64,000 nucleotides of DNA from Terebella lapidaria (lineage: Eukaryota > Annelida > Polychaeta > Terebellida > Terebellidae), in contig OX424559.1 of NCBI GenBank assembly GCA_949152475.1, positions 35,013,119 through 35,077,118 on the forward strand, written 5' to 3'. The translations under genes and the position numbers were made by a program. Numbering within the stretch: position 1 is the first letter of the stretch; every line of letters begins with the position of its first letter. The notes beneath the pieces are model-generated. The model was not told the DNA's origin. It made no database searches and saw only the letters and a program-made list of their open reading frames with translations. This document shows positions 1-64,000 of the stretch, piece by piece.

Positions 1-400
1 AATCCGGAGGCGTTTCCGTCTCCGGGTACTGCAACTGCTCCGTCGGGATACCGCTTTACTGCACCAGCTCCGTCGTTTTCCGCCTTACTGCAACTGCGAC
101 TGCACCTGGAATAGAGAATCCGGGAACGTTGCCGTTCCCGAATACTGCAACCGCTCTGCCAGGTTCCGCCTCACTGCAAACTGCTCCGGTTGGCTCCGCC
201 TCACCGCAACCTGCGACTGCACCTGAAATGGAGAATCTCTGAAGTGTTCTCACTTCCGGTTACCGCAACCGCTCCGTCAGGTACTGCCTCTGCTACTCCG
301 TCGTCCGGTACCGCCTCTGCAACTGCTTCGTCGTTCCCGTCTCTGCAACTGCTCCGTCCGGTACCGCCTCCGTAGTTGCTCCGTTGAATTCCACCTCCGT
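1..400. repeat. GC-rich degenerate tandem repeat
   Basis: Imperfect, repeated phrases built on CTGCAACTGCTCCG and CCGCCTC recur about every 25 to 50 bases. The predicted short ORFs here are low-complexity Ala/Ser/Thr/Pro products of the repeat and look non-coding. The block resembles the GC-rich short repeat at the far right end of the window (63.30-63.40 kb) in style, not in sequence. Confidence 0.5.
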
Positions 401-1439
401 CTCCTTCCTTGGTGATCTGGGTTCTTGGATCACCCTAAGACGTCGTTACAACTTGGTCTTAACCGACTGTGGACTTATCTCCCTTTTCTCCGTATTACTT
501 TCTTTTCCGGTGAACTAACTTTATCATAAATTCCAGTTCCCTAACCAACACGGAAAAACAACTCGGTTGAAGTTTTCATGTTTATTTTCCAAGTGCACAG
601 TCAGAAGACTTAACTGCTATCATCTGGTATGACACAAGCCGGAGCAAGGGAGTACTCTGCTATGGGAGAAGGGGTCTGCACAGGTCAACATCAGGACACC
701 AACTCTGCCGTCCGCTGTGAAGCGGGGGCTTTTATAGACCTGAGACCCACGTCACGTGACCAACCTATTGTGACGTCATAGTCCGCCAAAACACTGATTT
801 TTCCGTAATTTCTAAAAACACTCTAGAACCAATCAGTGGCTGACACGTCACCTTTTAAACCGAAAACGAGGCTGATCACATGACCTTCCGGAAATAACGT
901 CATTACGTTTTTGTACTCCATTGTTCCGACTCCGTCTCCGGTTCCGTCTCCGGTTCCGGTTCCGTCTCCGGCTTTACCAACATAACAAATATACCAAGTT
1001 CCGAGACGGAAAACCTTCTAAATATTATCTATACGGAACCGAATGAACCTTTAAACACATATACATTTTAATAAACGGTTATTTAACCATCATATCACAA
1101 AACACTGATAGAATTACCTAGGGGAAACTTTTGGGTACGCCCCAAAACCGTTACACTATGCTGTATATTTGGGGACCTTGAATAAAGTTTATAAAAAAAC
1201 TGTTAAGTTAGGAAAACAAGCAAAATAGCAAACATATGATTAATCCCATTTGGAGAAAACTGCACTACTTCAACCACCTTTCAGCGTAGTTACAAGCATT
1301 TGGAAGGCTTGTGATGGACATATTGATATATTGTAATATCTCATGCAAATCAACCGATTTGTGCAAGATTATATCATAAGCAACAATTATACATGAATGA
1401 TTCGAGATTTCTCTGTTTTTGTGATTGCGATTCAGACTG
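401..1439. other. No gene seen; promoter-like patch inside
   Basis: No convincing ORF or exon. The only notable items are a CRE/E-box/TATA patch at about 730-780 and a short CCGTCTCCGG repeat at 925-975. Confidence 0.5.
729..779 (-). promoter_or_regulatory. TATA box with upstream E-box and CRE (minus)
   Basis: Read on the minus strand there is TATAAAAG at about 730-737, preceded by the E-box CACGTG (753-758) and a perfect CRE, TGACGTCA (771-778). This spacing suits a TATA-driven promoter firing leftwards. No downstream coding exon was recognised, so it may belong to an old mobile element. A comparable arrangement lies near 63.2-63.4 kb. Confidence 0.35.
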
Positions 1440-2170
1440 CACGGCTATGAACCTTGCTAGCCACGGATGAACCCCTCGCCACATAAGACGCTGTGCATTC
1501 AATTCTTTCATGGTGGCGACGAGAAGTTTACCTCCAACATTGAAATTGAATACCAATGCATTTGTTATATACATTTTGCGAAAGAATATTCTTGTTGAAT
1601 CAACTACATTAACAACAGCACTGATGTTTGTTGGGTGGTTGAAATATATGTTGTGCATTAGACCGCGACAAGTGAATGAATACATTGAATACCTAACATC
1701 AAAGACGTCGACCATTTAGTCAACAATATTTGCACGATGTGATCGTTTAACCACTTGTTAACTTTTCTTTTTTGAAAGTCCGCTATAAAATTTGATATCG
1801 AGTTTTGCATACCCTGAGATATATACATTCAACTCCACATTTACTCTGTCAATAAAGACGTGGGTGAAGTCCCCTGCGAGGCGGCCAACCAAGAACTTCA
1901 TGTGCTGAATGGTGCACACAGTTGTGTGTAAATATATATGCACATATAAAAAGATCGTGCTTGTGCTAGGCACCTACAAAATAACGTTTCTTCTCGATAT
2001 GGTAAAACGTTTGATGCTATATTTTCTGATGGCATAACGCGGTCAGGTGGTCTGTTTACCATATTATGAAAATCCACATAAAAGGTATTTTTCATATATT
2101 TCCCAATGAGATTTACCAACAAGCATGCTTCCATGTTACATTGATGCAAATGTATGTAAAATGTTTTTTA
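1440..2170. repeat. Segmental duplicate, partner of 48.84-49.40 kb
   Basis: Long collinear similarity with 48840-49400 is visible by eye. Shared phrases include TCAACAATATTTGCAC, GATCGTTTAACCA, AGACGTGGGTGAAGTCCCC and GGCCAACCAAGAA, in the same order. The partner lies just downstream of receptor gene D, and this copy lies just downstream of receptor remnant E, so it marks the 3' flank of a duplicated receptor module. A weaker third copy is at about 29.59-29.70 kb. Confidence 0.75.
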
Positions 2171-2929
2171 AAAACCAGTAAAATATTACCTAATGCTTCA
2201 GTCACAACAGCAACATACAAAGGTGATACATAGGAGTACTTCATGAAATTTGAGTATCAACCTATCACTACCAATACAACCATGTTGTAATGATACCAAT
2301 AGCAGACATATAATACAACATTTTCGAATAAAAACAAACGCAACTTACTCGTTGATCCAAATGTAATAGGGGTGAGGGCAAGGCCCTCGGTGACAGTCAA
2401 CAACGGTAAAATAACAAATAACCTTGCAAGTACAGAACAGGTATTACTACATTGTCATATATTATATTGCCAATACAGAACTGTAATAAACGATTCGCTC
2501 AGTATTGCACTGCGAACAGCGTCAGGTTACACTAGACTCAAAGTATTAATTACCCAATGGGAACTTCTAACGTATATTCCAGTCTGCCTGAGACACACGT
2601 AATCACAGTCACTCGGTACACATTCACAGAGTGCATTCACACGTATTAGGTCCAACATCAAACCTAGCAGTATTTGTGCTTACCCCAGTTAATGGAGGTT
2701 TAGGTTGATAAATCCGGGATGGTGCGTGATTATGATCAAGATGATCTAAAATACAAGATAACCATATGTAAATGCAAATATACTATGATGCCAATATCAC
2801 TCTAGCACATCGGAGCCGGGTGTCAAACACTGAATTACCGAAAATGACTAAAGTGCCAACTGGCATAATATGAACGCTCTCAAAGCACTGACGATGAACT
2901 AATGGGTGTCAAGAAAATACTACGAATAG

Positions 2930-3600
2930 TCATGATGATGGATTGAACATCGAATCAAGAGCCGTATGTTGAATATTCCGCTCAACAGATTCCGCTGACT
3001 GGCTAAACTGAGATGGTGAATATCTTGCTGGAGCTCGCCGCTCCCGTCTTGATCTCCTAGGCGGTTCGGGACTGGGATCTTCTACTTCAACTTCTGATTC
3101 AGGCTCGTCAATGACTGAGTCGGAGTTGGATTCTAGAGTTGCAGTCGGAATGGGCTCGTCGACGCCAGCAATAGTCATCTCTGTTTGTTCCAGAGTAACC
3201 TCCACTGGGTTAGGTTCCACCACTGACGTTATATCATCCTGCCTGTCAGTTGAACCCGTGAAATCATCCCCGAGACTCTCTGTTGCATCCTGTTCTGGAG
3301 TTGATCCGACCATGGGTGCAGTTGGATTGTCGATCGATTGTCGATCGAGGTAATCAAGACAACATCAGGCAACTCATCCTCACTACTTTCCAAACTTTCT
3401 GTATCCGTGGGATTGTTCTCTCGGGACCTGCGAGTGATGCGTCGGGGAATGTTGTGTAAGGTTTCCGCTTGAACAGTGTCTGCCACAGGGCCTGCGACCG
3501 GGAGAAGTAAATTCCTATGGAGGGTCCTCTTCCTCCCCCTTCGGATGGCTGAACTTCATACACAGAAATATCCATGTCAGGTTGTTGCAGAACTCTGTAC
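2930..3600 (-). mobile_element. Old LTR retrotransposon (Gypsy-type) pol tail
   Basis: The minus strand carries fragments that look like the extreme C-terminal part of a Gypsy-class polyprotein: the VYEVQP region found after the integrase core, then an acidic Ser/Glu/Pro-rich tail ending in an RRSRRERRAPARYSP-like basic stretch. It is a broken fragment with no LTR recognised directly downstream. It abuts the small LTR-like pair at 3605-4002, which points the other way, so the two are probably separate insertions. Confidence 0.55.
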
Positions 3601-3604
3601 AGTT

Positions 3605-4002
3605 TGTGCCAGGCCCCTTCGGGGTTCGCCCAATTTGGTAGTCAGCATTCCTACTAGCTCGGCTAGTGGGATATCCCTTTAGCTCACTTGGTAGAGTGTT
3701 GAACTGTCGTTCGTCGGGTCCTGGGTTCGAATCCCCTCTCGGGCAAGTGGATTTATCCGATCCCTGTAACATTGGCGTCCAATGTGGGGACTTGCCCAAA
3801 TCTCAGGGACGAGATTTCCGAAGAGGGGGGAGTTTGTGCCAGGGCCCATTCGAGGTTCGCCCAATTTGGTAGTCAGCATTCCTACTAGCTCGGCTAGTGG
3901 GATATCCCTTTAGCTCATTTGGTAGAGTGTTGGACTGCCGTTCGTCGGGTCCTGGGTTCGAATTCCCTCTACGGCAAGTGGATTTATCCGATCCCTGTAA
4001 CA
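3605..4002 (+). mobile_element. Miniature LTR-type element with tRNA-like sequence
   Basis: Two direct copies of a roughly 167-bp unit (3605-3771 and 3835-4002), each beginning TGTGCC and ending GTAACA, flank only 63 bases. The spacer begins with TTGGCGTCCAATGTGGGG, which looks like a primer-binding site, and ends in a purine tract just before the second copy. This matches a terminal-repeat element in miniature. Each unit also contains tRNA-like A-box (TAGCTCA.TTGGTAGAG) and B-box (GGTTCGAAT) strings, but the acceptor stem does not pair well, so I do not call a tRNA gene. The alternative is a tandem tRNA-derived SINE. It is non-coding. Confidence 0.5.
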
Positions 4003-4431
4003 CAAAGACATACTGGTGTCATTATGGTCAGATAGTGTGTGAAAATAGTGTTTGAAATGTAGTTCACTCACTGGGATCATAATAACTGACTGGCTCAGGT
4101 TGTGCACATCGAGAAACAGCATGTTAGAATATATATGTTGACTAATAACGTGCAATATAAACAAATAATCATTTTTGTCCTGTCACATTCACACCAAAGT
4201 GTGCGTTTGCAGTCCGTTGGTTAGTTCCTTGAAATCGATTCATAATCAACTGGTGCCTGTCATCATGATCTTTTGTTTCCTGACAATGTAAAAACGATGT
4301 ATGTACATCTTACTGAATATATATACAGGCAATGTATTCAGAGGCGCTGCGGCTAAGTCTAGCACAGTGTGCAAACTTATGTACATTATGTTACAGTTAC
4401 AGTTTGAAAAGATTTCTTGTGATAATAGTTA

Positions 4432-4870
4432 TATCACCCTAGAAACTTCAGGACCAATCAGCTCGTCATATTGCTTATCCAATGACGATAAATCAACTTT
4501 CTCATATTGAATTCTGGGTATATTTGCCTCAGTGTTCTGGCGAAAAAAAAACTGACGATTCTTTAATGTTGCTGTGAACTGTGGTGTAATTGCCCTGTAA
4601 TAGTGATATGAAGCAGTGTACCTGGATATCCTGTGGAGTTCTCGAAGTGATGTTGTGTATTTGGCGTTGCATCTGTTTTTTACAGTGAAAAATTAAATGA
4701 GGATATTACTCAAGACTTGCTCGGCACTGTATCAATTATTAGTGTAATGCATTTACTGTATATTACTGTCTTATTGGATGTTAAGACATTTTGCAACCTT
4801 CGTTTTCGTTTCCTCCACAGACCACAACCCACGATGATACCAACTGGTGACTCTTCTAAGCAAAGTGAAA
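4432..4870 (-). pseudogene. Receptor remnant E (3' end of a D-like gene)
   Basis: On the minus strand at about 4436-4525 lies an exon reading EANIPRIQYEKVDLSSLDK, then QYDELIGPEVS. It is clearly homologous to the tyrosine-motif exon of gene D (50163-50264). Upstream at about 4795-4860 is a shrunken transmembrane exon (SPVGIIVGC, then LWRKRKRR) in which most of the hydrophobic helix found in gene D is deleted. No V-like, Ig or FN3 exons of this copy were found. I infer a pseudogene left after recombination with, or decay of, a D-like gene. Confidence 0.7.
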
Positions 4871-5271
4871 CATTGGTTTGGTGACGTAGGAAACTTGCTG
4901 CTGGTCGAAAACTACATGCAGTGAAATGTTATCAGACAAGTATTAAATATGATTCATACACATTAGTCAACATTTTTCGTATATTTGTATGATCATTTCC
5001 GGATCTCCGTTTCACCTTTTGAGCGTCATTTCAAAACTTACAGTCGATAACAAACGTGCTTTTTATTATTTTAGAAATCGTTTAGAAATTGACCCCATGC
5101 AAGTAAAGCAACTCACAACTAAATATCAAGAAAATAAAATTGCTTATAGTTAGTGTTATCGCTTAAGATGTGCCCAAATGTACCAGGGTTTATGTTACAC
5201 CAAAACGTACTCAGCAATCTGAAAATGAGCGTGTTTTGTTGCGGAATACCCCAAATAAGTGGAGCGAATTT

Positions 5272-6032
5272 TTACCCTCGCTCCGTAGGGGGGCGAGGGT
5301 ATTGCAATTGGGTCTGTCCGTTTGTATGTCTGTTTGTTTGTTTGTTTTTTTGTTTTTTTGTTTGTCTGTCCGCGCGCATATCTCAAAGGAGAATGGTCCA
5401 ATCAACATGAAACTGATAGGGATGAAGCGGTATCTCAGTGGCTCGGTCCTCTCGAATCTGGTCAAAATCGGACAAAAACTGTTGCCATGGCAACGGAAAA
5501 AGTAAAAATCAATAATTGACCATAACTTCGGTTCTAATCAAGATAATTTCTCCTAAATAATTTTGTATTTTTCTATGGCCAATTCCTGATCATCTGATAT
5601 ATGGCCCGTTGTCGTACGACCAAAACTCTCCATTATCGCCCGATGTCGAAAAATTCGGGGTCACGCTTTCGATTTTTTTTGGCCAGCGACGTTTCAGTGC
5701 AAATGTCTGCGCTCATAACTCGAAGGCAAACGGTCCGATCAATTTGAAATTTATAGAGCTGGAGTGCCATGGTAATGGCCCAGTCTCTTTCAAATTTGGC
5801 CAAAATCGGGTAAAAACGGTTGGCATGGCAACGGAAAAAAGAAAATCACATAATTGGCTATGACTCTGGTTCTAATCAATATTAAATTTTCAACTTATTT
5901 TTTGTATTTTTCTTTGGGCAATTCCCAATCGTATGGCGTACAACCGATGGTCTTAAGACCAAAACTCTCAACTATCGCCTAATTTCAGTTACTAAATCGG
6001 AAGGGCGAGGGTCTGCAATCTCTGATTGTCTC
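5272..6032 (+). mobile_element. Non-coding repeat, short copy
   Basis: Starts with a short hairpin built on ACCCTCGC/GCGAGGGT, continues with a (TTTG)n stretch and phrases such as AGGAGAATGGTCCAATCAAC and GGCAAACGGTCCGATCAA, and ends GCGAGGGTCTGCAATCTC. A longer inverted copy is at 14615-16022. The ORFs inside are carried by the repeat and are not host genes. The family was not recognised; it looks like a non-autonomous element. Confidence 0.6.
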
Positions 6033-7076
6033 GTTGTTGTTGTCATTCCTCTGGAATGGAGATGTCGATCATGAAAGTATACAATGTTATTCCGGTGGAT
6101 GCTACCAATCCAGAGCACCTTTAATGATACATGTCAATATCCATTCTATTGGTATGATTTAATTGTTTGGACCTGCGATTAGACCATAACCTGAATTCTA
6201 GATGCTGACTTCCGAAACTTTGCAACCTTCTCAGACTTATATTGCCTACATTATACTCAATATTGTTTCGGAATTTGAAAGACCAGCATGATGCGATGGC
6301 CAAAAATCACACTGAAGCCTGTTATGCTTTAAACTTGTTGGTGAACCAGGCATAGATATAATATAACATTTCCAATATTCGAAGTTTGGGTGGAGTCCTC
6401 ACAAATCGACCAACAATGAAGGTATTCATTATTATTATATCAAATATGTACATGTGAATAATAACGCGAACTTCCTCGGCTCCACCTTTAGAAATAATGT
6501 TTTACTCTCGGAGCACCTGTTATAGTTGTTGAATCCTTTGTCAGGCTGAATAATTTTGAGTGGTTGGTTCAGACATACGATGGATGACGCTCATACAATA
6601 TGTTGCATATGGGGATGTTTTTGGACACTGTGCAGAAATCAGTACACAATTTGGCTATTTTTGTCAATGGAATGATAATCAATTTGTGAAATAGATATTG
6701 TTTAAAGCATCTGCCTTCGAATGTTCGCAATATTTTCTTCAAAACTGAATCTTAGTGCAACACATCTAATACAAGATGATAAAACATTTGCACACTGATT
6801 TTGACGATTACACTCGGTCCGAGTTGTCTTTTCATCCGATTTAGCACACATTTTGAGCCAAGTATGTTTTATCCACACATTTCATTAGTGAACACTATGC
6901 ACATATAACACAACAGCGAAAAATGTACTGGCTACTAAAAATAAACAATCTTCAATAATCGCTGAAACTGAAGGGGTTATTTCATAATATTTTATGATAG
7001 AAAAACAAAATTTTCACCCTGTCCACTGAATAATAATCTGAACAACAACAAAAAAACGAGAGGCCATAGGCCACAC
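6033..7076. other. No gene seen
   Basis: AT-rich DNA with no convincing exon on either strand. Short phrases near 6.7-6.9 kb (for example CTGCCTTCGA and GTGCAAC.CA) resemble sequence in the intron of gene B near 32.2-32.4 kb, suggesting an old shared repeat. Confidence 0.4.
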
Positions 7077-8518
7077 ACTTGCCGGAATAAGTACGCAATT
7101 ATGACCTCATTTGGCGTCAATTATTTACTACAAACTTACTGTGAATGGAATTTTTAAATATGCATGATAAAATCGTGTTTATATATGATATATTATAACC
7201 GGACAAGATCATAATATCTTGAAATGATGAGTTTCCTTTGAAATTTTAACAATTTGTTGCCACAAAAACGTCAATTACGTCCAAACGGATACACCGATTG
7301 AGCTAAAAATTGACAGAAGCCATCACAGGACGACTCCACATCGTTTGCATATGCTAGATCTGCAGTATATGTTATAACTTTCCACATCTGACACTCAAAA
7401 GGCCTAAATGTCAGTCTGAAATCACATTTGACGTCATTATGACGTCAATTGACGTCCGATTCCAAAAGTACTCTCGAAGATTTGGAAAGTACTCTCGAAG
7501 ACCTTCCAAACGAGCTACTACTCGATATTTTTGCAAAAGTTCAAGGTCAAGGTCATTTTTTAGGTCAACTTCGACCTCAGGCGCTTGTAAAGGCTATTGG
7601 TTATACGCCTTAGGTGTAAAAGCAAAAGTTGTTGACCTAAGTGAGTGCAATACTGTGAATTTACTTTCGTGTCTCTATCTTGCTTAGTTCCTGAGATATA
7701 GTGACCTACATGGTTTTCACTTGCGGGTCAATATTGACCTTGACTTTCGACCTACGACCTTGAAATTTCGTGGATCAAAAGAAGTCATCCTTGCTTATTA
7801 CCAGGTTCATCATTGGATTTTTACGCACATTATTGACGCTTTTATCAGCATGGACAGCTTGAAAAATGCAATTTGGCTTATAATGGGACCGATTTCGTTG
7901 CCATAGAAACGTCAATTACGTCATAACGAATTGGCCGATTGGGCTAAAAATTGACATTGAGCATAAGGAACCGGTCCCACATCGTTTCCAAGCATCAGAT
8001 CGAAAATCGGAGGAGGTGACCTCCAAGGTCAAATATTCGACCTCAGGCGAACTTCCCAAGTTCAAGGTCAAATGTCAAGGTCAAGGTCACGAAAGATATG
8101 AACTTGATTTGAAGTCTCTAGCACTATCAGAACCGAAGTTATGGCCACTTATGTGTTTTCGACGTTTTGCTTGACCTTGACCTTTGACCTAGACACACCA
8201 AAATAGGACGTTTTCTGGCCGGTATCCTACAGATTGTGCACACGAATTTTGGAAGCTTTCAATAGAGAACTGTGGACGCTAGAGGGCGCGCAAACAAACA
8301 AACACAGACATCCATCCACAAACCAACCGACCAACATACTTGCCGAAATCTTTAGATTCCGGCAAGTAACAAACACACCCATCCATCCACAAACAGACCA
8401 ACATACTTGCCGAAATCGAAATCGAAAGATTCCGGCAAGTAACAAACACACAAACAAACACATCCACAAATCCACGAACGAACCAACATACTTGCCGAAA
8501 TCTTTAGATTCCGGCAAT
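7077..8518. mobile_element. Non-autonomous element ending in CTTGCCGGAAT inverted repeats
   Basis: ACTTGCCGGAAT at 7077-7088 faces ATTCCGGCAA at about 8508-8517. The body holds two diverged copies of a GTCAATTACGTC...GATTG.GCTAAAAATTGACA module (about 7272 and 7908), runs of AAGGTCAAGGTCA, and three small hairpins (CTTGCCGAAATC with its complement) at 8338-8366, 8407-8440 and 8489-8516, separated by ACAAACACAC-type spacers. No protein is encoded. Confidence 0.5.
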
Positions 8519-9084
8519 AACTAGGTATAATATTTATGTATCGTATGTTTGTTATGATCAATCTCTCAGAAATTGTCATTCTTATTAAAGAAACAATATT
8601 ATACAATATATACAATCATATGCTAATTTATTGTGATTAATACAGTTATATGCAAAACTGTTAGTTAGCCCATAGACTATCAAATATTTGAATAAGATAT
8701 GTCTAACCTTAACACACTGAAATTTCATTAAATTATATCGATAACACTTCAATGTCATCGGCACAATTTCATAGAACCAATATAATGGACATGACCAAAC
8801 ACAATTTCCGACAGGTACATGTAAGTTGTGAGTCAAGGTGAACACAATTTCTTTCATTCTGTGATGATCGAGAAACTTGCCTGCAGATTTGAGAGTGATG
8901 GGAGCTGATATGTGACAACTAACTATTTTTGCATTACATAATTTACATCAAAAAAATATTAACACATCTTCTTGACAGTTTCAATCGGACCAAACCATTG
9001 TTCGAAAATTTCTTCCCTACAGTAATGAAATATTCAAACGCTTGATTCATGTACCCTCAGGTAGTCCGTAAAAGAAGTCTTTGC

Positions 9085-9495
9085 CTATGAATGTACAGCC
9101 TCGTATTCCACAGGGCGCTGTGTTGAGAAAGAACAATACATGTTTAGGAACTGTCCGGGAATATATACAATATGTTCACGCAAAAAAATAACATGGCATC
9201 ATGTTACCCTATCAATCTCGTGCTCATTAAGGTCTTCATATTCCTTTGGCGGGGTTGTATTGTCTCCTAGTTGTGTCATCCCCACATTGCTGTATTGTAC
9301 CTCGGTCTGTTGATCCTAATGGTAAACATAACAATCGGGTGTAAGTATGAGTTTTTGTCCGTTGTTTATTTCTATGTTTATTATGAACAATGAATAACGA
9401 TTATGGTCTAGATGATCGAAAATAGTATAAACGATGAATACCACTATTGGTGTTGGATGTAAATAGTTGCTGACATCAGGCGGTCCATCTCGTCT
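9085..9495 (-). other. Cytoplasmic tail of gene A with ITIM-like motifs
   Basis: Exon 9433-9495 encodes RRDGPPDVSNYLHPTPIVVFI. Exon 9208-9315 (36 codons) has VQYSNV, a good fit to the ITIM pattern (V/I/L/S)xYxx(V/I/L), and 14 residues later YEDL. The last exon, 9085-9117, encodes RPVEYEAVHS and stop, where VEYEAV is again ITIM-like. Established knowledge: phosphorylated ITIMs recruit SH2 phosphatases. An inhibitory role here is inference. Confidence 0.7.
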
Positions 9496-12400
9496 CTGAA
9501 AATTTATGAAGGCCAGATTGTATGCACACTTGATTAGAAATTCTCTAGTTTCAACTCCGTTGAACCTACGATATGTTTCCACCAGAGCACTAAACATTCA
9601 GTATTGCAGTTTGCAGTCATGTTTCAAAAATTCGGAAAGTATTTTAAGGATACTCACTCTGAAAATACCTTTCTTTCTATGCAGCACAAGAACAACTACA
9701 ACAGCCAACACCACAACTCCACATACTGCTCCAACAACTATCCAAGTTACAGACTGGTCATCTGAAAAAATGGCAATATCCTACGATGGTTATAATATAT
9801 AGCATGTTATGTAATGCTTTGTTGTTAATATAATAATTCATTATTGAATCACTTAAGGACACAAACAAATACCACCCCAGTTAGTCAACCCACCAGCATT
9901 GACATCATAGCGAAGTGAGTCTGTGTTCACAAGGTCATCACCGTCATACAGCATGAACTCGAACACAAGTTGATCAGACTGTGGCGTGTTCACTAAGTAT
10001 GGTTGCATTGACGGGTCAGTGATGTTTGTTTTGAGGCACACACTGTCACTAGAAACACATGCTTGGATTACAATATGTGTTGTAGATTCGAGATGCGTCA
10101 AGTGCCATACAATCATTGCTGTGTCTCCATTAGTTTTGACAGTCCACTCTTTGCTGAATTCAGGTTTGGCTATGAACAAAATGCAAAAAAAAAACAAGTT
10201 ACAATAAGAATAATAATGCAATGACGTGATCTGTTGATGAGTAGATCATCTAGTGTTAGTACAAACCGAGTGTTGATTTGGTCGTTGCTGGACCAAAAGT
10301 ACTCCCAATTCTGTTCTTGGTATCCACTTGTATCCTGTAAGTATGATCCGGTAAGACAGTCACTGAATCGGCTATTTTGTACCTCACAATTTCGCCTTCT
10401 GGTACATCAGTTTCATCCAGCTCTCTGGTATACGATCCACCAGTGTCTATGTCAGTGTATGTGATGAGGAAGGACTGTCCGGGACCTCCGTGATACCCAG
10501 CCCTCCACTCCAGGTACAGACTCACAGCCGTCGCGTCAGTACGCACCAGGCCATACGGGGGATCCGGTGGGGCTGTGAAAATGTATGAGGTAGTGATTTT
10601 GGTTGACAGCTTTACCTCAGGAACCAGTTCGTCATAAATATATTTCATTTGTATGATTTATAAATGTATATATGGGCAACACCTCCAGCAGTGAGCCGCA
10701 CTGTGACGACCAAGGCGTTGCCGATACCATTGTCACATCTCAGCACGTACGCTCCGAAGTGAATGTTTGCAATGAATGGTATTTTGAAGAGCAGTCGGTT
10801 TTCGTAGCTGTGCTTTCCAGCCTCAACTATGATACTCACATCACCAGGCAAATTTCGCTCCACGTTCCCTGTCGTATCCGATGTGAATGTCCAGTTTTGT
10901 GTTGATATTTGTGGGAATGGATTAGCCGACAGGCGCACTGTCACTTCTAATTCTGTATTCAAGGGAATACCACGTCTCAAAATGTTGGGTTCCTCACCAC
11001 AGACATCGAATTCCCCTGTAATGTAATGCATCCATTTGATACATTGAACAATGACATGAATATTCATACAATGATGCACAGTGATAATCATACATACATC
11101 TGACTGTGAGAGTAGTGCTTGTGGAGGTACTGAGTGTAGACCCGTCCTCCTGAGCTGAACACGTGTAGACTCTCTGGTCGTCTGCCCGCAGTACGCCCTC
11201 AATCTTCAGCTGTCCGCCCGCCACAGTGTGTCTCTCTGTAGGGAGAGGTTGTCTTTCCCTCGTCCACGTGTACGTCATTGCTGGATCCAGGTTGGGAGGC
11301 TCTGATTGGCTGCTGGCTGTACACGTCATAGTGACATCATCACCCTCAAAAGGGTTTGTCGGACTTGTCACTATATTCGGTTCTGTGGGGGTCACTGTGA
11401 AAATATTAAAATCGGACTAGATACGAATGCTTTCTAACACGTGGCTCATCACACATCATGTATATATCGTCAAGTTAATCGTGGCAGCAAATTAATCTGT
11501 TTGTCATCAGACAAATTCTTGGATCAGAGATTGTGAGTACATATTACATTCCGACCATCGATACAAAGATCACTTATAAGCCCATTAGGAATGGATACGT
11601 TATTTTCCGTGTTTTTGTAAAATGTTTTTGTGTGTATAGTACGGTGGCTCATTACCGCCAATTACGTTCGTGTATTTCTCACCCCATTTATAACTACCAC
11701 CTCACAATATTCACCGCGTTTATAATTTCCACCCCGTTCATAATTATCACCTCAGAATTATCACCGCGTTCATAATTTCCACCCCGTCTATAATTATCAC
11801 CTCACAATTTACACCCCGTTTATAATTTCAACCCCGTTTATATTTATCACCTCACAATATTCACCGCGTTTATAATTTCCACCCCGTCTATAATTATCAC
11901 CTCAGAATTATCACCGAGTTTATAATTATGATTTGATCACAATCATTACTAGGTACAGAATTCCAATTGGTGCATTGAGTCTTAGTATGAACACTCTTGG
12001 TATTCTGTGTACCGTATTGACGCGCATATAAGGACATGTCCTCATATATGAGCACTTCCTTATATCCGGACATAAGAACATGTCCTTATATGATAACTTT
12101 CTTCAGAAACTGCCTGTAAAACACCTGACCCACATATAAGGACATTTTGCATGTGACTATAAATTGTGAAAAATGACGCAACTAGAACACATGTAGCACG
12201 TACCACTACGTATAGCATGTTCAGCATATTAATCTCGAATATTCTTGTGGTCTTGAAATTAAATTGTATTCATGTTGAATGTATGTGTTATAGACCTACA
12301 GGGAATTGTGCGTCACTCAAAGTGACAAAATCAATTGCGCCAATAATTTAATTAGGCCCCAATCTTCAGTTTATATTAGTCATATAGTGTCCTTATATAT

Positions 12401-14082
12401 GAATAAACGGGGTGTTTTATGTCTGGATGAAAGGCCGTCTCCTTATAAGTAAACATGTTTTGAATTTTCGATATATTGTGAAAATGCACAAATCCACATA
12501 TAAGGACCTGTCCTTATATGCGCTCCAATGCGGTAGCTATAGAGGCGTTTTCCATAAGCATCTTGTTGCTCTTGGGCTGCATATGTTCATGAAGTGAGGT
12601 GATAATTATAAACGGGGTGGAAATTCTAAACGCGGTGATAATTATGAGGTGATAATTATAGATGGGGTGGATATTTTGAACTCGGTGAATATTGTGAGGT
12701 GATAATTATAGATGGGGTGGAAATTATAAACGCGGTGAATATTGTGAGGTGATAATTATAGATGGGGTGGAAATTATAAACGCGGTGAATATTGTGAGGT
12801 GATAATTATAGATGGGGTGGAAATTATAAACGCGGTGAATATTGTGAGGTGATAATTATAGATGGGGTGGAAATTATAAATTCGGTGAATATTGTGAGGT
12901 GATAATTATAGATGGGGTGGAAATTATAAACTCGGTGAATATTGTGAGGTGATAATTATAGATGAGGTGGATATTATAAACCCGGTGAATATTGTGAGGT
13001 GATAATTATAGATGGGGTGGATATTATAAATTCGGTGAATATTGTGAGGTAATAATTATAGATGGGGTGGAAATTATAAACGCGGTGAATATTGTGAGGT
13101 GATAATTATAGATGGGGTGGATATTATAAACTCAGTGAATATTGTGAGGTGATAATTATAGATGGGGTGGAAATTATAAACTCGGTGCATATTGTGAGGT
13201 GATAATTATAGATGGGGTGGAAATTATAAACGCGGTGAATATTGTGAGGTGATAATTATGGACGGGGTGAGAAATACACAAACGTAATTGGCGGTAATGA
13301 GCCACCGTAGTGTAGAGATGTATATGTGACTGAAATATACCATGAAATACAAAAATACGAATATGTTCAAACCTCTTTTAACTACATGTAACTCACCGTA
13401 TATGAAAAGCTCCGCTATATCGTTGGTGTAAGGTACAGGACGAAGAATGAGATCCTGAACACTGCACTGGTAATTTGGTCCAGTATCATCATTCGTTGGG
13501 TTGTTCAAGGTCAGCGACATCTGCTGGTTGTTATCTGTGTATGACACACTTCCTCGTCCGATGTATTCAGAGTTCCACGTCTCTTGCCCATCAGAGAGAG
13601 ATTTAGTGTATATGGATTGTTCTCCGAATGCAAACACCAAACTGCCAAACTGTATGTCATCCAAGGTGCGGTCGATTTTCCAGGCAAAGGTCGCCTCTTG
13701 TGTGTCGTATATACGCACTACACCAGGCCATTTTAGGAATTGAATGTCTGAAACAGTTGCAGAAGCAATGTGCAGTTTCAATTATGAATTCAGCTGCAGA
13801 ATATTTAAAACATAAGATGTATTATTACATCAAACATGTTACATTGATGGGTACAATAAAATCACCGTACATGTCTCTGCAAAAATAGGGTAAATTGACA
13901 CAGCAGAATGAATGTACTGGACAGAGAAGTCGTCGTCTTCAATACCAACACAAGAATTGCCTAACTGCAACCATAATTAGTGCGAGTGGAGTGCCCACAC
14001 GACACACACCTGCAAATGTTCGCTTCAGGTGGCAACTCAAATGTACCAGTAGTAATCCTAAATATATGCCGACTTTATCCAT
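9085..14082 (-). CDS. Receptor gene A: IgSF/FN3 membrane receptor with ITIM-like tail
   Basis: Ten exons (minus): 14010-14082 signal peptide (MDKVGIYLGLLLVHLS); 13397-13747 V-like domain with F-W where the first Cys is expected; 11098-11394 canonical Ig (TMTC...YTC); 10683-11015 ANPF/NWTF domain; 10267-10572 FN3 (PPDPPYGL...); 9894-10169 second FN3-like domain; 9658-9761 transmembrane helix (WIVVGAVCGVVVLAV) and RKK; 9433-9495, 9208-9315 and 9085-9117 cytoplasmic. All junctions are GT-AG; ectodomain exons are phase 1 and tail exons phase 0. The total of 1944 nt gives 647 aa. The product should be a type I cell-surface receptor; its ligand is unknown. The 5' half matches gene D (Ig exon about 80% identical by hand count) and the 3' half matches gene B (FN3 about 86%), so it appears recombinant. 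Intron 2 carries the satellite-bearing transposon at 11642-13307. Confidence 0.85.
11642..13307. mobile_element. TA-flanked transposon with satellite arrays in its inverted ends
   Basis: Starts CGGTGGCTCATTACCGCC and ends with the exact reverse complement; about 44 bases match with one difference before the repeats begin. TA duplicates flank it at 11640-11641 and 13308-13309. Each end continues into an array of a 50-bp unit in opposite orientation (about five copies left, about thirteen right). The centre (about 12000-12590) has CATATAAGGACATGTCC-type phrases and no ORF. It is non-autonomous, probably Tc1/mariner-related by its TA target, and sits in intron 2 of receptor gene A. Confidence 0.8.
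12600..13290. repeat. 50-bp satellite array (about 13 copies)
   Basis: The unit contains GGTGATAATTATAGATGGGG and AAATTATAAACGCGGTGAAT and repeats every 50 bases with a few substitutions. The inverted partner array is at about 11660-11935. It lies inside the transposon in intron 2 of gene A. Confidence 0.9.
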
Positions 14083-14614
14083 CCTGGAAACAAACAAAAA
14101 ACATGTCAGGTATATGCTATTAGTGCATCTTCAGTATTATTGACTCTAGATATCCATAGATAAAATTGGTGAAAATAATATTTTCCTCTTGCACGTCTTC
14201 TTTTTGGATACTTGCTCCTCAAATTTTTAAATCCTAATTTACAATTCAGCAAGCCCTCACAAAACTTCAGCCAGTGGATGCTTGCATTGTCACGACTTCA
14301 CGTGTTTGACATATCCCTGCAATCACGCTGTCACGTTATACTTTATTTTCTCGAGAGAGAATGGCTGGCACCAGTGGTTCCCTGTCAACACCATGCACAT
14401 GCAATGTGTTTCCATTATATGATTTTCACATTACCATTTTGGTTAGCCTTCGTTTAGGCATTATTCAAATTATAATAAAAGGATCGGCACTGTATTGTTC
14501 ATATATGTTTAAACTAATGATATATGCTGTGCATACAACTCCAGACGAACCACAAGGTACACTATTTCATGTGACAAATAGACAGACCTTGAAAATTCTT
14601 TAAGACATATTAAA

Positions 14615-16022
14615 CGAGACAATCAGAGATTGCAGACCCTCTCCCTTCAGATGTAGTCACTAAAATTAGGCGATAATTGAGAGTTTTGGTCTTAAGACCA
14701 TCGGTTGTACGCCATACGATTGGGAATTGGCCAAAGAAAAATACAAAAATAGGTTGAAGATTTAATATTGATTAGAACCGGAGTTATAGCCAATTATGTG
14801 ATTTTCTTTTTTCCGTTGCCATGGCAACCGTTTTCTGAGCCACTACCATAGCACTCCAGTCCTATAAATTTCAAATCGATCGGACCGTTTGCCTTTGAGT
14901 TATGAGCGCAGACATTTGCACTGAAACGTCGCTGGCCAAAAATAACCGAAATCGTGACCCCTAATTTTTCGACATCGGGCGATAATACAGAGTTTTCGTC
15001 GTACGACCATCGGTCGTACACCAAACGATCGGGAATTGGCCAAAGAAAAATACAGAAATATTTGGAAAAATTAATATCAAGTAAAACCGGAGTTAGAGCC
15101 AATGATGTGAATTTCTTTTTTCCGTTGCCATGGCAACCGTTTCCATCCGATTTTGGTAAAATTTTAAAGGGACTGAGCCACCACCATAGCACTCTTGCCC
15201 TATAAGTTTCAAATCGATCGGACCGTTTGCCTTTGAGTTATAAGCGCGGACATTTGCACTGAAACATCGCTGGCCAAAAATAACCGAAATCGTGACCCCC
15301 AATTTTCCGACATCGAGCGATAATAAAGAGTTTTCGTCTTACGACCATCGGGCGTACACCAAACGATCGGGAATTGGCCAAAGAAAAATACAAAAATAGT
15401 TGGAAAAATTAATATCAAGTAGAACCGGAGTTAGAGCCAATGATGTGATTTTCTTTTTTCCGTTGCCATGGCAACCGTTTCCATCCGATTTTGGTAAAAT
15501 TCTGAAGGGACTGAGCCACCACCAAAGCACACTTGTCCTATAAGTTTCAAATCGATCGGACCGTTTGCCTTTGAGTTATGAGCGCGGACATTTGCACTGA
15601 AACGTCGCTGGCCAAAAAAATTCGAAACCGTGACCCCCAATTTTTCGACATTGGGAGATAATGGAGAGTTTTAGTTGTACGACCACGGGCCATATATCAG
15701 ATGATCAAGAATTGGCCATAGAAAAATACAAAATTAGTTAGAAAAAATTATCTTAATTAGAACCGAAGTTATGATCAATTATTGATTTTTACATTTTCCG
15801 TTGTCATGGCAACAGTTTTTGTCCGATTTTGACCAGATTCGAGGAGGACCGAGACTGAGATACCGCTTCATCTCTATTAGTTTCATGTTGATCGGACCAT
15901 TCTCCTTTGAGATATGCGCGCGGACAGACAGACAGACAGACAAACAAACAAACAAACAAACAGACATACAAACGGACAGACCCAATTGCAATACCCTCGC
16001 CCCCCTACGGGGCGAGGGTAAA
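14615..16022 (-). mobile_element. Non-coding repeat, long inverted copy
   Basis: Reverse-complement counterpart of 5272-6032, starting GAGACAATCAGAGATTGCAG and ending in the ACCCTCGC/GCGAGGGT hairpin next to (GACA)n/(AAAC)n. It is nearly twice as long because a module of about 320-350 bp (AAATCGATCGGACCGTTTGC, CGTTGCCATGGCAACCG, GGGAATTGGCCAAAGAAAAA) is repeated three to four times. It lies just upstream of receptor gene A. No protein function was recognised. Confidence 0.65.
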
Positions 16023-16115
16023 TATAGTGTCCACTGGCTCCATATTGAGCAGTTTAACACTAAAGCGATAATTGAAGAGTTATAGCAATACATGTATACG
16101 CATTTCTACCTGTTG

Positions 16116-16119
<4 letters not shown>

Positions 16120-16193
<74 letters not shown>
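16120..16193. repeat. (TA)n microsatellite
   Basis: Uninterrupted TA dinucleotides over about 70 bases; the Tyr-Ile ORFs across it are artefacts. Confidence 0.95.
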
Positions 16194-16198
<5 letters not shown>

Positions 16199-16249
16199 AA
16201 GTCCGGTTTCTCCAGGCAAACCATATGTATGTCAAGTCATTACTATATT

Positions 16250-16700
16250 CGCTTTCAAATGCATATCATGCATATGCTCCCAAATTATTGAACACGATAC
16301 CTGCATTTGCGCCTTCTGCACTCCTTCTATATGTTGTCCCAGCGGTCGCCTCTCAGAAGTACTACCACAATTTTGTTTCGAGCGAATATGACCCATACAC
16401 CATTTTGTTCTCAACGAAAAGTTCGCTCCAATGCTGCAGGCATGGGGGATGTATATTACCTCAGTGCAATCTTTCATATGACATGTAAACAAATAGCTCT
16501 ACCAGGAAGAAGGGTGCCGGTGTCACCCGATGTCAAATATTGTACAGGCAGAAATAGCCCAAGAGTTAGAAGCGTTACCGGAGAAATGTACAGTGGCATG
16601 TTTGCCTGAGTGACAATTTCTTGCCCTGTGTGTGGCACCCATCCTGAATTATTAAAAATAAGTCTTGCATAGTTGTCCTAGGTTCTGAACACTTAATGAA
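16250..16700. repeat. Duplicated 5' flank of gene A, partner of 59.96-60.44 kb
   Basis: Collinear phrases shared with the region upstream of gene D: GAACACG.TACCTG, ACTCCT.CTATATG, GTCTCAGAAGTA.CTACCACAAT, GAGCGAAT, GTGTGGCACCCATC and TTGCATAGTTGTC. Both copies lie 2-3 kb upstream of a minus-strand receptor start. This may be conserved upstream DNA with a regulatory role, or simply the edge of a segmental duplication. Confidence 0.7.
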
Positions 16701-16899
16701 CAGATTTTGATGCATAGCCATGATAATCGGGCTGTTCCATTTCGAAAACTCAACCAGCAGAGAATCTGATTTGGACGGGAAAAAGCCCATGTTTAATCTC
16801 CATTCAAAATCAAATATTTTTGTATTACAATGATATATTGCTCTTCATAAACAAGACATAATTAAAGCACGTTTGGTCGGTGGCTTGGTTTCACTCTTG

Positions 16900-17210
16900 T
16901 CTGGTCAAATTAAGTGCATACAACTGGAGTTAGAATACGCAAACACACCATATGCTGGCGATAAGAGAGTGTTGCTGCTTAGAAAAGGGAATGTGATTAT
17001 GAAAAAATTGAAATGATCACGCTTGTCATATAATCTAATAGAAAGGTTAGAATCGTCATCAATCTCCAAACTTAGATTCAAATATTTGGAAAAATGAGAG
17101 AACTCCATAGTATGAATTAATTTCATTAGGATATAGGTCTAGGATATCCAGAAAATCACCAAACTTAGAGATACGTATAGTTCTGAATGAGGTACTGTGG
17201 TTTGATGGAC
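16900..17210 (-). mobile_element. Reverse-transcriptase element fragment
   Basis: The minus strand encodes a broken stretch, LSLEIDDDSNLSIRLYDK then RDHFNFFI, followed by SPAYGVF, matching the better-preserved fragment at 55429-56170. It belongs to a non-LTR or Penelope-like reverse-transcriptase family; I cannot decide which. It is short and decayed. Confidence 0.6.
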
Positions 17211-17680
17211 ATCACCCGAAAGTGTATTATTCTAATATTATATGTCATGTGAACCGTATCATTTGACGAAATTTATTCGGTGAACCTCATTCCAAAAGGT
17301 TTAATTCCATCTACTTATTAAGTAATGTTTTAATCAATACTTCTTACACACTGGGTAATCCCTTCACGGTAAGACGTCCGCAAAATTTAATCCCACGAAA
17401 TTAAGTGGCATTAATCACAGCAACTCTCATATCCACTTGGTGATGTACAATAGGCTCCACTGTTACGGTGCACGGTCAGAATATATAGATATTGATTTTG
17501 TATTCGCGGAAGTTACCATGAAGATGTAACCGTTTGGACTACACGCACATGAAATGGTACTCAATATTGTAAACTATTGACATGCATCTAGGCTTTACAA
17601 TTATAAATCTTGAGAGTATCATCATATGAAGTGACGCATTTTTTTCACAGAAAGTCAACTATCCACCAAATTTCAGACGC

Positions 17681-17689
<9 letters not shown>

Positions 17690-17744
<55 letters not shown>
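17690..17744. repeat. (TA)n microsatellite beside the pogo-like element
   Basis: About 55 bases of TA lie eight bases left of the TA duplicate of the element starting at 17755. A matching tract borders the other end. Confidence 0.9.
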
Positions 17745-17746
<2 letters not shown>

Positions 17747-18206
17747 CGAGAGTACCAGTGATTGCGCACCGAACGTGTCTTTGAGAGATATATATCAACG
17801 ATAACATGACACACATGCCACTTATGTGGTATCATTGGAAAGAGAAAATCGAGCTTTATTTAATTATGGAGAAAATTTAGTAATACCTTCTAAATAGCGC
17901 ACTCAGGAGCACTTATTATAAGGTGTGCAGACAGCAAAATGTCACAACCCATGCAAGACCAGTGATTGCGCAGCCATTTTGAAGATTTTCAAGAAGTACA
18001 TGAGGATGGATTTTCCGGTTTTAGATTTAGGAAGAAAAGCATATGCATGGCATAAAATGACTGAAACCTTTATTTTATGCAGTATTGTAAATAACAACAA
18101 TACAATATAATATTCACACAATATTTTAAAGTACCAAAAAATATTGTTTGCCAAAACACTGAGAAAGATTGAGATCAGAACATCGCCTACAATACGAGTT
18201 TGAAAA

Positions 18207-21200
18207 TCAGAACAAAACAGTTCTATTTCCCTGCAAGCACCCGTTGCAGAGCCACTGCAAATCGCTGCGTGTGACGGATGCTGCTGCTGCTCTCCTTTCT
18301 CTTGTTGGGAGGCAGTGTGCGTGGTACCAGGTCGGACAACGATCACATCCATACCACTGACCAGGCACATCGGTCATGCAGACTGCACAGACCTCAACCT
18401 GATCATGAGGTGTGGTATCAGGCTCAGCAGTAGACTGTTGCGGGAGTTGCTGCTGGGTGTTTTGTGATTCGGTAGTAGCTCGTTGCTTGCTGTGACCCTT
18501 GCCTCGGCCTTTGCCTCGACCTTTACTGCTAAGTCTTGAGGGAGGAGCAACTGCGGGCTCGACAGGGTCATCAGCAGCTGAAAAATATTGTATTTATTAA
18601 ATGATCAATTTGGACATAGGACTGTATCCAGTAGTACAAATAGTAAATCTTTTTTATTGAGCATGGTGTCTGTGAACATGATATCACACCTATCATGATC
18701 ACGTGTAAGATATGACTGACCATTCGCAGCTTCAGTGAGCACAAGGATTCTGGAAGGGCCACAGACAGCTTCGAGTTGTGGAGGCTCTGCATCGGCTATG
18801 ATTAATACAAATTGAACATAAGAGGTCCATTGTTCCAGATGAAAATCAATGAATTACCGGAAAACACACCATTTACCATAGACAAAAATAAGTTGGACAA
18901 ATAACCTGGGTCAGTATCCTGTGTATCTAAAACATCCAGCTCCTTTGCAGTGATAATGCGCGCCCCCTTGATTTTGTCTTTCCGGGCTCGCTGAGTTTGT
19001 GGCGTCGTCTGGGGTGGGACAAGAATATCCTGCAGGTGTTGGGGAATAATCCCCAAACCAACGAGGGGATTTTCCTTGTAGTTGCCACAGGTGGGACATT
19101 TGTCTGCCTCTTCTCGCCTGGCTACCTCGGCTGTACGGCACTGCTGTGGAGTGACTGCATCGCGGTTGAAGGGAAATATTCCTGTTCCTGCAAATCCCCC
19201 GGTGATTGCTGAGCGTGTTATTGCGGATGTGGCATGATGGAGGACAATGGGCACTCTGTGTTTGGGCACATTCTTCATTCCAGCATAGCCCAACCCCACG
19301 GCGATTCTGTTGACCTCCTCCTTCAGCCTGCTGAAGTACGATGTATCCAGTGGTTGGAGGAGGTGTGTGGAGTGTGGAGGCAAGCAAAGGATTTCCACTT
19401 GATTGGCCCGGGCTAATTCTACAACCTGTAGCGACACATGGCTGACATGATTATCCATGATAAGGAGGATGGGTCTGTCGTCACCGCAGTTGTTGAGGAA
19501 GCTGCTCCGAAACCAATCAGTGAAGATCTCACACGTTATGTAGCCATTTGGTGAGGAAGCGAACGACCAGTTGTCTGGAACCTGGAGATCTTGTGTTGGG
19601 ATTGAGGCCTTGAAGATAACCAATGGTGGCAAACTTTCTCCAGCAGCACTGACCACAGACAACAAAGTTGTGTGTCCTCCGAGTGATGCTTTGCGTTGGT
19701 GTGCGTGTTTGGCTCCCTTCCTGACTACAACTTTCCCTCTTGTGGATTCCTTACCACTAAAGCCAGTTTCATCAAGGTTGAAGATACGGGTTGGTTTGTC
19801 TCGGATATCCAGCCTTGCCATCAGTCTCTCCAACATGTTGTAGAAACCCTCGACTTCATCGTATGCTACTTCTGCGCGATCACGATCGAGACCTTCAGGT
19901 CGTCTCTCTGACAGTTGACGCCTGTTTCGCTTCAAAAAATGCCTCACCCATTTGTTGGAAGGGCCACTCTGCAGATTCATCCTTGTCTGACGCCCCGACC
20001 TCAAAATGATGGACCTAGCAGCGATACGGATTTGTTGACGATTATATGGAAACCCTCTATCTGCGATGTACACGAGATAGGACACCAGCGCCTGCTCATC
20101 TTCTTCCGTCATCGCTCTCTCCGGCCCGAATGAAGTGGTGTAACCAGCATAAGCACCCGTCCATAAAACAGTTGTCAGTAACTACCCATATGATTTTGTT
20201 ACTACATATCGTCGCTGTCGAGTCAAAACCTCGTATCTCAAGTTTCAGCCATTTTGGGTTTAGGTCTCCAAGTTCATCCCAAGTGTGGTACATTTCTTGT
20301 GACAAAACCTCATAACTACCAACCAATAATTAATACCGTTTTTTGACATGTGACCAATCCACGTATTTTAATTGGCCACATGTTTGTCCAGACAAAAACT
20401 CGTATGTTACCTCGTAACATGATTGGTGTTCGCGTCTGTCATGACAAATCCTCGTATCTCAAAGGAAGCCATTTTTGTTTACACAAAATGCGGTCCCTAC
20501 ATTCTAAACTAGAGATAATATCGAGAATACCCAAGGTAACTGTAAGTATTGCAATGATGATGATGATGAAATTTTGTCAGTTAGACATTGTAGAACATGG
20601 CTGTGAGATTCGAAGACGTTAATTCGTCAATGAATGAGCGTTTTTCGACAAGTTCCGACAAGCATGACATACGAGGTATTTGCACTCTATCCGATTGACA
20701 TACAAGGTTTTACACTTATGCTAGTTGATGGTAGACCATGATGAAGAAAGCAACACCCGTATACAAGTCCCGGGGACAACTTTTGCTCGAGCTCTCTCGA
20801 CAGAAATGTTGTCAGTCTACGGAAACTGATTGGGGTTGTAGCCGAGCAATCCCTTTCGACAGAAAGTCTCAAGACGATGGGCACGAGGAAAGTGACGGGA
20901 GCATTTACAAACCATCCTCAAGCCAAGATGACAGCTCGGATTATGATGGTAAGTGTTTTACATGTAGCCAGTATAGTGCCAGCGTATAATGGCTTGATCC
21001 AGACTTTACTCCCGGAGGGTCGCATACCATTGCTTCCACCTTACACATATTAATGAATTATTGTTTCAAGTATTTGCATAACACCATGAAGCATTCATGA
21101 TATAAAAAAAATTACAACACACAAACCCCCTTAGGTTGGTACACATACACTGTATATCACGAATATTCGGCACGACAAAAACATCGTGATCTACACTATT

Positions 21201-24200
21201 TCGCGGTATAAAAATTTCATATGACATGTTTATCATAGAAGAATCGCGCCCAACCAACAACCTGTGTAGTAGCCTATGTGCAATCCGCTCTACTTCCTTC
21301 CACGCCCCCACGCCTTGCCCATTCCCCCAGCCTGGCTGCTCGCTTCAGCGCACGCAGCTAACTATGCCCTTAAATCTTGCTGATTTGAGCCCAAGTATCA
21401 TACCCTGCGCCTTAATACTACTCGTCCACTGAAATCATACCATTTAATGCATCGTCTCACACTTTTTCAATCCTTATTGAATAGAGAAGAAAACCCGGGA
21501 GATGATCCTTGGGCCCTTATTTGTTGCAATGAACGAGGTCCCATTTGTACTCTTGAAGCATTAGACAACTGACACTTCAAACACGTAACCAGCTGATATT
21601 CATATATATCCGAATATACTGGTACACTACATTTATATGGAGGCATTTAATGAGGGGAATATCAGGACCCTCCAATGAATTCACCGATCCTGTACTGTAA
21701 CTATTGAATTGAGTTTATGGCTTTTGGTTGATTCAAAGGTGACTACACCCTGGTAATAATACATGTACATTATCAGCATCAATGTTTTCTATCTCTACAC
21801 TGATATTACACGGACATGACGTCTCGTACATTTCGTATGAGAATTTAGTGTTTCTTGCATGACATGGAATGAAATTGGATTTGTGAACTGGACTAACCAT
21901 CGTAAAATCAGGCATTGTGTCCGTCGACCGTTGTCCGTCGTCATCAACAATTTCATCTTTGAAGTTCAGAGTTGATTCAATGTGAAAATTTTGGCAAAAA
22001 TATCGAACAATAATTTGAGAGGGAGGTTTATTATTTTTATATGTGATCCTGTCAAAATTTGAAATGGCAGTCGTTTTCGAATTTGAGATTTGGAAATATT
22101 CTACCACAATTCTACAGCTTTTGTTGTAATGGGAGCTGTACAGATTATACTCGTGAAATGTTTGAAGAAAGAGCTCAGTTATTGTCACATTCAAATAGGC
22201 AGTCATATATTTTTGATTTGAGGGTTGATCTTGAATTCGATCTTCAATGACCTTCAAAGGTCAAATTTATCATTTTCTGACAAAAAAATGACCATTTTGG
22301 ACTTCGAGAGCTTAAAATTGAACCTTTCTTAGGCCTTGAGCTAACTCTAGTTTAAGTTTTTGAATTGTCGAGTTATTTCAACTTTGTCTGCATAATTGTA
22401 ACAGGTGAATGAAATATCTCTTTTCAGATATCCCAATTCCAAGACGTAAAAGACGCAAGCTACATGTAAGAACTCAAGGGAGTAAAACGACAGTTACATC
22501 TCGAACAACAGCATCGGGCGTCCTGTCAGAACCACCCCATATCGATATCCAGAAGGCAGCTCAACCCCTCATCCCTGCCCAAGAGGAAACACCATCCCAC
22601 ATCCCAATCCAACAGGGAGCACCTCACCAAATCCCTGTCCAGCAGGCAGCAACACCCCACAATCCTGTCCAGCAGGCAGCACCTCACCAAATCCCTGTCC
22701 AGCAGGCAGCAACACTTCACAATCCTGTCCAGCAGGCAGCACCTCACCAAATCCCTGTCCAGCAGGTAGCAACACCCCACAATCCTGTCCAGCAGGCAGC
22801 ACCTCATCAAATCCCTGTCCAGCAGGCAGCAACACCCCACAATCCTGTCCAGCAGGCAGCACCTCACCAAATCCCTGTCCAGCAGGCAGCAACACTTCAC
22901 AATCCTGTCCAGCAGGCAGCACCTCACCAAATCCCTGTCCAACAGGCAGCAACACCCCACAATCCTGTCCAGCAGGCAGCACCTCACCAAATCCCTGTCC
23001 AGCAGGCAGCAACACCCCACAATCCTGTCCAGCAGGCAGCACCTCACCAAATCCCTGTCCAGCAGGCAGCAACACCCCACAATCCTGTCCAACAGGCAGC
23101 ACCTCTCCAAATCCCTGTCCAGCAGGCGGCAACACCCCACAATCCTGTCCAGCAGGCAGCACCTCACCGATTCCCTGTCCAGCAGGCAGCAACACCCCAC
23201 AATCCTGTCCAGCAGGCAGCACCTCTCCAAATCCCTGTCCAGCAGGCAGCAACACCCCACAATCCTGTCCAGCAGGCAGCACCTCACCGATTCCCTGTCC
23301 AGCAGGCAGCAACACCTCACAATCCTGTCCAGCAGGCATCACCTCTACGCACCTCTGCCCAGCAGACAGCACCTCTATGCACCCCTGCCCAGCAGACAGC
23401 ACCTCTCCGCATCCTTGTCCAGCAGGCAGCTCCTCTCCGCATCCCTGTCCAGCAGGCAGCACCTCTCCGCATCCCTGTCCAGCAGACAACTCCACTTGAT
23501 GTTCCTACAGATCCAACACCAACCTGTGGTCCAAGCAGCAGGAAGCGAGCTAAAAAAGGCCAAGCAGACCCTTCCAACTGGCAACGGAACAAAAACAAAA
23601 CTCGGCGTATGAAAGGACAGGCATATCAGGGACATAGAAAGGTCAGATCTTGCAATAAGCAAGAATATGTTACCAAAGAGCCTCGAAATATGGGTCCAGG
23701 TTGCTCATCAAAATCATGTGCTAAATCGAGGTGTTGTCGACAGTTCACTGAGTGTGAGAGACAATATATCTTCAAGAATTTCTGGGAGATGGATTGGGAC
23801 CAGAGAAAGGTCTATGTTGCCAGCATGGTGGACTGTGCTCCTCCAAAGCAAGTCACAATCTCAGCCACATCTTCAAGGAGACAGCATAGCTTGATATACC
23901 ACTTAAAACTTGACAACGAACGGAAACATGTCTGTAAACAAATGTTCCTTTCTACACTAGGCATAGGTGAATGGTCAGCACGAGAATGGACTCTCAAAGG
24001 CAATGCTGGAATGCATGCTACCACAGAGCATATCAAGCAGCCACAGAAGCAAAAAGAAGTGGACGTTGCTGGTAGAACTATTGCGAGAGAGTTTTTGGAG
24101 AAAATCCCAAAACTCGAATCACATTACTGTCGAGCATCATCAGAAAAACAATACCTCGAGCCTCTGATAACATCGAAGATGGAGCTGTACCGCATATTTG

Positions 24201-26152
24201 TGGAACACTGTAACACAAACGAACAACGTGCGGTATCAAGACAAGTACTGATGCAGGAGTTTGACAAACTCAACCTGTCTCTGTTCAAACCCAAGAAAGA
24301 CCAGTGCGATATTTGCTGTGGGCATCAAACCGGGAATGTATCTGAAGCAGATCATGCAGATCACATCCGGCGAAAAAACGAAGCCCGAGAAGAGAAAGCT
24401 ACAGATAAGAAGAAAGCTGAAGAAGGAAAAGCTGTAGTAATCACAATGGATCTCCAAGCTGTATTGCTATGTCCACGTCTGCAAGCCAGTGCGCTCTACT
24501 ATAAAACTAAATTGGCATGTCATAATTTCACAATACACAGAATGGACAACCGAGAGGTTGTGAATTATTTCTGGCATGAGGCAGAAGGCGGACTGACAGC
24601 AGACATGTTCGCCTCGTGCTTGCAAGACTTCATTGAGAATGAAGTCGGTGAGTGTCCAGAACTCATAATATACAGCGACGGATGTACATACCAAAACCGC
24701 AATACGACCTTGTCAAATGTGCTCATGCACATGTGCGTAACGAAACAGATGAAAATAACACACAAGTACCTCGAACGAGGACACACTCAAATGGAGTGTG
24801 ACTCTGTCCACAGCACAATTGAACGAAAACTAGCCAAAAAACCAATCTGTTGTCCTGCAACGTATGTAGACGAGATCAGAGCTGCACGGCAAGGTCAACC
24901 GTACAAAGTCAAGTACGTGGATCATACCTTTTTCCATGACTATTCGGAGTTACGGTATTACAATAACATTCGCCCTGGATCCAGGAAAGGAGACCCAGTC
25001 GTCACAGATATACGGCAACTCATCTACTTACCTGACGGTGACCTGCACTTCAAACTCAGTCATAAAGACGAAGCGAGTCTTATGCCACGTAGCTGCTGTG
25101 TAACTGGACCTCGGAAAATCAAGTCTCTCTATAAAAAAAAGATTAAGATAAAGAACTCTAAATTTAAGCACCTTCAGGAATTGAAGGCAGTCATGCCGGC
25201 TGACTTTCACGCGTTCTATGACAACTTACCGCATGAGTAAGATGCAGATCTGGTGTCAAAATGTAATTACGATGTTTGTTCCAGAGTTGTTATCATGTTG
25301 AAAATTACATGTTTATGTTCACCAATACACGTGCATTATTGCCCGATTTGATGTCTGTTCAATCTGAATAAATTGCCTAAATTTTATGTCGTCGAACTTA
25401 TTCATTATTCAGTTTCACGGGAAATAACACACACGCATAAGTGACATATATGACCTGTAATAGTTTTGATATAGGCTTCTGTTGATTGACATTATTCTAA
25501 GAAAACATTCTGAATAAAATACATTGAATATCATCATGAATAATTAGTACATTGAATAATCTCCCCATATATATACATTATGTATAAATACTGAAACCTC
25601 GTTACTCTGACTATTTTGTATTCCACAACCTCGTATCTCCAGTACCAGCGTGACCTTTCAAATTCGGGGTACATTAGTAATGGGTATGATAATAGTGTTA
25701 TTTGCTTAAAACATTCACCAATATAACATCAGTGTAAAGAATGATGCCGAAACATGAAATCTTTTTTCGTAGTTTTCTCAAAAGTGTTGATTTTGAAATA
25801 CGAGGTTTTGACCCGACAGCGACGATATATTAAACCTAATCTTTGTGATGATTGTTGTTATATTTATTATTATTATTATTGTTATATTTGTCATAAATTG
25901 TTGTTGTTATATTTATCATTGTTATGTTCGTAATATATTGTTGTTATCATATTTATTGTTGTTATCATATTTATTGTTGTCATTGTTGTTGTTGAAAATA
26001 TCACCTGTGTGTGAACGCAATGTTGATTCGGGAACACCATACATCAAAGCAACTTTACGTCTGGACATTCCTGGGTGCTCCTCATAAAACCTCACAGCTT
26101 CGTCTAAGGTTTCGCTGTCGAAAGGAGGACCATCTCGTCTCCGTTTCGGCAT
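18207..26152 (-). CDS. pogo/Tigger-like transposase with C-terminal PHD-type finger
   Basis: Four exons (minus): 26005-26152 (MPKRRRDGPPF...; HTH_psq-type DNA-binding domain, ...VALMYGVPESTLRSH), 18906-20114 (CENP-B-type second HTH, then the DDE domain), 18721-18795, and 18207-18577. Splice phases match (1,1,1); 1803 nt give 600 aa. An alternative start at 26170 adds six residues. Catalytic acids are visible in IFNLDETG, LLIMDNHVSH and LLQPLDTSYF, the pogo DDD pattern. The last exon adds a GRGKGRGKG basic stretch and a C4HC3-like finger (CAVC ... YGCDRCPTWYHAHC ... WLCNGC). It should bind the terminal repeats and cut and paste the element. I see no disabling change, so it may be active or recently active. 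Intron 1 is enlarged by the nested element. Confidence 0.85.
20738..25240 (+). CDS. DDE/RNase H-type transposase-like protein with 20-aa repeats
   Basis: Exon 1 20738-20948 (acidic and Ser-rich: DDGHEESDGS...SSQDDSSDYD), donor GTAAGT, exon 2 22428-25240 (acceptor TTTTCAG); phase 1 joins in frame, 3024 nt, 1007 aa. Order: basic patch PRRKRRKLH (likely nuclear signal); about 13-15 copies of a 20-residue unit such as APHQIPVQQAATPHNPVQQ; a basic Lys/Arg region; a Cys-rich segment (CSSKSCAKSRCCRQF); a conserved core with acidic residues in VITMDLQAVL, IIYSDGCTYQNRN and RGHTQMECDSVHSTIE. The core resembles the invertebrate DUF7869-like family (name from memory), which I take to be an RNase H-fold transposase. 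A polyadenylation signal lies at 25367. No break was seen. Confidence 0.75.
22597..23490 (+). repeat. In-frame 60-bp coding minisatellite
   Basis: A 60-bp unit (two half-units ending CCTGTCCAGCAGGCAGCA.C) repeats about 12 times with few substitutions, then decays into shorter 30-bp half-units (CCTCTCCGCATCCCTGTCCA). It encodes the Pro/Gln/Ala repeat of the transposase-like protein. High similarity between units implies recent expansion or homogenisation. The long Cys-rich minus-strand ORFs here are shadows. Confidence 0.95.
25367..25372 (+). promoter_or_regulatory. Polyadenylation signal AATAAA
   Basis: AATAAA lies 127 bases after the stop codon of the nested element's gene, in the expected position for its 3' end. 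Confidence 0.55.
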
Positions 26153-26808
26153 CCTATTAGTGAAAACCATTTCTAGTGTTTATAATATAGCCTATGAAAA
26201 TTAATATAAAGTGAAAATATCTATCGGGAAATGTTTTGATTGTACTATAAATTACTACATTGTGAAGGTAGGTGTTCCATATGTTTCAAAGATAAATATA
26301 CTACTAATAATAATACATCTGTTTGTCATTTTTATCTAGCAAATATAGTTATAACAAAGAGAATATTTGGATATATTTCATGACGTAAATAGGTCACTTT
26401 GAGGTGGAAGATTTTGAGATGGTGAGTTGTACGGGCCAGTCGGGGGACTGCTATTCATTATTACTCGCAACAAATAGGAAAAAAATATCTGGTGGGTGTC
26501 GATAAATATCTGTACTACTCACCTGACACCTATCGATTAACTCTTCAATGTAATAACAGTAAAACTTTCGGTCCCGTTATGATCTTGTCACATCCGCAAG
26601 TAAAGTGGCGACACTAGGCGAATGGATCGTCTGCTATGTACCAGATATACGATACCTGCGCATGCGCACTCATGTACCAACGAGCATGTAAACAAAAAAC
26701 ACAAATACGCAGAAAAAGTAGGATTTCACGGAAATTTCACAGTTCAGGAGCAGTTTTTGCCGAGTGCGCAATCACTGGTCCCCGCGCAATCACTGGTACC
26801 GTGACCAT

Positions 26809-26816
26809 ATATATAT

Positions 26817-26878
<62 letters not shown>
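26809..26878. repeat. (TA)n microsatellite
   Basis: About 60 bases of TA with one interruption near 26817-26821, ten bases beyond the right end of the pogo-like element. Confidence 0.9.
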
Positions 26879-26882
<4 letters not shown>

Positions 26883-27332
26883 GCAATCATGCACCGCTCA
26901 TCCGCACGATTTGTGTGCGAATAGGCGTACACCTACTTCGCCTATATGAGATGTTATACAAACAATATGTGACGTGAGTATGAATCTACCAATTTTATTG
27001 GTATATATATTCAATTAGCTTTAACAAATGAACATCACTTTTACACACTGAACCTCTAAAATATCTGGGGAATGCTAGTTTGGTATCAGACGTCAACTTT
27101 TATTTCTAACTTTTGAGAACTAAATGGGTGCCACATGCAATCCAGCAACTCAAGAAAACATTCTAGGCATCCCTATCGCATAGATTTGAAAATTGAAGAA
27201 AAAGAAGAAAATATGTACGACGAAAAACGGAGGACCAGACGTATGACAGACGGACGACGGACGCAATGATTGAAACGGCAATCCCCAACATATTGCGTAA
27301 ACATAAACGTATTATCGTTTATAGGACATTAG

Positions 27333-28596
27333 CACTGGGTGTAAACGGTGCGGTGATAAATTTTCGCTGTACGGGCGCGGTTCGTAAATCTGCAAGGGCC
27401 AGCCTTGGAAACGGGGAAAAAACCCCAGGATCAACACGGGAGCGTGAAGGTTTATTTTTCATTTCTGTGCTGTGTTTCGGGAATATGTTGTGGAATAACA
27501 ATGTATTGGTGAATAGATTTGTTATACATGTGTACACATGTGAGTATAGACCATAATACCACTCTATTACTCCAATTACACGTATTTCTTGTGAGTTTCT
27601 TATTGAAAAATTCTAACATGGTGACGTCAGAGGGCTCTTAGCATTTCAGTCATTTCAAAAGGTGTTATATCAGTTGATATACTGCCCTAGGGCCTATATC
27701 AGATTTACGTTTCCAAGAGCAACGTTGTACAAAAACGTCATGACCCCAACAAACATGTGTAGCCATGGTAACGTTTATTTTCTAACAATCATTTACCATG
27801 TTAGAATAGAAATAATGTATAGATTTGTCTTAATTGTCTGCAAAATAAACTTCTCGAGACAGGTGATATAGCCCTCGACGCCTTCGGGGTCTCGGGGCCT
27901 TATCACCTTGCCCTCGAAGTTTATTATGCGACAATCACTCCAAATCTATACATTATTCCTTGAATAACATTCACAGGCTATCATTCATGTCATTTTTGTC
28001 AATTTAGCCAAATAAAATGATTTAGACGTAAAATGATTAGGACTGAACAAAATGATCAACAAAATGGTTAACAAAATGATTAAGACTGAGGAATTGACTA
28101 CATAGCCCTTTCACTGCTACGAATTTACATGCAACGCCCTGTGACCGCTGTGAACGGCCCATGCATCACTACGAACATATCGACATCAAAAATACTGAAG
28201 TAATTCACGTAAATACGCTTCAATATCCAACAAAACATATCCAAATATTCACATTTAGTACGGATTTTATATATATTTAACATCTGGTTCAATAATACCT
28301 GGATTTATTCCGATCTTTGAAGTTTCTCTAGAAAACACAGTGAATGGTACATACAGATTGAGAATTACTTCAAAAATCGAGTATAATAATAATTGTTATC
28401 GTTCACACTCGTCATTCACAATAATAAAAACTCGTACCAACCAATGTTTTCCGGAAATTCCTCTCGATGTGGAATATAGTGTGCACAAAATGGATATCAT
28501 GGCCCAGAAAAAAACAGAAACATTCCTTCGCCCTTGCAGATTCACGAACCGTGCCCGTACAGCGAAAATTTATCACCGCACCGTTTACACGCAGTG
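27333..28596. mobile_element. Non-autonomous DNA transposon with 5-bp target duplication
   Basis: Inverted ends of about 64 bases (CACTG.GTGTAAACGGTGCGG ...; few mismatches) at 27333-27397 and 28532-28596, flanked by exact ATTAG repeats (27328-27332 and 28597-28601). A 5-bp duplication and CAC start recall the Transib group, but the heptamer is not a clean match, so the family is left open. No transposase ORF. It contains the palindrome at 27811-27957. Confidence 0.7.
27811..27957. repeat. Long imperfect palindrome
   Basis: Arms AATGTATAGATTTG ... CAAATCTATACATT and AATAAACTTC ... AAGTTTATT pair across about 147 bases. The tip is GC-rich (TCGACGCCTTCGGGGTCTCG), resembling the other hairpins of the right end in design. 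Confidence 0.75.
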
Positions 28597-28601
28597 ATTA
28601 G

Positions 28602-30437
28602 TTCGCAATCAATAAAATGTCAATGGAAACTGGTCGAATGATCTAGCCCCATCAATCAATTGTTCATTTTCCGGTATAAAGATGGAACCAGTACTAGAGT
28701 GGAATAATCGGTTTCTGAATTTGCTACCAATCAATTGGCTAGCATATATTAGATGATAAATCACCAGCTATTTTTGTTAATGATGCATCACTGCACGGGA
28801 ACCGCTCCGTGCGAAACTATTTTTAAAATCCTATTTCAAATGTCAAATTTAGACAAATTCGTGTGCGCCTTGGAACTGTTGCATTGTACAGCTGCTCTAA
28901 GTACAGCTACTAATCAATTTCAAACAGAGAACCAAAAAACGATTCCAATTTAAAGTATTCCAAGCGAACCGAGACGAGTCCATTAACCATTATGGACCAG
29001 CCATCATTCTAGTCAGTAATTACCATATTATTTCTTATCATGTCTTAGACAATTTTAACCATGTCTCTTTTATCTTTGTATTATCATCGTACAGTATTTA
29101 TCATGTGTTACATGTCTACTCATTTTATCTGTAAGCGCACAGATAGAACACTTGTTCTGATTTTGGGCAGATATAATAATAATAATTTTTATTATTAATC
29201 GAGTCTGTGATCCGATTAATAGTGGATGAACATTTGCAATATTGTCTGTAGACCTTCTGAAACAATTAATACATATCACTCCTTTTAAAGACCATAATTA
29301 TTCAACATTATTTGCAGGAAATTTCACGTACTTGTCTGTCTATCCACACATCAGAGAAATCCGTTTTCTTACTGATTTCACAACATATTCAGGCTCGTCA
29401 ACTCTTTACAATGTAATCGTCAGTAATGAGAAATAGCTGACACTCGTGGTCATTTCGTACGCTTGGGACATTTATTTGATAAGAGTTATCAATACAATGA
29501 GTATTATATCACTGGTAAACCATATAAGTGTACGCCGTGATGCGTAACCACTCTTGAACCATGACATGAACATCACGCCACATTCACAATATCAACAGAG
29601 TTGGGTGAAGTCCTTACTAGTGGCCAGCCAAGAAATCATACCATACACAAGTATTCTCATGTATGTCTGTGTAAATAATATGTAGATCGTGCGCACGCTG
29701 AGCCTCGATAATTTCACCTTGTATCTTGGAGTATTTGGTATGAATGCTTGTATTTGCAGTATCATGAATGTTTTAATAAAGGCACACAATGTCACGTCAT
29801 AGTAGTATCGAAGCTCCTATATTATAGTGATGCATTTCAGAACTATATTATGAATGTCACAGACAATGATTTTTGGGTTGTGAATCAATGATTTTTCGAT
29901 TGTGATTGGTGGAATCAAATGTCAGTGGCAAAAGTGTGTGAAGAATATTGTTTCTCTAGGTGATATACACGTAATATGATGAGGTGGACGTTTTGTCACA
30001 CATGTAGAGACATGTATAGTCATGTAAGCGGCAAGTGGTTCTCACAATACCAACGCCGCTCGCGGTTGGGGTAATGTTTTCTTAAATGTTTTTTTTACAG
30101 GTCAAGTATTGAATCACAACGCACATGCTGGAAAGGCGTTCAGAATGGCGTATGTCATGATATAGTGTGTCGTATACAGGTGTACGTCTCACAATGTGAA
30201 TTATTTTGATATCACCCTCGCGGATTAATTTATTTTACCACTTCAAGGACGCAGTACTGCTGAGGTATAGTTCACAAACAAAATAATAGATTATAAACTT
30301 GAACATCAATCATAACGTATGTATACACAGAAATTATGTTTGTGGAAGGAAACTAGATGTAGTGCAAATCGAGCAGGGTAGTAGTTCTTTCAATCACCGA
30401 ATGCCTATGAATATTCATAGCAGGTCTATTCATCATC
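28602..30437. other. No gene seen
   Basis: No exon recognised. At 29.59-29.70 kb a faint copy of the 1.8 kb / 49.0 kb duplicated flank occurs (GGGTGAAGTCC...GGCCAGCCAAGAA). The last 700 bases should include the upstream region of gene B, but no core promoter motif stands out. Confidence 0.4.
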
Positions 30438-33400
30438 ATGAGAGTGGCGGTTCTATCAGCAATTACAACCAACCTCTTCATAATCGTAATAGGCACAGGT
30501 AAACATATGTTCGAGAATATGCGTTTTACTTGATAGTAGTGTATCTACTTCATTCCTTCCTAGTGTTTTACATTTGGGTGACTGTGTAAAATCGTTAGTG
30601 TAAGTTCGGGATTTGAAGATCAAGGAGTATGTATAAAACAATGAATAAACAAGTGCATTTTGTATGATGTGATCTCTATAACTGTGGAGGATTCACGTCA
30701 ACCCCCGGCGAGCTGAGGGTCTATCCCCAACAAGCTGCTGTCTTTCTATGGACGGTTGATGCGGACATCGAGGCCGGCTACCTCAAGAGGTTTGCCTACA
30801 ATGATGTAGATTTTTACACGGAGCGGCACTCCCTCTTCCAGTGGAGAGGTGGTTACGAGCAGAGAACAAACATGACGGTGAACACACGAGAACTCGGCTT
30901 CACTCTCTACCAGATCACAGCCTCAGACACGGAAGCAAATTACGAGTGTACAGTCGATGATACACTTGACTTCTATATTCAGAATGACAACGCCAACATC
31001 TTCCTCTATGGTCAGCTTCATGTTGTATTCCAGTTTTCACTGAATTCCAAAACTTACATCTAATATGATGATATTTACTGATCTCAAATATTTAACTTCT
31101 CACATACTAGTGCCAAATCCTCCACTATTATCCACGTTCTGCATATGTCGCCACATTCCATACAGGATTCCCGTCTCTACCGACCTACACCTCTAAGCCA
31201 TCATACGCTGTGGAGAACATGCAATACACAATCACGTGTACTTCAAGGAGCACCTCCTCTCCCCGCTCTGGTGCTAGACCGATGCTGTACACCTGGAGCC
31301 GGGACAGTCTCCCTCTACCCACAGACAGACACAGCATCAGCGGGGAGGGAGGCTCTACCCTGGTCATCAACCCCGTCCTGAGGGAAGACCACGGGAGTAC
31401 ATACAGGATTACAGCACAAGAGTCTGACTCTACTCTCTCCACTTCAGGCGATATAGTCATGGATGTGAAATGTGAGCTATTAAGTGTTTCGCCGTGCAGC
31501 AGTACATGTGTACGCATCAATGTATCATTCCTAATCTCATCGTAACATATATTATAAATGAGATACTGGCGACATTTCATGCCACATATTTCAGGAATTT
31601 TATTTTATTCAAAATCTCTCACCAGCTGTTTATCGTTTCTGCCCCGGACAAGCCAGCAAAGTTCGTCGAGGTATCACTGTCAACACATATTTTGAAGAAC
31701 ACATATGTCAAGAGGCAAACCCTTTCCCAGAGATATCCGGGGCTAATTGGACATTTGCTCCCGAATTCACGACATTGAAAGGAACCGTTCCGGATGGCGT
31801 CCTAATCTCTCTGGAACTGACGTCGATTGAACACCAGAAAATAGTTATTTTTAAGATACTTGCAACGAGTAACAACCATTACGGAATCTACACGATGACA
31901 AGTGGAAATGGAATAGGAAAAGATCTTGAATTCACACTGGAGTTAACAACCGAAGGTGACATTGTTTGATTGCATTAATTGATTGCATATGAAATGTTCA
32001 TTTCATTTCATATAGTTTGGTTCCGGTAATTAGGAATACCTTCATTCCGAATAATCTCATTTCACCCATATTGGCCGAATCCATCCTGACGATAAATTTG
32101 GGCCGAAAATTAATTTGCTTTTGAAACATATTTCATGTGGTGACGGTTACATGGAACATTTTGTACTTTTGATACACCAGCTATCATATCCAGATAACCA
32201 AGTTATGGGTTAAAGCAACTGCCTTCGAGTCTATGCAGTATTGTTTTTTTCAAAACTGAATTCTAGTGCAACTCAGTTAATACAAGTTAGCAAAACATGA
32301 ACACATTGGTTTTGACGATTACAGGCGTTTTAACACACATTTTATGCCAGTTTTTCATGTACACAAACGAAGTGTATCCATCAAACCTGAACGTAAACAT
32401 ATGTCCAAATTGCCCTTGAACGTCCACATTGAGAACTTTTTCCAGTTTGTATCGGCACATATAGTGTAGTTATGAGAAAATAATCAGTGATATAGGGTGG
32501 TGTGCGTGAAATTGTCCCTCTTGCACGTTTATGCTTTTTCTTTTTATGCTTTTGCACGTTTATGCTTCCTTTTTATGCTTTTCCTTTTTATGCTTTTGCA
32601 CGTTTATGCTTTTTTCCTTTTTGCACGTTTACATCTGAATGTGATGGATACAGTTCCTGTATTTATGCATTAACTGATTGTTCGAATGAGCATAAGTTTC
32701 CCAAAAGACTGGTTTAGTCATGAAAGTTGATGCGAGTACGTTTCGTTCAGTTAGTTTTACATGTTTGATTAAGAGATAAAAACTGGTTTGCTATGATCTT
32801 TGTAACGATTAGAAACGCTCGAGGGAACGTGCCGACACATTTGAGACCTCCCCTCCATGTCGGTCTCAAATCAGCGACACAGTCCCTCGAGCGTTTCTAA
32901 TCGTCACAAACATCATAGCAAACTAGTTTTTATCCTGATTATAACATGGCATTACTTCTTAATTGTATCTTACTTGATTTCCATATGTTTTTGAGCTGGG
33001 ATATCGCTTATTTTGCCTTCGAAGTGAATGAAGCTGCAAAGTTTTCAACATGGGAAAGGCCCACAGTTTTGGTTAGGAAAGAAACGGATCCATGAAATAG
33101 CCACAACAATGCAACGTAGAAGCGCATATTATGTGAACAATACAACAACGTCATGGCAACCAGCAGTCAGTCTCAAATGCCAGTCTCTGACACTTATTCG
33201 AGACTTTTTTTTTTCAAAAAACATTGCCTGTTTTCGAGGGCAGTTGCTTTAAATTTCTTTTATTCATGAGGTATGGGAATCCGATTAGGCTGATTTGGGT
33301 ACCCCATGATCTCGACAATAGTACAGAGATGAACTTGATCAAATTGATGTCTATTGTTCGGATCATATCGACTTTAGCAATTACTGATTTCTGTATTTGC

Positions 33401-36099
33401 TTTAAGATCACTCATGAAATATTTCGTTCAACCGACAGACCAGCCGGACCCCCCGTACGGCCTGGTATGTACTGACGTGACGGCTGTGAGTCTGTACCTG
33501 GAGTGGAGGGCTGGGTACCACGGAGGTCCCGGTCAGACCTTCCTGATCACATACACTGACATAGACACTGGTGGATCGTATACCAGAGAGCTGGATGGAA
33601 CTGACGTATTAAAGGGCAAAATTGTGAGGTACAAAATAACCGATTCAGTAACTGTCTTACCGGATCATACTTACAGGATACAAGTGGATACCAAGAATAG
33701 AATTGGGAGTACTTTTGGCCCACGATCGACCAACACAACTCTCGGTTTGCATTGACCTCTTTTTGCAAGATAATCTGGTTTTCACCTATGTTACTATTGT
33801 TTTACAAGAAATATTTTCACAGCCATGCCTGAGTTCATCGGGGAATCGACCGTCGAAATTGATGGAGAAACAGCAACGATTGTATGGCACTTGACACACC
33901 TCGATTCCACAACCCATGTTTTAGTGGCTGCCTGCGATTCTGGTCACGACACCTGCCTTGAAACAAACATCACTGACCCGTCAGTTCAACCATACTTGGT
34001 GAACATGCCACAGTCTGATCGATTTGTGTTTGATTTCATGCTCTATGACGGTGATGACCTTGTGAACACAGACTCACTTCATTATGATTTCAATGCTGGT
34101 GGGTGATCTAACTGCAACATGATTATGCTTGTATTTTGATCAGGAACAATAACGAATGATTACAACTGATTAGTAATACAGTGATAAAAGTGCATACTTG
34201 TGCAGATTATTGTCATAATCCCATCAGGTGACCAGTCTTTAACTTGGATAGTTGTTGGAGCAGTTTGTGGAGTTGTGGTGTTGACTGTTGTAATTGTTCT
34301 CGTTGTGTCACATAGAAAGAAAGGCATATTCAAGGTGAGTATCGCTGAACTACTTTTCTCTGGGTGAATCTCTGGGTGACTTCCATGCCAGAGGACCGCT
34401 CCCTCACCGGCGAAGTTTCTAGTGTTTGTGTTTGTTACATAGGGCTATATAGAGAATGGGGCCTCTTATTGATGTTACACTCTTTGATGTAACTGCAAAC
34501 GGCAACAATAATCGCTGGTAAAATGCAACCTAGTTACAGTGCTAGTGGAAACATACCGTAGATCAAACCAAGTCAAATTATGTCATTTTTTTAATGTCAA
34601 TACCCAACAAAGTGTCCCTAAAAATCTGGCTTTTTTTTTCAATTTTAGAGACGAAATCGGCTGCCTGATGTCGACAACTATTTACACCCAACGCCTATGA
34701 TTGTATTCGTAATATATGGAGAAACAACATGTTTCAAATTTTATTATCTAATTTCGATTAATCATCAGCCGGTTTTCATAATGATGGGAATAATTTATTT
34801 GAAATATTCGAACATATACTCGATTTATATATGTTCAATGTTAGGACCAACAGAATGAAGTACAATACAGCAATGTGGGGATGACACAACTAGGAGAAAA
34901 TACAACCCCGGCAGAGGAATATGAAGATCTTAAAGAACATGAGATTGATAGGGTAGGGCTACCGGTCTATTTTGTTATTGAGTTATTGCAAAACAATCGT
35001 ACATACACCCGACTTCTATTTTTATTGTTAGGACCAACAGAACGAAGTACAATACAGCAATGTGGGGATGTCACAACTAGGAGACAGTACAACGCCGGCA
35101 AAGGAATATGAAGATCTTAAAGAGCACGAGATTGATAGGGTAAGCATGCTGTGTGATTAATAGAAGATTTTGTTTAATTATTATTGACAATTTAAAACAG
35201 CAAGACTGGAAACTACGGCATATTTTCCTAGAATATAATTTCAGATAAATATGTCAATGAAACATGGAGAAACATGCTCTCATCAGTACGGATAGCCAAC
35301 ACGAATTCAGTCCATAATTCAACATTATGAATGGAATCGGATAAGAACAATCCTTGAAACTGCGCCTCGAATTCCGAATCTCCCAAAAACACAGACACAT
35401 GTCCATATGTTCGTTGTCACCATACTATGCCTGGAACCAAAATATATCTAGCTTGAGCGCTAGGAGCAAAACAAAGTTTGATTAAATTTGAGTTTGAGAT
35501 CTTAAAGAGCACGAGATTGATAGGGTAAGCATGCTGTGTGATTAATAGAAGATTTTGTTTAATTATTATTGACAATTTAAAACAGCAAGACTGGAAACTA
35601 CGGCATATTTTCCTAGAATATAATTTCAGAAAAATATGTCAATGGAACATGGAGAAACATGCTCTCATCAGTACGGATAGCCAACACGAATTCAGTCCAT
35701 AATTCAACATTATGAATGGAATCGGATAAGAACAATCCTTGAAACTGCGCCTCGAATTCCGAATCTCCCAAAATCACAGACACATGTCCATATGTTCGTT
35801 GTCACCATACTATGCCTGGAACCAAAATATATCTAGCTTGAGCGCTAGGAGCAAAACAAAGTTTGATTAAATTTGAGTTTGATGCATAGCTTTTGTTCAA
35901 TATATGAAATAGTGAAATTCGACTGCACAAATGGGCAAAAATATTATTTGTAGTATAGTCCCATAACACTAATATAGACATGGCTTACATTGTTCCTCCG
36001 ATACTTGTGACGTCAAGTATGTGAGAAAAAAAATTCAACATGCATTGCACATTAAAATCACGACAGCGCCCTGCAGTATACGAAACGGCACACTCCTAA
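30438..36099 (+). CDS. Receptor gene B: IgSF/FN3 membrane receptor, duplicated ITIM exon
   Basis: Eleven exons: 30438-30498 signal peptide (MRVAVLSAITTNLFIIVIG); 30690-31010 V-like domain; 31166-31471 Ig; 31653-31955 ANPF/NWTF domain; 33439-33744 FN3; 33823-34098 FN3-like; 34228-34334 transmembrane (WIVVGAVCGVVVLTVVIVL); 34649-34708; 34845-34952 and 35032-35139, two near-identical tyrosine exons; 36067-36099 last exon. 1989 nt give 662 aa with all phases consistent. Oddities: the V-like exon has a weak acceptor and a GTCAGC donor, and the Ig domain has lost its strand-F cysteine (TYRITA, against TYTCTA in gene C), so it cannot form the usual disulfide. The 5' half is closest to gene C (about 83% in the Ig exon), the 3' half to gene A. 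It could be functional or early in decay. Confidence 0.8.
32776..32933. repeat. Fold-back MITE-like palindrome
   Basis: ATAAAAACTGGTTTGCTATG pairs with CATAGCAAACTAGTTTTTAT, and CGATTAGAAACGCTCGAGGG pairs with CCCTCGAGCGTTTCTAATCG. Total about 158 bases, in the intron between the ANPF/NWTF and FN3 exons of gene B. Confidence 0.8.
34649..36099 (+). other. Cytoplasmic tail of gene B, tandem ITIM-like exons
   Basis: Exon 34649-34708 encodes RRNRLPDVDNYLHPTPMIVF. Exons 34845-34952 and 35032-35139, both 36 codons starting DQQNEVQYSNVG and ending EHEIDR, differ by only a few residues. Each has VQYSNV and, 14 residues later, YEDL. The last exon gives RPAVYETAHS and stop. Gene A has a single copy, so B doubled its motif dose by exon duplication. 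Confidence 0.75.
35113..35882. repeat. 385-bp tandem duplication in the gene B tail
   Basis: 35113-35497 and 35498-35882 are almost identical; I count about three differences. The second unit repeats the last 27 bases of the second tyrosine exon plus its donor and intron sequence, leaving a partial exon with no acceptor. It is very recent. Confidence 0.9.
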
Positions 36100-37405
36100 A
36101 CGAGGTCGCATCATACGGAGTGTCCATCAGGTGTGTAAATGAACGCTTAATGATGCTACAATAATTTGGCAACTTTCGTTTCAACTAATTTACAACCTTC
36201 AAATTTTTTGAACATGTAATTTCTATGAATGCCACAATATCTGCCACCGTACTTGTACTATCATCATGCCCAATTTTGCAGAGATGTTTTCCAAACCTCT
36301 CGAATCTGGAATGGGCAGAATGAAGGCATGTTGGCTCACAACTTACTGTTACTGGATTTCTTACTGCTGTTACTGGTGTTTTTTACTGCTATGTCCATTT
36401 TATTGGAGAGTTCCAAGCACTCCGATTTCCAACAACAGTCGGTGACCTGTTTGATATTCGACTGATGTCTGTTGCAGTTTCATTGATAAAATTCACACCA
36501 CTTGTCTCAGTAATCAGTGTAAACATATGTCTATTACCATACAAACAAGTTTGTGTATACTCATATTTCAATCATTATATATGTATCAGAAGTATATACA
36601 ATCGTATATCATTATGTTTTGTACATGTTTTTTTTCCTTGCCATTTAAAGTTACTCCCTTTGTGTTTTCTGAGAACTTTCTGATAACTACCTGTTATTAA
36701 CATGACAACGTTCGAATAATGAACCATAACAATCGTTTATAGAAAACGTATACATACATATTGTACATAAATATCTGTGTTGTTGGTTCGGACATTCTTG
36801 TTGGGAAGATTGCAGATATTGTTTTTCATAATATCGCGTGTCGGGAAATGGTGACTTCAGCGTTGTTGTGATAAGTATATTCAAGCCTATTGTGCCGTTG
36901 GTGGGATTATGTTGACATATCTGCATTTTGTTAATAAAAGCCTATATTATTAACATTGTATAATTCTTTATCGTATAGCAGGTAATACAACAAGTTTGCT
37001 GCAAGAACCCATGTCTCACATGGTTAACAAATATCGTTGTTTTTTAAACCTATGTCAATTCCTTAAGGGTTTTCTCTCCATGTGGACCCACTAAGAGATC
37101 CAAATTTTGAACTTCATTTGATGATTTTTAGACTTCCAAACAATCATCAATACCACATTGTGCATTTGAAAACAGATAATCGGGATCAAAAATTCTCTTC
37201 AGTGTGGAATAATAAGTAATTCATCCCCCCAAAATATCTTTGAAATGGGTCATTTCCGGCCTTTTCCACTAAAATATTCTTTTGTTACAACTAATGCAAC
37301 TGAGATTTTGCTATTTCTATAGGTATATCTCTGAAATCGATAAATCGAGATATTATCTCGATGAATAGAGATGGTATCTCCATAAATCGACTCAGACATT
37401 TGAAG
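36100..37405. other. No gene seen
   Basis: 3' flank of gene B and AT-rich intergenic DNA; no exon, repeat family or RNA gene recognised. Confidence 0.4.
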
Positions 37406-37407
37406 TA

Positions 37408-38044
37408 CAGTGTACTCTGTATAAACCGGATCTCCAGTGGACCGGGGAAAAAGTCCGGTATGGACAGAGCGCCGGTATATCAAGAGTCTGAAGAGAGAGA
37501 GAACAGCGACCGTCTCAACCTATATGCAGATACCGGCGACTTCGTCTTTCATTGTTGGACAACATAACATAACTAAATACCGGCCAACTATTTTAAGTAC
37601 ATGTAGTTACAAAATTTATGGACATCGCCGTAGTTAATATTATGCTATTGGTAATAGGGCGGATCTGTATAGATTTATTGCAGAACATTCAAGTAAGTAA
37701 TTTGAGTCAATCGATTATTAATTGTAGATTTTCTATTGATATCATTTAAGTCTTGTCCTATTAGCACATCCTAAAACCATCGGCATAATATACATAGTGA
37801 GACAAATTGTATGATGTCATAGAATTGTTGTATGCGTTTATAGCATGCGCTGATTAATACTCACTTTGAACAATGTGTGAGTGTTGTGTTACAGAAATTG
37901 GGCCGGTTTTCAGAATGGACAACATCCGGTATATCGAGAGTTGCTTACTGTACAAACAAAGGGGAAGAGATCGGGACCTAAGAGGAACGCCGGTATGGAC
38001 AAAATTCCGGTATATACAAGAGCCGGTTTTGGTAGAGTACACTG
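37408..38044. mobile_element. pogo/Tigger-type MITE
   Basis: CAGTGTACTC at 37408 faces GAGTACACTG ending at 38044, with TA outside both (37406-37407 and 38045-38046). Inner phrases AAACCGG and CCGGTATATC.AGAG recur inverted. The CAGTGTAC...TATAAACCGG start is like the ends of Tigger/pogo non-autonomous elements. No ORF. Confidence 0.75.
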
Positions 38045-38324
38045 TACAAGTAAAATGGATATTGGTTATCTCGGCAACAAAACAATAAAACAAAAAGTAC
38101 TGATTACTTATGTTGAAACCTAAATGGAGTATATGATAAACAGTCATTACAATAATAACTGAAATAATACAGACCAAACTATCCAGATGACGTCACGAAT
38201 ATACCTCATTCCATACTTAATATCAGAAGTATTTTGCGGAAAAAACGATTATACCAATTTTCATTCATAAACATATTGCATTTTGATAGTGATATAGTAA
38301 CTTCACCATAGTATTCAATTCGGT

Positions 38325-38830
38325 AGTTATGTCCCCTGGAGGGGGGACATATAGTTTTTGTGTGGGTCTCCATGCGCCGTGCGCCATCCAGAAACGACGT
38401 CACGCACTTTTCGAAAAGTACCAAGATATCATCACGAAACTTCTTGTACGTCTACATCGGGCCCTGAGGTAGGTTGTTTTTGAATTTCAGCCAAATCGGA
38501 GAAATAAGATGGCCACAACAAAACAATACATTACTTTTTTCGGGAAAATGACGTCACAAATTTTATTCTGAAACGTGTCAAGATATCGACAAGAAAGTTT
38601 CTGTACACATACATCCGGTCTTAAGGTAGGTTGGTATCGAACTTCAGCCGGATCGTAAAAACAAGATGGCCGCCATAAGAAAAAAATACTTTTTTCAGGA
38701 AAACAACGTCACGTACTTTATTCCGAAACGTACCAAGATGTCATATAACTTTTTTGTACACATACATCGGGACATCTGTGGTAGGTTGCTATTGAATTTC
38801 AGCGGAATCAGAGAAGCAAGATGGCCGCTA
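38325..38830. repeat. Hairpin followed by three 156-bp tandem units
   Basis: A short hairpin (TATGTCCCCTGGAGGGGGGA) is followed by about three diverged copies of a unit of roughly 156 bases. Each has ACGTCAC, GAAACGT..CAAGATATC, GTACACATACATC.GG, GGTAGGTTG and AAGATGGCC (at about 38506, 38663 and 38818). It looks like a non-coding dispersed repeat. Confidence 0.65.
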
Positions 38831-41327
38831 CAAAGTTCAACAGAGATCATGAGAATTGCACAGAGTATTGATATTCCAAAATATAAATTGTTACACTGAT
38901 CTTCAACGCTATCGTCAAAACATGTTCATATATGTTGCCGAACACACATTTCCTGTATGGACTATAATACAAAATCGAGTTATATCTTGAAAGGGTTCTT
39001 TCGTGAATGACATATATCCACAGACTGTCGATTCAAAGGTAACAAAATTTAGACACATCACGAAGGTACATAGGGAGAATTTCATGCATTTTGAGGAAAA
39101 GTGTCTGAATAGATTTTTGAGAGAATGGCGAAACGAAAAAAAGGTCGATTTGACCTTCGAAGATCATTGAAGGTCAAATTCAAGGTCACCATTCAAACTG
39201 CAATATACGATTCCCCATTAGAATGTGCTAATACTTAGGCGCTATCTTGGAGTGGTCTAGGAATTACTCTGCAAATTCCTCATTATGAACGAAAGTTTTT
39301 CAGACAAGTCGAAACAATTTTTCAAAGACCAAAAAAAATCTCTTTTTTTTGCTAAAAAAAATGGCTAAAAACTAATATCGACTTGATTTGTGACAAAAAA
39401 AAATCTGTCGACCCGTCAAAAAATAAAAATGGCCGCCAAATGCTCACCGTCGATCCAAGGGGCAACACAACTTATACACATCATAGAGGTACTTGAGGGG
39501 AATGTTTTAAAACAAAAAACTTAAACCTGATTAGAAGTTTTTGAGAAAATGGCTCCCAAATCGGCAAAACCGATTGAATAAAAAATCGAAGAGAAAAACG
39601 TCTCAATTTGTTAGTCCAAGAAATTATTTTTAAGTTTTCAGAAAAATTCATCAAGACAAAAAAAAGTTATATGCCGGACGGACGAAGGACGGATGACAGA
39701 CGAAACATCTCGACAATAGCTCATCGACTCATATCTGCCGGTGAGCTAATAAGGTTTCTTAGTAATGACGCATTTATCAATTCCACCAAAATAATTACTT
39801 CCAAAGAAATACAGAAAAATGCAACCACATTTTCTTTATATGCATTAAATAGAGTAAGCACTTCTTAGAAGAATTTCCACATAATTTTCAAAGATGATGA
39901 ATATACTTCCACTGCCAACTCATCGTCATCCCTCATGTCAAAACCAGAACCAACCTGAATACGTGTACATTATCTGACTGACATAGTTGGCTGGGCTTTG
40001 TTTTATATCCCAAAATGTTGTAATTAGATTTACTATTGTCATCGTCAAAATCTGGTTGTACTACCGGCAATAGGCTCATATTTACATGGCAAGAAATGCA
40101 AAAGATACCAACAGGTAAAATTTTATAGTCGAGGCAAAACAGGCACACGTTACACATAGTCTGCGGCCTCGGGTCCTATTTGTGAGAAAGCCTTGAACTA
40201 GAACTCTACAAGTAAACGTCAGGGATCCAGAGTAGCAAAAGTGGTCGCCGCTTGAAACAAATGCGTTGGCCAAAATTTTTGCTGTGAGATCGTCAGTCAA
40301 ATAAACTGATAAAATTGAATGATGTTTGTGCTAGAATATCAGTTCGTGCGCTGAGCGGCAGGTGGAAAAAGGTGCACTGTGCTAAGCGGCACCGGAAGTT
40401 AAAGTAATTTTGTATTTGATATAGGCCGCCGCTGATGCGGCGACCAATGATGTACTTATTACTTGTGTATGACATGATTTCACAGTTGGCCGACTTGTAG
40501 GGGCCGCTATCCTGACTCTACGGATATTTGAGTGCGATACTTTGTTCTCCTGCTGGTTACACTATTATATGCGAGGCGGTTTAGAGTGTACAAATGGTCC
40601 ATTAGATAAAACCAATGTTGAATCCGATACATGAACAACACAATCTCCTGTCGAGTACCACAGGATGTATCCTGCTAAAACGCCTTCACCTCTATGGCCC
40701 ATTGATGATCAGTGTATGAATGCCTATTAAATACCTTCACTGCCAGACAGCGTCTGTCAACAATATCCGCAACAAATCTGTCCGACATCAACTTTTATTA
40801 GTGTGTGCAGTCATAACTCTCATATGATCAACCAGCGGAATATATTCGTAAACTTTTTTTCTCAACGAGTAGCATGATACAGAGCTTCCTATATGATTTT
40901 TGTGGTTTTTATTTTCTTTCTAAATGGTTCCAACTACTTCGGATTTCAATATAAGCAGTTACCGAGACTGAATATGTTGTAAGCATTAGCATTATTAATA
41001 AATTAACTAATTACAAATATTTTCTGTTTAATATGTTGCTGTGTGCTTTTACCACGCAGTGCAAACATTTTTGGATACATTTTGACCATAGTCATCAACA
41101 AGGAAGTTCAGAGAACGAAAAAGTGACGCGTTGTTGTGTGGGCGACAAACGAACCTCACGTAAAACCTGTTGACATGACCTAGTCTTTGCTGGCTACACA
41201 CATTGGGTACACATATCACAAGTAACTTTTAAAGTGAAGAATCAATGGTGATCTATATTGTGAATTGTCAACAGTACGTTCACGGAATATAATAGGATAG
41301 TACCAACCCGTCATGCGGTCGTCATGA
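38831..41327. other. No gene seen; dispersed repeat near 39.0-39.75 kb
   Basis: 39.0-39.75 kb has AAGGTCAAATTCAAGGTCA, poly-A runs and ends GACGGACGAAGGACGGATGA ... GGTGAGCTAA, a style of dispersed repeat also glimpsed at 27.2 kb and 22.2 kb. The rest has no recognisable feature. Sequence just before 41448 should hold the promoter of gene C. Confidence 0.4.
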
Positions 41328-41447
41328 GTGCGTTTGTTGTCACATGCAGAAATTGAATCAACCTTGCCTTCTGCAACTCATATGGTGAATCGCGTTTTGA
41401 ATACCTCGATTTGGGATACTGTCATTATTCACAAGTTGTTTTTAACA

Positions 41448-44400
41448 ATGTGGAAACTGATGTGTATCATACAAGCTTCCTGGATTTCAGTTGAAGGGAT
41501 AGGTGAGTACCTGCCATCAAAAATAGTTCATTGATTTTTTATCTTATCTAAAGAAACGAGTTCCTTTTCATTCCATTTTGATAAAAATAAGTGGATATAT
41601 AACACCACGAAAGAGGCATTGTAGAGAACTACTGTATGTACTACAAGTTAGTACGTTCACCATGTAGGTTTCTCATTAAGTCCCGGTGAGTTGAGGTTAT
41701 ACCCCGGACAGCCTGCGACATTCAGCTGGGGTCTTGACGAAGAACGAGAGTCAAGATATGCGGTGGTATTTGAATACAACAATGTTGGCTTTTATACTTA
41801 CGAGGACGGGTTCACCGCATGGCGTAACGGCTACGAGCAGAGAACAAACGTGACACACCCAGTGAACACTCCGGAGATCAGCTTCACTCTGTACCAAGTC
41901 ACAAGTTCAGACACAGGAGGGAACTACGAGTGCAGGATTGAGGACTTCCCTTTTGAGTCAATATTCAATGACAACGCCAGAATATATCTGTATGGTGAGA
42001 AGTCAGTTCAGCGGTGATTTTTTTTTTTCGGGAAAAGTTATGCGAAGATTTTTCACTGTTCACTCTTCAACCCATGAACGACACACAGGTACGCCCTCCA
42101 GACCAGTCCTGACAACAGATCCAGACGCTGTGGAGAACATGCAGTACACAATCACGTGTACCTCAGAGAGTAACTCGTCACCCCGCTCTGGTGCTAGACC
42201 GATGGTGTACACCTGGACCAGGGACAGTCTCCCTCCACCTACAGACAGACACATCACCAGTGGGGAGGGAGGCTCTACCCTCGTCATCAATCCCGTCCTG
42301 AGGGAAGACCACGGTAGAACATACACCTGTACAGCACAGGAGTTTGACTCTACTCTCTCCAGCTCTGACGATTTAGTCACGGATGTGAAGTGTGAGTACC
42401 GTTGACATATCACGGCCATTGTGCTTGGGCAAAAATTGAGTAATGCATGTATGTATGTATGTCAGACCATCATAGCAAAAATTGTTATAACACAGATCCT
42501 CCTGGTGAACCGACCCTCCAGGGACCCACACAGCCGCTGGTGGAAGGTTCCTCCTCTCTCACTCTCACGTGTTCTCTGACTGGTGACAGTCTCGGCAACC
42601 CTCCAGCTCACGAGTACAAATGGTGGAACACAGAGAGCTCGTACAGCAACACACAATCTGGAAACACTCTGACTGTTGCTGATGTGTCTGTAAACGAACA
42701 TGACGGTCTTTGGAGGTGTGAGGGAACCAACACCATAGACAGGGGACCATCCGACGAACGCACAGTTACTGTTCACTGTATGTATATATGCATATATGTA
42801 TGAAACACATAACTATATTAACAACCATAACCTTATTGTACATCTATTGCTCAATCCCAGCCCCAGCCACAATACACACAGACCCTGGTTCCTCTATCAG
42901 TGTGCTGTACAGCAAGACTCTGTCAGTGTTGTATGAGGTTAGAGCCAGACCGGCCGCCTCCATCAGCTGGAGGTACAAGGGCGGGGACACACTGCCCAGT
43001 GGTGTACAACCCCAGTCTAGTACCAGGTCTGACGGGAAATACACCATCACGTCCAGCACTCTCCAGTGGAGATCTGGAGCTACTGATGCTGAGAAGAGGG
43101 GATCGCCTGGAGACTACAAGTGGACTGGAGCGAATAGTGTAGGAGATTCGGCATCATCTGAGGTGGAGCTCATTGTTTTATGTGAGTCAGTGTGATAGCG
43201 GATTGTACTGATACCAACCTTTTTAAATATTCATAGTGATACCTCTATATGGACGATCAGTGAAACAATCCACTGAACGAGCAGTTCACATTCGCAAATG
43301 GATCTTATTATCACAGTTACAGACACTGAGCCTACACAAAGGAAATAGTATTGCCGGTAATAAGTAACACTCTGAACAAATCGCTACGTTTTGATTGTAC
43401 ATATTAAATACAGGGGAAAAAATTGCCATACAACTATTTGGCGAAAACCTTATTTCAGATGGACCAGTTGGTATCTCCCTGAGTAACCCTGGACCAATCA
43501 CCGCCACAGAAGGAGATACAGTCAGTGTCACGTGTACTTCTGATTGTTCTCCTTCTTGTCAATACACGTGGACACGCGCCAGTGACAACCAAGAAGTCCA
43601 CGTGGGAGCTACCCTCGACTTTCCCAGCATTGACAGATCAGACCATGATGTGTACACGTGCCAGTCATCTAACGTCTATGGAGAACGGTCGACATGCGTG
43701 ACTATCAATGTCAACTGTATGCGAAACTGATATCTTATATATTGACTCATCAAAACTGTCCTTCAAACATTGGTAATATACTTAGCACACACTTTTTTCC
43801 AGTTCCTACAAGTATCACAGACTTCACAAAATCATCAGATACAACTCTGCACGGAGAAAGTGTCAGTTTGACCTGCAACGTGACAAGCAGACCAGAGTCA
43901 GAAATCAGGATCAACAGCGCCACATCTCTCCTCATCCGAACTGTTGACCACCAGGCTATATATACCTTCAGCTCCTCCAGTATCTTTGATTCCGGCAGTT
44001 ACACGTGCAATGCTGAAAACGGGATTGGTTCTGCTGCACCAGAACAATCTACAGTTCTGAACGTACAAGGCAAGATTATGACAAAATAACTGAATATATA
44101 CTTTGATGAATGTAATCAATAATATACAACAAAACGAAACTTTGTTATTTACAGGTGGATTTTATTTCTGCAATAACCAGACCTCGAACATCACGAGGGG
44201 TCTCGCTTTAGAAAGTTCATTCAAAGAAGAAATCTGCGAGTTTGCGAACCCCTTTCACAACATCACTAAAGCCAACTGGACATTCTCTGAGCGGAATGGA
44301 ACACGAGTGATGACTGACTTGCCAGATGACATTATTATATACACAGAGAACACTGATCATGTGTCACAGAAGATTATACACTTTGAGATCCCAGTGGTGA

Positions 44401-47323
44401 ACTCGGGACATTTCGGTGAATACAGGATGACGAGCAGCAATCAGTTTGAGGCCCCTTGGGTGTTCACAATGCACCTGACACCAGAAGGTAAACGAACTGA
44501 TCTGCTTTTTCTATGTTCATATTCTTAAATGACAAATGAGCCCTAAAGCTTTTTTTAAAGGAATTTTTCGATCATTTGAAGCACTTTAAAATATTCAAGT
44601 CTTCCTGGCTGTGAAATCAAGTCAGTTATTTGTACTGATTGTCAAAGCAAACTCATTTGTATGTGCAGCATGCATTGTCTGCAACACTAGTAAATTAAAA
44701 TATGGCAAAATAATTTCATCCAATAATCTTAGTTTCCGGTACATGGTATTCGAACGCCATAATATGAGTGATATTTATGACGACACACTCTAACCCTGTT
44801 CAACGCAGGTCCCCCAGAGGCTCCTTTCGACTTGAAGTGCACAGACACCACAGCCGTCAGCCTGACGCTGGCGTGGAAGGTTGGACATGATGGAGGTTCT
44901 GATCAAACCTTCTTACTGCACTACAACAACACTAGCAATGGGGAAACCGGAACGAAATTTATCGATGGAAGTGGATTATCTAGAGGCTCTGAAGTACACG
45001 AGACATTGCTTGAGGTCGATGGGATATCACCAGAACAGACGTATTGGGTAACCATTGAAGCTGGGAATGCAATTGGTAACACACCTGCAGACACATCAAT
45101 CGTGAATAAAACACTAGGTAGATACATGAGTAGTTATATATACTTTTTGTGACTTTTTAATATGTTGCTATTTTTTGTGTGTTTTAGCTAAACACGATAA
45201 TCCAAAGCAATATTTATACAGAAGTCTTGCATTGAGTTTCTCGAAGAAAGTAGGCGCAAAATCATGCCTCAGATGTATTCAGCAACTCTGCTTCACTAAT
45301 GGATAGCACTTTGTGGATGACTTGTTATATTGTCTGTGAAGATGATGTGCACTGAAGTGTAGACGTAAAATTGTTCAATATTAGGTCCAATAACCTATTG
45401 TGATAGTTTGCTTCATTAGATGAAACATGTGCCTATATTTACGGTAACTGATAATAATCATCGAATATCTGCAGCTAGACCAGAGTTTGTTGGGGAACCA
45501 TCCATAATCTTCGAGGGGAACATTGCCTTCATTGCCTGGGCGATAAACAACCTTAACTCAGTTACACATATTATTGTTGCTGCCTGTGATATGAAGACAA
45601 GTGTAATTACCAACATCACGGACCTGAGTGTTCAGCCCTTTCGTGTATATTGGCCTGATGCTGAAAATTTCGCTTTCCATTTCACCTTCCACGATGGGGA
45701 ATTCATTGTCAACACAGTTATATATGAGCTTCCAAATGGTAATCACCATCTAATGCAAAATATAAATATAGGTTCAGAGTTATGAATTATTGAATTGAGA
45801 AAGTCACCATACTATTTGAACTCACGGTCACTACCCACATATAGCTGAGTATAAATGTACATTGCAGCTGGAAACTCTGTATCAGATTCTCTGATCATTG
45901 GGGTAGTGGTTGCTGTTGTCGTGACTTTGGCTATCTCTGTAACCCTTCTGGTATTGTGGAGGACTGGAAAGCTCTGTAAGGTATGAGTTTCGCTTCCCAA
46001 CAGCAGCCGATTATAGCCCTTTCGTATTTGTCGAAAACCAGTGGAGCATAAGCTAATATTTGTCAAATTATCTCCTGTACATATGGACAAATATATGTAC
46101 TGAATCATATTTTTATGATTGAAAAAAAAATATGTACTAGATATATCAACAATGTAGAAGTTTTTGGCAATAAATGATATTGCATATAATACATGTAAAT
46201 AAAGCATATGTATTGGGTATTAGGCAACAATTTCCAAAAGTATCAGTTCATCTATTGCTGTGTGTGCTACTTGAAGTCGTTGCATTCTAAAACTACATAT
46301 ATTTGAATACGAGGAAATGTACCAGAAGTAGAAACTCAGTCCATGTTTTCAGTAATCAAAAATGTGCCATCATCACTGTGTATTATGTCAATTACCTTTC
46401 AGCGAAAAGTTACCAAACCGGCAGCAAATATCCCCGAGTATGTGAATGCAAACTTCTCAAAAGATGAAGTCAACAAGGTACCTAATCATGTGTTGTTCTC
46501 AGATGATGGTGAGGATATTGCCATTTTGTGAATAAAACTTAGATGGGCTTATATCGTGCAGATGTAGACGACCGAAGTAAATTTGGAGAAATATAATAAA
46601 TTTTGTGTAATTATTTTTTTATCTGTTTATTATGTGTTATTATCTCTCAGTATGAAACCTTTATTACAAATGAGCCAAACCAAATATAAGACCAAGTATT
46701 TGCTCCTCATACATGTAGTTACCTTCTAATATACTTCGAATTGATTGAATAATATTATTCATCATATTTTTTCACACAATATTACATGAGAATTGGGAAT
46801 AGTTTGATTACTATTGTTACCTACAATTACCATTGGTACAGACTAGAACTGTAGATGAGGTGCAGTACCAAAATATTGGACTTGGCAGCAGTGTGAACAA
46901 GCCAGATAGCCAAGTTTATGAAGCGATGGACAGCAGTAAAGTCGCGCAAGTATGTAGTTAAATTATGATGACAAATATATTTGAGAGAATGTAATCTAGT
47001 GTAGCAGCACACAGCTTGGTATTGGATTATGTCAACTAAAATGTTACATGTTACATTTTGTATTACCATGTAAATAACCAACAAGTTTCGTGCACAAAAA
47101 AAACTCTTTGCAGGGTGCATCCGTGTATCAGGCGATTGAAGGCCAGAATCAGGATGCTGCTGGGTCATACGAAGAACTTGTCAGTGAAAACATTTCCAAA
47201 GTAATGATACAGTTGAGTTCAATGTGCGCAATATTCTTGGAAGTTGCACTTTTATCAATGTGTTCAAACTATTGTGTTTTTTTGCAGACTCCAGTGGTGT
47301 ACGAGAGTATCACAGGAAACTAA
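41448..47323 (+). CDS. Receptor gene C: large IgSF/FN3 receptor with tyrosine-rich tail
   Basis: Fifteen exons: 41448-41502 signal (in-frame upstream ATGs at 41328 and 41382 are alternatives); 41668-41994 V-like; 42089-42391 Ig1; 42496-42777 Ig2; 42861-43181 Ig3; 43459-43716 Ig4; 43803-44069 Ig5; 44155-44487 ANPF/NWTF; 44809-45117 FN3; 45475-45738 FN3-like; 45868-45980 transmembrane (IIGVVVAVVVTLAISVTLLVLW); 46403-46477; 46842-46949; 47114-47200; 47288-47323. 3138 nt give 1045 aa, all phases consistent. Ig3 lacks both core cysteines (SVLYEV...YKWTGAN). Intron 7 begins GC (CAAG|GCAAG), a known minor donor class; all others are GT-AG. This is the largest and best-preserved member of the cluster. 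Neighbour B points the same way; D is on the opposite strand. Confidence 0.88.
46403..47323 (+). other. Cytoplasmic tail of gene C
   Basis: Four phase-0 exons. 46403-46477 has EYVNAN (YxN, a Grb2 SH2-type motif). 46842-46949 has VQYQNI and VYEAM. 47114-47200 has SVYQAI and, ten residues later, YEEL, which fits ITAM-like spacing (YxxI/L-x6-12-YxxI/L). 47288-47323 has VVYESI then TGN and stop. At least six tyrosines sit in SH2-type contexts; signalling is inferred. Confidence 0.7.
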
Positions 47324-48839
47324 CATATTTCTGCAACGGCCGAGCCTCTATAAATATTCACCATAATTGATAATACTATGAGTAGCATTCTTAGACATAG
47401 GGTGTTTATGGTTACAAACTGTTAATGAAATACATGATGCGGGTTATGGGGACTTGTCGCTTCCAAAGCTAATGTGTGATTGAACCAAAATGTATCTTGT
47501 ATCAAAATGGATCTCAAAAAAGTTGATATACGGTAATTGCGTGGACCAGTTTTGTTCATCGTTTTTTGTTCAACGTTTTCATTCTTGCTCTGGTGCGATC
47601 TTTCGATTGTGTAGAATAACAACTGATAATCGGTAAATTGAGTGCGCGAATCACCCATCAAATCACATCCACAATCCAAAGCTCACACAAAGGTATCGCC
47701 CACACGCCATCCCCGAAAAAGCACATATATTACTTACATGACTTTACGAATGATTTGTATACTTGTATGTTGGAAATATATGTATAAACCAGTGCCAGAA
47801 TCAGTAACTCAATGCTACCTAATCTAACGCCAGGTGTCCCTCATCCAATTATGTGAAGGGTAATAAACATGGACACTGAGTTTTCGCTGATGGTGCGCCT
47901 CAAGTGCCAGAATGACGCATCAGGAAACTGTTGGCGAAAACTATACACCACATGTGATTATTTGCCATAGCTTCTCCCCCTCGAGATCAACATGCAGAGG
48001 ATGAGCATGATACAAGTCTTGAATATAAACATTCAGAGCAGTTACTAGCGATATTCCAGATAGTATCGAGTCGAGTTAGTAACTCAATAGTAACATCGAC
48101 TCTAATAACCATTGAGAAAATCAATGCCACAGCAGAATTGTATTACATAAGAGGTATTTAAGTTCACGGCAAATGACAAATTAGGAACTAATTTCCATAA
48201 CTAAATAAGATCACATCCTCGAGTTAATAATACGAAGAAGAAAACTAAGACATTATGTATTTATCCATATATTTTATTGTTATATGGTATGTGATATAAT
48301 GATGATACAAAAACTGAACTATGACAGGTTGTCTGTTTGGGTAAGTTTACGTTTAATAGATGGTGGGTATCAGTCTCAAACCTAATGATGTTCTTTCAAT
48401 TTTGTTACTGGACCAGATTTGTGGTTATATACAGAACACACATACCACCGATCTAGGAAATTCAGCTAGAAAATACAGAGACTGTCAAGAAGATACTGAA
48501 CGTTAAGCAACCTTAAGTACCTCAATACCTCGAAAGGAACTTGTATTTTTTTATGAGAGCATAAAGTGTGTTTTTCTTAGTAATTTATGTATATTATTTA
48601 TTGAGGCACAGCTTGTATATGTTCGTAACTTTTGCTCCACCACAAAGCCGCCGATGGTGACAACATCTAGGTTTCTCTCTGTGCAAAGAACAGAATATAT
48701 TTGTTGTTAATAAGATAGCACATTATTGCAAGCTCTGAAACTGGATGTCAATACCTTTCCTATACATTCCACCATAGTTAAAGGAGAATATTTTGCTGAA
48801 TTAACTGCATGACCAACAGCACTGATGCTTGTTGGTTGA
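47324..48839. other. No gene seen
   Basis: Intergenic DNA between the 3' ends of the convergent genes C and D. No exon, repeat family or RNA gene recognised. Confidence 0.4.
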
Positions 48840-49099
48840 AATATTGTGTACATTAGACCACATCAAGTATATCAATAAATCACATCTATGACGTCGATCA
48901 TTTGGTCAACAATATTTGCACATCGTGATCGTTTAACCAGTCTTCCTTGTTTGAAAGTCCTCTGTACCTTTCGTTATCAAGTTTTCCATACCCCAAAATA
49001 CATGCATTCAACACTACATTTACTCTGTAAACAAAGACGTGGGTGAAGTCCCCTGGGAGACGGCCAACCAAGAAGTCAAGTACTGAATGGTATGCACAA

Positions 49100-49168
<69 letters not shown>

Positions 49169-49400
49169 TATAAGGAAATCATGTATGCTGGATGTCTACG
49201 AACTATATGTTTTCTCTCATCACGTTAAAGCATTCCTTGGGTATATTTGCTGATGGCATAACGTGGTCAGATTATGTCCATTGACGCTACTATGACAATC
49301 CGCACGATAGGGCATCATGCATATATCACCAAATGGCATTTATCCACAAGCATTTATTCACAACGGATTCATGTGTGGTAGTACTGAAATGTGAAATTTG
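48840..49400. repeat. Segmental duplicate, partner of 1.44-2.17 kb
   Basis: Matches 1440-2170 phrase for phrase (see that entry). It contains a (TA)n tract at about 49109-49162 where the partner has only a short TATATA. It is the 3' flank of gene D. Confidence 0.75.
49109..49162. repeat. (TA)n microsatellite
   Basis: About 54 bases of TA dinucleotides, expanded relative to the duplicated copy near 1.93 kb. Confidence 0.95.
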
Positions 49401-50081
49401 GAGTTTTTACAATGTGCTTCAATTTGGCTGAGTTTTTCCAAATTACAATAATGCAAATATATTTTTAAATGGTTATCTTATTTTCGAACATGTGTAAAAT
49501 GAACATCTAATACAAATCTCAAGATGCACTGTGATGGTGTGATTTTTCAGCATGAAAATTTAGACTCATTGGCCGGGAAATTATCACCGAATACTTCGGG
49601 CACAACAACAAAATATGAACCAGATACATACGAGTAATGCATGACAACATATTATAAGTACTATTTTTTAACATAAATGTATACAATTTAAGGCACAATA
49701 TAGATATGAAATCATGTTCATCTTTGCTCCGACATATTCACAGTGTATTACTGTAGAATGTTACAGGTTCCCAGGTGTATGTCTGCAATCAGTCCGCTAG
49801 TTTCGTGAAAAGGATTCATAAGCAGCTGGTTCCTGTTAAAAGATAAACAACAACATGTGTTGAAAGGAGTAGCAACAGAGTCATGCTTAAATGCGAACAA
49901 ATCAAAGAATTTTTTCAGTCACCGTTTGTATGTTTTGCATATCCAGGCCCTCATAGTTCTCAACATGGGACGCTCCCAAGTCGTCATATAGGTTCGTTTC
50001 CTGACAATGTAGAAACGAGAGCAACAGTGGAACAGTCACGTACATCAATATACACAGGAAATGTTTTCAGAGGCGCTGCGG

Positions 50082-53000
50082 CTAAGTCTGCGGCACAGTG
50101 TGCATGTGCAAACATATATATGTCTTGTTGCAGCGAGTGTTTTCTGTGATATTAATAATTACCTTAGAAACTTCAGAACCAATCAGCTCGTCATATTGCT
50201 TATCCAATGGAGAAGATAAACCAATGTTCTCATATTGGATCACTGGACTATTGGCTTCAACCTTCTGTGAAAACAAATGAAGAGGTGTCTTTTTATTGTC
50301 TACCTGAACTCTGGTTTATGTATTTGTTCTGTATTCACGTTGTGTAGCAGTGTACCTGGGCATTATGTCTGAACTCTGTCGTGTTCTCGTTGTGAGGAGA
50401 TGTGTTCGTCGTTCTTTCTGTTTTCTGGAATGAAATGTTACATTGTTATATTCATTATTACATATAATACATGAGAACAATTGCTTTACTTTGCACTCAT
50501 TTTGATCCGATACATCCCCTGTCTTATTATAAATTGTATGGTGAGCTAAATGTACTAAAACCTTTGGAAGTTTCCCTTTCCTCCACAGAACAACAATGAC
50601 AGTGGCGAGGACAGCTGCCGCGAGAACACCAACAACACAGCCCACAATGATGCCGACCGGTGGTCCTCCTGTGACACAAAGTAAACTAAAGAAATATTCA
50701 TGGTGAACAATTCATGTTTGACCACGTTTCCTTTAAATCTTCAAATGTCAAATTAAGTAACAAACAGTCGGCTCGCTCTGGTTGTTGAGCGTTTTATATC
50801 GACGCTAACTTGTACAACATTTGTGATGTTGTTTACTTCAGCCTGTGTTGAAAATGTACCAATTATCATGTGACACTAACCTATATTGGACATATAATCA
50901 TAGCTCGTTTGGTACACGACGTCCTGTCCGTCATACAAGTGGAAATCAAATACGAAGCTCTCGGCCTCAGGCAGCCTAACGATGTAAGGTGTCGTATCAA
51001 GGTCGAGAATTTCCGTCATGATAAAATTGTCATCATCATTCATATCTGAAGCGTTAACATTCATGTGTGAGGCTGATCCCCGGTTAGTCAATTCCCAGTC
51101 TATGAATGCCACGTTTTTGTCCCTGTCGATATCTATCGCTGGATCACCCTCAAAGGACGGCTGATCTGTGTAACATAACATTCAAACCAGTCACCCACGA
51201 TGAGTACAGTGCTACCCCGTAATCTGTAATAACAAAATCTGCAGGCATGTGCATTATACCATACACAATCTCCTGATTATTATCATATCACTTGTTAAAT
51301 TACTTCTTGTATAGAGCAAACTTCATTGTTCATTTTGTATGTTCTACTCTCTATCGTATACGTATACTTAAAACCTTGCCAAGGGAAAACATAAGCAAAT
51401 ACCGAGTGTTCTGTTGGTGACGGAAGGTCCTGGTGTGGTACCAAACTCATTCCGTGCATCCACCTGGATCTTATACACCACTGACGACACAATTCCTTCA
51501 CTCTCAGCCAGTCGCACGTCCACCAACATTCCGTCCTCAAACCCAGAGCCGTCTACCTCAAGGACTCGGCTCTCTCCAGTGTCCTGTCTGGTATAGGACA
51601 CCACAAAGTTCTGATCAGCACCGCCGTTATACCCGGCCGTCCACTGCAGATAGATGCTGACGGCTGTGGTCCTGGTACACGAGAGTGCTTCAGGGGGATC
51701 TGGTGGACCTGAAAACGTTATTTCATGTTGCTTTAGGTAAACTATATGTCAATACTCACCATTAAGGGAAAGTAAATTTTTTTCCCGAATTTTACGTACA
51801 CACATTTTCAGGGGTAACTAACGATGTGCTACTAAATAAAGTGAGCATACCTTCTAGCATAACGACAAGAGTAAACACTAAGCGTTGACCGAGTCCATTG
51901 TCACTGGCCATTGTGTAAGTTCCATAATGTGTCGCCGTCAGGGTCGGTATTTCAAAACCAATAATTTTCTGGTAGTGGTGGGATGTCGACAATGTTGTTA
52001 TAATTATGTCGTCCGGCAAGTTGGACACCTTGGCTGTTCCATTGAGAGATTCGAATGTCCAATTCACTTTTGATATGGGAGAGAAGGGATTGGCGAACTG
52101 ACATATCTGCTCCTGTAAGTTGACATCTAAAGAGACACCTCGCTTGATTTCTCTGGTCTGATTGTCACAGAAGTGAAAACCACCTGCAACCAAATTCCAC
52201 ATAATCATGATTTATTCCACTGAAAATAATATGGATCTCGAGTTAAAGCATCGAATGTCAGATGGGCTCGGGAATTATCGAATCGTGCATCACATGTGAC
52301 AATCATTCCTCTCGTTTACAATAACTCGTTTACAATGGACCTCCCATTCCCTCTCATTCATTGTTCAAATTGCCACCCGTCCATCAGAGAAGGCTGCGAT
52401 TGGATCAATCGAAAGGTAGATTTGCGCATACAAACGCATTTATGCCCCAGAATGATTACATACGCATCGAATATGCATGATAGTAACACTACCAGAGCAT
52501 AAGCTCACACAGTTTTGCCACACTGTTCCGAATGTTTTTAACTCCGACCAGCATTCAATATTTTATGCCATTGAAGTAAGACACAGCGAACTCATTATGA
52601 ACATTGCCAATTTGATATTAAACTTTTGTGAAGTATTCTTTTCTTGCCTGAAGCATCAATGTCACAAAATGTTACCAATATACCATTAGAATCCATCAAA
52701 ACTAGTTATACCTGCCGGAAAAAAAAACAATGAACAGGACTTCCAACTGAGTGAACGTCATCAACAACGGTGAACCAACTGGAATGATTGTCACATTTAT
52801 TGCATATTTGCAGTCAATAGAGTCCATGTTTCTCAACTACTTTTCAAGAAAAAAAAAGAATATTCTCCCTTTTCCAAAGAAATTATCATTAACGAGATTA
52901 TGCATGACACAAACATTGAGTGGAATGAGAAATCAGTGTCAAGTGATATAGGCAATATTGAATTTGGTGGGGGGGGGGGGGACGCTGAACACCGGATATC

Positions 53001-56000
53001 AAATGCGAACCGGGTTGTCAAATATTTCATAGATATGTCACAATTAAGGGAACGTTCCAGAACGTTTTGCTGCATTGAACGCGCTACTATTAGTTTTCCC
53101 TAAACAAATACTCACAGAGAGTATTCAAAACTGTGGAAACAAATGGTATATGTCAAGAATGCCAACATCAATATTTCTGATTGTGGACATACTTATAAAC
53201 GTATTTATTACTCAACACTGGCATGTCAATGTATACGAAGCTCATACATGCATTGTAAAATTTGACTTAGCTGCTATTTTTATCTGTAAATTTAATAGGT
53301 ATGCTAGGTATTAATTGTGAGCGATCTTTCTCTCTTGGGGGAAGAGGGTGATTAGGCTTGATTTCTAGGATCATGAGCAGCTCAGTTTTTTTTTAAAAAA
53401 AGTTTTGTACAAGCTATACATATCTACAAGCTAGACATATCCATAATGGCAGGAGCTTTATCGGACAAGCAAGTAATGTGGTATTTTCGTCGACCCTGTG
53501 GGATTGAGACAGTTCGTGGCCATAGAGTGCCAATGGTAGGGTAAATATCGTGGATACTCTTAACATAAGCCCATAACACAAATAAATGTGAAAATAACAA
53601 TCAAAGATGCCCGTGTCCAATTACCAAGAAGTTTTGAAAACACTGAAAAAAGGGCTGGCAGAATGTCGAGTGGATGTCACGTAGCGTTCCATTATTAGTT
53701 CGTTCACTTTAGTGAAATTTCTGTGTGGGTTTCATGTCATTCATATCTAAGATAACCCAGACCTTTATTCGAAATTCCCCGCCTGACCGACTCCGACACT
53801 TGGACTCTAATAATTCCAAATCTCATTGCATTATTACCATGTCTGAAAACTAACTGAGCATACAACGACCAACCTTTGATATCAATATCCTTATCCACTT
53901 CCTGTGTAGTTTGCGAAAGGTCATTCCTCGCTGAACACTGATATGTTCCCGAGTCCAGAACGCTGATCGACACAAAGTTGTATGTAGCATTTTGTCCAAA
54001 CACTGACGCGATGGGCGTTGTGGAGTTCTTTATGATGATCTCAGAATCAGGTCTGCTTGTAACTGAACAAACTAGAGTCAGAGCGTCCCCGTGGAATACC
54101 TCTCCAGGAGAACCACTAAAGTATGTGATTTCTGTGGCATCTAGAAATTATAATAATCAACATTTTAAGATTTTTTGTTCTTCTTCTTAATCATTATTAT
54201 CATTATTATTTTATTTTTTTCTATTTTTTTTTTACAGCGACAACACTAAAATATTAGTCAGAATCATCTGGCTATTGTACAGTATAATATATGTATAGTG
54301 TTATGATCCTGGAATGAGTCAAAGTGAGAACCATACACACATCTAACTGTCAGCGTGATGCTTGTGGAGGTACTGAGTGTAGACCCTTCCTCCTGCGCGG
54401 TACACGTGTACACTCGCTGGGCGTCTTCCCTCAGTACCCCCTCAATCGTCAGCTGTCCCCCTGCCACAGTGTGTCTGTCTGTGGGGAGAGATTGTCCGTC
54501 CCTCGTCCACGTGTACGTCATTGCTGGTATCAGGCTGGGAGGTTGTGATTGGCTGCTGGCTGTACAGGTCATGGTGACGTCATCACCATCCACTGGGTCT
54601 GCCAGACTTGTCGCTATACTTGGTTCTGTCGGTGTCACTGTGAAAATATAATAATTCACACTATCTAACATGTCGATACGTATGCTGTTGATTAACTTGC
54701 ACCTGGTACAGTGCACAACGAAGGTTATTTCTTCAAATTATTCGTGGTAGTAAAACCATTCATATGTATTCATATGATTCTGGCGACCTAAATATAAAAA
54801 CCTTCTATTTGTCAGGAGTTTTGCTTTCCGAGGGAGAGAGTTAGTATTGTCCCCTGCGTCCGATATTAGCGGCTTATGAGTGGCGCTATTCTTGCTTCTA
54901 TGCATCAGTACGTTTTAATGTTATTTTAAAAATGTTGGTTTCAACAAAAGTATGGATGCAATTGCCAAAATAAATGTTGTTGGTTTTTGGTTTGTATAAG
55001 CTTTAGGAATCTATTGATAGCTAATAATCGCAAAATATCCAGAAAAATTTGATATTTGATTCGTTCTGGACGAGATGGTCGTATGCTGATAAACTTAAAA
55101 AAAAAATACTTATATAACAGACCTTCGGTAATTACCTTTGACTAGGCTATATCATGGTTTCAGAGTCTTTCAGGCTAAGGGACTACCTATATAGATACAG
55201 ACATAGACGTGGAATCAATACCCAGTATTAAGTATTCCGAGCAAAAAAAAACAGGGTCCGTTATCCAATCTCATAGTCCGGGGACAGAAAGTCATATCAG
55301 GCATACGAAGTGAGAGAAAACAAAAATGACAGGGAAACTCATGAACCCCCAAAAATGGCCATTAGGAGGTGAAATCAGGTGTTCCGGAAAGAGTGAGCAT
55401 TTCCTGCCCCGTCATGAATTTCCCAAAATTAACATGAAAACAGATCTAGTTGGATGGAAGACATGGATTTGCTGTATCCTTTTACCAGATCATGATGACG
55501 TCCATAGAATTTCTTAAACGCAGCTATAAGTCTTGGTAAAACATATCCTAGTCGCAGCAGTTTAGAGACTAGCTGGACACTTCGATAGACAAAGTCCTCA
55601 TATTTGCAATTAGCCCTGGAATAGCGTATAAGTTGAGAAACAAACACACCATATGCCGGTGACATAGGAATGTTGCTGCTTAGAAAAGGGAAATTGACTA
55701 TGGAAAAATTGAAATCATCACGTTCGTCATATAATCTAGTTGACAGGTTAGAATCATTATCAATCTCCAGCCTCAGGTCTAGATAGTTGGAAAAATTAGC
55801 GGAGTCTGCAGTATCCTTAATTTCAAGTTCCTTAGGATATATGACATCCAAATAATCACCAAATTTGGGATTATTTAGCGACAATACATCATCTATGTAT
55901 CAGAAAGTGAAATTAAAATTACATGTTAGTTTCTTAGAACCTCCTAGTTGTAAATGTTGGATAAAATCTTATTCATATGAGTATAAAAACAGGTCTGCCA

Positions 56001-57176
56001 ATAATGGTGCACAGTTTGTACCCATGGGAATACCAGTAGTTTGTTGAAATATTCGACCACCAAATTCCACAAAAATATTATCAATCAGAAAGTTAACCAT
56101 ATTTACCACATCTATTTCAGTATATTTGTATGAGGGAATCAGAGTCACCTTTAACAAAATAAGCGGCATTATATTTAACTATAATATAGTGGTACCGACG
56201 TTGTCCCTTTTTAGAGAAAAATGGATTATTGATTAATTTTTTAAGCTGATATAATATAAATGTATATTATATTACATTTGCTGATATTTATTGTATTTCA
56301 GTTACATTACATTACAAACCGTTTTACCTAGATGTCACTCACCATATATGAACAGCTCCGCCATGTCGTTCTTGATAGGATCACTACTGAGACCTGTGAC
56401 AGTGCACTGATAATTTGACCCAGTGTCATTCATAGTGAGGTTGTTCAAGGTCAGCGACATCTGCTCATGACGGGTGAATGAGTATGACACACTTCCTCGT
56501 CCTATGTATTCCGGATACCAGACCTCCAGCAAATCAAGAAAATCAAATCTGTATATGAATTGTTCTCCAAATTGAAACTCCACAGAGAACCATGTTTCAA
56601 ACAGGGAGCCGTTGATTTTCCAAGTGAACGTCTCTTGTTGCCCATCATATATACGCACTACACCAGGCCATTGTGTGAACTGAATTTCTGGGGGAAACAA
56701 ACAGAAACGTAATACATAAACAGCTAGAACTTAAAGGGCATCATATGGGATTCCGTTTTTAGGGGATTTCCAGATTTGTCGGCCGACGCTGTTTTATTTA
56801 TAGAACAATAGGTCAGATTACGTTTTTGTCCCGGGATCTCTGGTGAGCCAATTGTCAGATCAGCCCAGGTTGGCTCGGCAGATCTCCTAGGTCAAAAACG
56901 TCATCTGACGTTTTGTTCTATAAATAGAAACTTCGGGAAAAAAATCTTGGAAATCCCCTAAAACAGAATCTCATAGAGCGCCCCTTTAAGCTGCGGCACA
57001 TTGTACCAATCTAAATAATATTATTACATGGAATCTTTTGACATCTATGGAAACAATAATCTATCTTTTACTAGGATAAATTCCTAACTAAGTTGATACA
57101 GACCTGCAAACAATCCTCCTAGGTGACCGCACACACTTACTAGTAGTAACACTAAATATGTACTGGCTTGGTACAT
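50082..57176 (-). CDS. Receptor gene D: IgSF/FN3 membrane receptor, ITAM-like tail
   Basis: Exons (minus): 57104-57176 signal peptide (MYQASTYLVLLLVSVCG); 56343-56687 V-like; 54341-54637 Ig1; 53874-54140 Ig2; 51851-52183 ANPF/NWTF; 51403-51708 FN3; 50881-51165 FN3-like; 50562-50668 transmembrane (VGIIVGCVVGVLAAAVLATV); 50356-50424; 50163-50264; last exon unresolved. The simplest end is a two-codon exon at 50082-50087 (Thr-stop), giving 2190 nt and 729 aa. Signal and Ig1 exon lengths (73, 297) equal those of gene A, and Ig2 (267) equals Ig5 of C. Intron 2 hosts a reverse-transcriptase fragment (55.4-56.2 kb) and intron 1 a MITE (56731-56990). Ectodomain junctions are phase 1. It should be a type I receptor. 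Confidence 0.82.
50163..50424 (-). other. Cytoplasmic tail of gene D with ITAM-like pair
   Basis: Exon 50356-50424 encodes KTERTTNTSPHNENTTEFRH then NAQ. Exon 50163-50264 (34 codons) has IQYENI and, nine residues later, QYDEL: YENI-x9-YDEL fits the loose ITAM pattern, while IQYENI alone also fits an ITIM. The remnant E exon at 4.4 kb keeps both tyrosines. Confidence 0.65.
55429..56170 (-). mobile_element. Reverse-transcriptase element fragment in intron 2 of gene D
   Basis: Minus-strand pieces show reverse-transcriptase signatures in order: TTGIPMGTNCAPLLADLFLY, then the YIDDV catalytic box followed by LSLNNPKFGDYLDVIYP, then LYDERDDFNFSIVNFPF, SPAYGVFVSQLIRYSR and FYGRHHDLVKGY. This is the common non-LTR or Penelope-like family with the GIPMGTNCAPLLADL motif. 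It is incomplete. A smaller relative is at 16900-17210. Confidence 0.75.
56731..56990. mobile_element. Fold-back MITE in intron 1 of gene D
   Basis: Outer arms CTTAAAGGG ... CCCCTTTAAG and AGGGGATTTCCAGATTT ... AAATCTTGGAAATCCCCT pair. An inner pair, TATAGAACAA ... TTGTTCTATA with ACGTTTTTG ... CAAAAACGT, makes most of the 260 bases self-complementary. No ORF. Confidence 0.8.
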
Positions 57177-57189
57177 CCTAAAAACAAAT

Positions 57190-57220
57190 CCATTATATTA
57201 TTATTATTATTATTATTATT

Positions 57221-57262
<42 letters not shown>

Positions 57263-57275
57263 GCTGCTGCTGTTG
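57190..57275. repeat. (TTA)n/(TTG)n trinucleotide repeat
   Basis: Pure TTA then TTG/TGC triplets just upstream of the start of gene D. Confidence 0.95.
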
Positions 57276-57313
57276 TTGTTCCCATATATGCCTTTTTAAA
57301 AAATATATGTTCC

Positions 57314-57425
57314 GTCAGGGAGAATGTACGAGTAACAATAGATTCGTAGAAACGAATGGACGAGGGGCGAAGCCCCGAGTCCATTCGTATCTACGAATCT
57401 ATTGTTACGAGGTACATTCTCTGAC
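57314..57425. repeat. Near-perfect palindrome with GCGAAGC apex
   Basis: AACAATAGATTCGTA ... TACGAATCTATTGTT, ACGAATGGACGAGGGG ... CCCCGAGTCCATTCGT and the outer GTCAGGGAGAATGTAC ... GTACATTCTCTGAC pair around GCGAAGC at 57367-57373. d(GCGAAGC) is known as an exceptionally stable DNA mini-hairpin. A further TAGATTCGTAACTACGAATCTA palindrome follows at about 57458. Confidence 0.9.
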
Positions 57426-57559
57426 TTAAACTATTTCCCCCATATATACATCAAGGTAGATTCGTAACTACGAATCTACTGCTCTCCAATACCTCATTCT
57501 GAGTTCCAATTCTGAGTTCTACCCATTGTGTTGAAATCACTTTCCGTGACGGGCTGCTC

Positions 57560-57567
57560 TATAAATA
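57560..57567 (+). promoter_or_regulatory. TATA box of X1 ORF1
   Basis: TATAAATA lies 39 bases upstream of the first ORF's ATG, a suitable distance for a short 5' leader. Confidence 0.5.
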
Positions 57568-57605
57568 CAGTCTCGATAACTAGCTTGGTCTCCAATCGCT
57601 AAAAA

Positions 57606-58001
57606 ATGGTGGAAGACGATGATATATTTCTGACGCAGAAAGCCTTCAGGCTTGAAGACACTGTTGATACAATGACTGTCCAACATTGTGCGCTGAATTT
57701 ATTGCACATAAATACTCAGAATTGTTTTATTGCGACTGTGTCTGACGACGAGATAGTAGCGACCTGTGAACAGGTGAAAATGCCGAGCAGTCTGGCAACC
57801 CCGCAAAAGGTAAAATTATGTTTAATTTACAGTACATTAACTAATTTCTTGATTATTGAATTTGTTTGCCTGCTTCGACAGAGTGACTGGTTTTTGATAC
57901 ATACGTAAATATTGGATTTGTTATATGTTTTGTAGTTTGTGTGCTTCGACGAAGAAGTGTACGCGGCAATCGGTCTCTTCAACGAACGGAAAGCCGGGTG
58001 A
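57606..58001 (+). CDS. X1 ORF1, small acidic protein of unknown function
   Basis: Proposed two-exon CDS: 57606-57809 (MVEDDDIFLTQKAFRLEDTV..., 68 codons, donor AAAAG|GTAAAA) and 57936-58001 (FVCFDEEVYAAIGLFNERKA then G and stop; acceptor TTTTGTAG), phase 0, 89 aa. Without splicing, exon 1 reads into the intron for 32 more codons. No signal peptide, helix or known domain is seen. Coding is plausible because of the TATA box, the clean splice sites and an open second exon. Confidence 0.45.
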
Positions 58002-58054
58002 ATTTCGAACGCAATCGCACAACATGACGTGGACACCCTCCAATACAACTTGAA

Positions 58055-58336
58055 ATGGCAGAAAATGAATTTTGCTTCGCTTTGAGACGTTTTGTTCTGG
58101 AGGCCAGGAAAGGAATGCCGGTCGCAACACAAAATCAGTTGGTGATCACCATTCAGTTACACCTCGCGCTAAAAGGTCGGGAAATATGCTCTCTACAGAA
58201 AAGGATATTTTTTTGTGCTTTAAAAACCTACAAGAGGACGACTGATGCACAACGCAAGCCGGTCAGTGTAATCCTACGACTGGCGGCACGAAAAATCAAG
58301 ACACTGTTGTCCACTGGAAAAAAGTACCCACGGTGA
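58055..58336 (+). CDS. X1 ORF2, small basic protein of unknown function
   Basis: A 93-residue ORF (MAENEFCFALRRFVLEARKG...) that is helical-looking and basic towards its end (RLAARKIKTLLSTGKKYPR). It follows ORF1 by 53 bases on the same strand. A basic, possibly DNA-binding protein beside a palindrome-rich terminus is suggestive only. It could instead be a downstream exon of one gene. Confidence 0.4.
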   Translation: MAENEFCFALRRFVLEARKGMPVATQNQLVITIQLHLALKGREICSLQKRIFFCALKTYKRTTDAQRKPVSVILRLAARKIKTLLSTGKKYPR

Positions 58337-58573
58337 CTGTAATGTCCGACAGTAACGTGAGCGACAGAGTGCATGTGACTGTAAATAATAATATGCTGGA
58401 AAATAAGTATTTTCTTTCGTATAACTTTCCGCCTGCAAAAAATCGTTGTGTGAAAATTGTGTTGGTGTCTGTACTTGTATAATCCATATTTGGTAGATAT
58501 CTCAGAAAGTGTAGATTCGTAGATAAGAATCCACAGTTGAAACAAAGGAGTGACGTCACAGGTATAGTTTAAG

Positions 58574-59401
58574 TTGAATTAGTTTTAAGAAATAGTTCAA
58601 ATATTTTTTATCATCCTTAATATTATTAATGTGCCCATATACGACATTATTAAAAATTATTCATTTCAAATAGCTTCCACATTAAGTTATAATATTGAGA
58701 TATAAGTCGCTTTGACATTGGAACTTCAAGATATAACAAAACGGACAGAAAAAAAAAACAAATCGAACGAACTCGCAATAAATTTCGTCCATTCTAAGTT
58801 TATGCAAAATACATTTGACAAATTTTGTATTTACACCATAACTAAGCACGATTCGATAACTAGGCAGGAAAAGGAAAGCATATGCTCACATTTTGTATCG
58901 ATGTGTATCTATTAGTAAATGCATTTGGATATTGATAGGGATACGAATTGTGAAAATAGTCTATTCTGTTTTATCCGGTTGACTTCCTATTGAATACACA
59001 GCTGGCTGATGAGTAAACCTTGCATGATTATTTTAACCAGTCATCAGAAGGCTCCAGCCTGTGAATTATTATTCAATCATTTATTGACACAAAACTAGTA
59101 CGAATTATACTTACTATTACCTTGCCATATTACCATCTATTCAGCAGCCGGAATCCTAAAATATCATGCATATGGCTGGCATCATTGATATGCTCTCAAC
59201 CTCATTCTCATAACATAGTGTGTCTTCAAACCGCGTGTCTTAAAACGTTTTTTTGTGAACCTTCTTTTAGGAATTATATAAATGCAACCATACAGATGGT
59301 ATTATTCATATTTGCAAATACGTGTGGCGGGTTAGTGGTACAGATCGCATTACTACAAAACTAGACGACTACACTTCAAAACTGAACTCAAATAGTATAG
59401 C
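58574..59401. other. No gene seen
   Basis: AT-rich DNA; no exon, repeat or RNA gene recognised. Confidence 0.4.
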
Positions 59402-59518
59402 TTATTGCACAATATGGGTTTTATGCCCGAGGATAATGTCTTTGAGAAGCCCGACGCGAAGCGGAGAGATTTTCGAAGACTTGGCCCTAGGGCATGAAAC
59501 CCCATTTTGTGCAATAAC
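59402..59518. repeat. Palindrome with GCGAAGC apex, third sequence type
   Basis: TTATTGCACAATATGGGTTT ... CCCCATTTTGTGCAATAA and TATGCCC ... GGGCATG pair around GCGAAGC (59456-59462). Same length class (117 bases) and tip as the heads of X1 and X2, but different arms. No arms or short distal copy were found, so it may be a solo head. Confidence 0.8.
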
Positions 59519-59959
59519 ACGTTTATCATATGCCAATGGATGTCGGGGACATTTTAGTATGTTTCAAATGACCGAATCATAACGATTCGAAAGAAATAAG
59601 AAAGAAATACAAATGAATTTCAGCATGCCCTGCTTGCAAAGAGAGCCGCACAAATCTACTGATCTAGATGTGAGATCTATATGGGGTCCCACTTATACTG
59701 TTTAGATATCGCTGCAAAACATTGAATATTACTTGTTCGAAGCTGGAGTTCTTCAATCACAGCTATTGATATCACGATCACTAAACTGTAAAATACAGTA
59801 TGCTTACATAGAAACATTTCATTAACCCACAAGAAAGCTATTGTCTTCCACAAATAAGCTTATTTATCTGGTTGAAGTTAACACTTTGGTGTTGACATGA
59901 AATTCATTCCTTACTGCGTGCATACCACATGTATGTTGAGACATTACTATATTTGACTA

Positions 59960-60440
59960 CTTTGTGTGCATAATTATTTACGTTGAAAGTGATACTTTTA
60001 GGTTCCCAACGCAGTGAACACGGTACCTGTATTTACGCCTAGTCCACTCCTATATGCTGTGTCGAGGGTTGCGTCTCAGAAGTAACTACCACAATATTTG
60101 TACCGAACGCATGTCGTTTGTTTGGAGCGAATGTTTCCCATATAACAATTTGGTCTCAAGAAAAATCATCTCTATTTATGCAGAAGTGGCACATGTATGC
60201 TACTTCAGTTTTGTCTATTATAGCTCATGTATGTAAGTACCTCCACCAGGAAGTAAGGCACAGGTATCACTTGTTCTCAGATCTTATGCAGAAAGAAATA
60301 TAGCTCGAGAGATAGAAAGATTGCCAGACGAATGTACAGTGTAGTGTTTGTTCGTATTGATGATTCCGTACCCACGTGTGGCACCCATCATGAAAAGCCT
60401 AACATGTAAACAATCTTGTTGCATAGTTGTCAACGATCTA
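59960..60440. repeat. Duplicated 5' flank of gene D, partner of 16.25-16.70 kb
   Basis: See the 16250 entry. The copy begins near GAACACGGTACCTGTATTTA and continues to TTGCATAGTTGTC. The ORFs in it are not conserved as protein between copies. Confidence 0.7.
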
Positions 60441-61835
60441 GATGACATCCATTTTTTCCCCCGTGAAGGCAGCTATAAGGTGCAAATAGTACTGTATATA
60501 TACACCATATAGAGAAATGGCATCATTTGATGAGAATTCTATCATGAGCCTCACTCAAAATTGAGGAATTCGTGTATTGATAACGAATGACTCAAAAACC
60601 ATTAAAAAAACAGAAAATCTAATATAATGTTCACCTATTGATATATGTTTTTGCTCCGCAAATGTGAAACTATCATACTGTAAAATTGACACATGTCACA
60701 CAAAGTCAAATCTCTGACTTTTCCTCAAAAGATCTTATTTCAGACGTTTTTCTCAAAAGATATTAATAATGCCCACCATGCACGTTACATCCATATTAGG
60801 TAAAAAAAAAATACTGTGTGCCCTATATTTATGTGCATAGGACAACACCTACCTCGAACATATGGATTGTTCGCTTTATTAATGCAGGCGTTACCACGTG
60901 TTATTGAAAGACGCTGGCTCGCGGCAATGATATATATTTAGGCATGTTTTGTGCGATAATGATGATGTGACATCATGAGCCTCCGAAAAAGCCACGTACT
61001 TGACAGAATGTCTATTTGGTTTATGACAGAAAACGATGCTAACCAACGGGCCATTACAAGTCCGTGATGTTTTCAAATAGTCGCCTGAACAAAATATTCA
61101 TAATATCGTCGCTTGAAGTTCCATACAGAACAGCCGTAGCATATGACGAATACACTAGTCAATCATCGCGCTTCGGCAAGAGGGTTAACGAGCGTAAAAA
61201 CATAAGGTAGGCTGTGAGTTGTACTTGTAACGCGGGTGTGTCTACGCGGAACAGACCATGGTCTGGCCTTTTGTTGAAGGTATCAAGCATGTAACAATAT
61301 CACGTTCACAACATAGCCGGAGTCGCGGTGAAGTGCTCTGCTATGAAGCCAGCCCTGACTTCATTTCATACCCGTACACAAGTTTTCCAATACGTTTGTC
61401 TGTGTAAAAACACCCTGCAGCATATCACCGATTTAGGATATGTTGCAGGGTGTATAGTGTGTGCGTGCCGAGCCTTGAATATAGATTTCCTCCAGTTGGT
61501 TCATGTATCTCTGAGCATTTGTATTTTGCCACTGCGTTAACGTTGTCCTAGTTTTCAAATAGGAAGGTTTAAGGTGTGACGTTTAGTAATGACTTGTTTT
61601 CGGTGTGGCCCAAAAAACCTGGTTTCTCTGATCGTATAGACTTTTGTAACTCCCGCTCGTTGTGATTCGAGAGCCGTCACTAATCTGGCGTTCCCGAACG
61701 CTGGTGTATCATCACTCAGTAGCTCACCGGCTTCACTTAGGCAAGAAGCAACTCAGATGCAAATAAATTGAAGATTTATAAACATCAAATCAACTTACAA
61801 TTGTATGGCTGGTCACCCACGTGACGTACAGATGT
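60441..61835. other. No gene seen
   Basis: Intergenic DNA. Around 61.36-61.48 kb, phrases such as CATACCCGTACACAAGTTTT and GTCTGTGTAAA faintly recall the 29.6 kb and 1.9 kb repeats. A small hairpin, CACCCTGCAGCATATC ... GATATGTTGCAGGGTG, lies at 61410-61452. Confidence 0.4.
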
Positions 61836-62798
61836 ATTAGATAAAGCCCGAGGAGCGCTCCATTACCTATTGGTATTGGAGACCGAGGGCGAAGCCCGAG
61901 GTTTCCAATACCAATAGGTAATGGAGCGTGACGAGGGCTTTGACTAATGTAAAGTCCACCACCCCAAAAAATAATTCCCCCACACAATCACTATAGCTCA
62001 AGATGTACGAGTTGTAAAGACGTGAACACAAATGTGTTATATAAGAGAGATACACGGGGAATGGTTGCATTCATTTCACAAACAAATGTTGAAGGGACAA
62101 CATCGTATTGTTCAAGTGAAATTCACACTATATTTAAATTTTCACGGGATAGTATACTCCTCCTTATAACTTGGTATAACTTGGGATTATCACACACGAT
62201 TTCATGGATACCCTATTCAAAAAATTGGATAGCTTACATGCCACGATATAAATATATCTTGCAGGGACATTTCTTGTTTTGTTTTTTGATAATCATATAC
62301 AATGTGATGGATATTGCGAAATTGGATATATATTCCTTCACATGAATGCAATGAACGGATATGGTCTGGATTTGTCAGACCAGTGCTTGTGCTGCTCTTT
62401 CCTCTAAATGGTCAGTGGACCAGTAGTATTACGGAGCAGTACAAGGTACCTGGGCCAAGTAGGCTTTATGGGAGAAGAGTTCAAGCATGTGCGCCTATAT
62501 GTCAATGTCAATTGACCTTACGACGGTGTATGCTTTGAGTTGTTTGTCCCAGGGGATTACTATTGTTCGGCAATATTTGTCCGAGGTGTATGCTTCACAG
62601 AACATACTGCTCCTACATGCATGTACACCTCAATTAATCCCGTTGTGTTTGAAGCGAGCAATACTTCTCTCAATATTTCACAGTTGAGCTCAGCTCCAAA
62701 ACTACAAACATCGCTCCAATTTTCGCACGTAGCTCTCCATTACCTATTGGTAATGGAGAGAAAGAACAATAGAGTGACGTCACAGGTGGACTTTACAT
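61836..62798 (+). mobile_element. Palindrome-headed element X2
   Basis: Same order as X1: 113-base palindrome with a GCGAAGC tip (61836-61948; tip 61889-61895); arm ATGTAAAGTCCACC (61947-61960); TTCCCCC (about 61973-61981); body; short palindrome CTCTCCATTACCTATTGGTA... (62733-62760) whose core occurs on both sides of the head; AGTGACGTCACAGGT (62773-62787); inverted arm GGTGGACTTTACAT (62785-62798). The body ORFs (for example 62022-62345) do not resemble those of X1 and look non-coding, so X2 may be a non-autonomous relative. Confidence 0.55.
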
Positions 62799-63019
62799 GA
62801 AGTTCAAACATGGAGCACTGTATGATCACATTTCAAAAATAAATAGTGCACGAGGGCACAACTAAAAAGAGTTCTTGGCCGGCGGCGTCTCTGTCCCTTC
62901 CCGTTGAAGTTTCCCGTCCCGTTTAGTCGAATGTAGGTATCAATCTATTACCACAAATACAGTAGATTTTGATGATGCCAATAACAAACGTAAGATATAA
63001 CATTTTGCAATAGAAACAA

Positions 63020-63091
63020 AGAAACGAATGGTTTCTCCAGGTAGTCTGTCTAAATAGAAACGAATGGTTTCTCCAGGTAGTCTGTCTAAAT
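63020..63091. repeat. 36-bp tandem duplicate
   Basis: Two adjacent identical 36-base units starting AGAAACGAATGGTTTCTCCA (63020-63055 and 63056-63091). Confidence 0.9.
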
Positions 63092-63225
63092 CCCGGTTGA
63101 CTCTAAGGCCCTGAAGAAGGAGTCGTCCGCACGGAGGTCGTCGAGTCCCTTGGCTGTGGCGGTGACGATCTCCCCACGGTCGATGTCGCTGTTGCAGTGC
63201 TCTCAGAGCGGCCGCCCGCTCTCCC

Positions 63226-63423
63226 TTATATAGCCAGGGTGGCTGCGCGCGCATCCTCGTCCGCGAACGTCTCTTCCTTGCTCTTCTCCACGTGGTGAAG
63301 ACTGCGTCCGCGAACGGTTCTTCCGCGAACGGTGCTTCCGCGACTGATGCTTCCGCTGATGATGCTTCCGCGATCGTGCTTCCGCGAACGGTGTCTTCGC
63401 CAGTGGACTTTGAGGGTCACGTG
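63226..63423 (-). promoter_or_regulatory. TATA box, GC-rich 15-bp repeat and E-box (minus)
   Basis: On the minus strand TATATAA (63226-63232) precedes a GC-rich leader. Upstream are about six copies of a CTTCCGCGAACGGTG-like 15-base unit (63303-63400) and CACGTG (63418-63423). Downstream minus-strand sequence at 63095-63190 stays open in one frame (DIDRGEIVTATAKGLDDLRA, then DDSFFRALESTG), perhaps a first exon of an unrecognised gene or element. Confidence 0.35.
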
Positions 63424-64000
63424 ACCGTTCCTAACGAACGTTTTAGCAAGACAGTTGCATGTATTTTGTTACAAAGGTTTAGATTCCAATAAAAATATGA
63501 TCAACATGTTTTTGTACTGTGACATGAACATGGCTACGCTATGTAACCATAACCAATGAATATACAGTTAGGTAAGAACTGATTACATTGTATATATGCA
63601 CAAAGATTTACCTACACGCTACATTTAATTTTTGCCACTTTTAGATAGTAGAGTAGATAAAAATCAGTTAATTCTTTATTAATATTGACCCATCAGAGTC
63701 TTATGACGTACACAAATACGCAGCATAACCGTAATCTCCACGGATAATCAATACGTGCATTATGTGGACATGCTTTCAAGACATGCCACAAGGTACTTAT
63801 AGCTAAGAAAATAAACACATATTGCGTTAGTGTTGATTTTGAATTCAAAATGGAAGTCTGGTAGGAACGGATTTAAAGACAACAGATTTTGGTAGAATGT
63901 TTCCTTTCAACGGTAACGAATGGTTTGGTGTTGAAGAATACTAGTATAAACGCAGCTTCCTATCAATTTGTTTCTCGCAATGCGCGAGTGGTGTTGGAAT

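Follow-up and report, generated by a model that had tools for sequence, protein, structure and literature searches.

The window, the whole 64,000-nucleotide stretch analysed here, holds four complete multi-exon gene models, A to D, all free of internal stops (0 of 4). Gene A (9085..14082, minus strand) encodes 644 amino acids in 10 exons (14082-14010, 13747-13397, 11394-11098, 11015-10683, 10572-10267, 10169-9894, 9761-9658, 9495-9442, 9315-9208 and 9117-9085) and is modelled from splice sites, an open frame and Pfam Ig matches. Gene B (30438..36099, plus strand) encodes 669 amino acids in 11 exons (30438-30498, 30690-31010, 31166-31471, 31626-31955, 33439-33744, 33823-34098, 34228-34334, 34649-34702, 34845-34952, 35032-35139 and 36067-36099). 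Gene C (41448..47323, plus strand) is the longest protein, with 1045 amino acids in 15 exons (41448-41502, 41668-41994, 42089-42391, 42496-42777, 42861-43181, 43459-43716, 43803-44069, 44155-44487, 44809-45117, 45475-45738, 45868-45980, 46403-46477, 46842-46949, 47114-47200 and 47288-47323); Pfam finds four Ig_3 stretches and fn3 in it. An in-frame ATG also lies upstream of its start, at 41382. Gene D (49797..57176, minus strand) encodes 765 amino acids in 12 exons (57176-57104, 56687-56343, 54637-54341, 54140-53874, 52183-51851, 51708-51403, 51165-50881, 50668-50562, 50424-50356, 50264-50163, 50000-49923 and 49832-49797), with Pfam Ig and fn3 matches. Scanning the window for Rfam families (at gathering scores) and for tRNAs gave no matches.

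In all four models one domain corresponds to one exon, splice sites are consensus and frames are open; every intron is GT-AG except one GC-AG intron in C. From the signal exon to the transmembrane (TM) exon the junctions are in phase 1, which makes the domain exons symmetrical (1-1); the tail exons are 0-0. An earlier note on this DNA had placed four multi-exon genes on both strands, and the predicted start and stop codons agree with it: its outer limits coincide exactly with the stop of A (9085) and the start of D (57176). The single domain plan that it proposed (signal, V-like, Ig, ANPF/NWTF, FN3, FN3-like, TM, tyrosine-motif tail) is present as described, except that four Ig exons (IgX1, IgX2, IgX3 and IgP; 42496..44069, plus strand) are additional in C and missing from A and B, and D has one of these, IgP.

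A profile search of the predicted proteins, called for by the same note, placed Ig domains above the Pfam cut-off in all four whole proteins and fn3 in B, C and D, with A at 22.7 versus 25 bits. The V-like exons taken alone gave sub-threshold Ig matches in A (13397..13747, minus strand), C and D and none in B (30690..31010, plus strand); for D the whole protein passes the V-set model, whereas the exon alone scores 17.6 versus 26 bits. Because these exons fall below every cut-off on their own, their Ig fold is read from partial matches and a motif. In A, tryptophan occupies the first canonical cysteine position, a replacement seen in 28 of 28 aligned V exons; the second cysteine is present in 24 of the 28. 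The Ig exon of B (31166..31471, plus strand) has lost its second canonical cysteine (YRITAQ versus YTCTAQ in C). Neither the ANPF exons, such as those of A (10683..11015, minus strand) and D (51851..52183, minus strand), nor the membrane-proximal FN3-like exons have a Pfam match near any cut-off. The closest paralogous exon pairs share 82-91% of their nucleotides: Ig of A and D (85%; 11098..11394, minus strand, in A), Ig of B and C, and FN3 of A and B. The FN3 and FN3-like exons of A (10572-10267 and 10169-9894; 9894..10572, minus strand) are 91% and 81% identical to those of B.

The tails carry tyrosine motifs. The TM exon (9761-9658) and tail exons of A (9085..9761, minus strand) supply VQYSNV, KEYEDL and VEYEAV. 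In B the tail exon is a tandem duplicate (34845-34952 and 35032-35139; 34845..35139, plus strand) with VQYSNV...YEDL in each copy, and a third, partial copy lies at 35498-35524 within a 385-bp tandem duplication (99.2%). The tail exons of C (46842..47323, plus strand) contain VQYQNI, VYEAM, SVYQAI, YEEL and VVYESI, and those of D (49797..50264, minus strand) contain the ITIM/ITAM-type sequences IQYENI-x9-YDEL and YDDL-x7-YEGL. ITIMs were defined as [S/I/V/L]xYxx[I/V/L] and ITAM-type pairs as YxxI/L-x(6-12)-YxxI/L, and counts were compared with shuffled tails. ITIMs exceeded the shuffles in A (2, P 0.0061), B (2, P 0.0098) and C (3, P 0.0017), while D, with one strict ITIM, showed no excess (P=0.16); the last tyrosine motif of B is not an ITIM. 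ITAM-type pairs exceeded the shuffles in C (P 0.0002) and D (P below 0.0001) and were absent from the tails of A and B. Their spacings are 10 and 11 in C and 9, 11 and 7 in D, so that the classic 6-8 occurs in YDDL-x7-YEGL of D only. By tail class, A and B are close, and C and D only distantly alike. On inspection of the models by eye, the hydrophobic cores of the four TM segments lack D, E, K and R residues. The full tail motif is present in 12 of 20 tail loci retrieved, which were chosen by similarity to the D tail and so are not an independent sample of motif conservation. The tyrosine-motif tails that had been noted are thus substantiated.

A broken fifth copy, also noted earlier, lies at 4222..4859 on the minus strand. 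It is a tail-only relic with a truncated TM piece (~4824-4859), a D-type tail exon (4438-4539) and the remnant of a last exon (~4222-4256); no ectodomain exon was found for it. Its 3′ flank (1583..2126, minus strand) is 74-78% identical to parts of the 3′ flank of D (48785-49353), confirming the duplicated flanks.

A receptor complex of roughly 60 genes on one chromosome extends far beyond the window, which forms one edge of it. The genome was searched with its own V, ANPF, FN3-like and D-type tail exons. The V exon gave 68 hits, which merged to 66 places (64 on chromosome 5, C5; one on an unplaced contig, C61; one on C8), and the ANPF exon of D gave 72, merging to 70 (68, one and one). All 64 V and 68 ANPF places on C5 lie between 33.08 and 36.16 Mb, and 62 of the 66 V places have a same-strand ANPF exon within 20 kb downstream (59 distinct ANPF exons). 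The FN3-like exon gave 61 hits (59, one and one), all but one at 33.1-36.2 Mb on chromosome 5 or on the unplaced contig, and the D-type tail exon gave 33 (32 on C5, one on C61). A second V query returned 54 hits at the same places, save a weak match at C5:17.86 Mb (E=0.086). Stops interrupt 9 of 68 V, 1 of 72 ANPF and 6 of 61 FN3-like hits, and a near-identical but frameshifted copy of C lies 0.6 Mb from C. Transposons, satellites and recent tandem duplications occur within or beside the window's genes and on C61. The receptor cluster of the earlier note is therefore real and, with ~60 loci in one region, bigger than claimed. Recurrence of the exon set ~60 times in one region, together with the 82-91% DNA identity of the closest paralogous exons, excludes chance.

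Different parts of these genes give different trees. In the tree of V and Ig exons A groups with D (92% support), while in that of the FN3, FN3-like and TM exons A groups with B and a further locus, L048 (100% support); AU tests against alternative groupings gave p = 5e-51 and 5e-9. Another locus, L049, has a B-like V exon (73%) and is C-like beyond the Ig exon, with the V side of this exchange borderline (AU p=0.050). The heads and tails of the receptor genes have different histories, and it looks as if parts had been exchanged by recombination from gene to gene. In a subgroup of 12 loci, dS had a median of 0.52 for V and 0.13 for the next two Ig exons. Whole-exon dN/dS for V and Ig was 0.31-0.41, and dN exceeded dS in 2 of the 41 V pairs. 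We considered whether the V exon is under positive selection, but pairwise dN/dS in the subgroup and in close pairs gave no sign of it at the whole-exon level, so it is not supported. The earlier description of the receptors as rapidly changing calls for correction: duplication, exon exchange and broken copies are all evident, but whole-exon dN/dS does not rise above 1.

C61 carries a second version of D, which matches the window between 59.07 and 49.13 kb and includes an insertion. Between V and FN3 the identity is at least 99%, and between TM and tail it is 83-97%; the two V domains are identical (114/114 amino acids). Outside the match, C61 holds satellite-like repeats and a dispersed repeat (42 places listed, including C61 itself), so an allele cannot be separated from an extra copy, and we do not take C61 to be an established second allele. 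No specific donor emerged for the divergent tail exons of C61 and of locus L047, as identity to the closest of the tail loci compared reaches 89% at most.

We consider A to D to be members of a germline complex of type I TM IgSF receptors, of immune type and with the character of paired receptors, in the annelid Terebella lapidaria, a reading to which we assign a probability of roughly 0.6. The earlier attribution to a lophotrochozoan fits this source. Of its proposal of an immune or self-recognition complex, the receptor complex stands and an immune function is reasonable, although we infer it; self-recognition has no direct support, and an allorecognition role is unproven. As far as literature searches reach, such a complex in annelids is unreported. 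In a plausible mechanism, the outermost V domain would bind ligand and the Ig, ANPF and FN3 domains would form a spacer of variable length. Phosphorylated tail tyrosines would recruit SH2 proteins, with a predicted inhibitory output in immune cells for A and B (ITIM-type) and ITAM-type signals for C and D. Duplication may diversify the germline repertoire, as may the gain or loss of Ig exons and the doubling of tail exons, and recombination or gene conversion would couple one head type with another tail type. A more specific version, which we put forward tentatively, is a paired-receptor immune complex of a solitary annelid, independent of those of vertebrates, tunicates and cnidarians, in which recombination has joined related heads to tails that are either inhibitory (ITIM) or activating in their own right (ITAM-type). 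With A/D and B/C as the pairs, two head types would meet two tail classes, and all four combinations would stand in one 48-kb stretch.

These genes might instead be a neuronal or epithelial cell-identity or adhesion family, comparable to clustered protocadherins or Dscam/DIP/Dpr, serving homophilic or heterophilic cell matching and not immunity. An architecture of Ig plus FN3 domains is typical of adhesion molecules, and among the best 60 of 79 matches to solved structures the ectodomain of C resembles titin, contactin, Robo, SYG-2, IgLON and RPTP chains, but also CD22, MAG and CEACAM6. The excess of ITIM and ITAM-type motifs, the broken copies with their stop-bearing V and FN3-like exons, the frameshifted near-identical copy of C and the recombination of heads onto differing tails all argue against an adhesion family, which we regard as unlikely.

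Self/non-self discrimination, whether in allorecognition or gamete compatibility, is a rather doubtful alternative. Polymorphic V domains would then bind to one another or to a ligand that is itself polymorphic, and the tails would integrate the signal, as for Hydractinia Alr or Botryllus fuhc. Terebellids are solitary, which counts against this, and we know of no fusion among them. A large IgSF complex in one region, with ITIM/ITAM tails and unusual V domains, is nevertheless what the available accounts describe for Alr and FcoR (PMC11067881, PMC12065747). The second version of D also speaks for it, but the identity of its V domain to that of D speaks against it. Finally, a mostly selfish or neutral segmental-duplication array, in which repeat-rich DNA multiplied a receptor gene and left few functional copies, would suit the nearby transposons, satellites and tandem duplications and the copies with stops, but is very improbable given stop-free hits for 59 of 68 V, 71 of 72 ANPF and 55 of 61 FN3-like exons, dN/dS well below 1 and two tyrosine motifs retained across divergent copies.

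Large IgSF complexes with ITIM/ITAM tails, known from vertebrates, a tunicate and a hydroid, have been interpreted as unrelated receptors converging on a single signalling logic (PMC12065747). A complex of ~60 genes in a member of the Lophotrochozoa would close the gap in protostomes and would test whether such complexes arise wherever cells must distinguish self, altered self and microbe. For Terebella lapidaria there are a reference assembly, an alternate haplotype (deposited as GCA_949152485.1) and RNA-seq data from the posterior body (run ERR12765137) (PMC11364976), so expression and polymorphism can be checked at once. Head-tail exchanges are readable within one assembly, making the complex a direct system for studying how recombination in the germline links binding to an inhibitory or an activating output.

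In design, these receptors are similar to the clusters that serve immunity and self-recognition in vertebrates, sea squirts and hydroids. The vertebrate leukocyte receptor complex and paired receptors (KIR, LILR, SIRP, Siglec/CD22) combine clustered IgSF genes, ITIM tails, related ectodomains on different signalling tails and exchange between genes, and the Terebella complex is alike in each respect. In vertebrates, activating members rely mostly on charged TM residues and adaptors, whereas A to D have uncharged TM segments, and C and D bear ITAM-type pairs in their own tails. Unlike KIR and LILR, whose ectodomains consist of C2-type Ig domains only, B, C and D have fn3 above cut-off; to our knowledge neither FN3 domains nor the V-domain tryptophan are features of the leukocyte receptor complex. 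Within lophotrochozoans, oysters have single-pass IgSF receptors with ITIMs, a likeness of description, and we know of no 60-gene oyster complex of such a domain plan. Hydractinia Alr proteins have an N-terminal V-set domain of unusual primary sequence. At least 41 Alr loci are reported (Huene et al. 2022, cited in PMC11067881, PMC11999971), and their V-set and I-set domains have been called unique. Candidate genes carry ITAM/ITIM motifs (PMC12065747), and the family includes pseudogenes as well as divergent alleles that ended up on separate scaffolds (PMC11067881). As in the accounts of Alr, dozens of type I IgSF receptors share one chromosomal region, a likeness of organisation; unlike Alr, the Terebella long form has six Ig-type exons, the distinctive ANPF domain and two FN3-type domains before the membrane, and its host is a solitary annelid. 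The FcoR genes of the Botryllus schlosseri fuhc locus number 53 loci with variable-type Ig domains, TM segments and tails bearing ITIM, hemITAM or YxxI/L/V motifs, and haplotypes of the FcoR and fester families vary in gene content (PMC12065747). No sushi domain matched the A to D proteins in Pfam (E<=1), and where FcoR is described with sushi and two C2 Ig domains, the Terebella receptors have ANPF and FN3 domains.

Genes A (minus strand), B (plus), C (plus) and D (minus) are shown, at the level of sequence, to be predicted single-pass receptor genes with a divergent outermost V-like domain. The earlier note had described four multi-exon genes, and these hold up: modelled on exact splice sites, the open frames run to 644 (A), 669 (B), 1045 (C) and 765 (D) codons, and their starts and stops fall at the outer coordinates it had proposed. 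All acceptors are AG, and all donors but one (GC) are GT. Every intron between the signal exon and the transmembrane exon is in phase 1, and those of the tail exons are in phase 0; with such symmetrical phases, the loss, gain or skipping of an exon leaves the frame intact. The domains run signal, V-like, Ig, extra Ig (present only in C, with four exons, and D, with one), ANPF (the ANPF/NWTF domain), FN3, FN3-like, transmembrane and tail, the signal peptides and transmembrane segments having been assigned by eye. In Pfam searches of the whole proteins, each of the four passed the cut-off for Ig, and all but A did so for fn3; scans of the ANPF and second FN3-like exons alone gave nothing near cut-off. 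Of the V-like exons scanned alone, that of B gave no Ig match and the other three gave sub-threshold ones, restricted to the second half. These partial matches and a conserved R...D...YxC pattern point to a probable Ig fold.

The V-like domain has a peculiarity of its own. We aligned 28 V exons, comprising 27 of the 30 loci from the search with C's V exon (three broken ones were dropped; genes A–D and a second D on the unplaced contig C61 are included) and an outlying family member on chromosome C8, and leaving out ∼36 further V places. Tryptophan replaces the first canonical cysteine in all 28, so the missing disulfide is a family trait and not the decay of individual copies. The second cysteine is kept in 24 and is leucine in four; the Asp preceding it is invariant, and one exon of the 28 lacks the D-strand Arg. 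B's Ig exon is without its second cysteine, which counts against a simple story.

Genome-wide exon searches (E ≤ 0.1; 761.6 Mb in 438 contigs), whose counts are lower bounds, returned at least 68 matches to C's V exon, at least 72 to D's ANPF exon and at least 61 to C's FN3-like exon; after fragment merging, at least 66 V and at least 70 ANPF places remain. Chromosome 5 holds 64 of the V places, 68 of the ANPF places and 59 of the FN3-like matches, with one of each on C61 and one of each on C8. The V and ANPF places on chromosome 5 cover 33.08–36.16 Mb, and a dense block at 34.02–35.07 Mb contains 54 of the 64 V places, those of the four genes in the window (C5:35013119-35077118) being at its right-hand end. 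D's V exon as query found at least 54 matches, at the same places except for one (E = 0.086) elsewhere on chromosome 5. A generic V-set model gave 20 matches across the whole genome, scattered over many contigs with none in the region of the complex; confinement is thus a trait of this family and not of V domains generally. Among the 66 V places listed, 62 are followed downstream by a same-strand ANPF exon no more than 20 kb away, at a median distance of 2.4 kb; 59 distinct ANPF exons are involved, and the minus strand accounts for 41 of the 62 places and the plus strand for 21. The last six ANPF matches on chromosome 5 (35.93–36.16 Mb) are weak, at E 6.6e-5 to 0.05, are without V partners and possibly represent a related second receptor array. 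The C8 gene reads V, Ig, IgX1, IgX2, IgP, ANPF, FN3, FN3-like, transmembrane and tyrosine-motif exons, and its compared domain exons are stop-free, in two pieces with ∼11.6 kb between them outside the comparison. Because it has the long exon set in order, it suggests that the long form may be ancestral and that A, B and D were shortened.

The family is shown to be clustered, to evolve by birth and death and to exchange sequence among its members. By per-exon comparison the heads fall into two types, A with D and B with C; the membrane side groups differently. Nucleotide identity in the Ig exon is 85% for A–D (dS 0.38) and 82% for B–C (dS 0.40), and A–B identity reaches 91% in FN3, 89% in the transmembrane exon and 90% in the tail exon; the remaining pairs in these exons stand at 38–54%, with dS >1.1 or saturated. 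ANPF exons are distant in every pair (47–57%), and the tails of C and D are related at a distance (34% at the amino-acid level). A tree of V and Ig joins A with D (92% support), and a tree of FN3, FN3-like and transmembrane exons joins A with B and a B relative, L048 (100% support); forced alternative arrangements were rejected (AU p 5e-51 and 5e-9). A locus at 34.23 Mb of chromosome 5 (L049) is a further mosaic, its V nearest B and the remainder beyond Ig nearest C, with a decisive result on the membrane side (p 3e-7) and a borderline one for V (p 0.050). For a 12-locus subgroup, median dS is 0.52 for V (41 of 45 pairs retained after dropping stop-bearing exons and pairs with dS outside 0.01–1) against 0.13 for Ig and IgX1 and 0.25 for IgX2, which means that neighbouring exons were homogenised or exchanged independently. 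In the near-identical pairs C/L047 and D/C61, divergence peaks around the tail exons, where 150-bp windows fall to 82–93% and 83–92%, respectively; nearly all windows elsewhere are at 94–100%.

Further copies, some of them broken, accompany the four genes. The broken fifth copy and duplicated flanks of the earlier note were both recovered: the minus strand at 4.2–4.85 kb carries a truncated transmembrane stretch, a tail exon like that of D and a last-exon relic, with no ectodomain exon found there, and 1583–2126 resembles the D flank at 48785–49353. The broken copy's tail exon differs by a single residue, over the aligned stretch, from one at 34.853 Mb of chromosome 5. B's tail exon is duplicated, and a third fragment sits in another duplication, 385 bp long at 99.2%. 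L047, the near-copy of C, has a frameshifted FN3 exon. Two loci 89 kb apart (C5:34563891 and C5:34474675) have near-identical V exons with the same in-frame stop and are a duplicated broken copy. The second D, on C61, has a V identical to that of D in the window; it could be an allele of D or an additional copy. A dispersed repeat in the 3′ flank of this D-like copy (L042:8801-9300; C61:53800-54299) is listed at 42 places genome-wide, itself counted, 40 of which are complete or almost complete at 95–100% identity, which indicates recent activity.

Mobile and repeated sequences surround the genes. Between A and B, a Tc5/DDE_1-type transposase ORF (18802–20181) adjoins a PHD-finger ORF (together 18207–20181, minus strand). 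A 943-aa ORF (22409–25240, plus strand) has a DUF7869 domain downstream of a repeat, its first ∼1.1 kb being a 30-nt tandem repeat with several open frames on either strand. In A's second intron, 50-bp minisatellite arrays in opposite orientations (11635–13393) flank ∼0.6 kb that looks like a non-autonomous element. Units of ∼338 bp form mutually inverted tandem arrays at 5258–6035 and 14613–16035. D's second intron holds a reverse-transcriptase-like ORF, recognised by eye (55429–55899, minus strand), and a related stretch occurs at 16940–17166, in the A–B interval; the Pfam search gave no match at E ≤ 1. Elsewhere in the assembly, contig C438 is the mitochondrial genome (15,973 bp), with all genes on one strand; its rRNAs, nad3 and atp8 were provisionally assigned from position. 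We take its gene order to be the annelid pattern, and its two adjacent Met-tRNA genes (L073:1989-2118) to be a terebelliform trait.

The tails carry tyrosine motifs beyond chance expectation. Tail permutation gave an ITIM excess in A (P 0.0061), B (P 0.0098) and C (P 0.0017), D showing no significant excess (P 0.16). At spacings of 6–12, YxxI/L pairs exceed chance in C (two, P 0.0002) and D (three, P<0.0001), with none in A or B. D-type tail exons give at least 33 matches genome-wide, of which 20 were newly compared, three were already in the set and ten were left out. Twelve of the 20 read IQYENIG[L/M]...QYDELI and eight deviate at one or more places; all 20 keep two tyrosines, each with a hydrophobic residue at +3, and a strict ITIM occurs in 17 and an ITAM-type pair in 16. 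Over the whole set of 31 tail exons the counts are 25 and 17, a non-independent sample insofar as tails were retrieved with the D tail as bait.

Immune-type recognition is the function we favour for the receptor complex, at a probability of roughly 60%. The V domain would bind ligand, the tail would be phosphorylated and recruit SH2 proteins, and immune cells could carry, as opposing receptors, related heads joined to tails of either the ITIM or the ITAM type. Solved structures listed as sequence matches to the C ectodomain mix adhesion and immune IgSF chains, among them CD22, MAG, CEACAM6, contactins, Robo and SYG-2; a cell identity or adhesion family is the foremost alternative, though an unlikely one. 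Allorecognition or gamete recognition we consider slightly less likely again, and a largely non-functional array is improbable. Whole-exon dN/dS of 0.31–0.41, with dN exceeding dS in just two of the 41 V pairs, counts against a simple story, as do the frameshift in L047, the second D on C61 and stops in 9 of 68 V, 1 of 72 ANPF and 6 of 61 FN3-like matches listed.

Searches of open-licence literature listed no report of such a receptor complex in annelids (subscription papers were outside the scope); a review of invertebrate IgSF (PMC11999971) was consulted as well. The word immunoglobulin is absent from the main text of an Alvinella genome paper (PMC12403961) and of an annelid comparative-genomics paper (PMC11371463), both of which use Terebella lapidaria. 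Among known systems, at least 41 Alr loci are given for Hydractinia, where alleles ended up on separate scaffolds (PMC11067881), and 22 for the Podocoryna complex (PMC13119343). The annelid family is without the sushi domain found in Botryllus FcoR, but by description it resembles both the Alr families of Hydractinia and Podocoryna and FcoR in its plan and in its tail.
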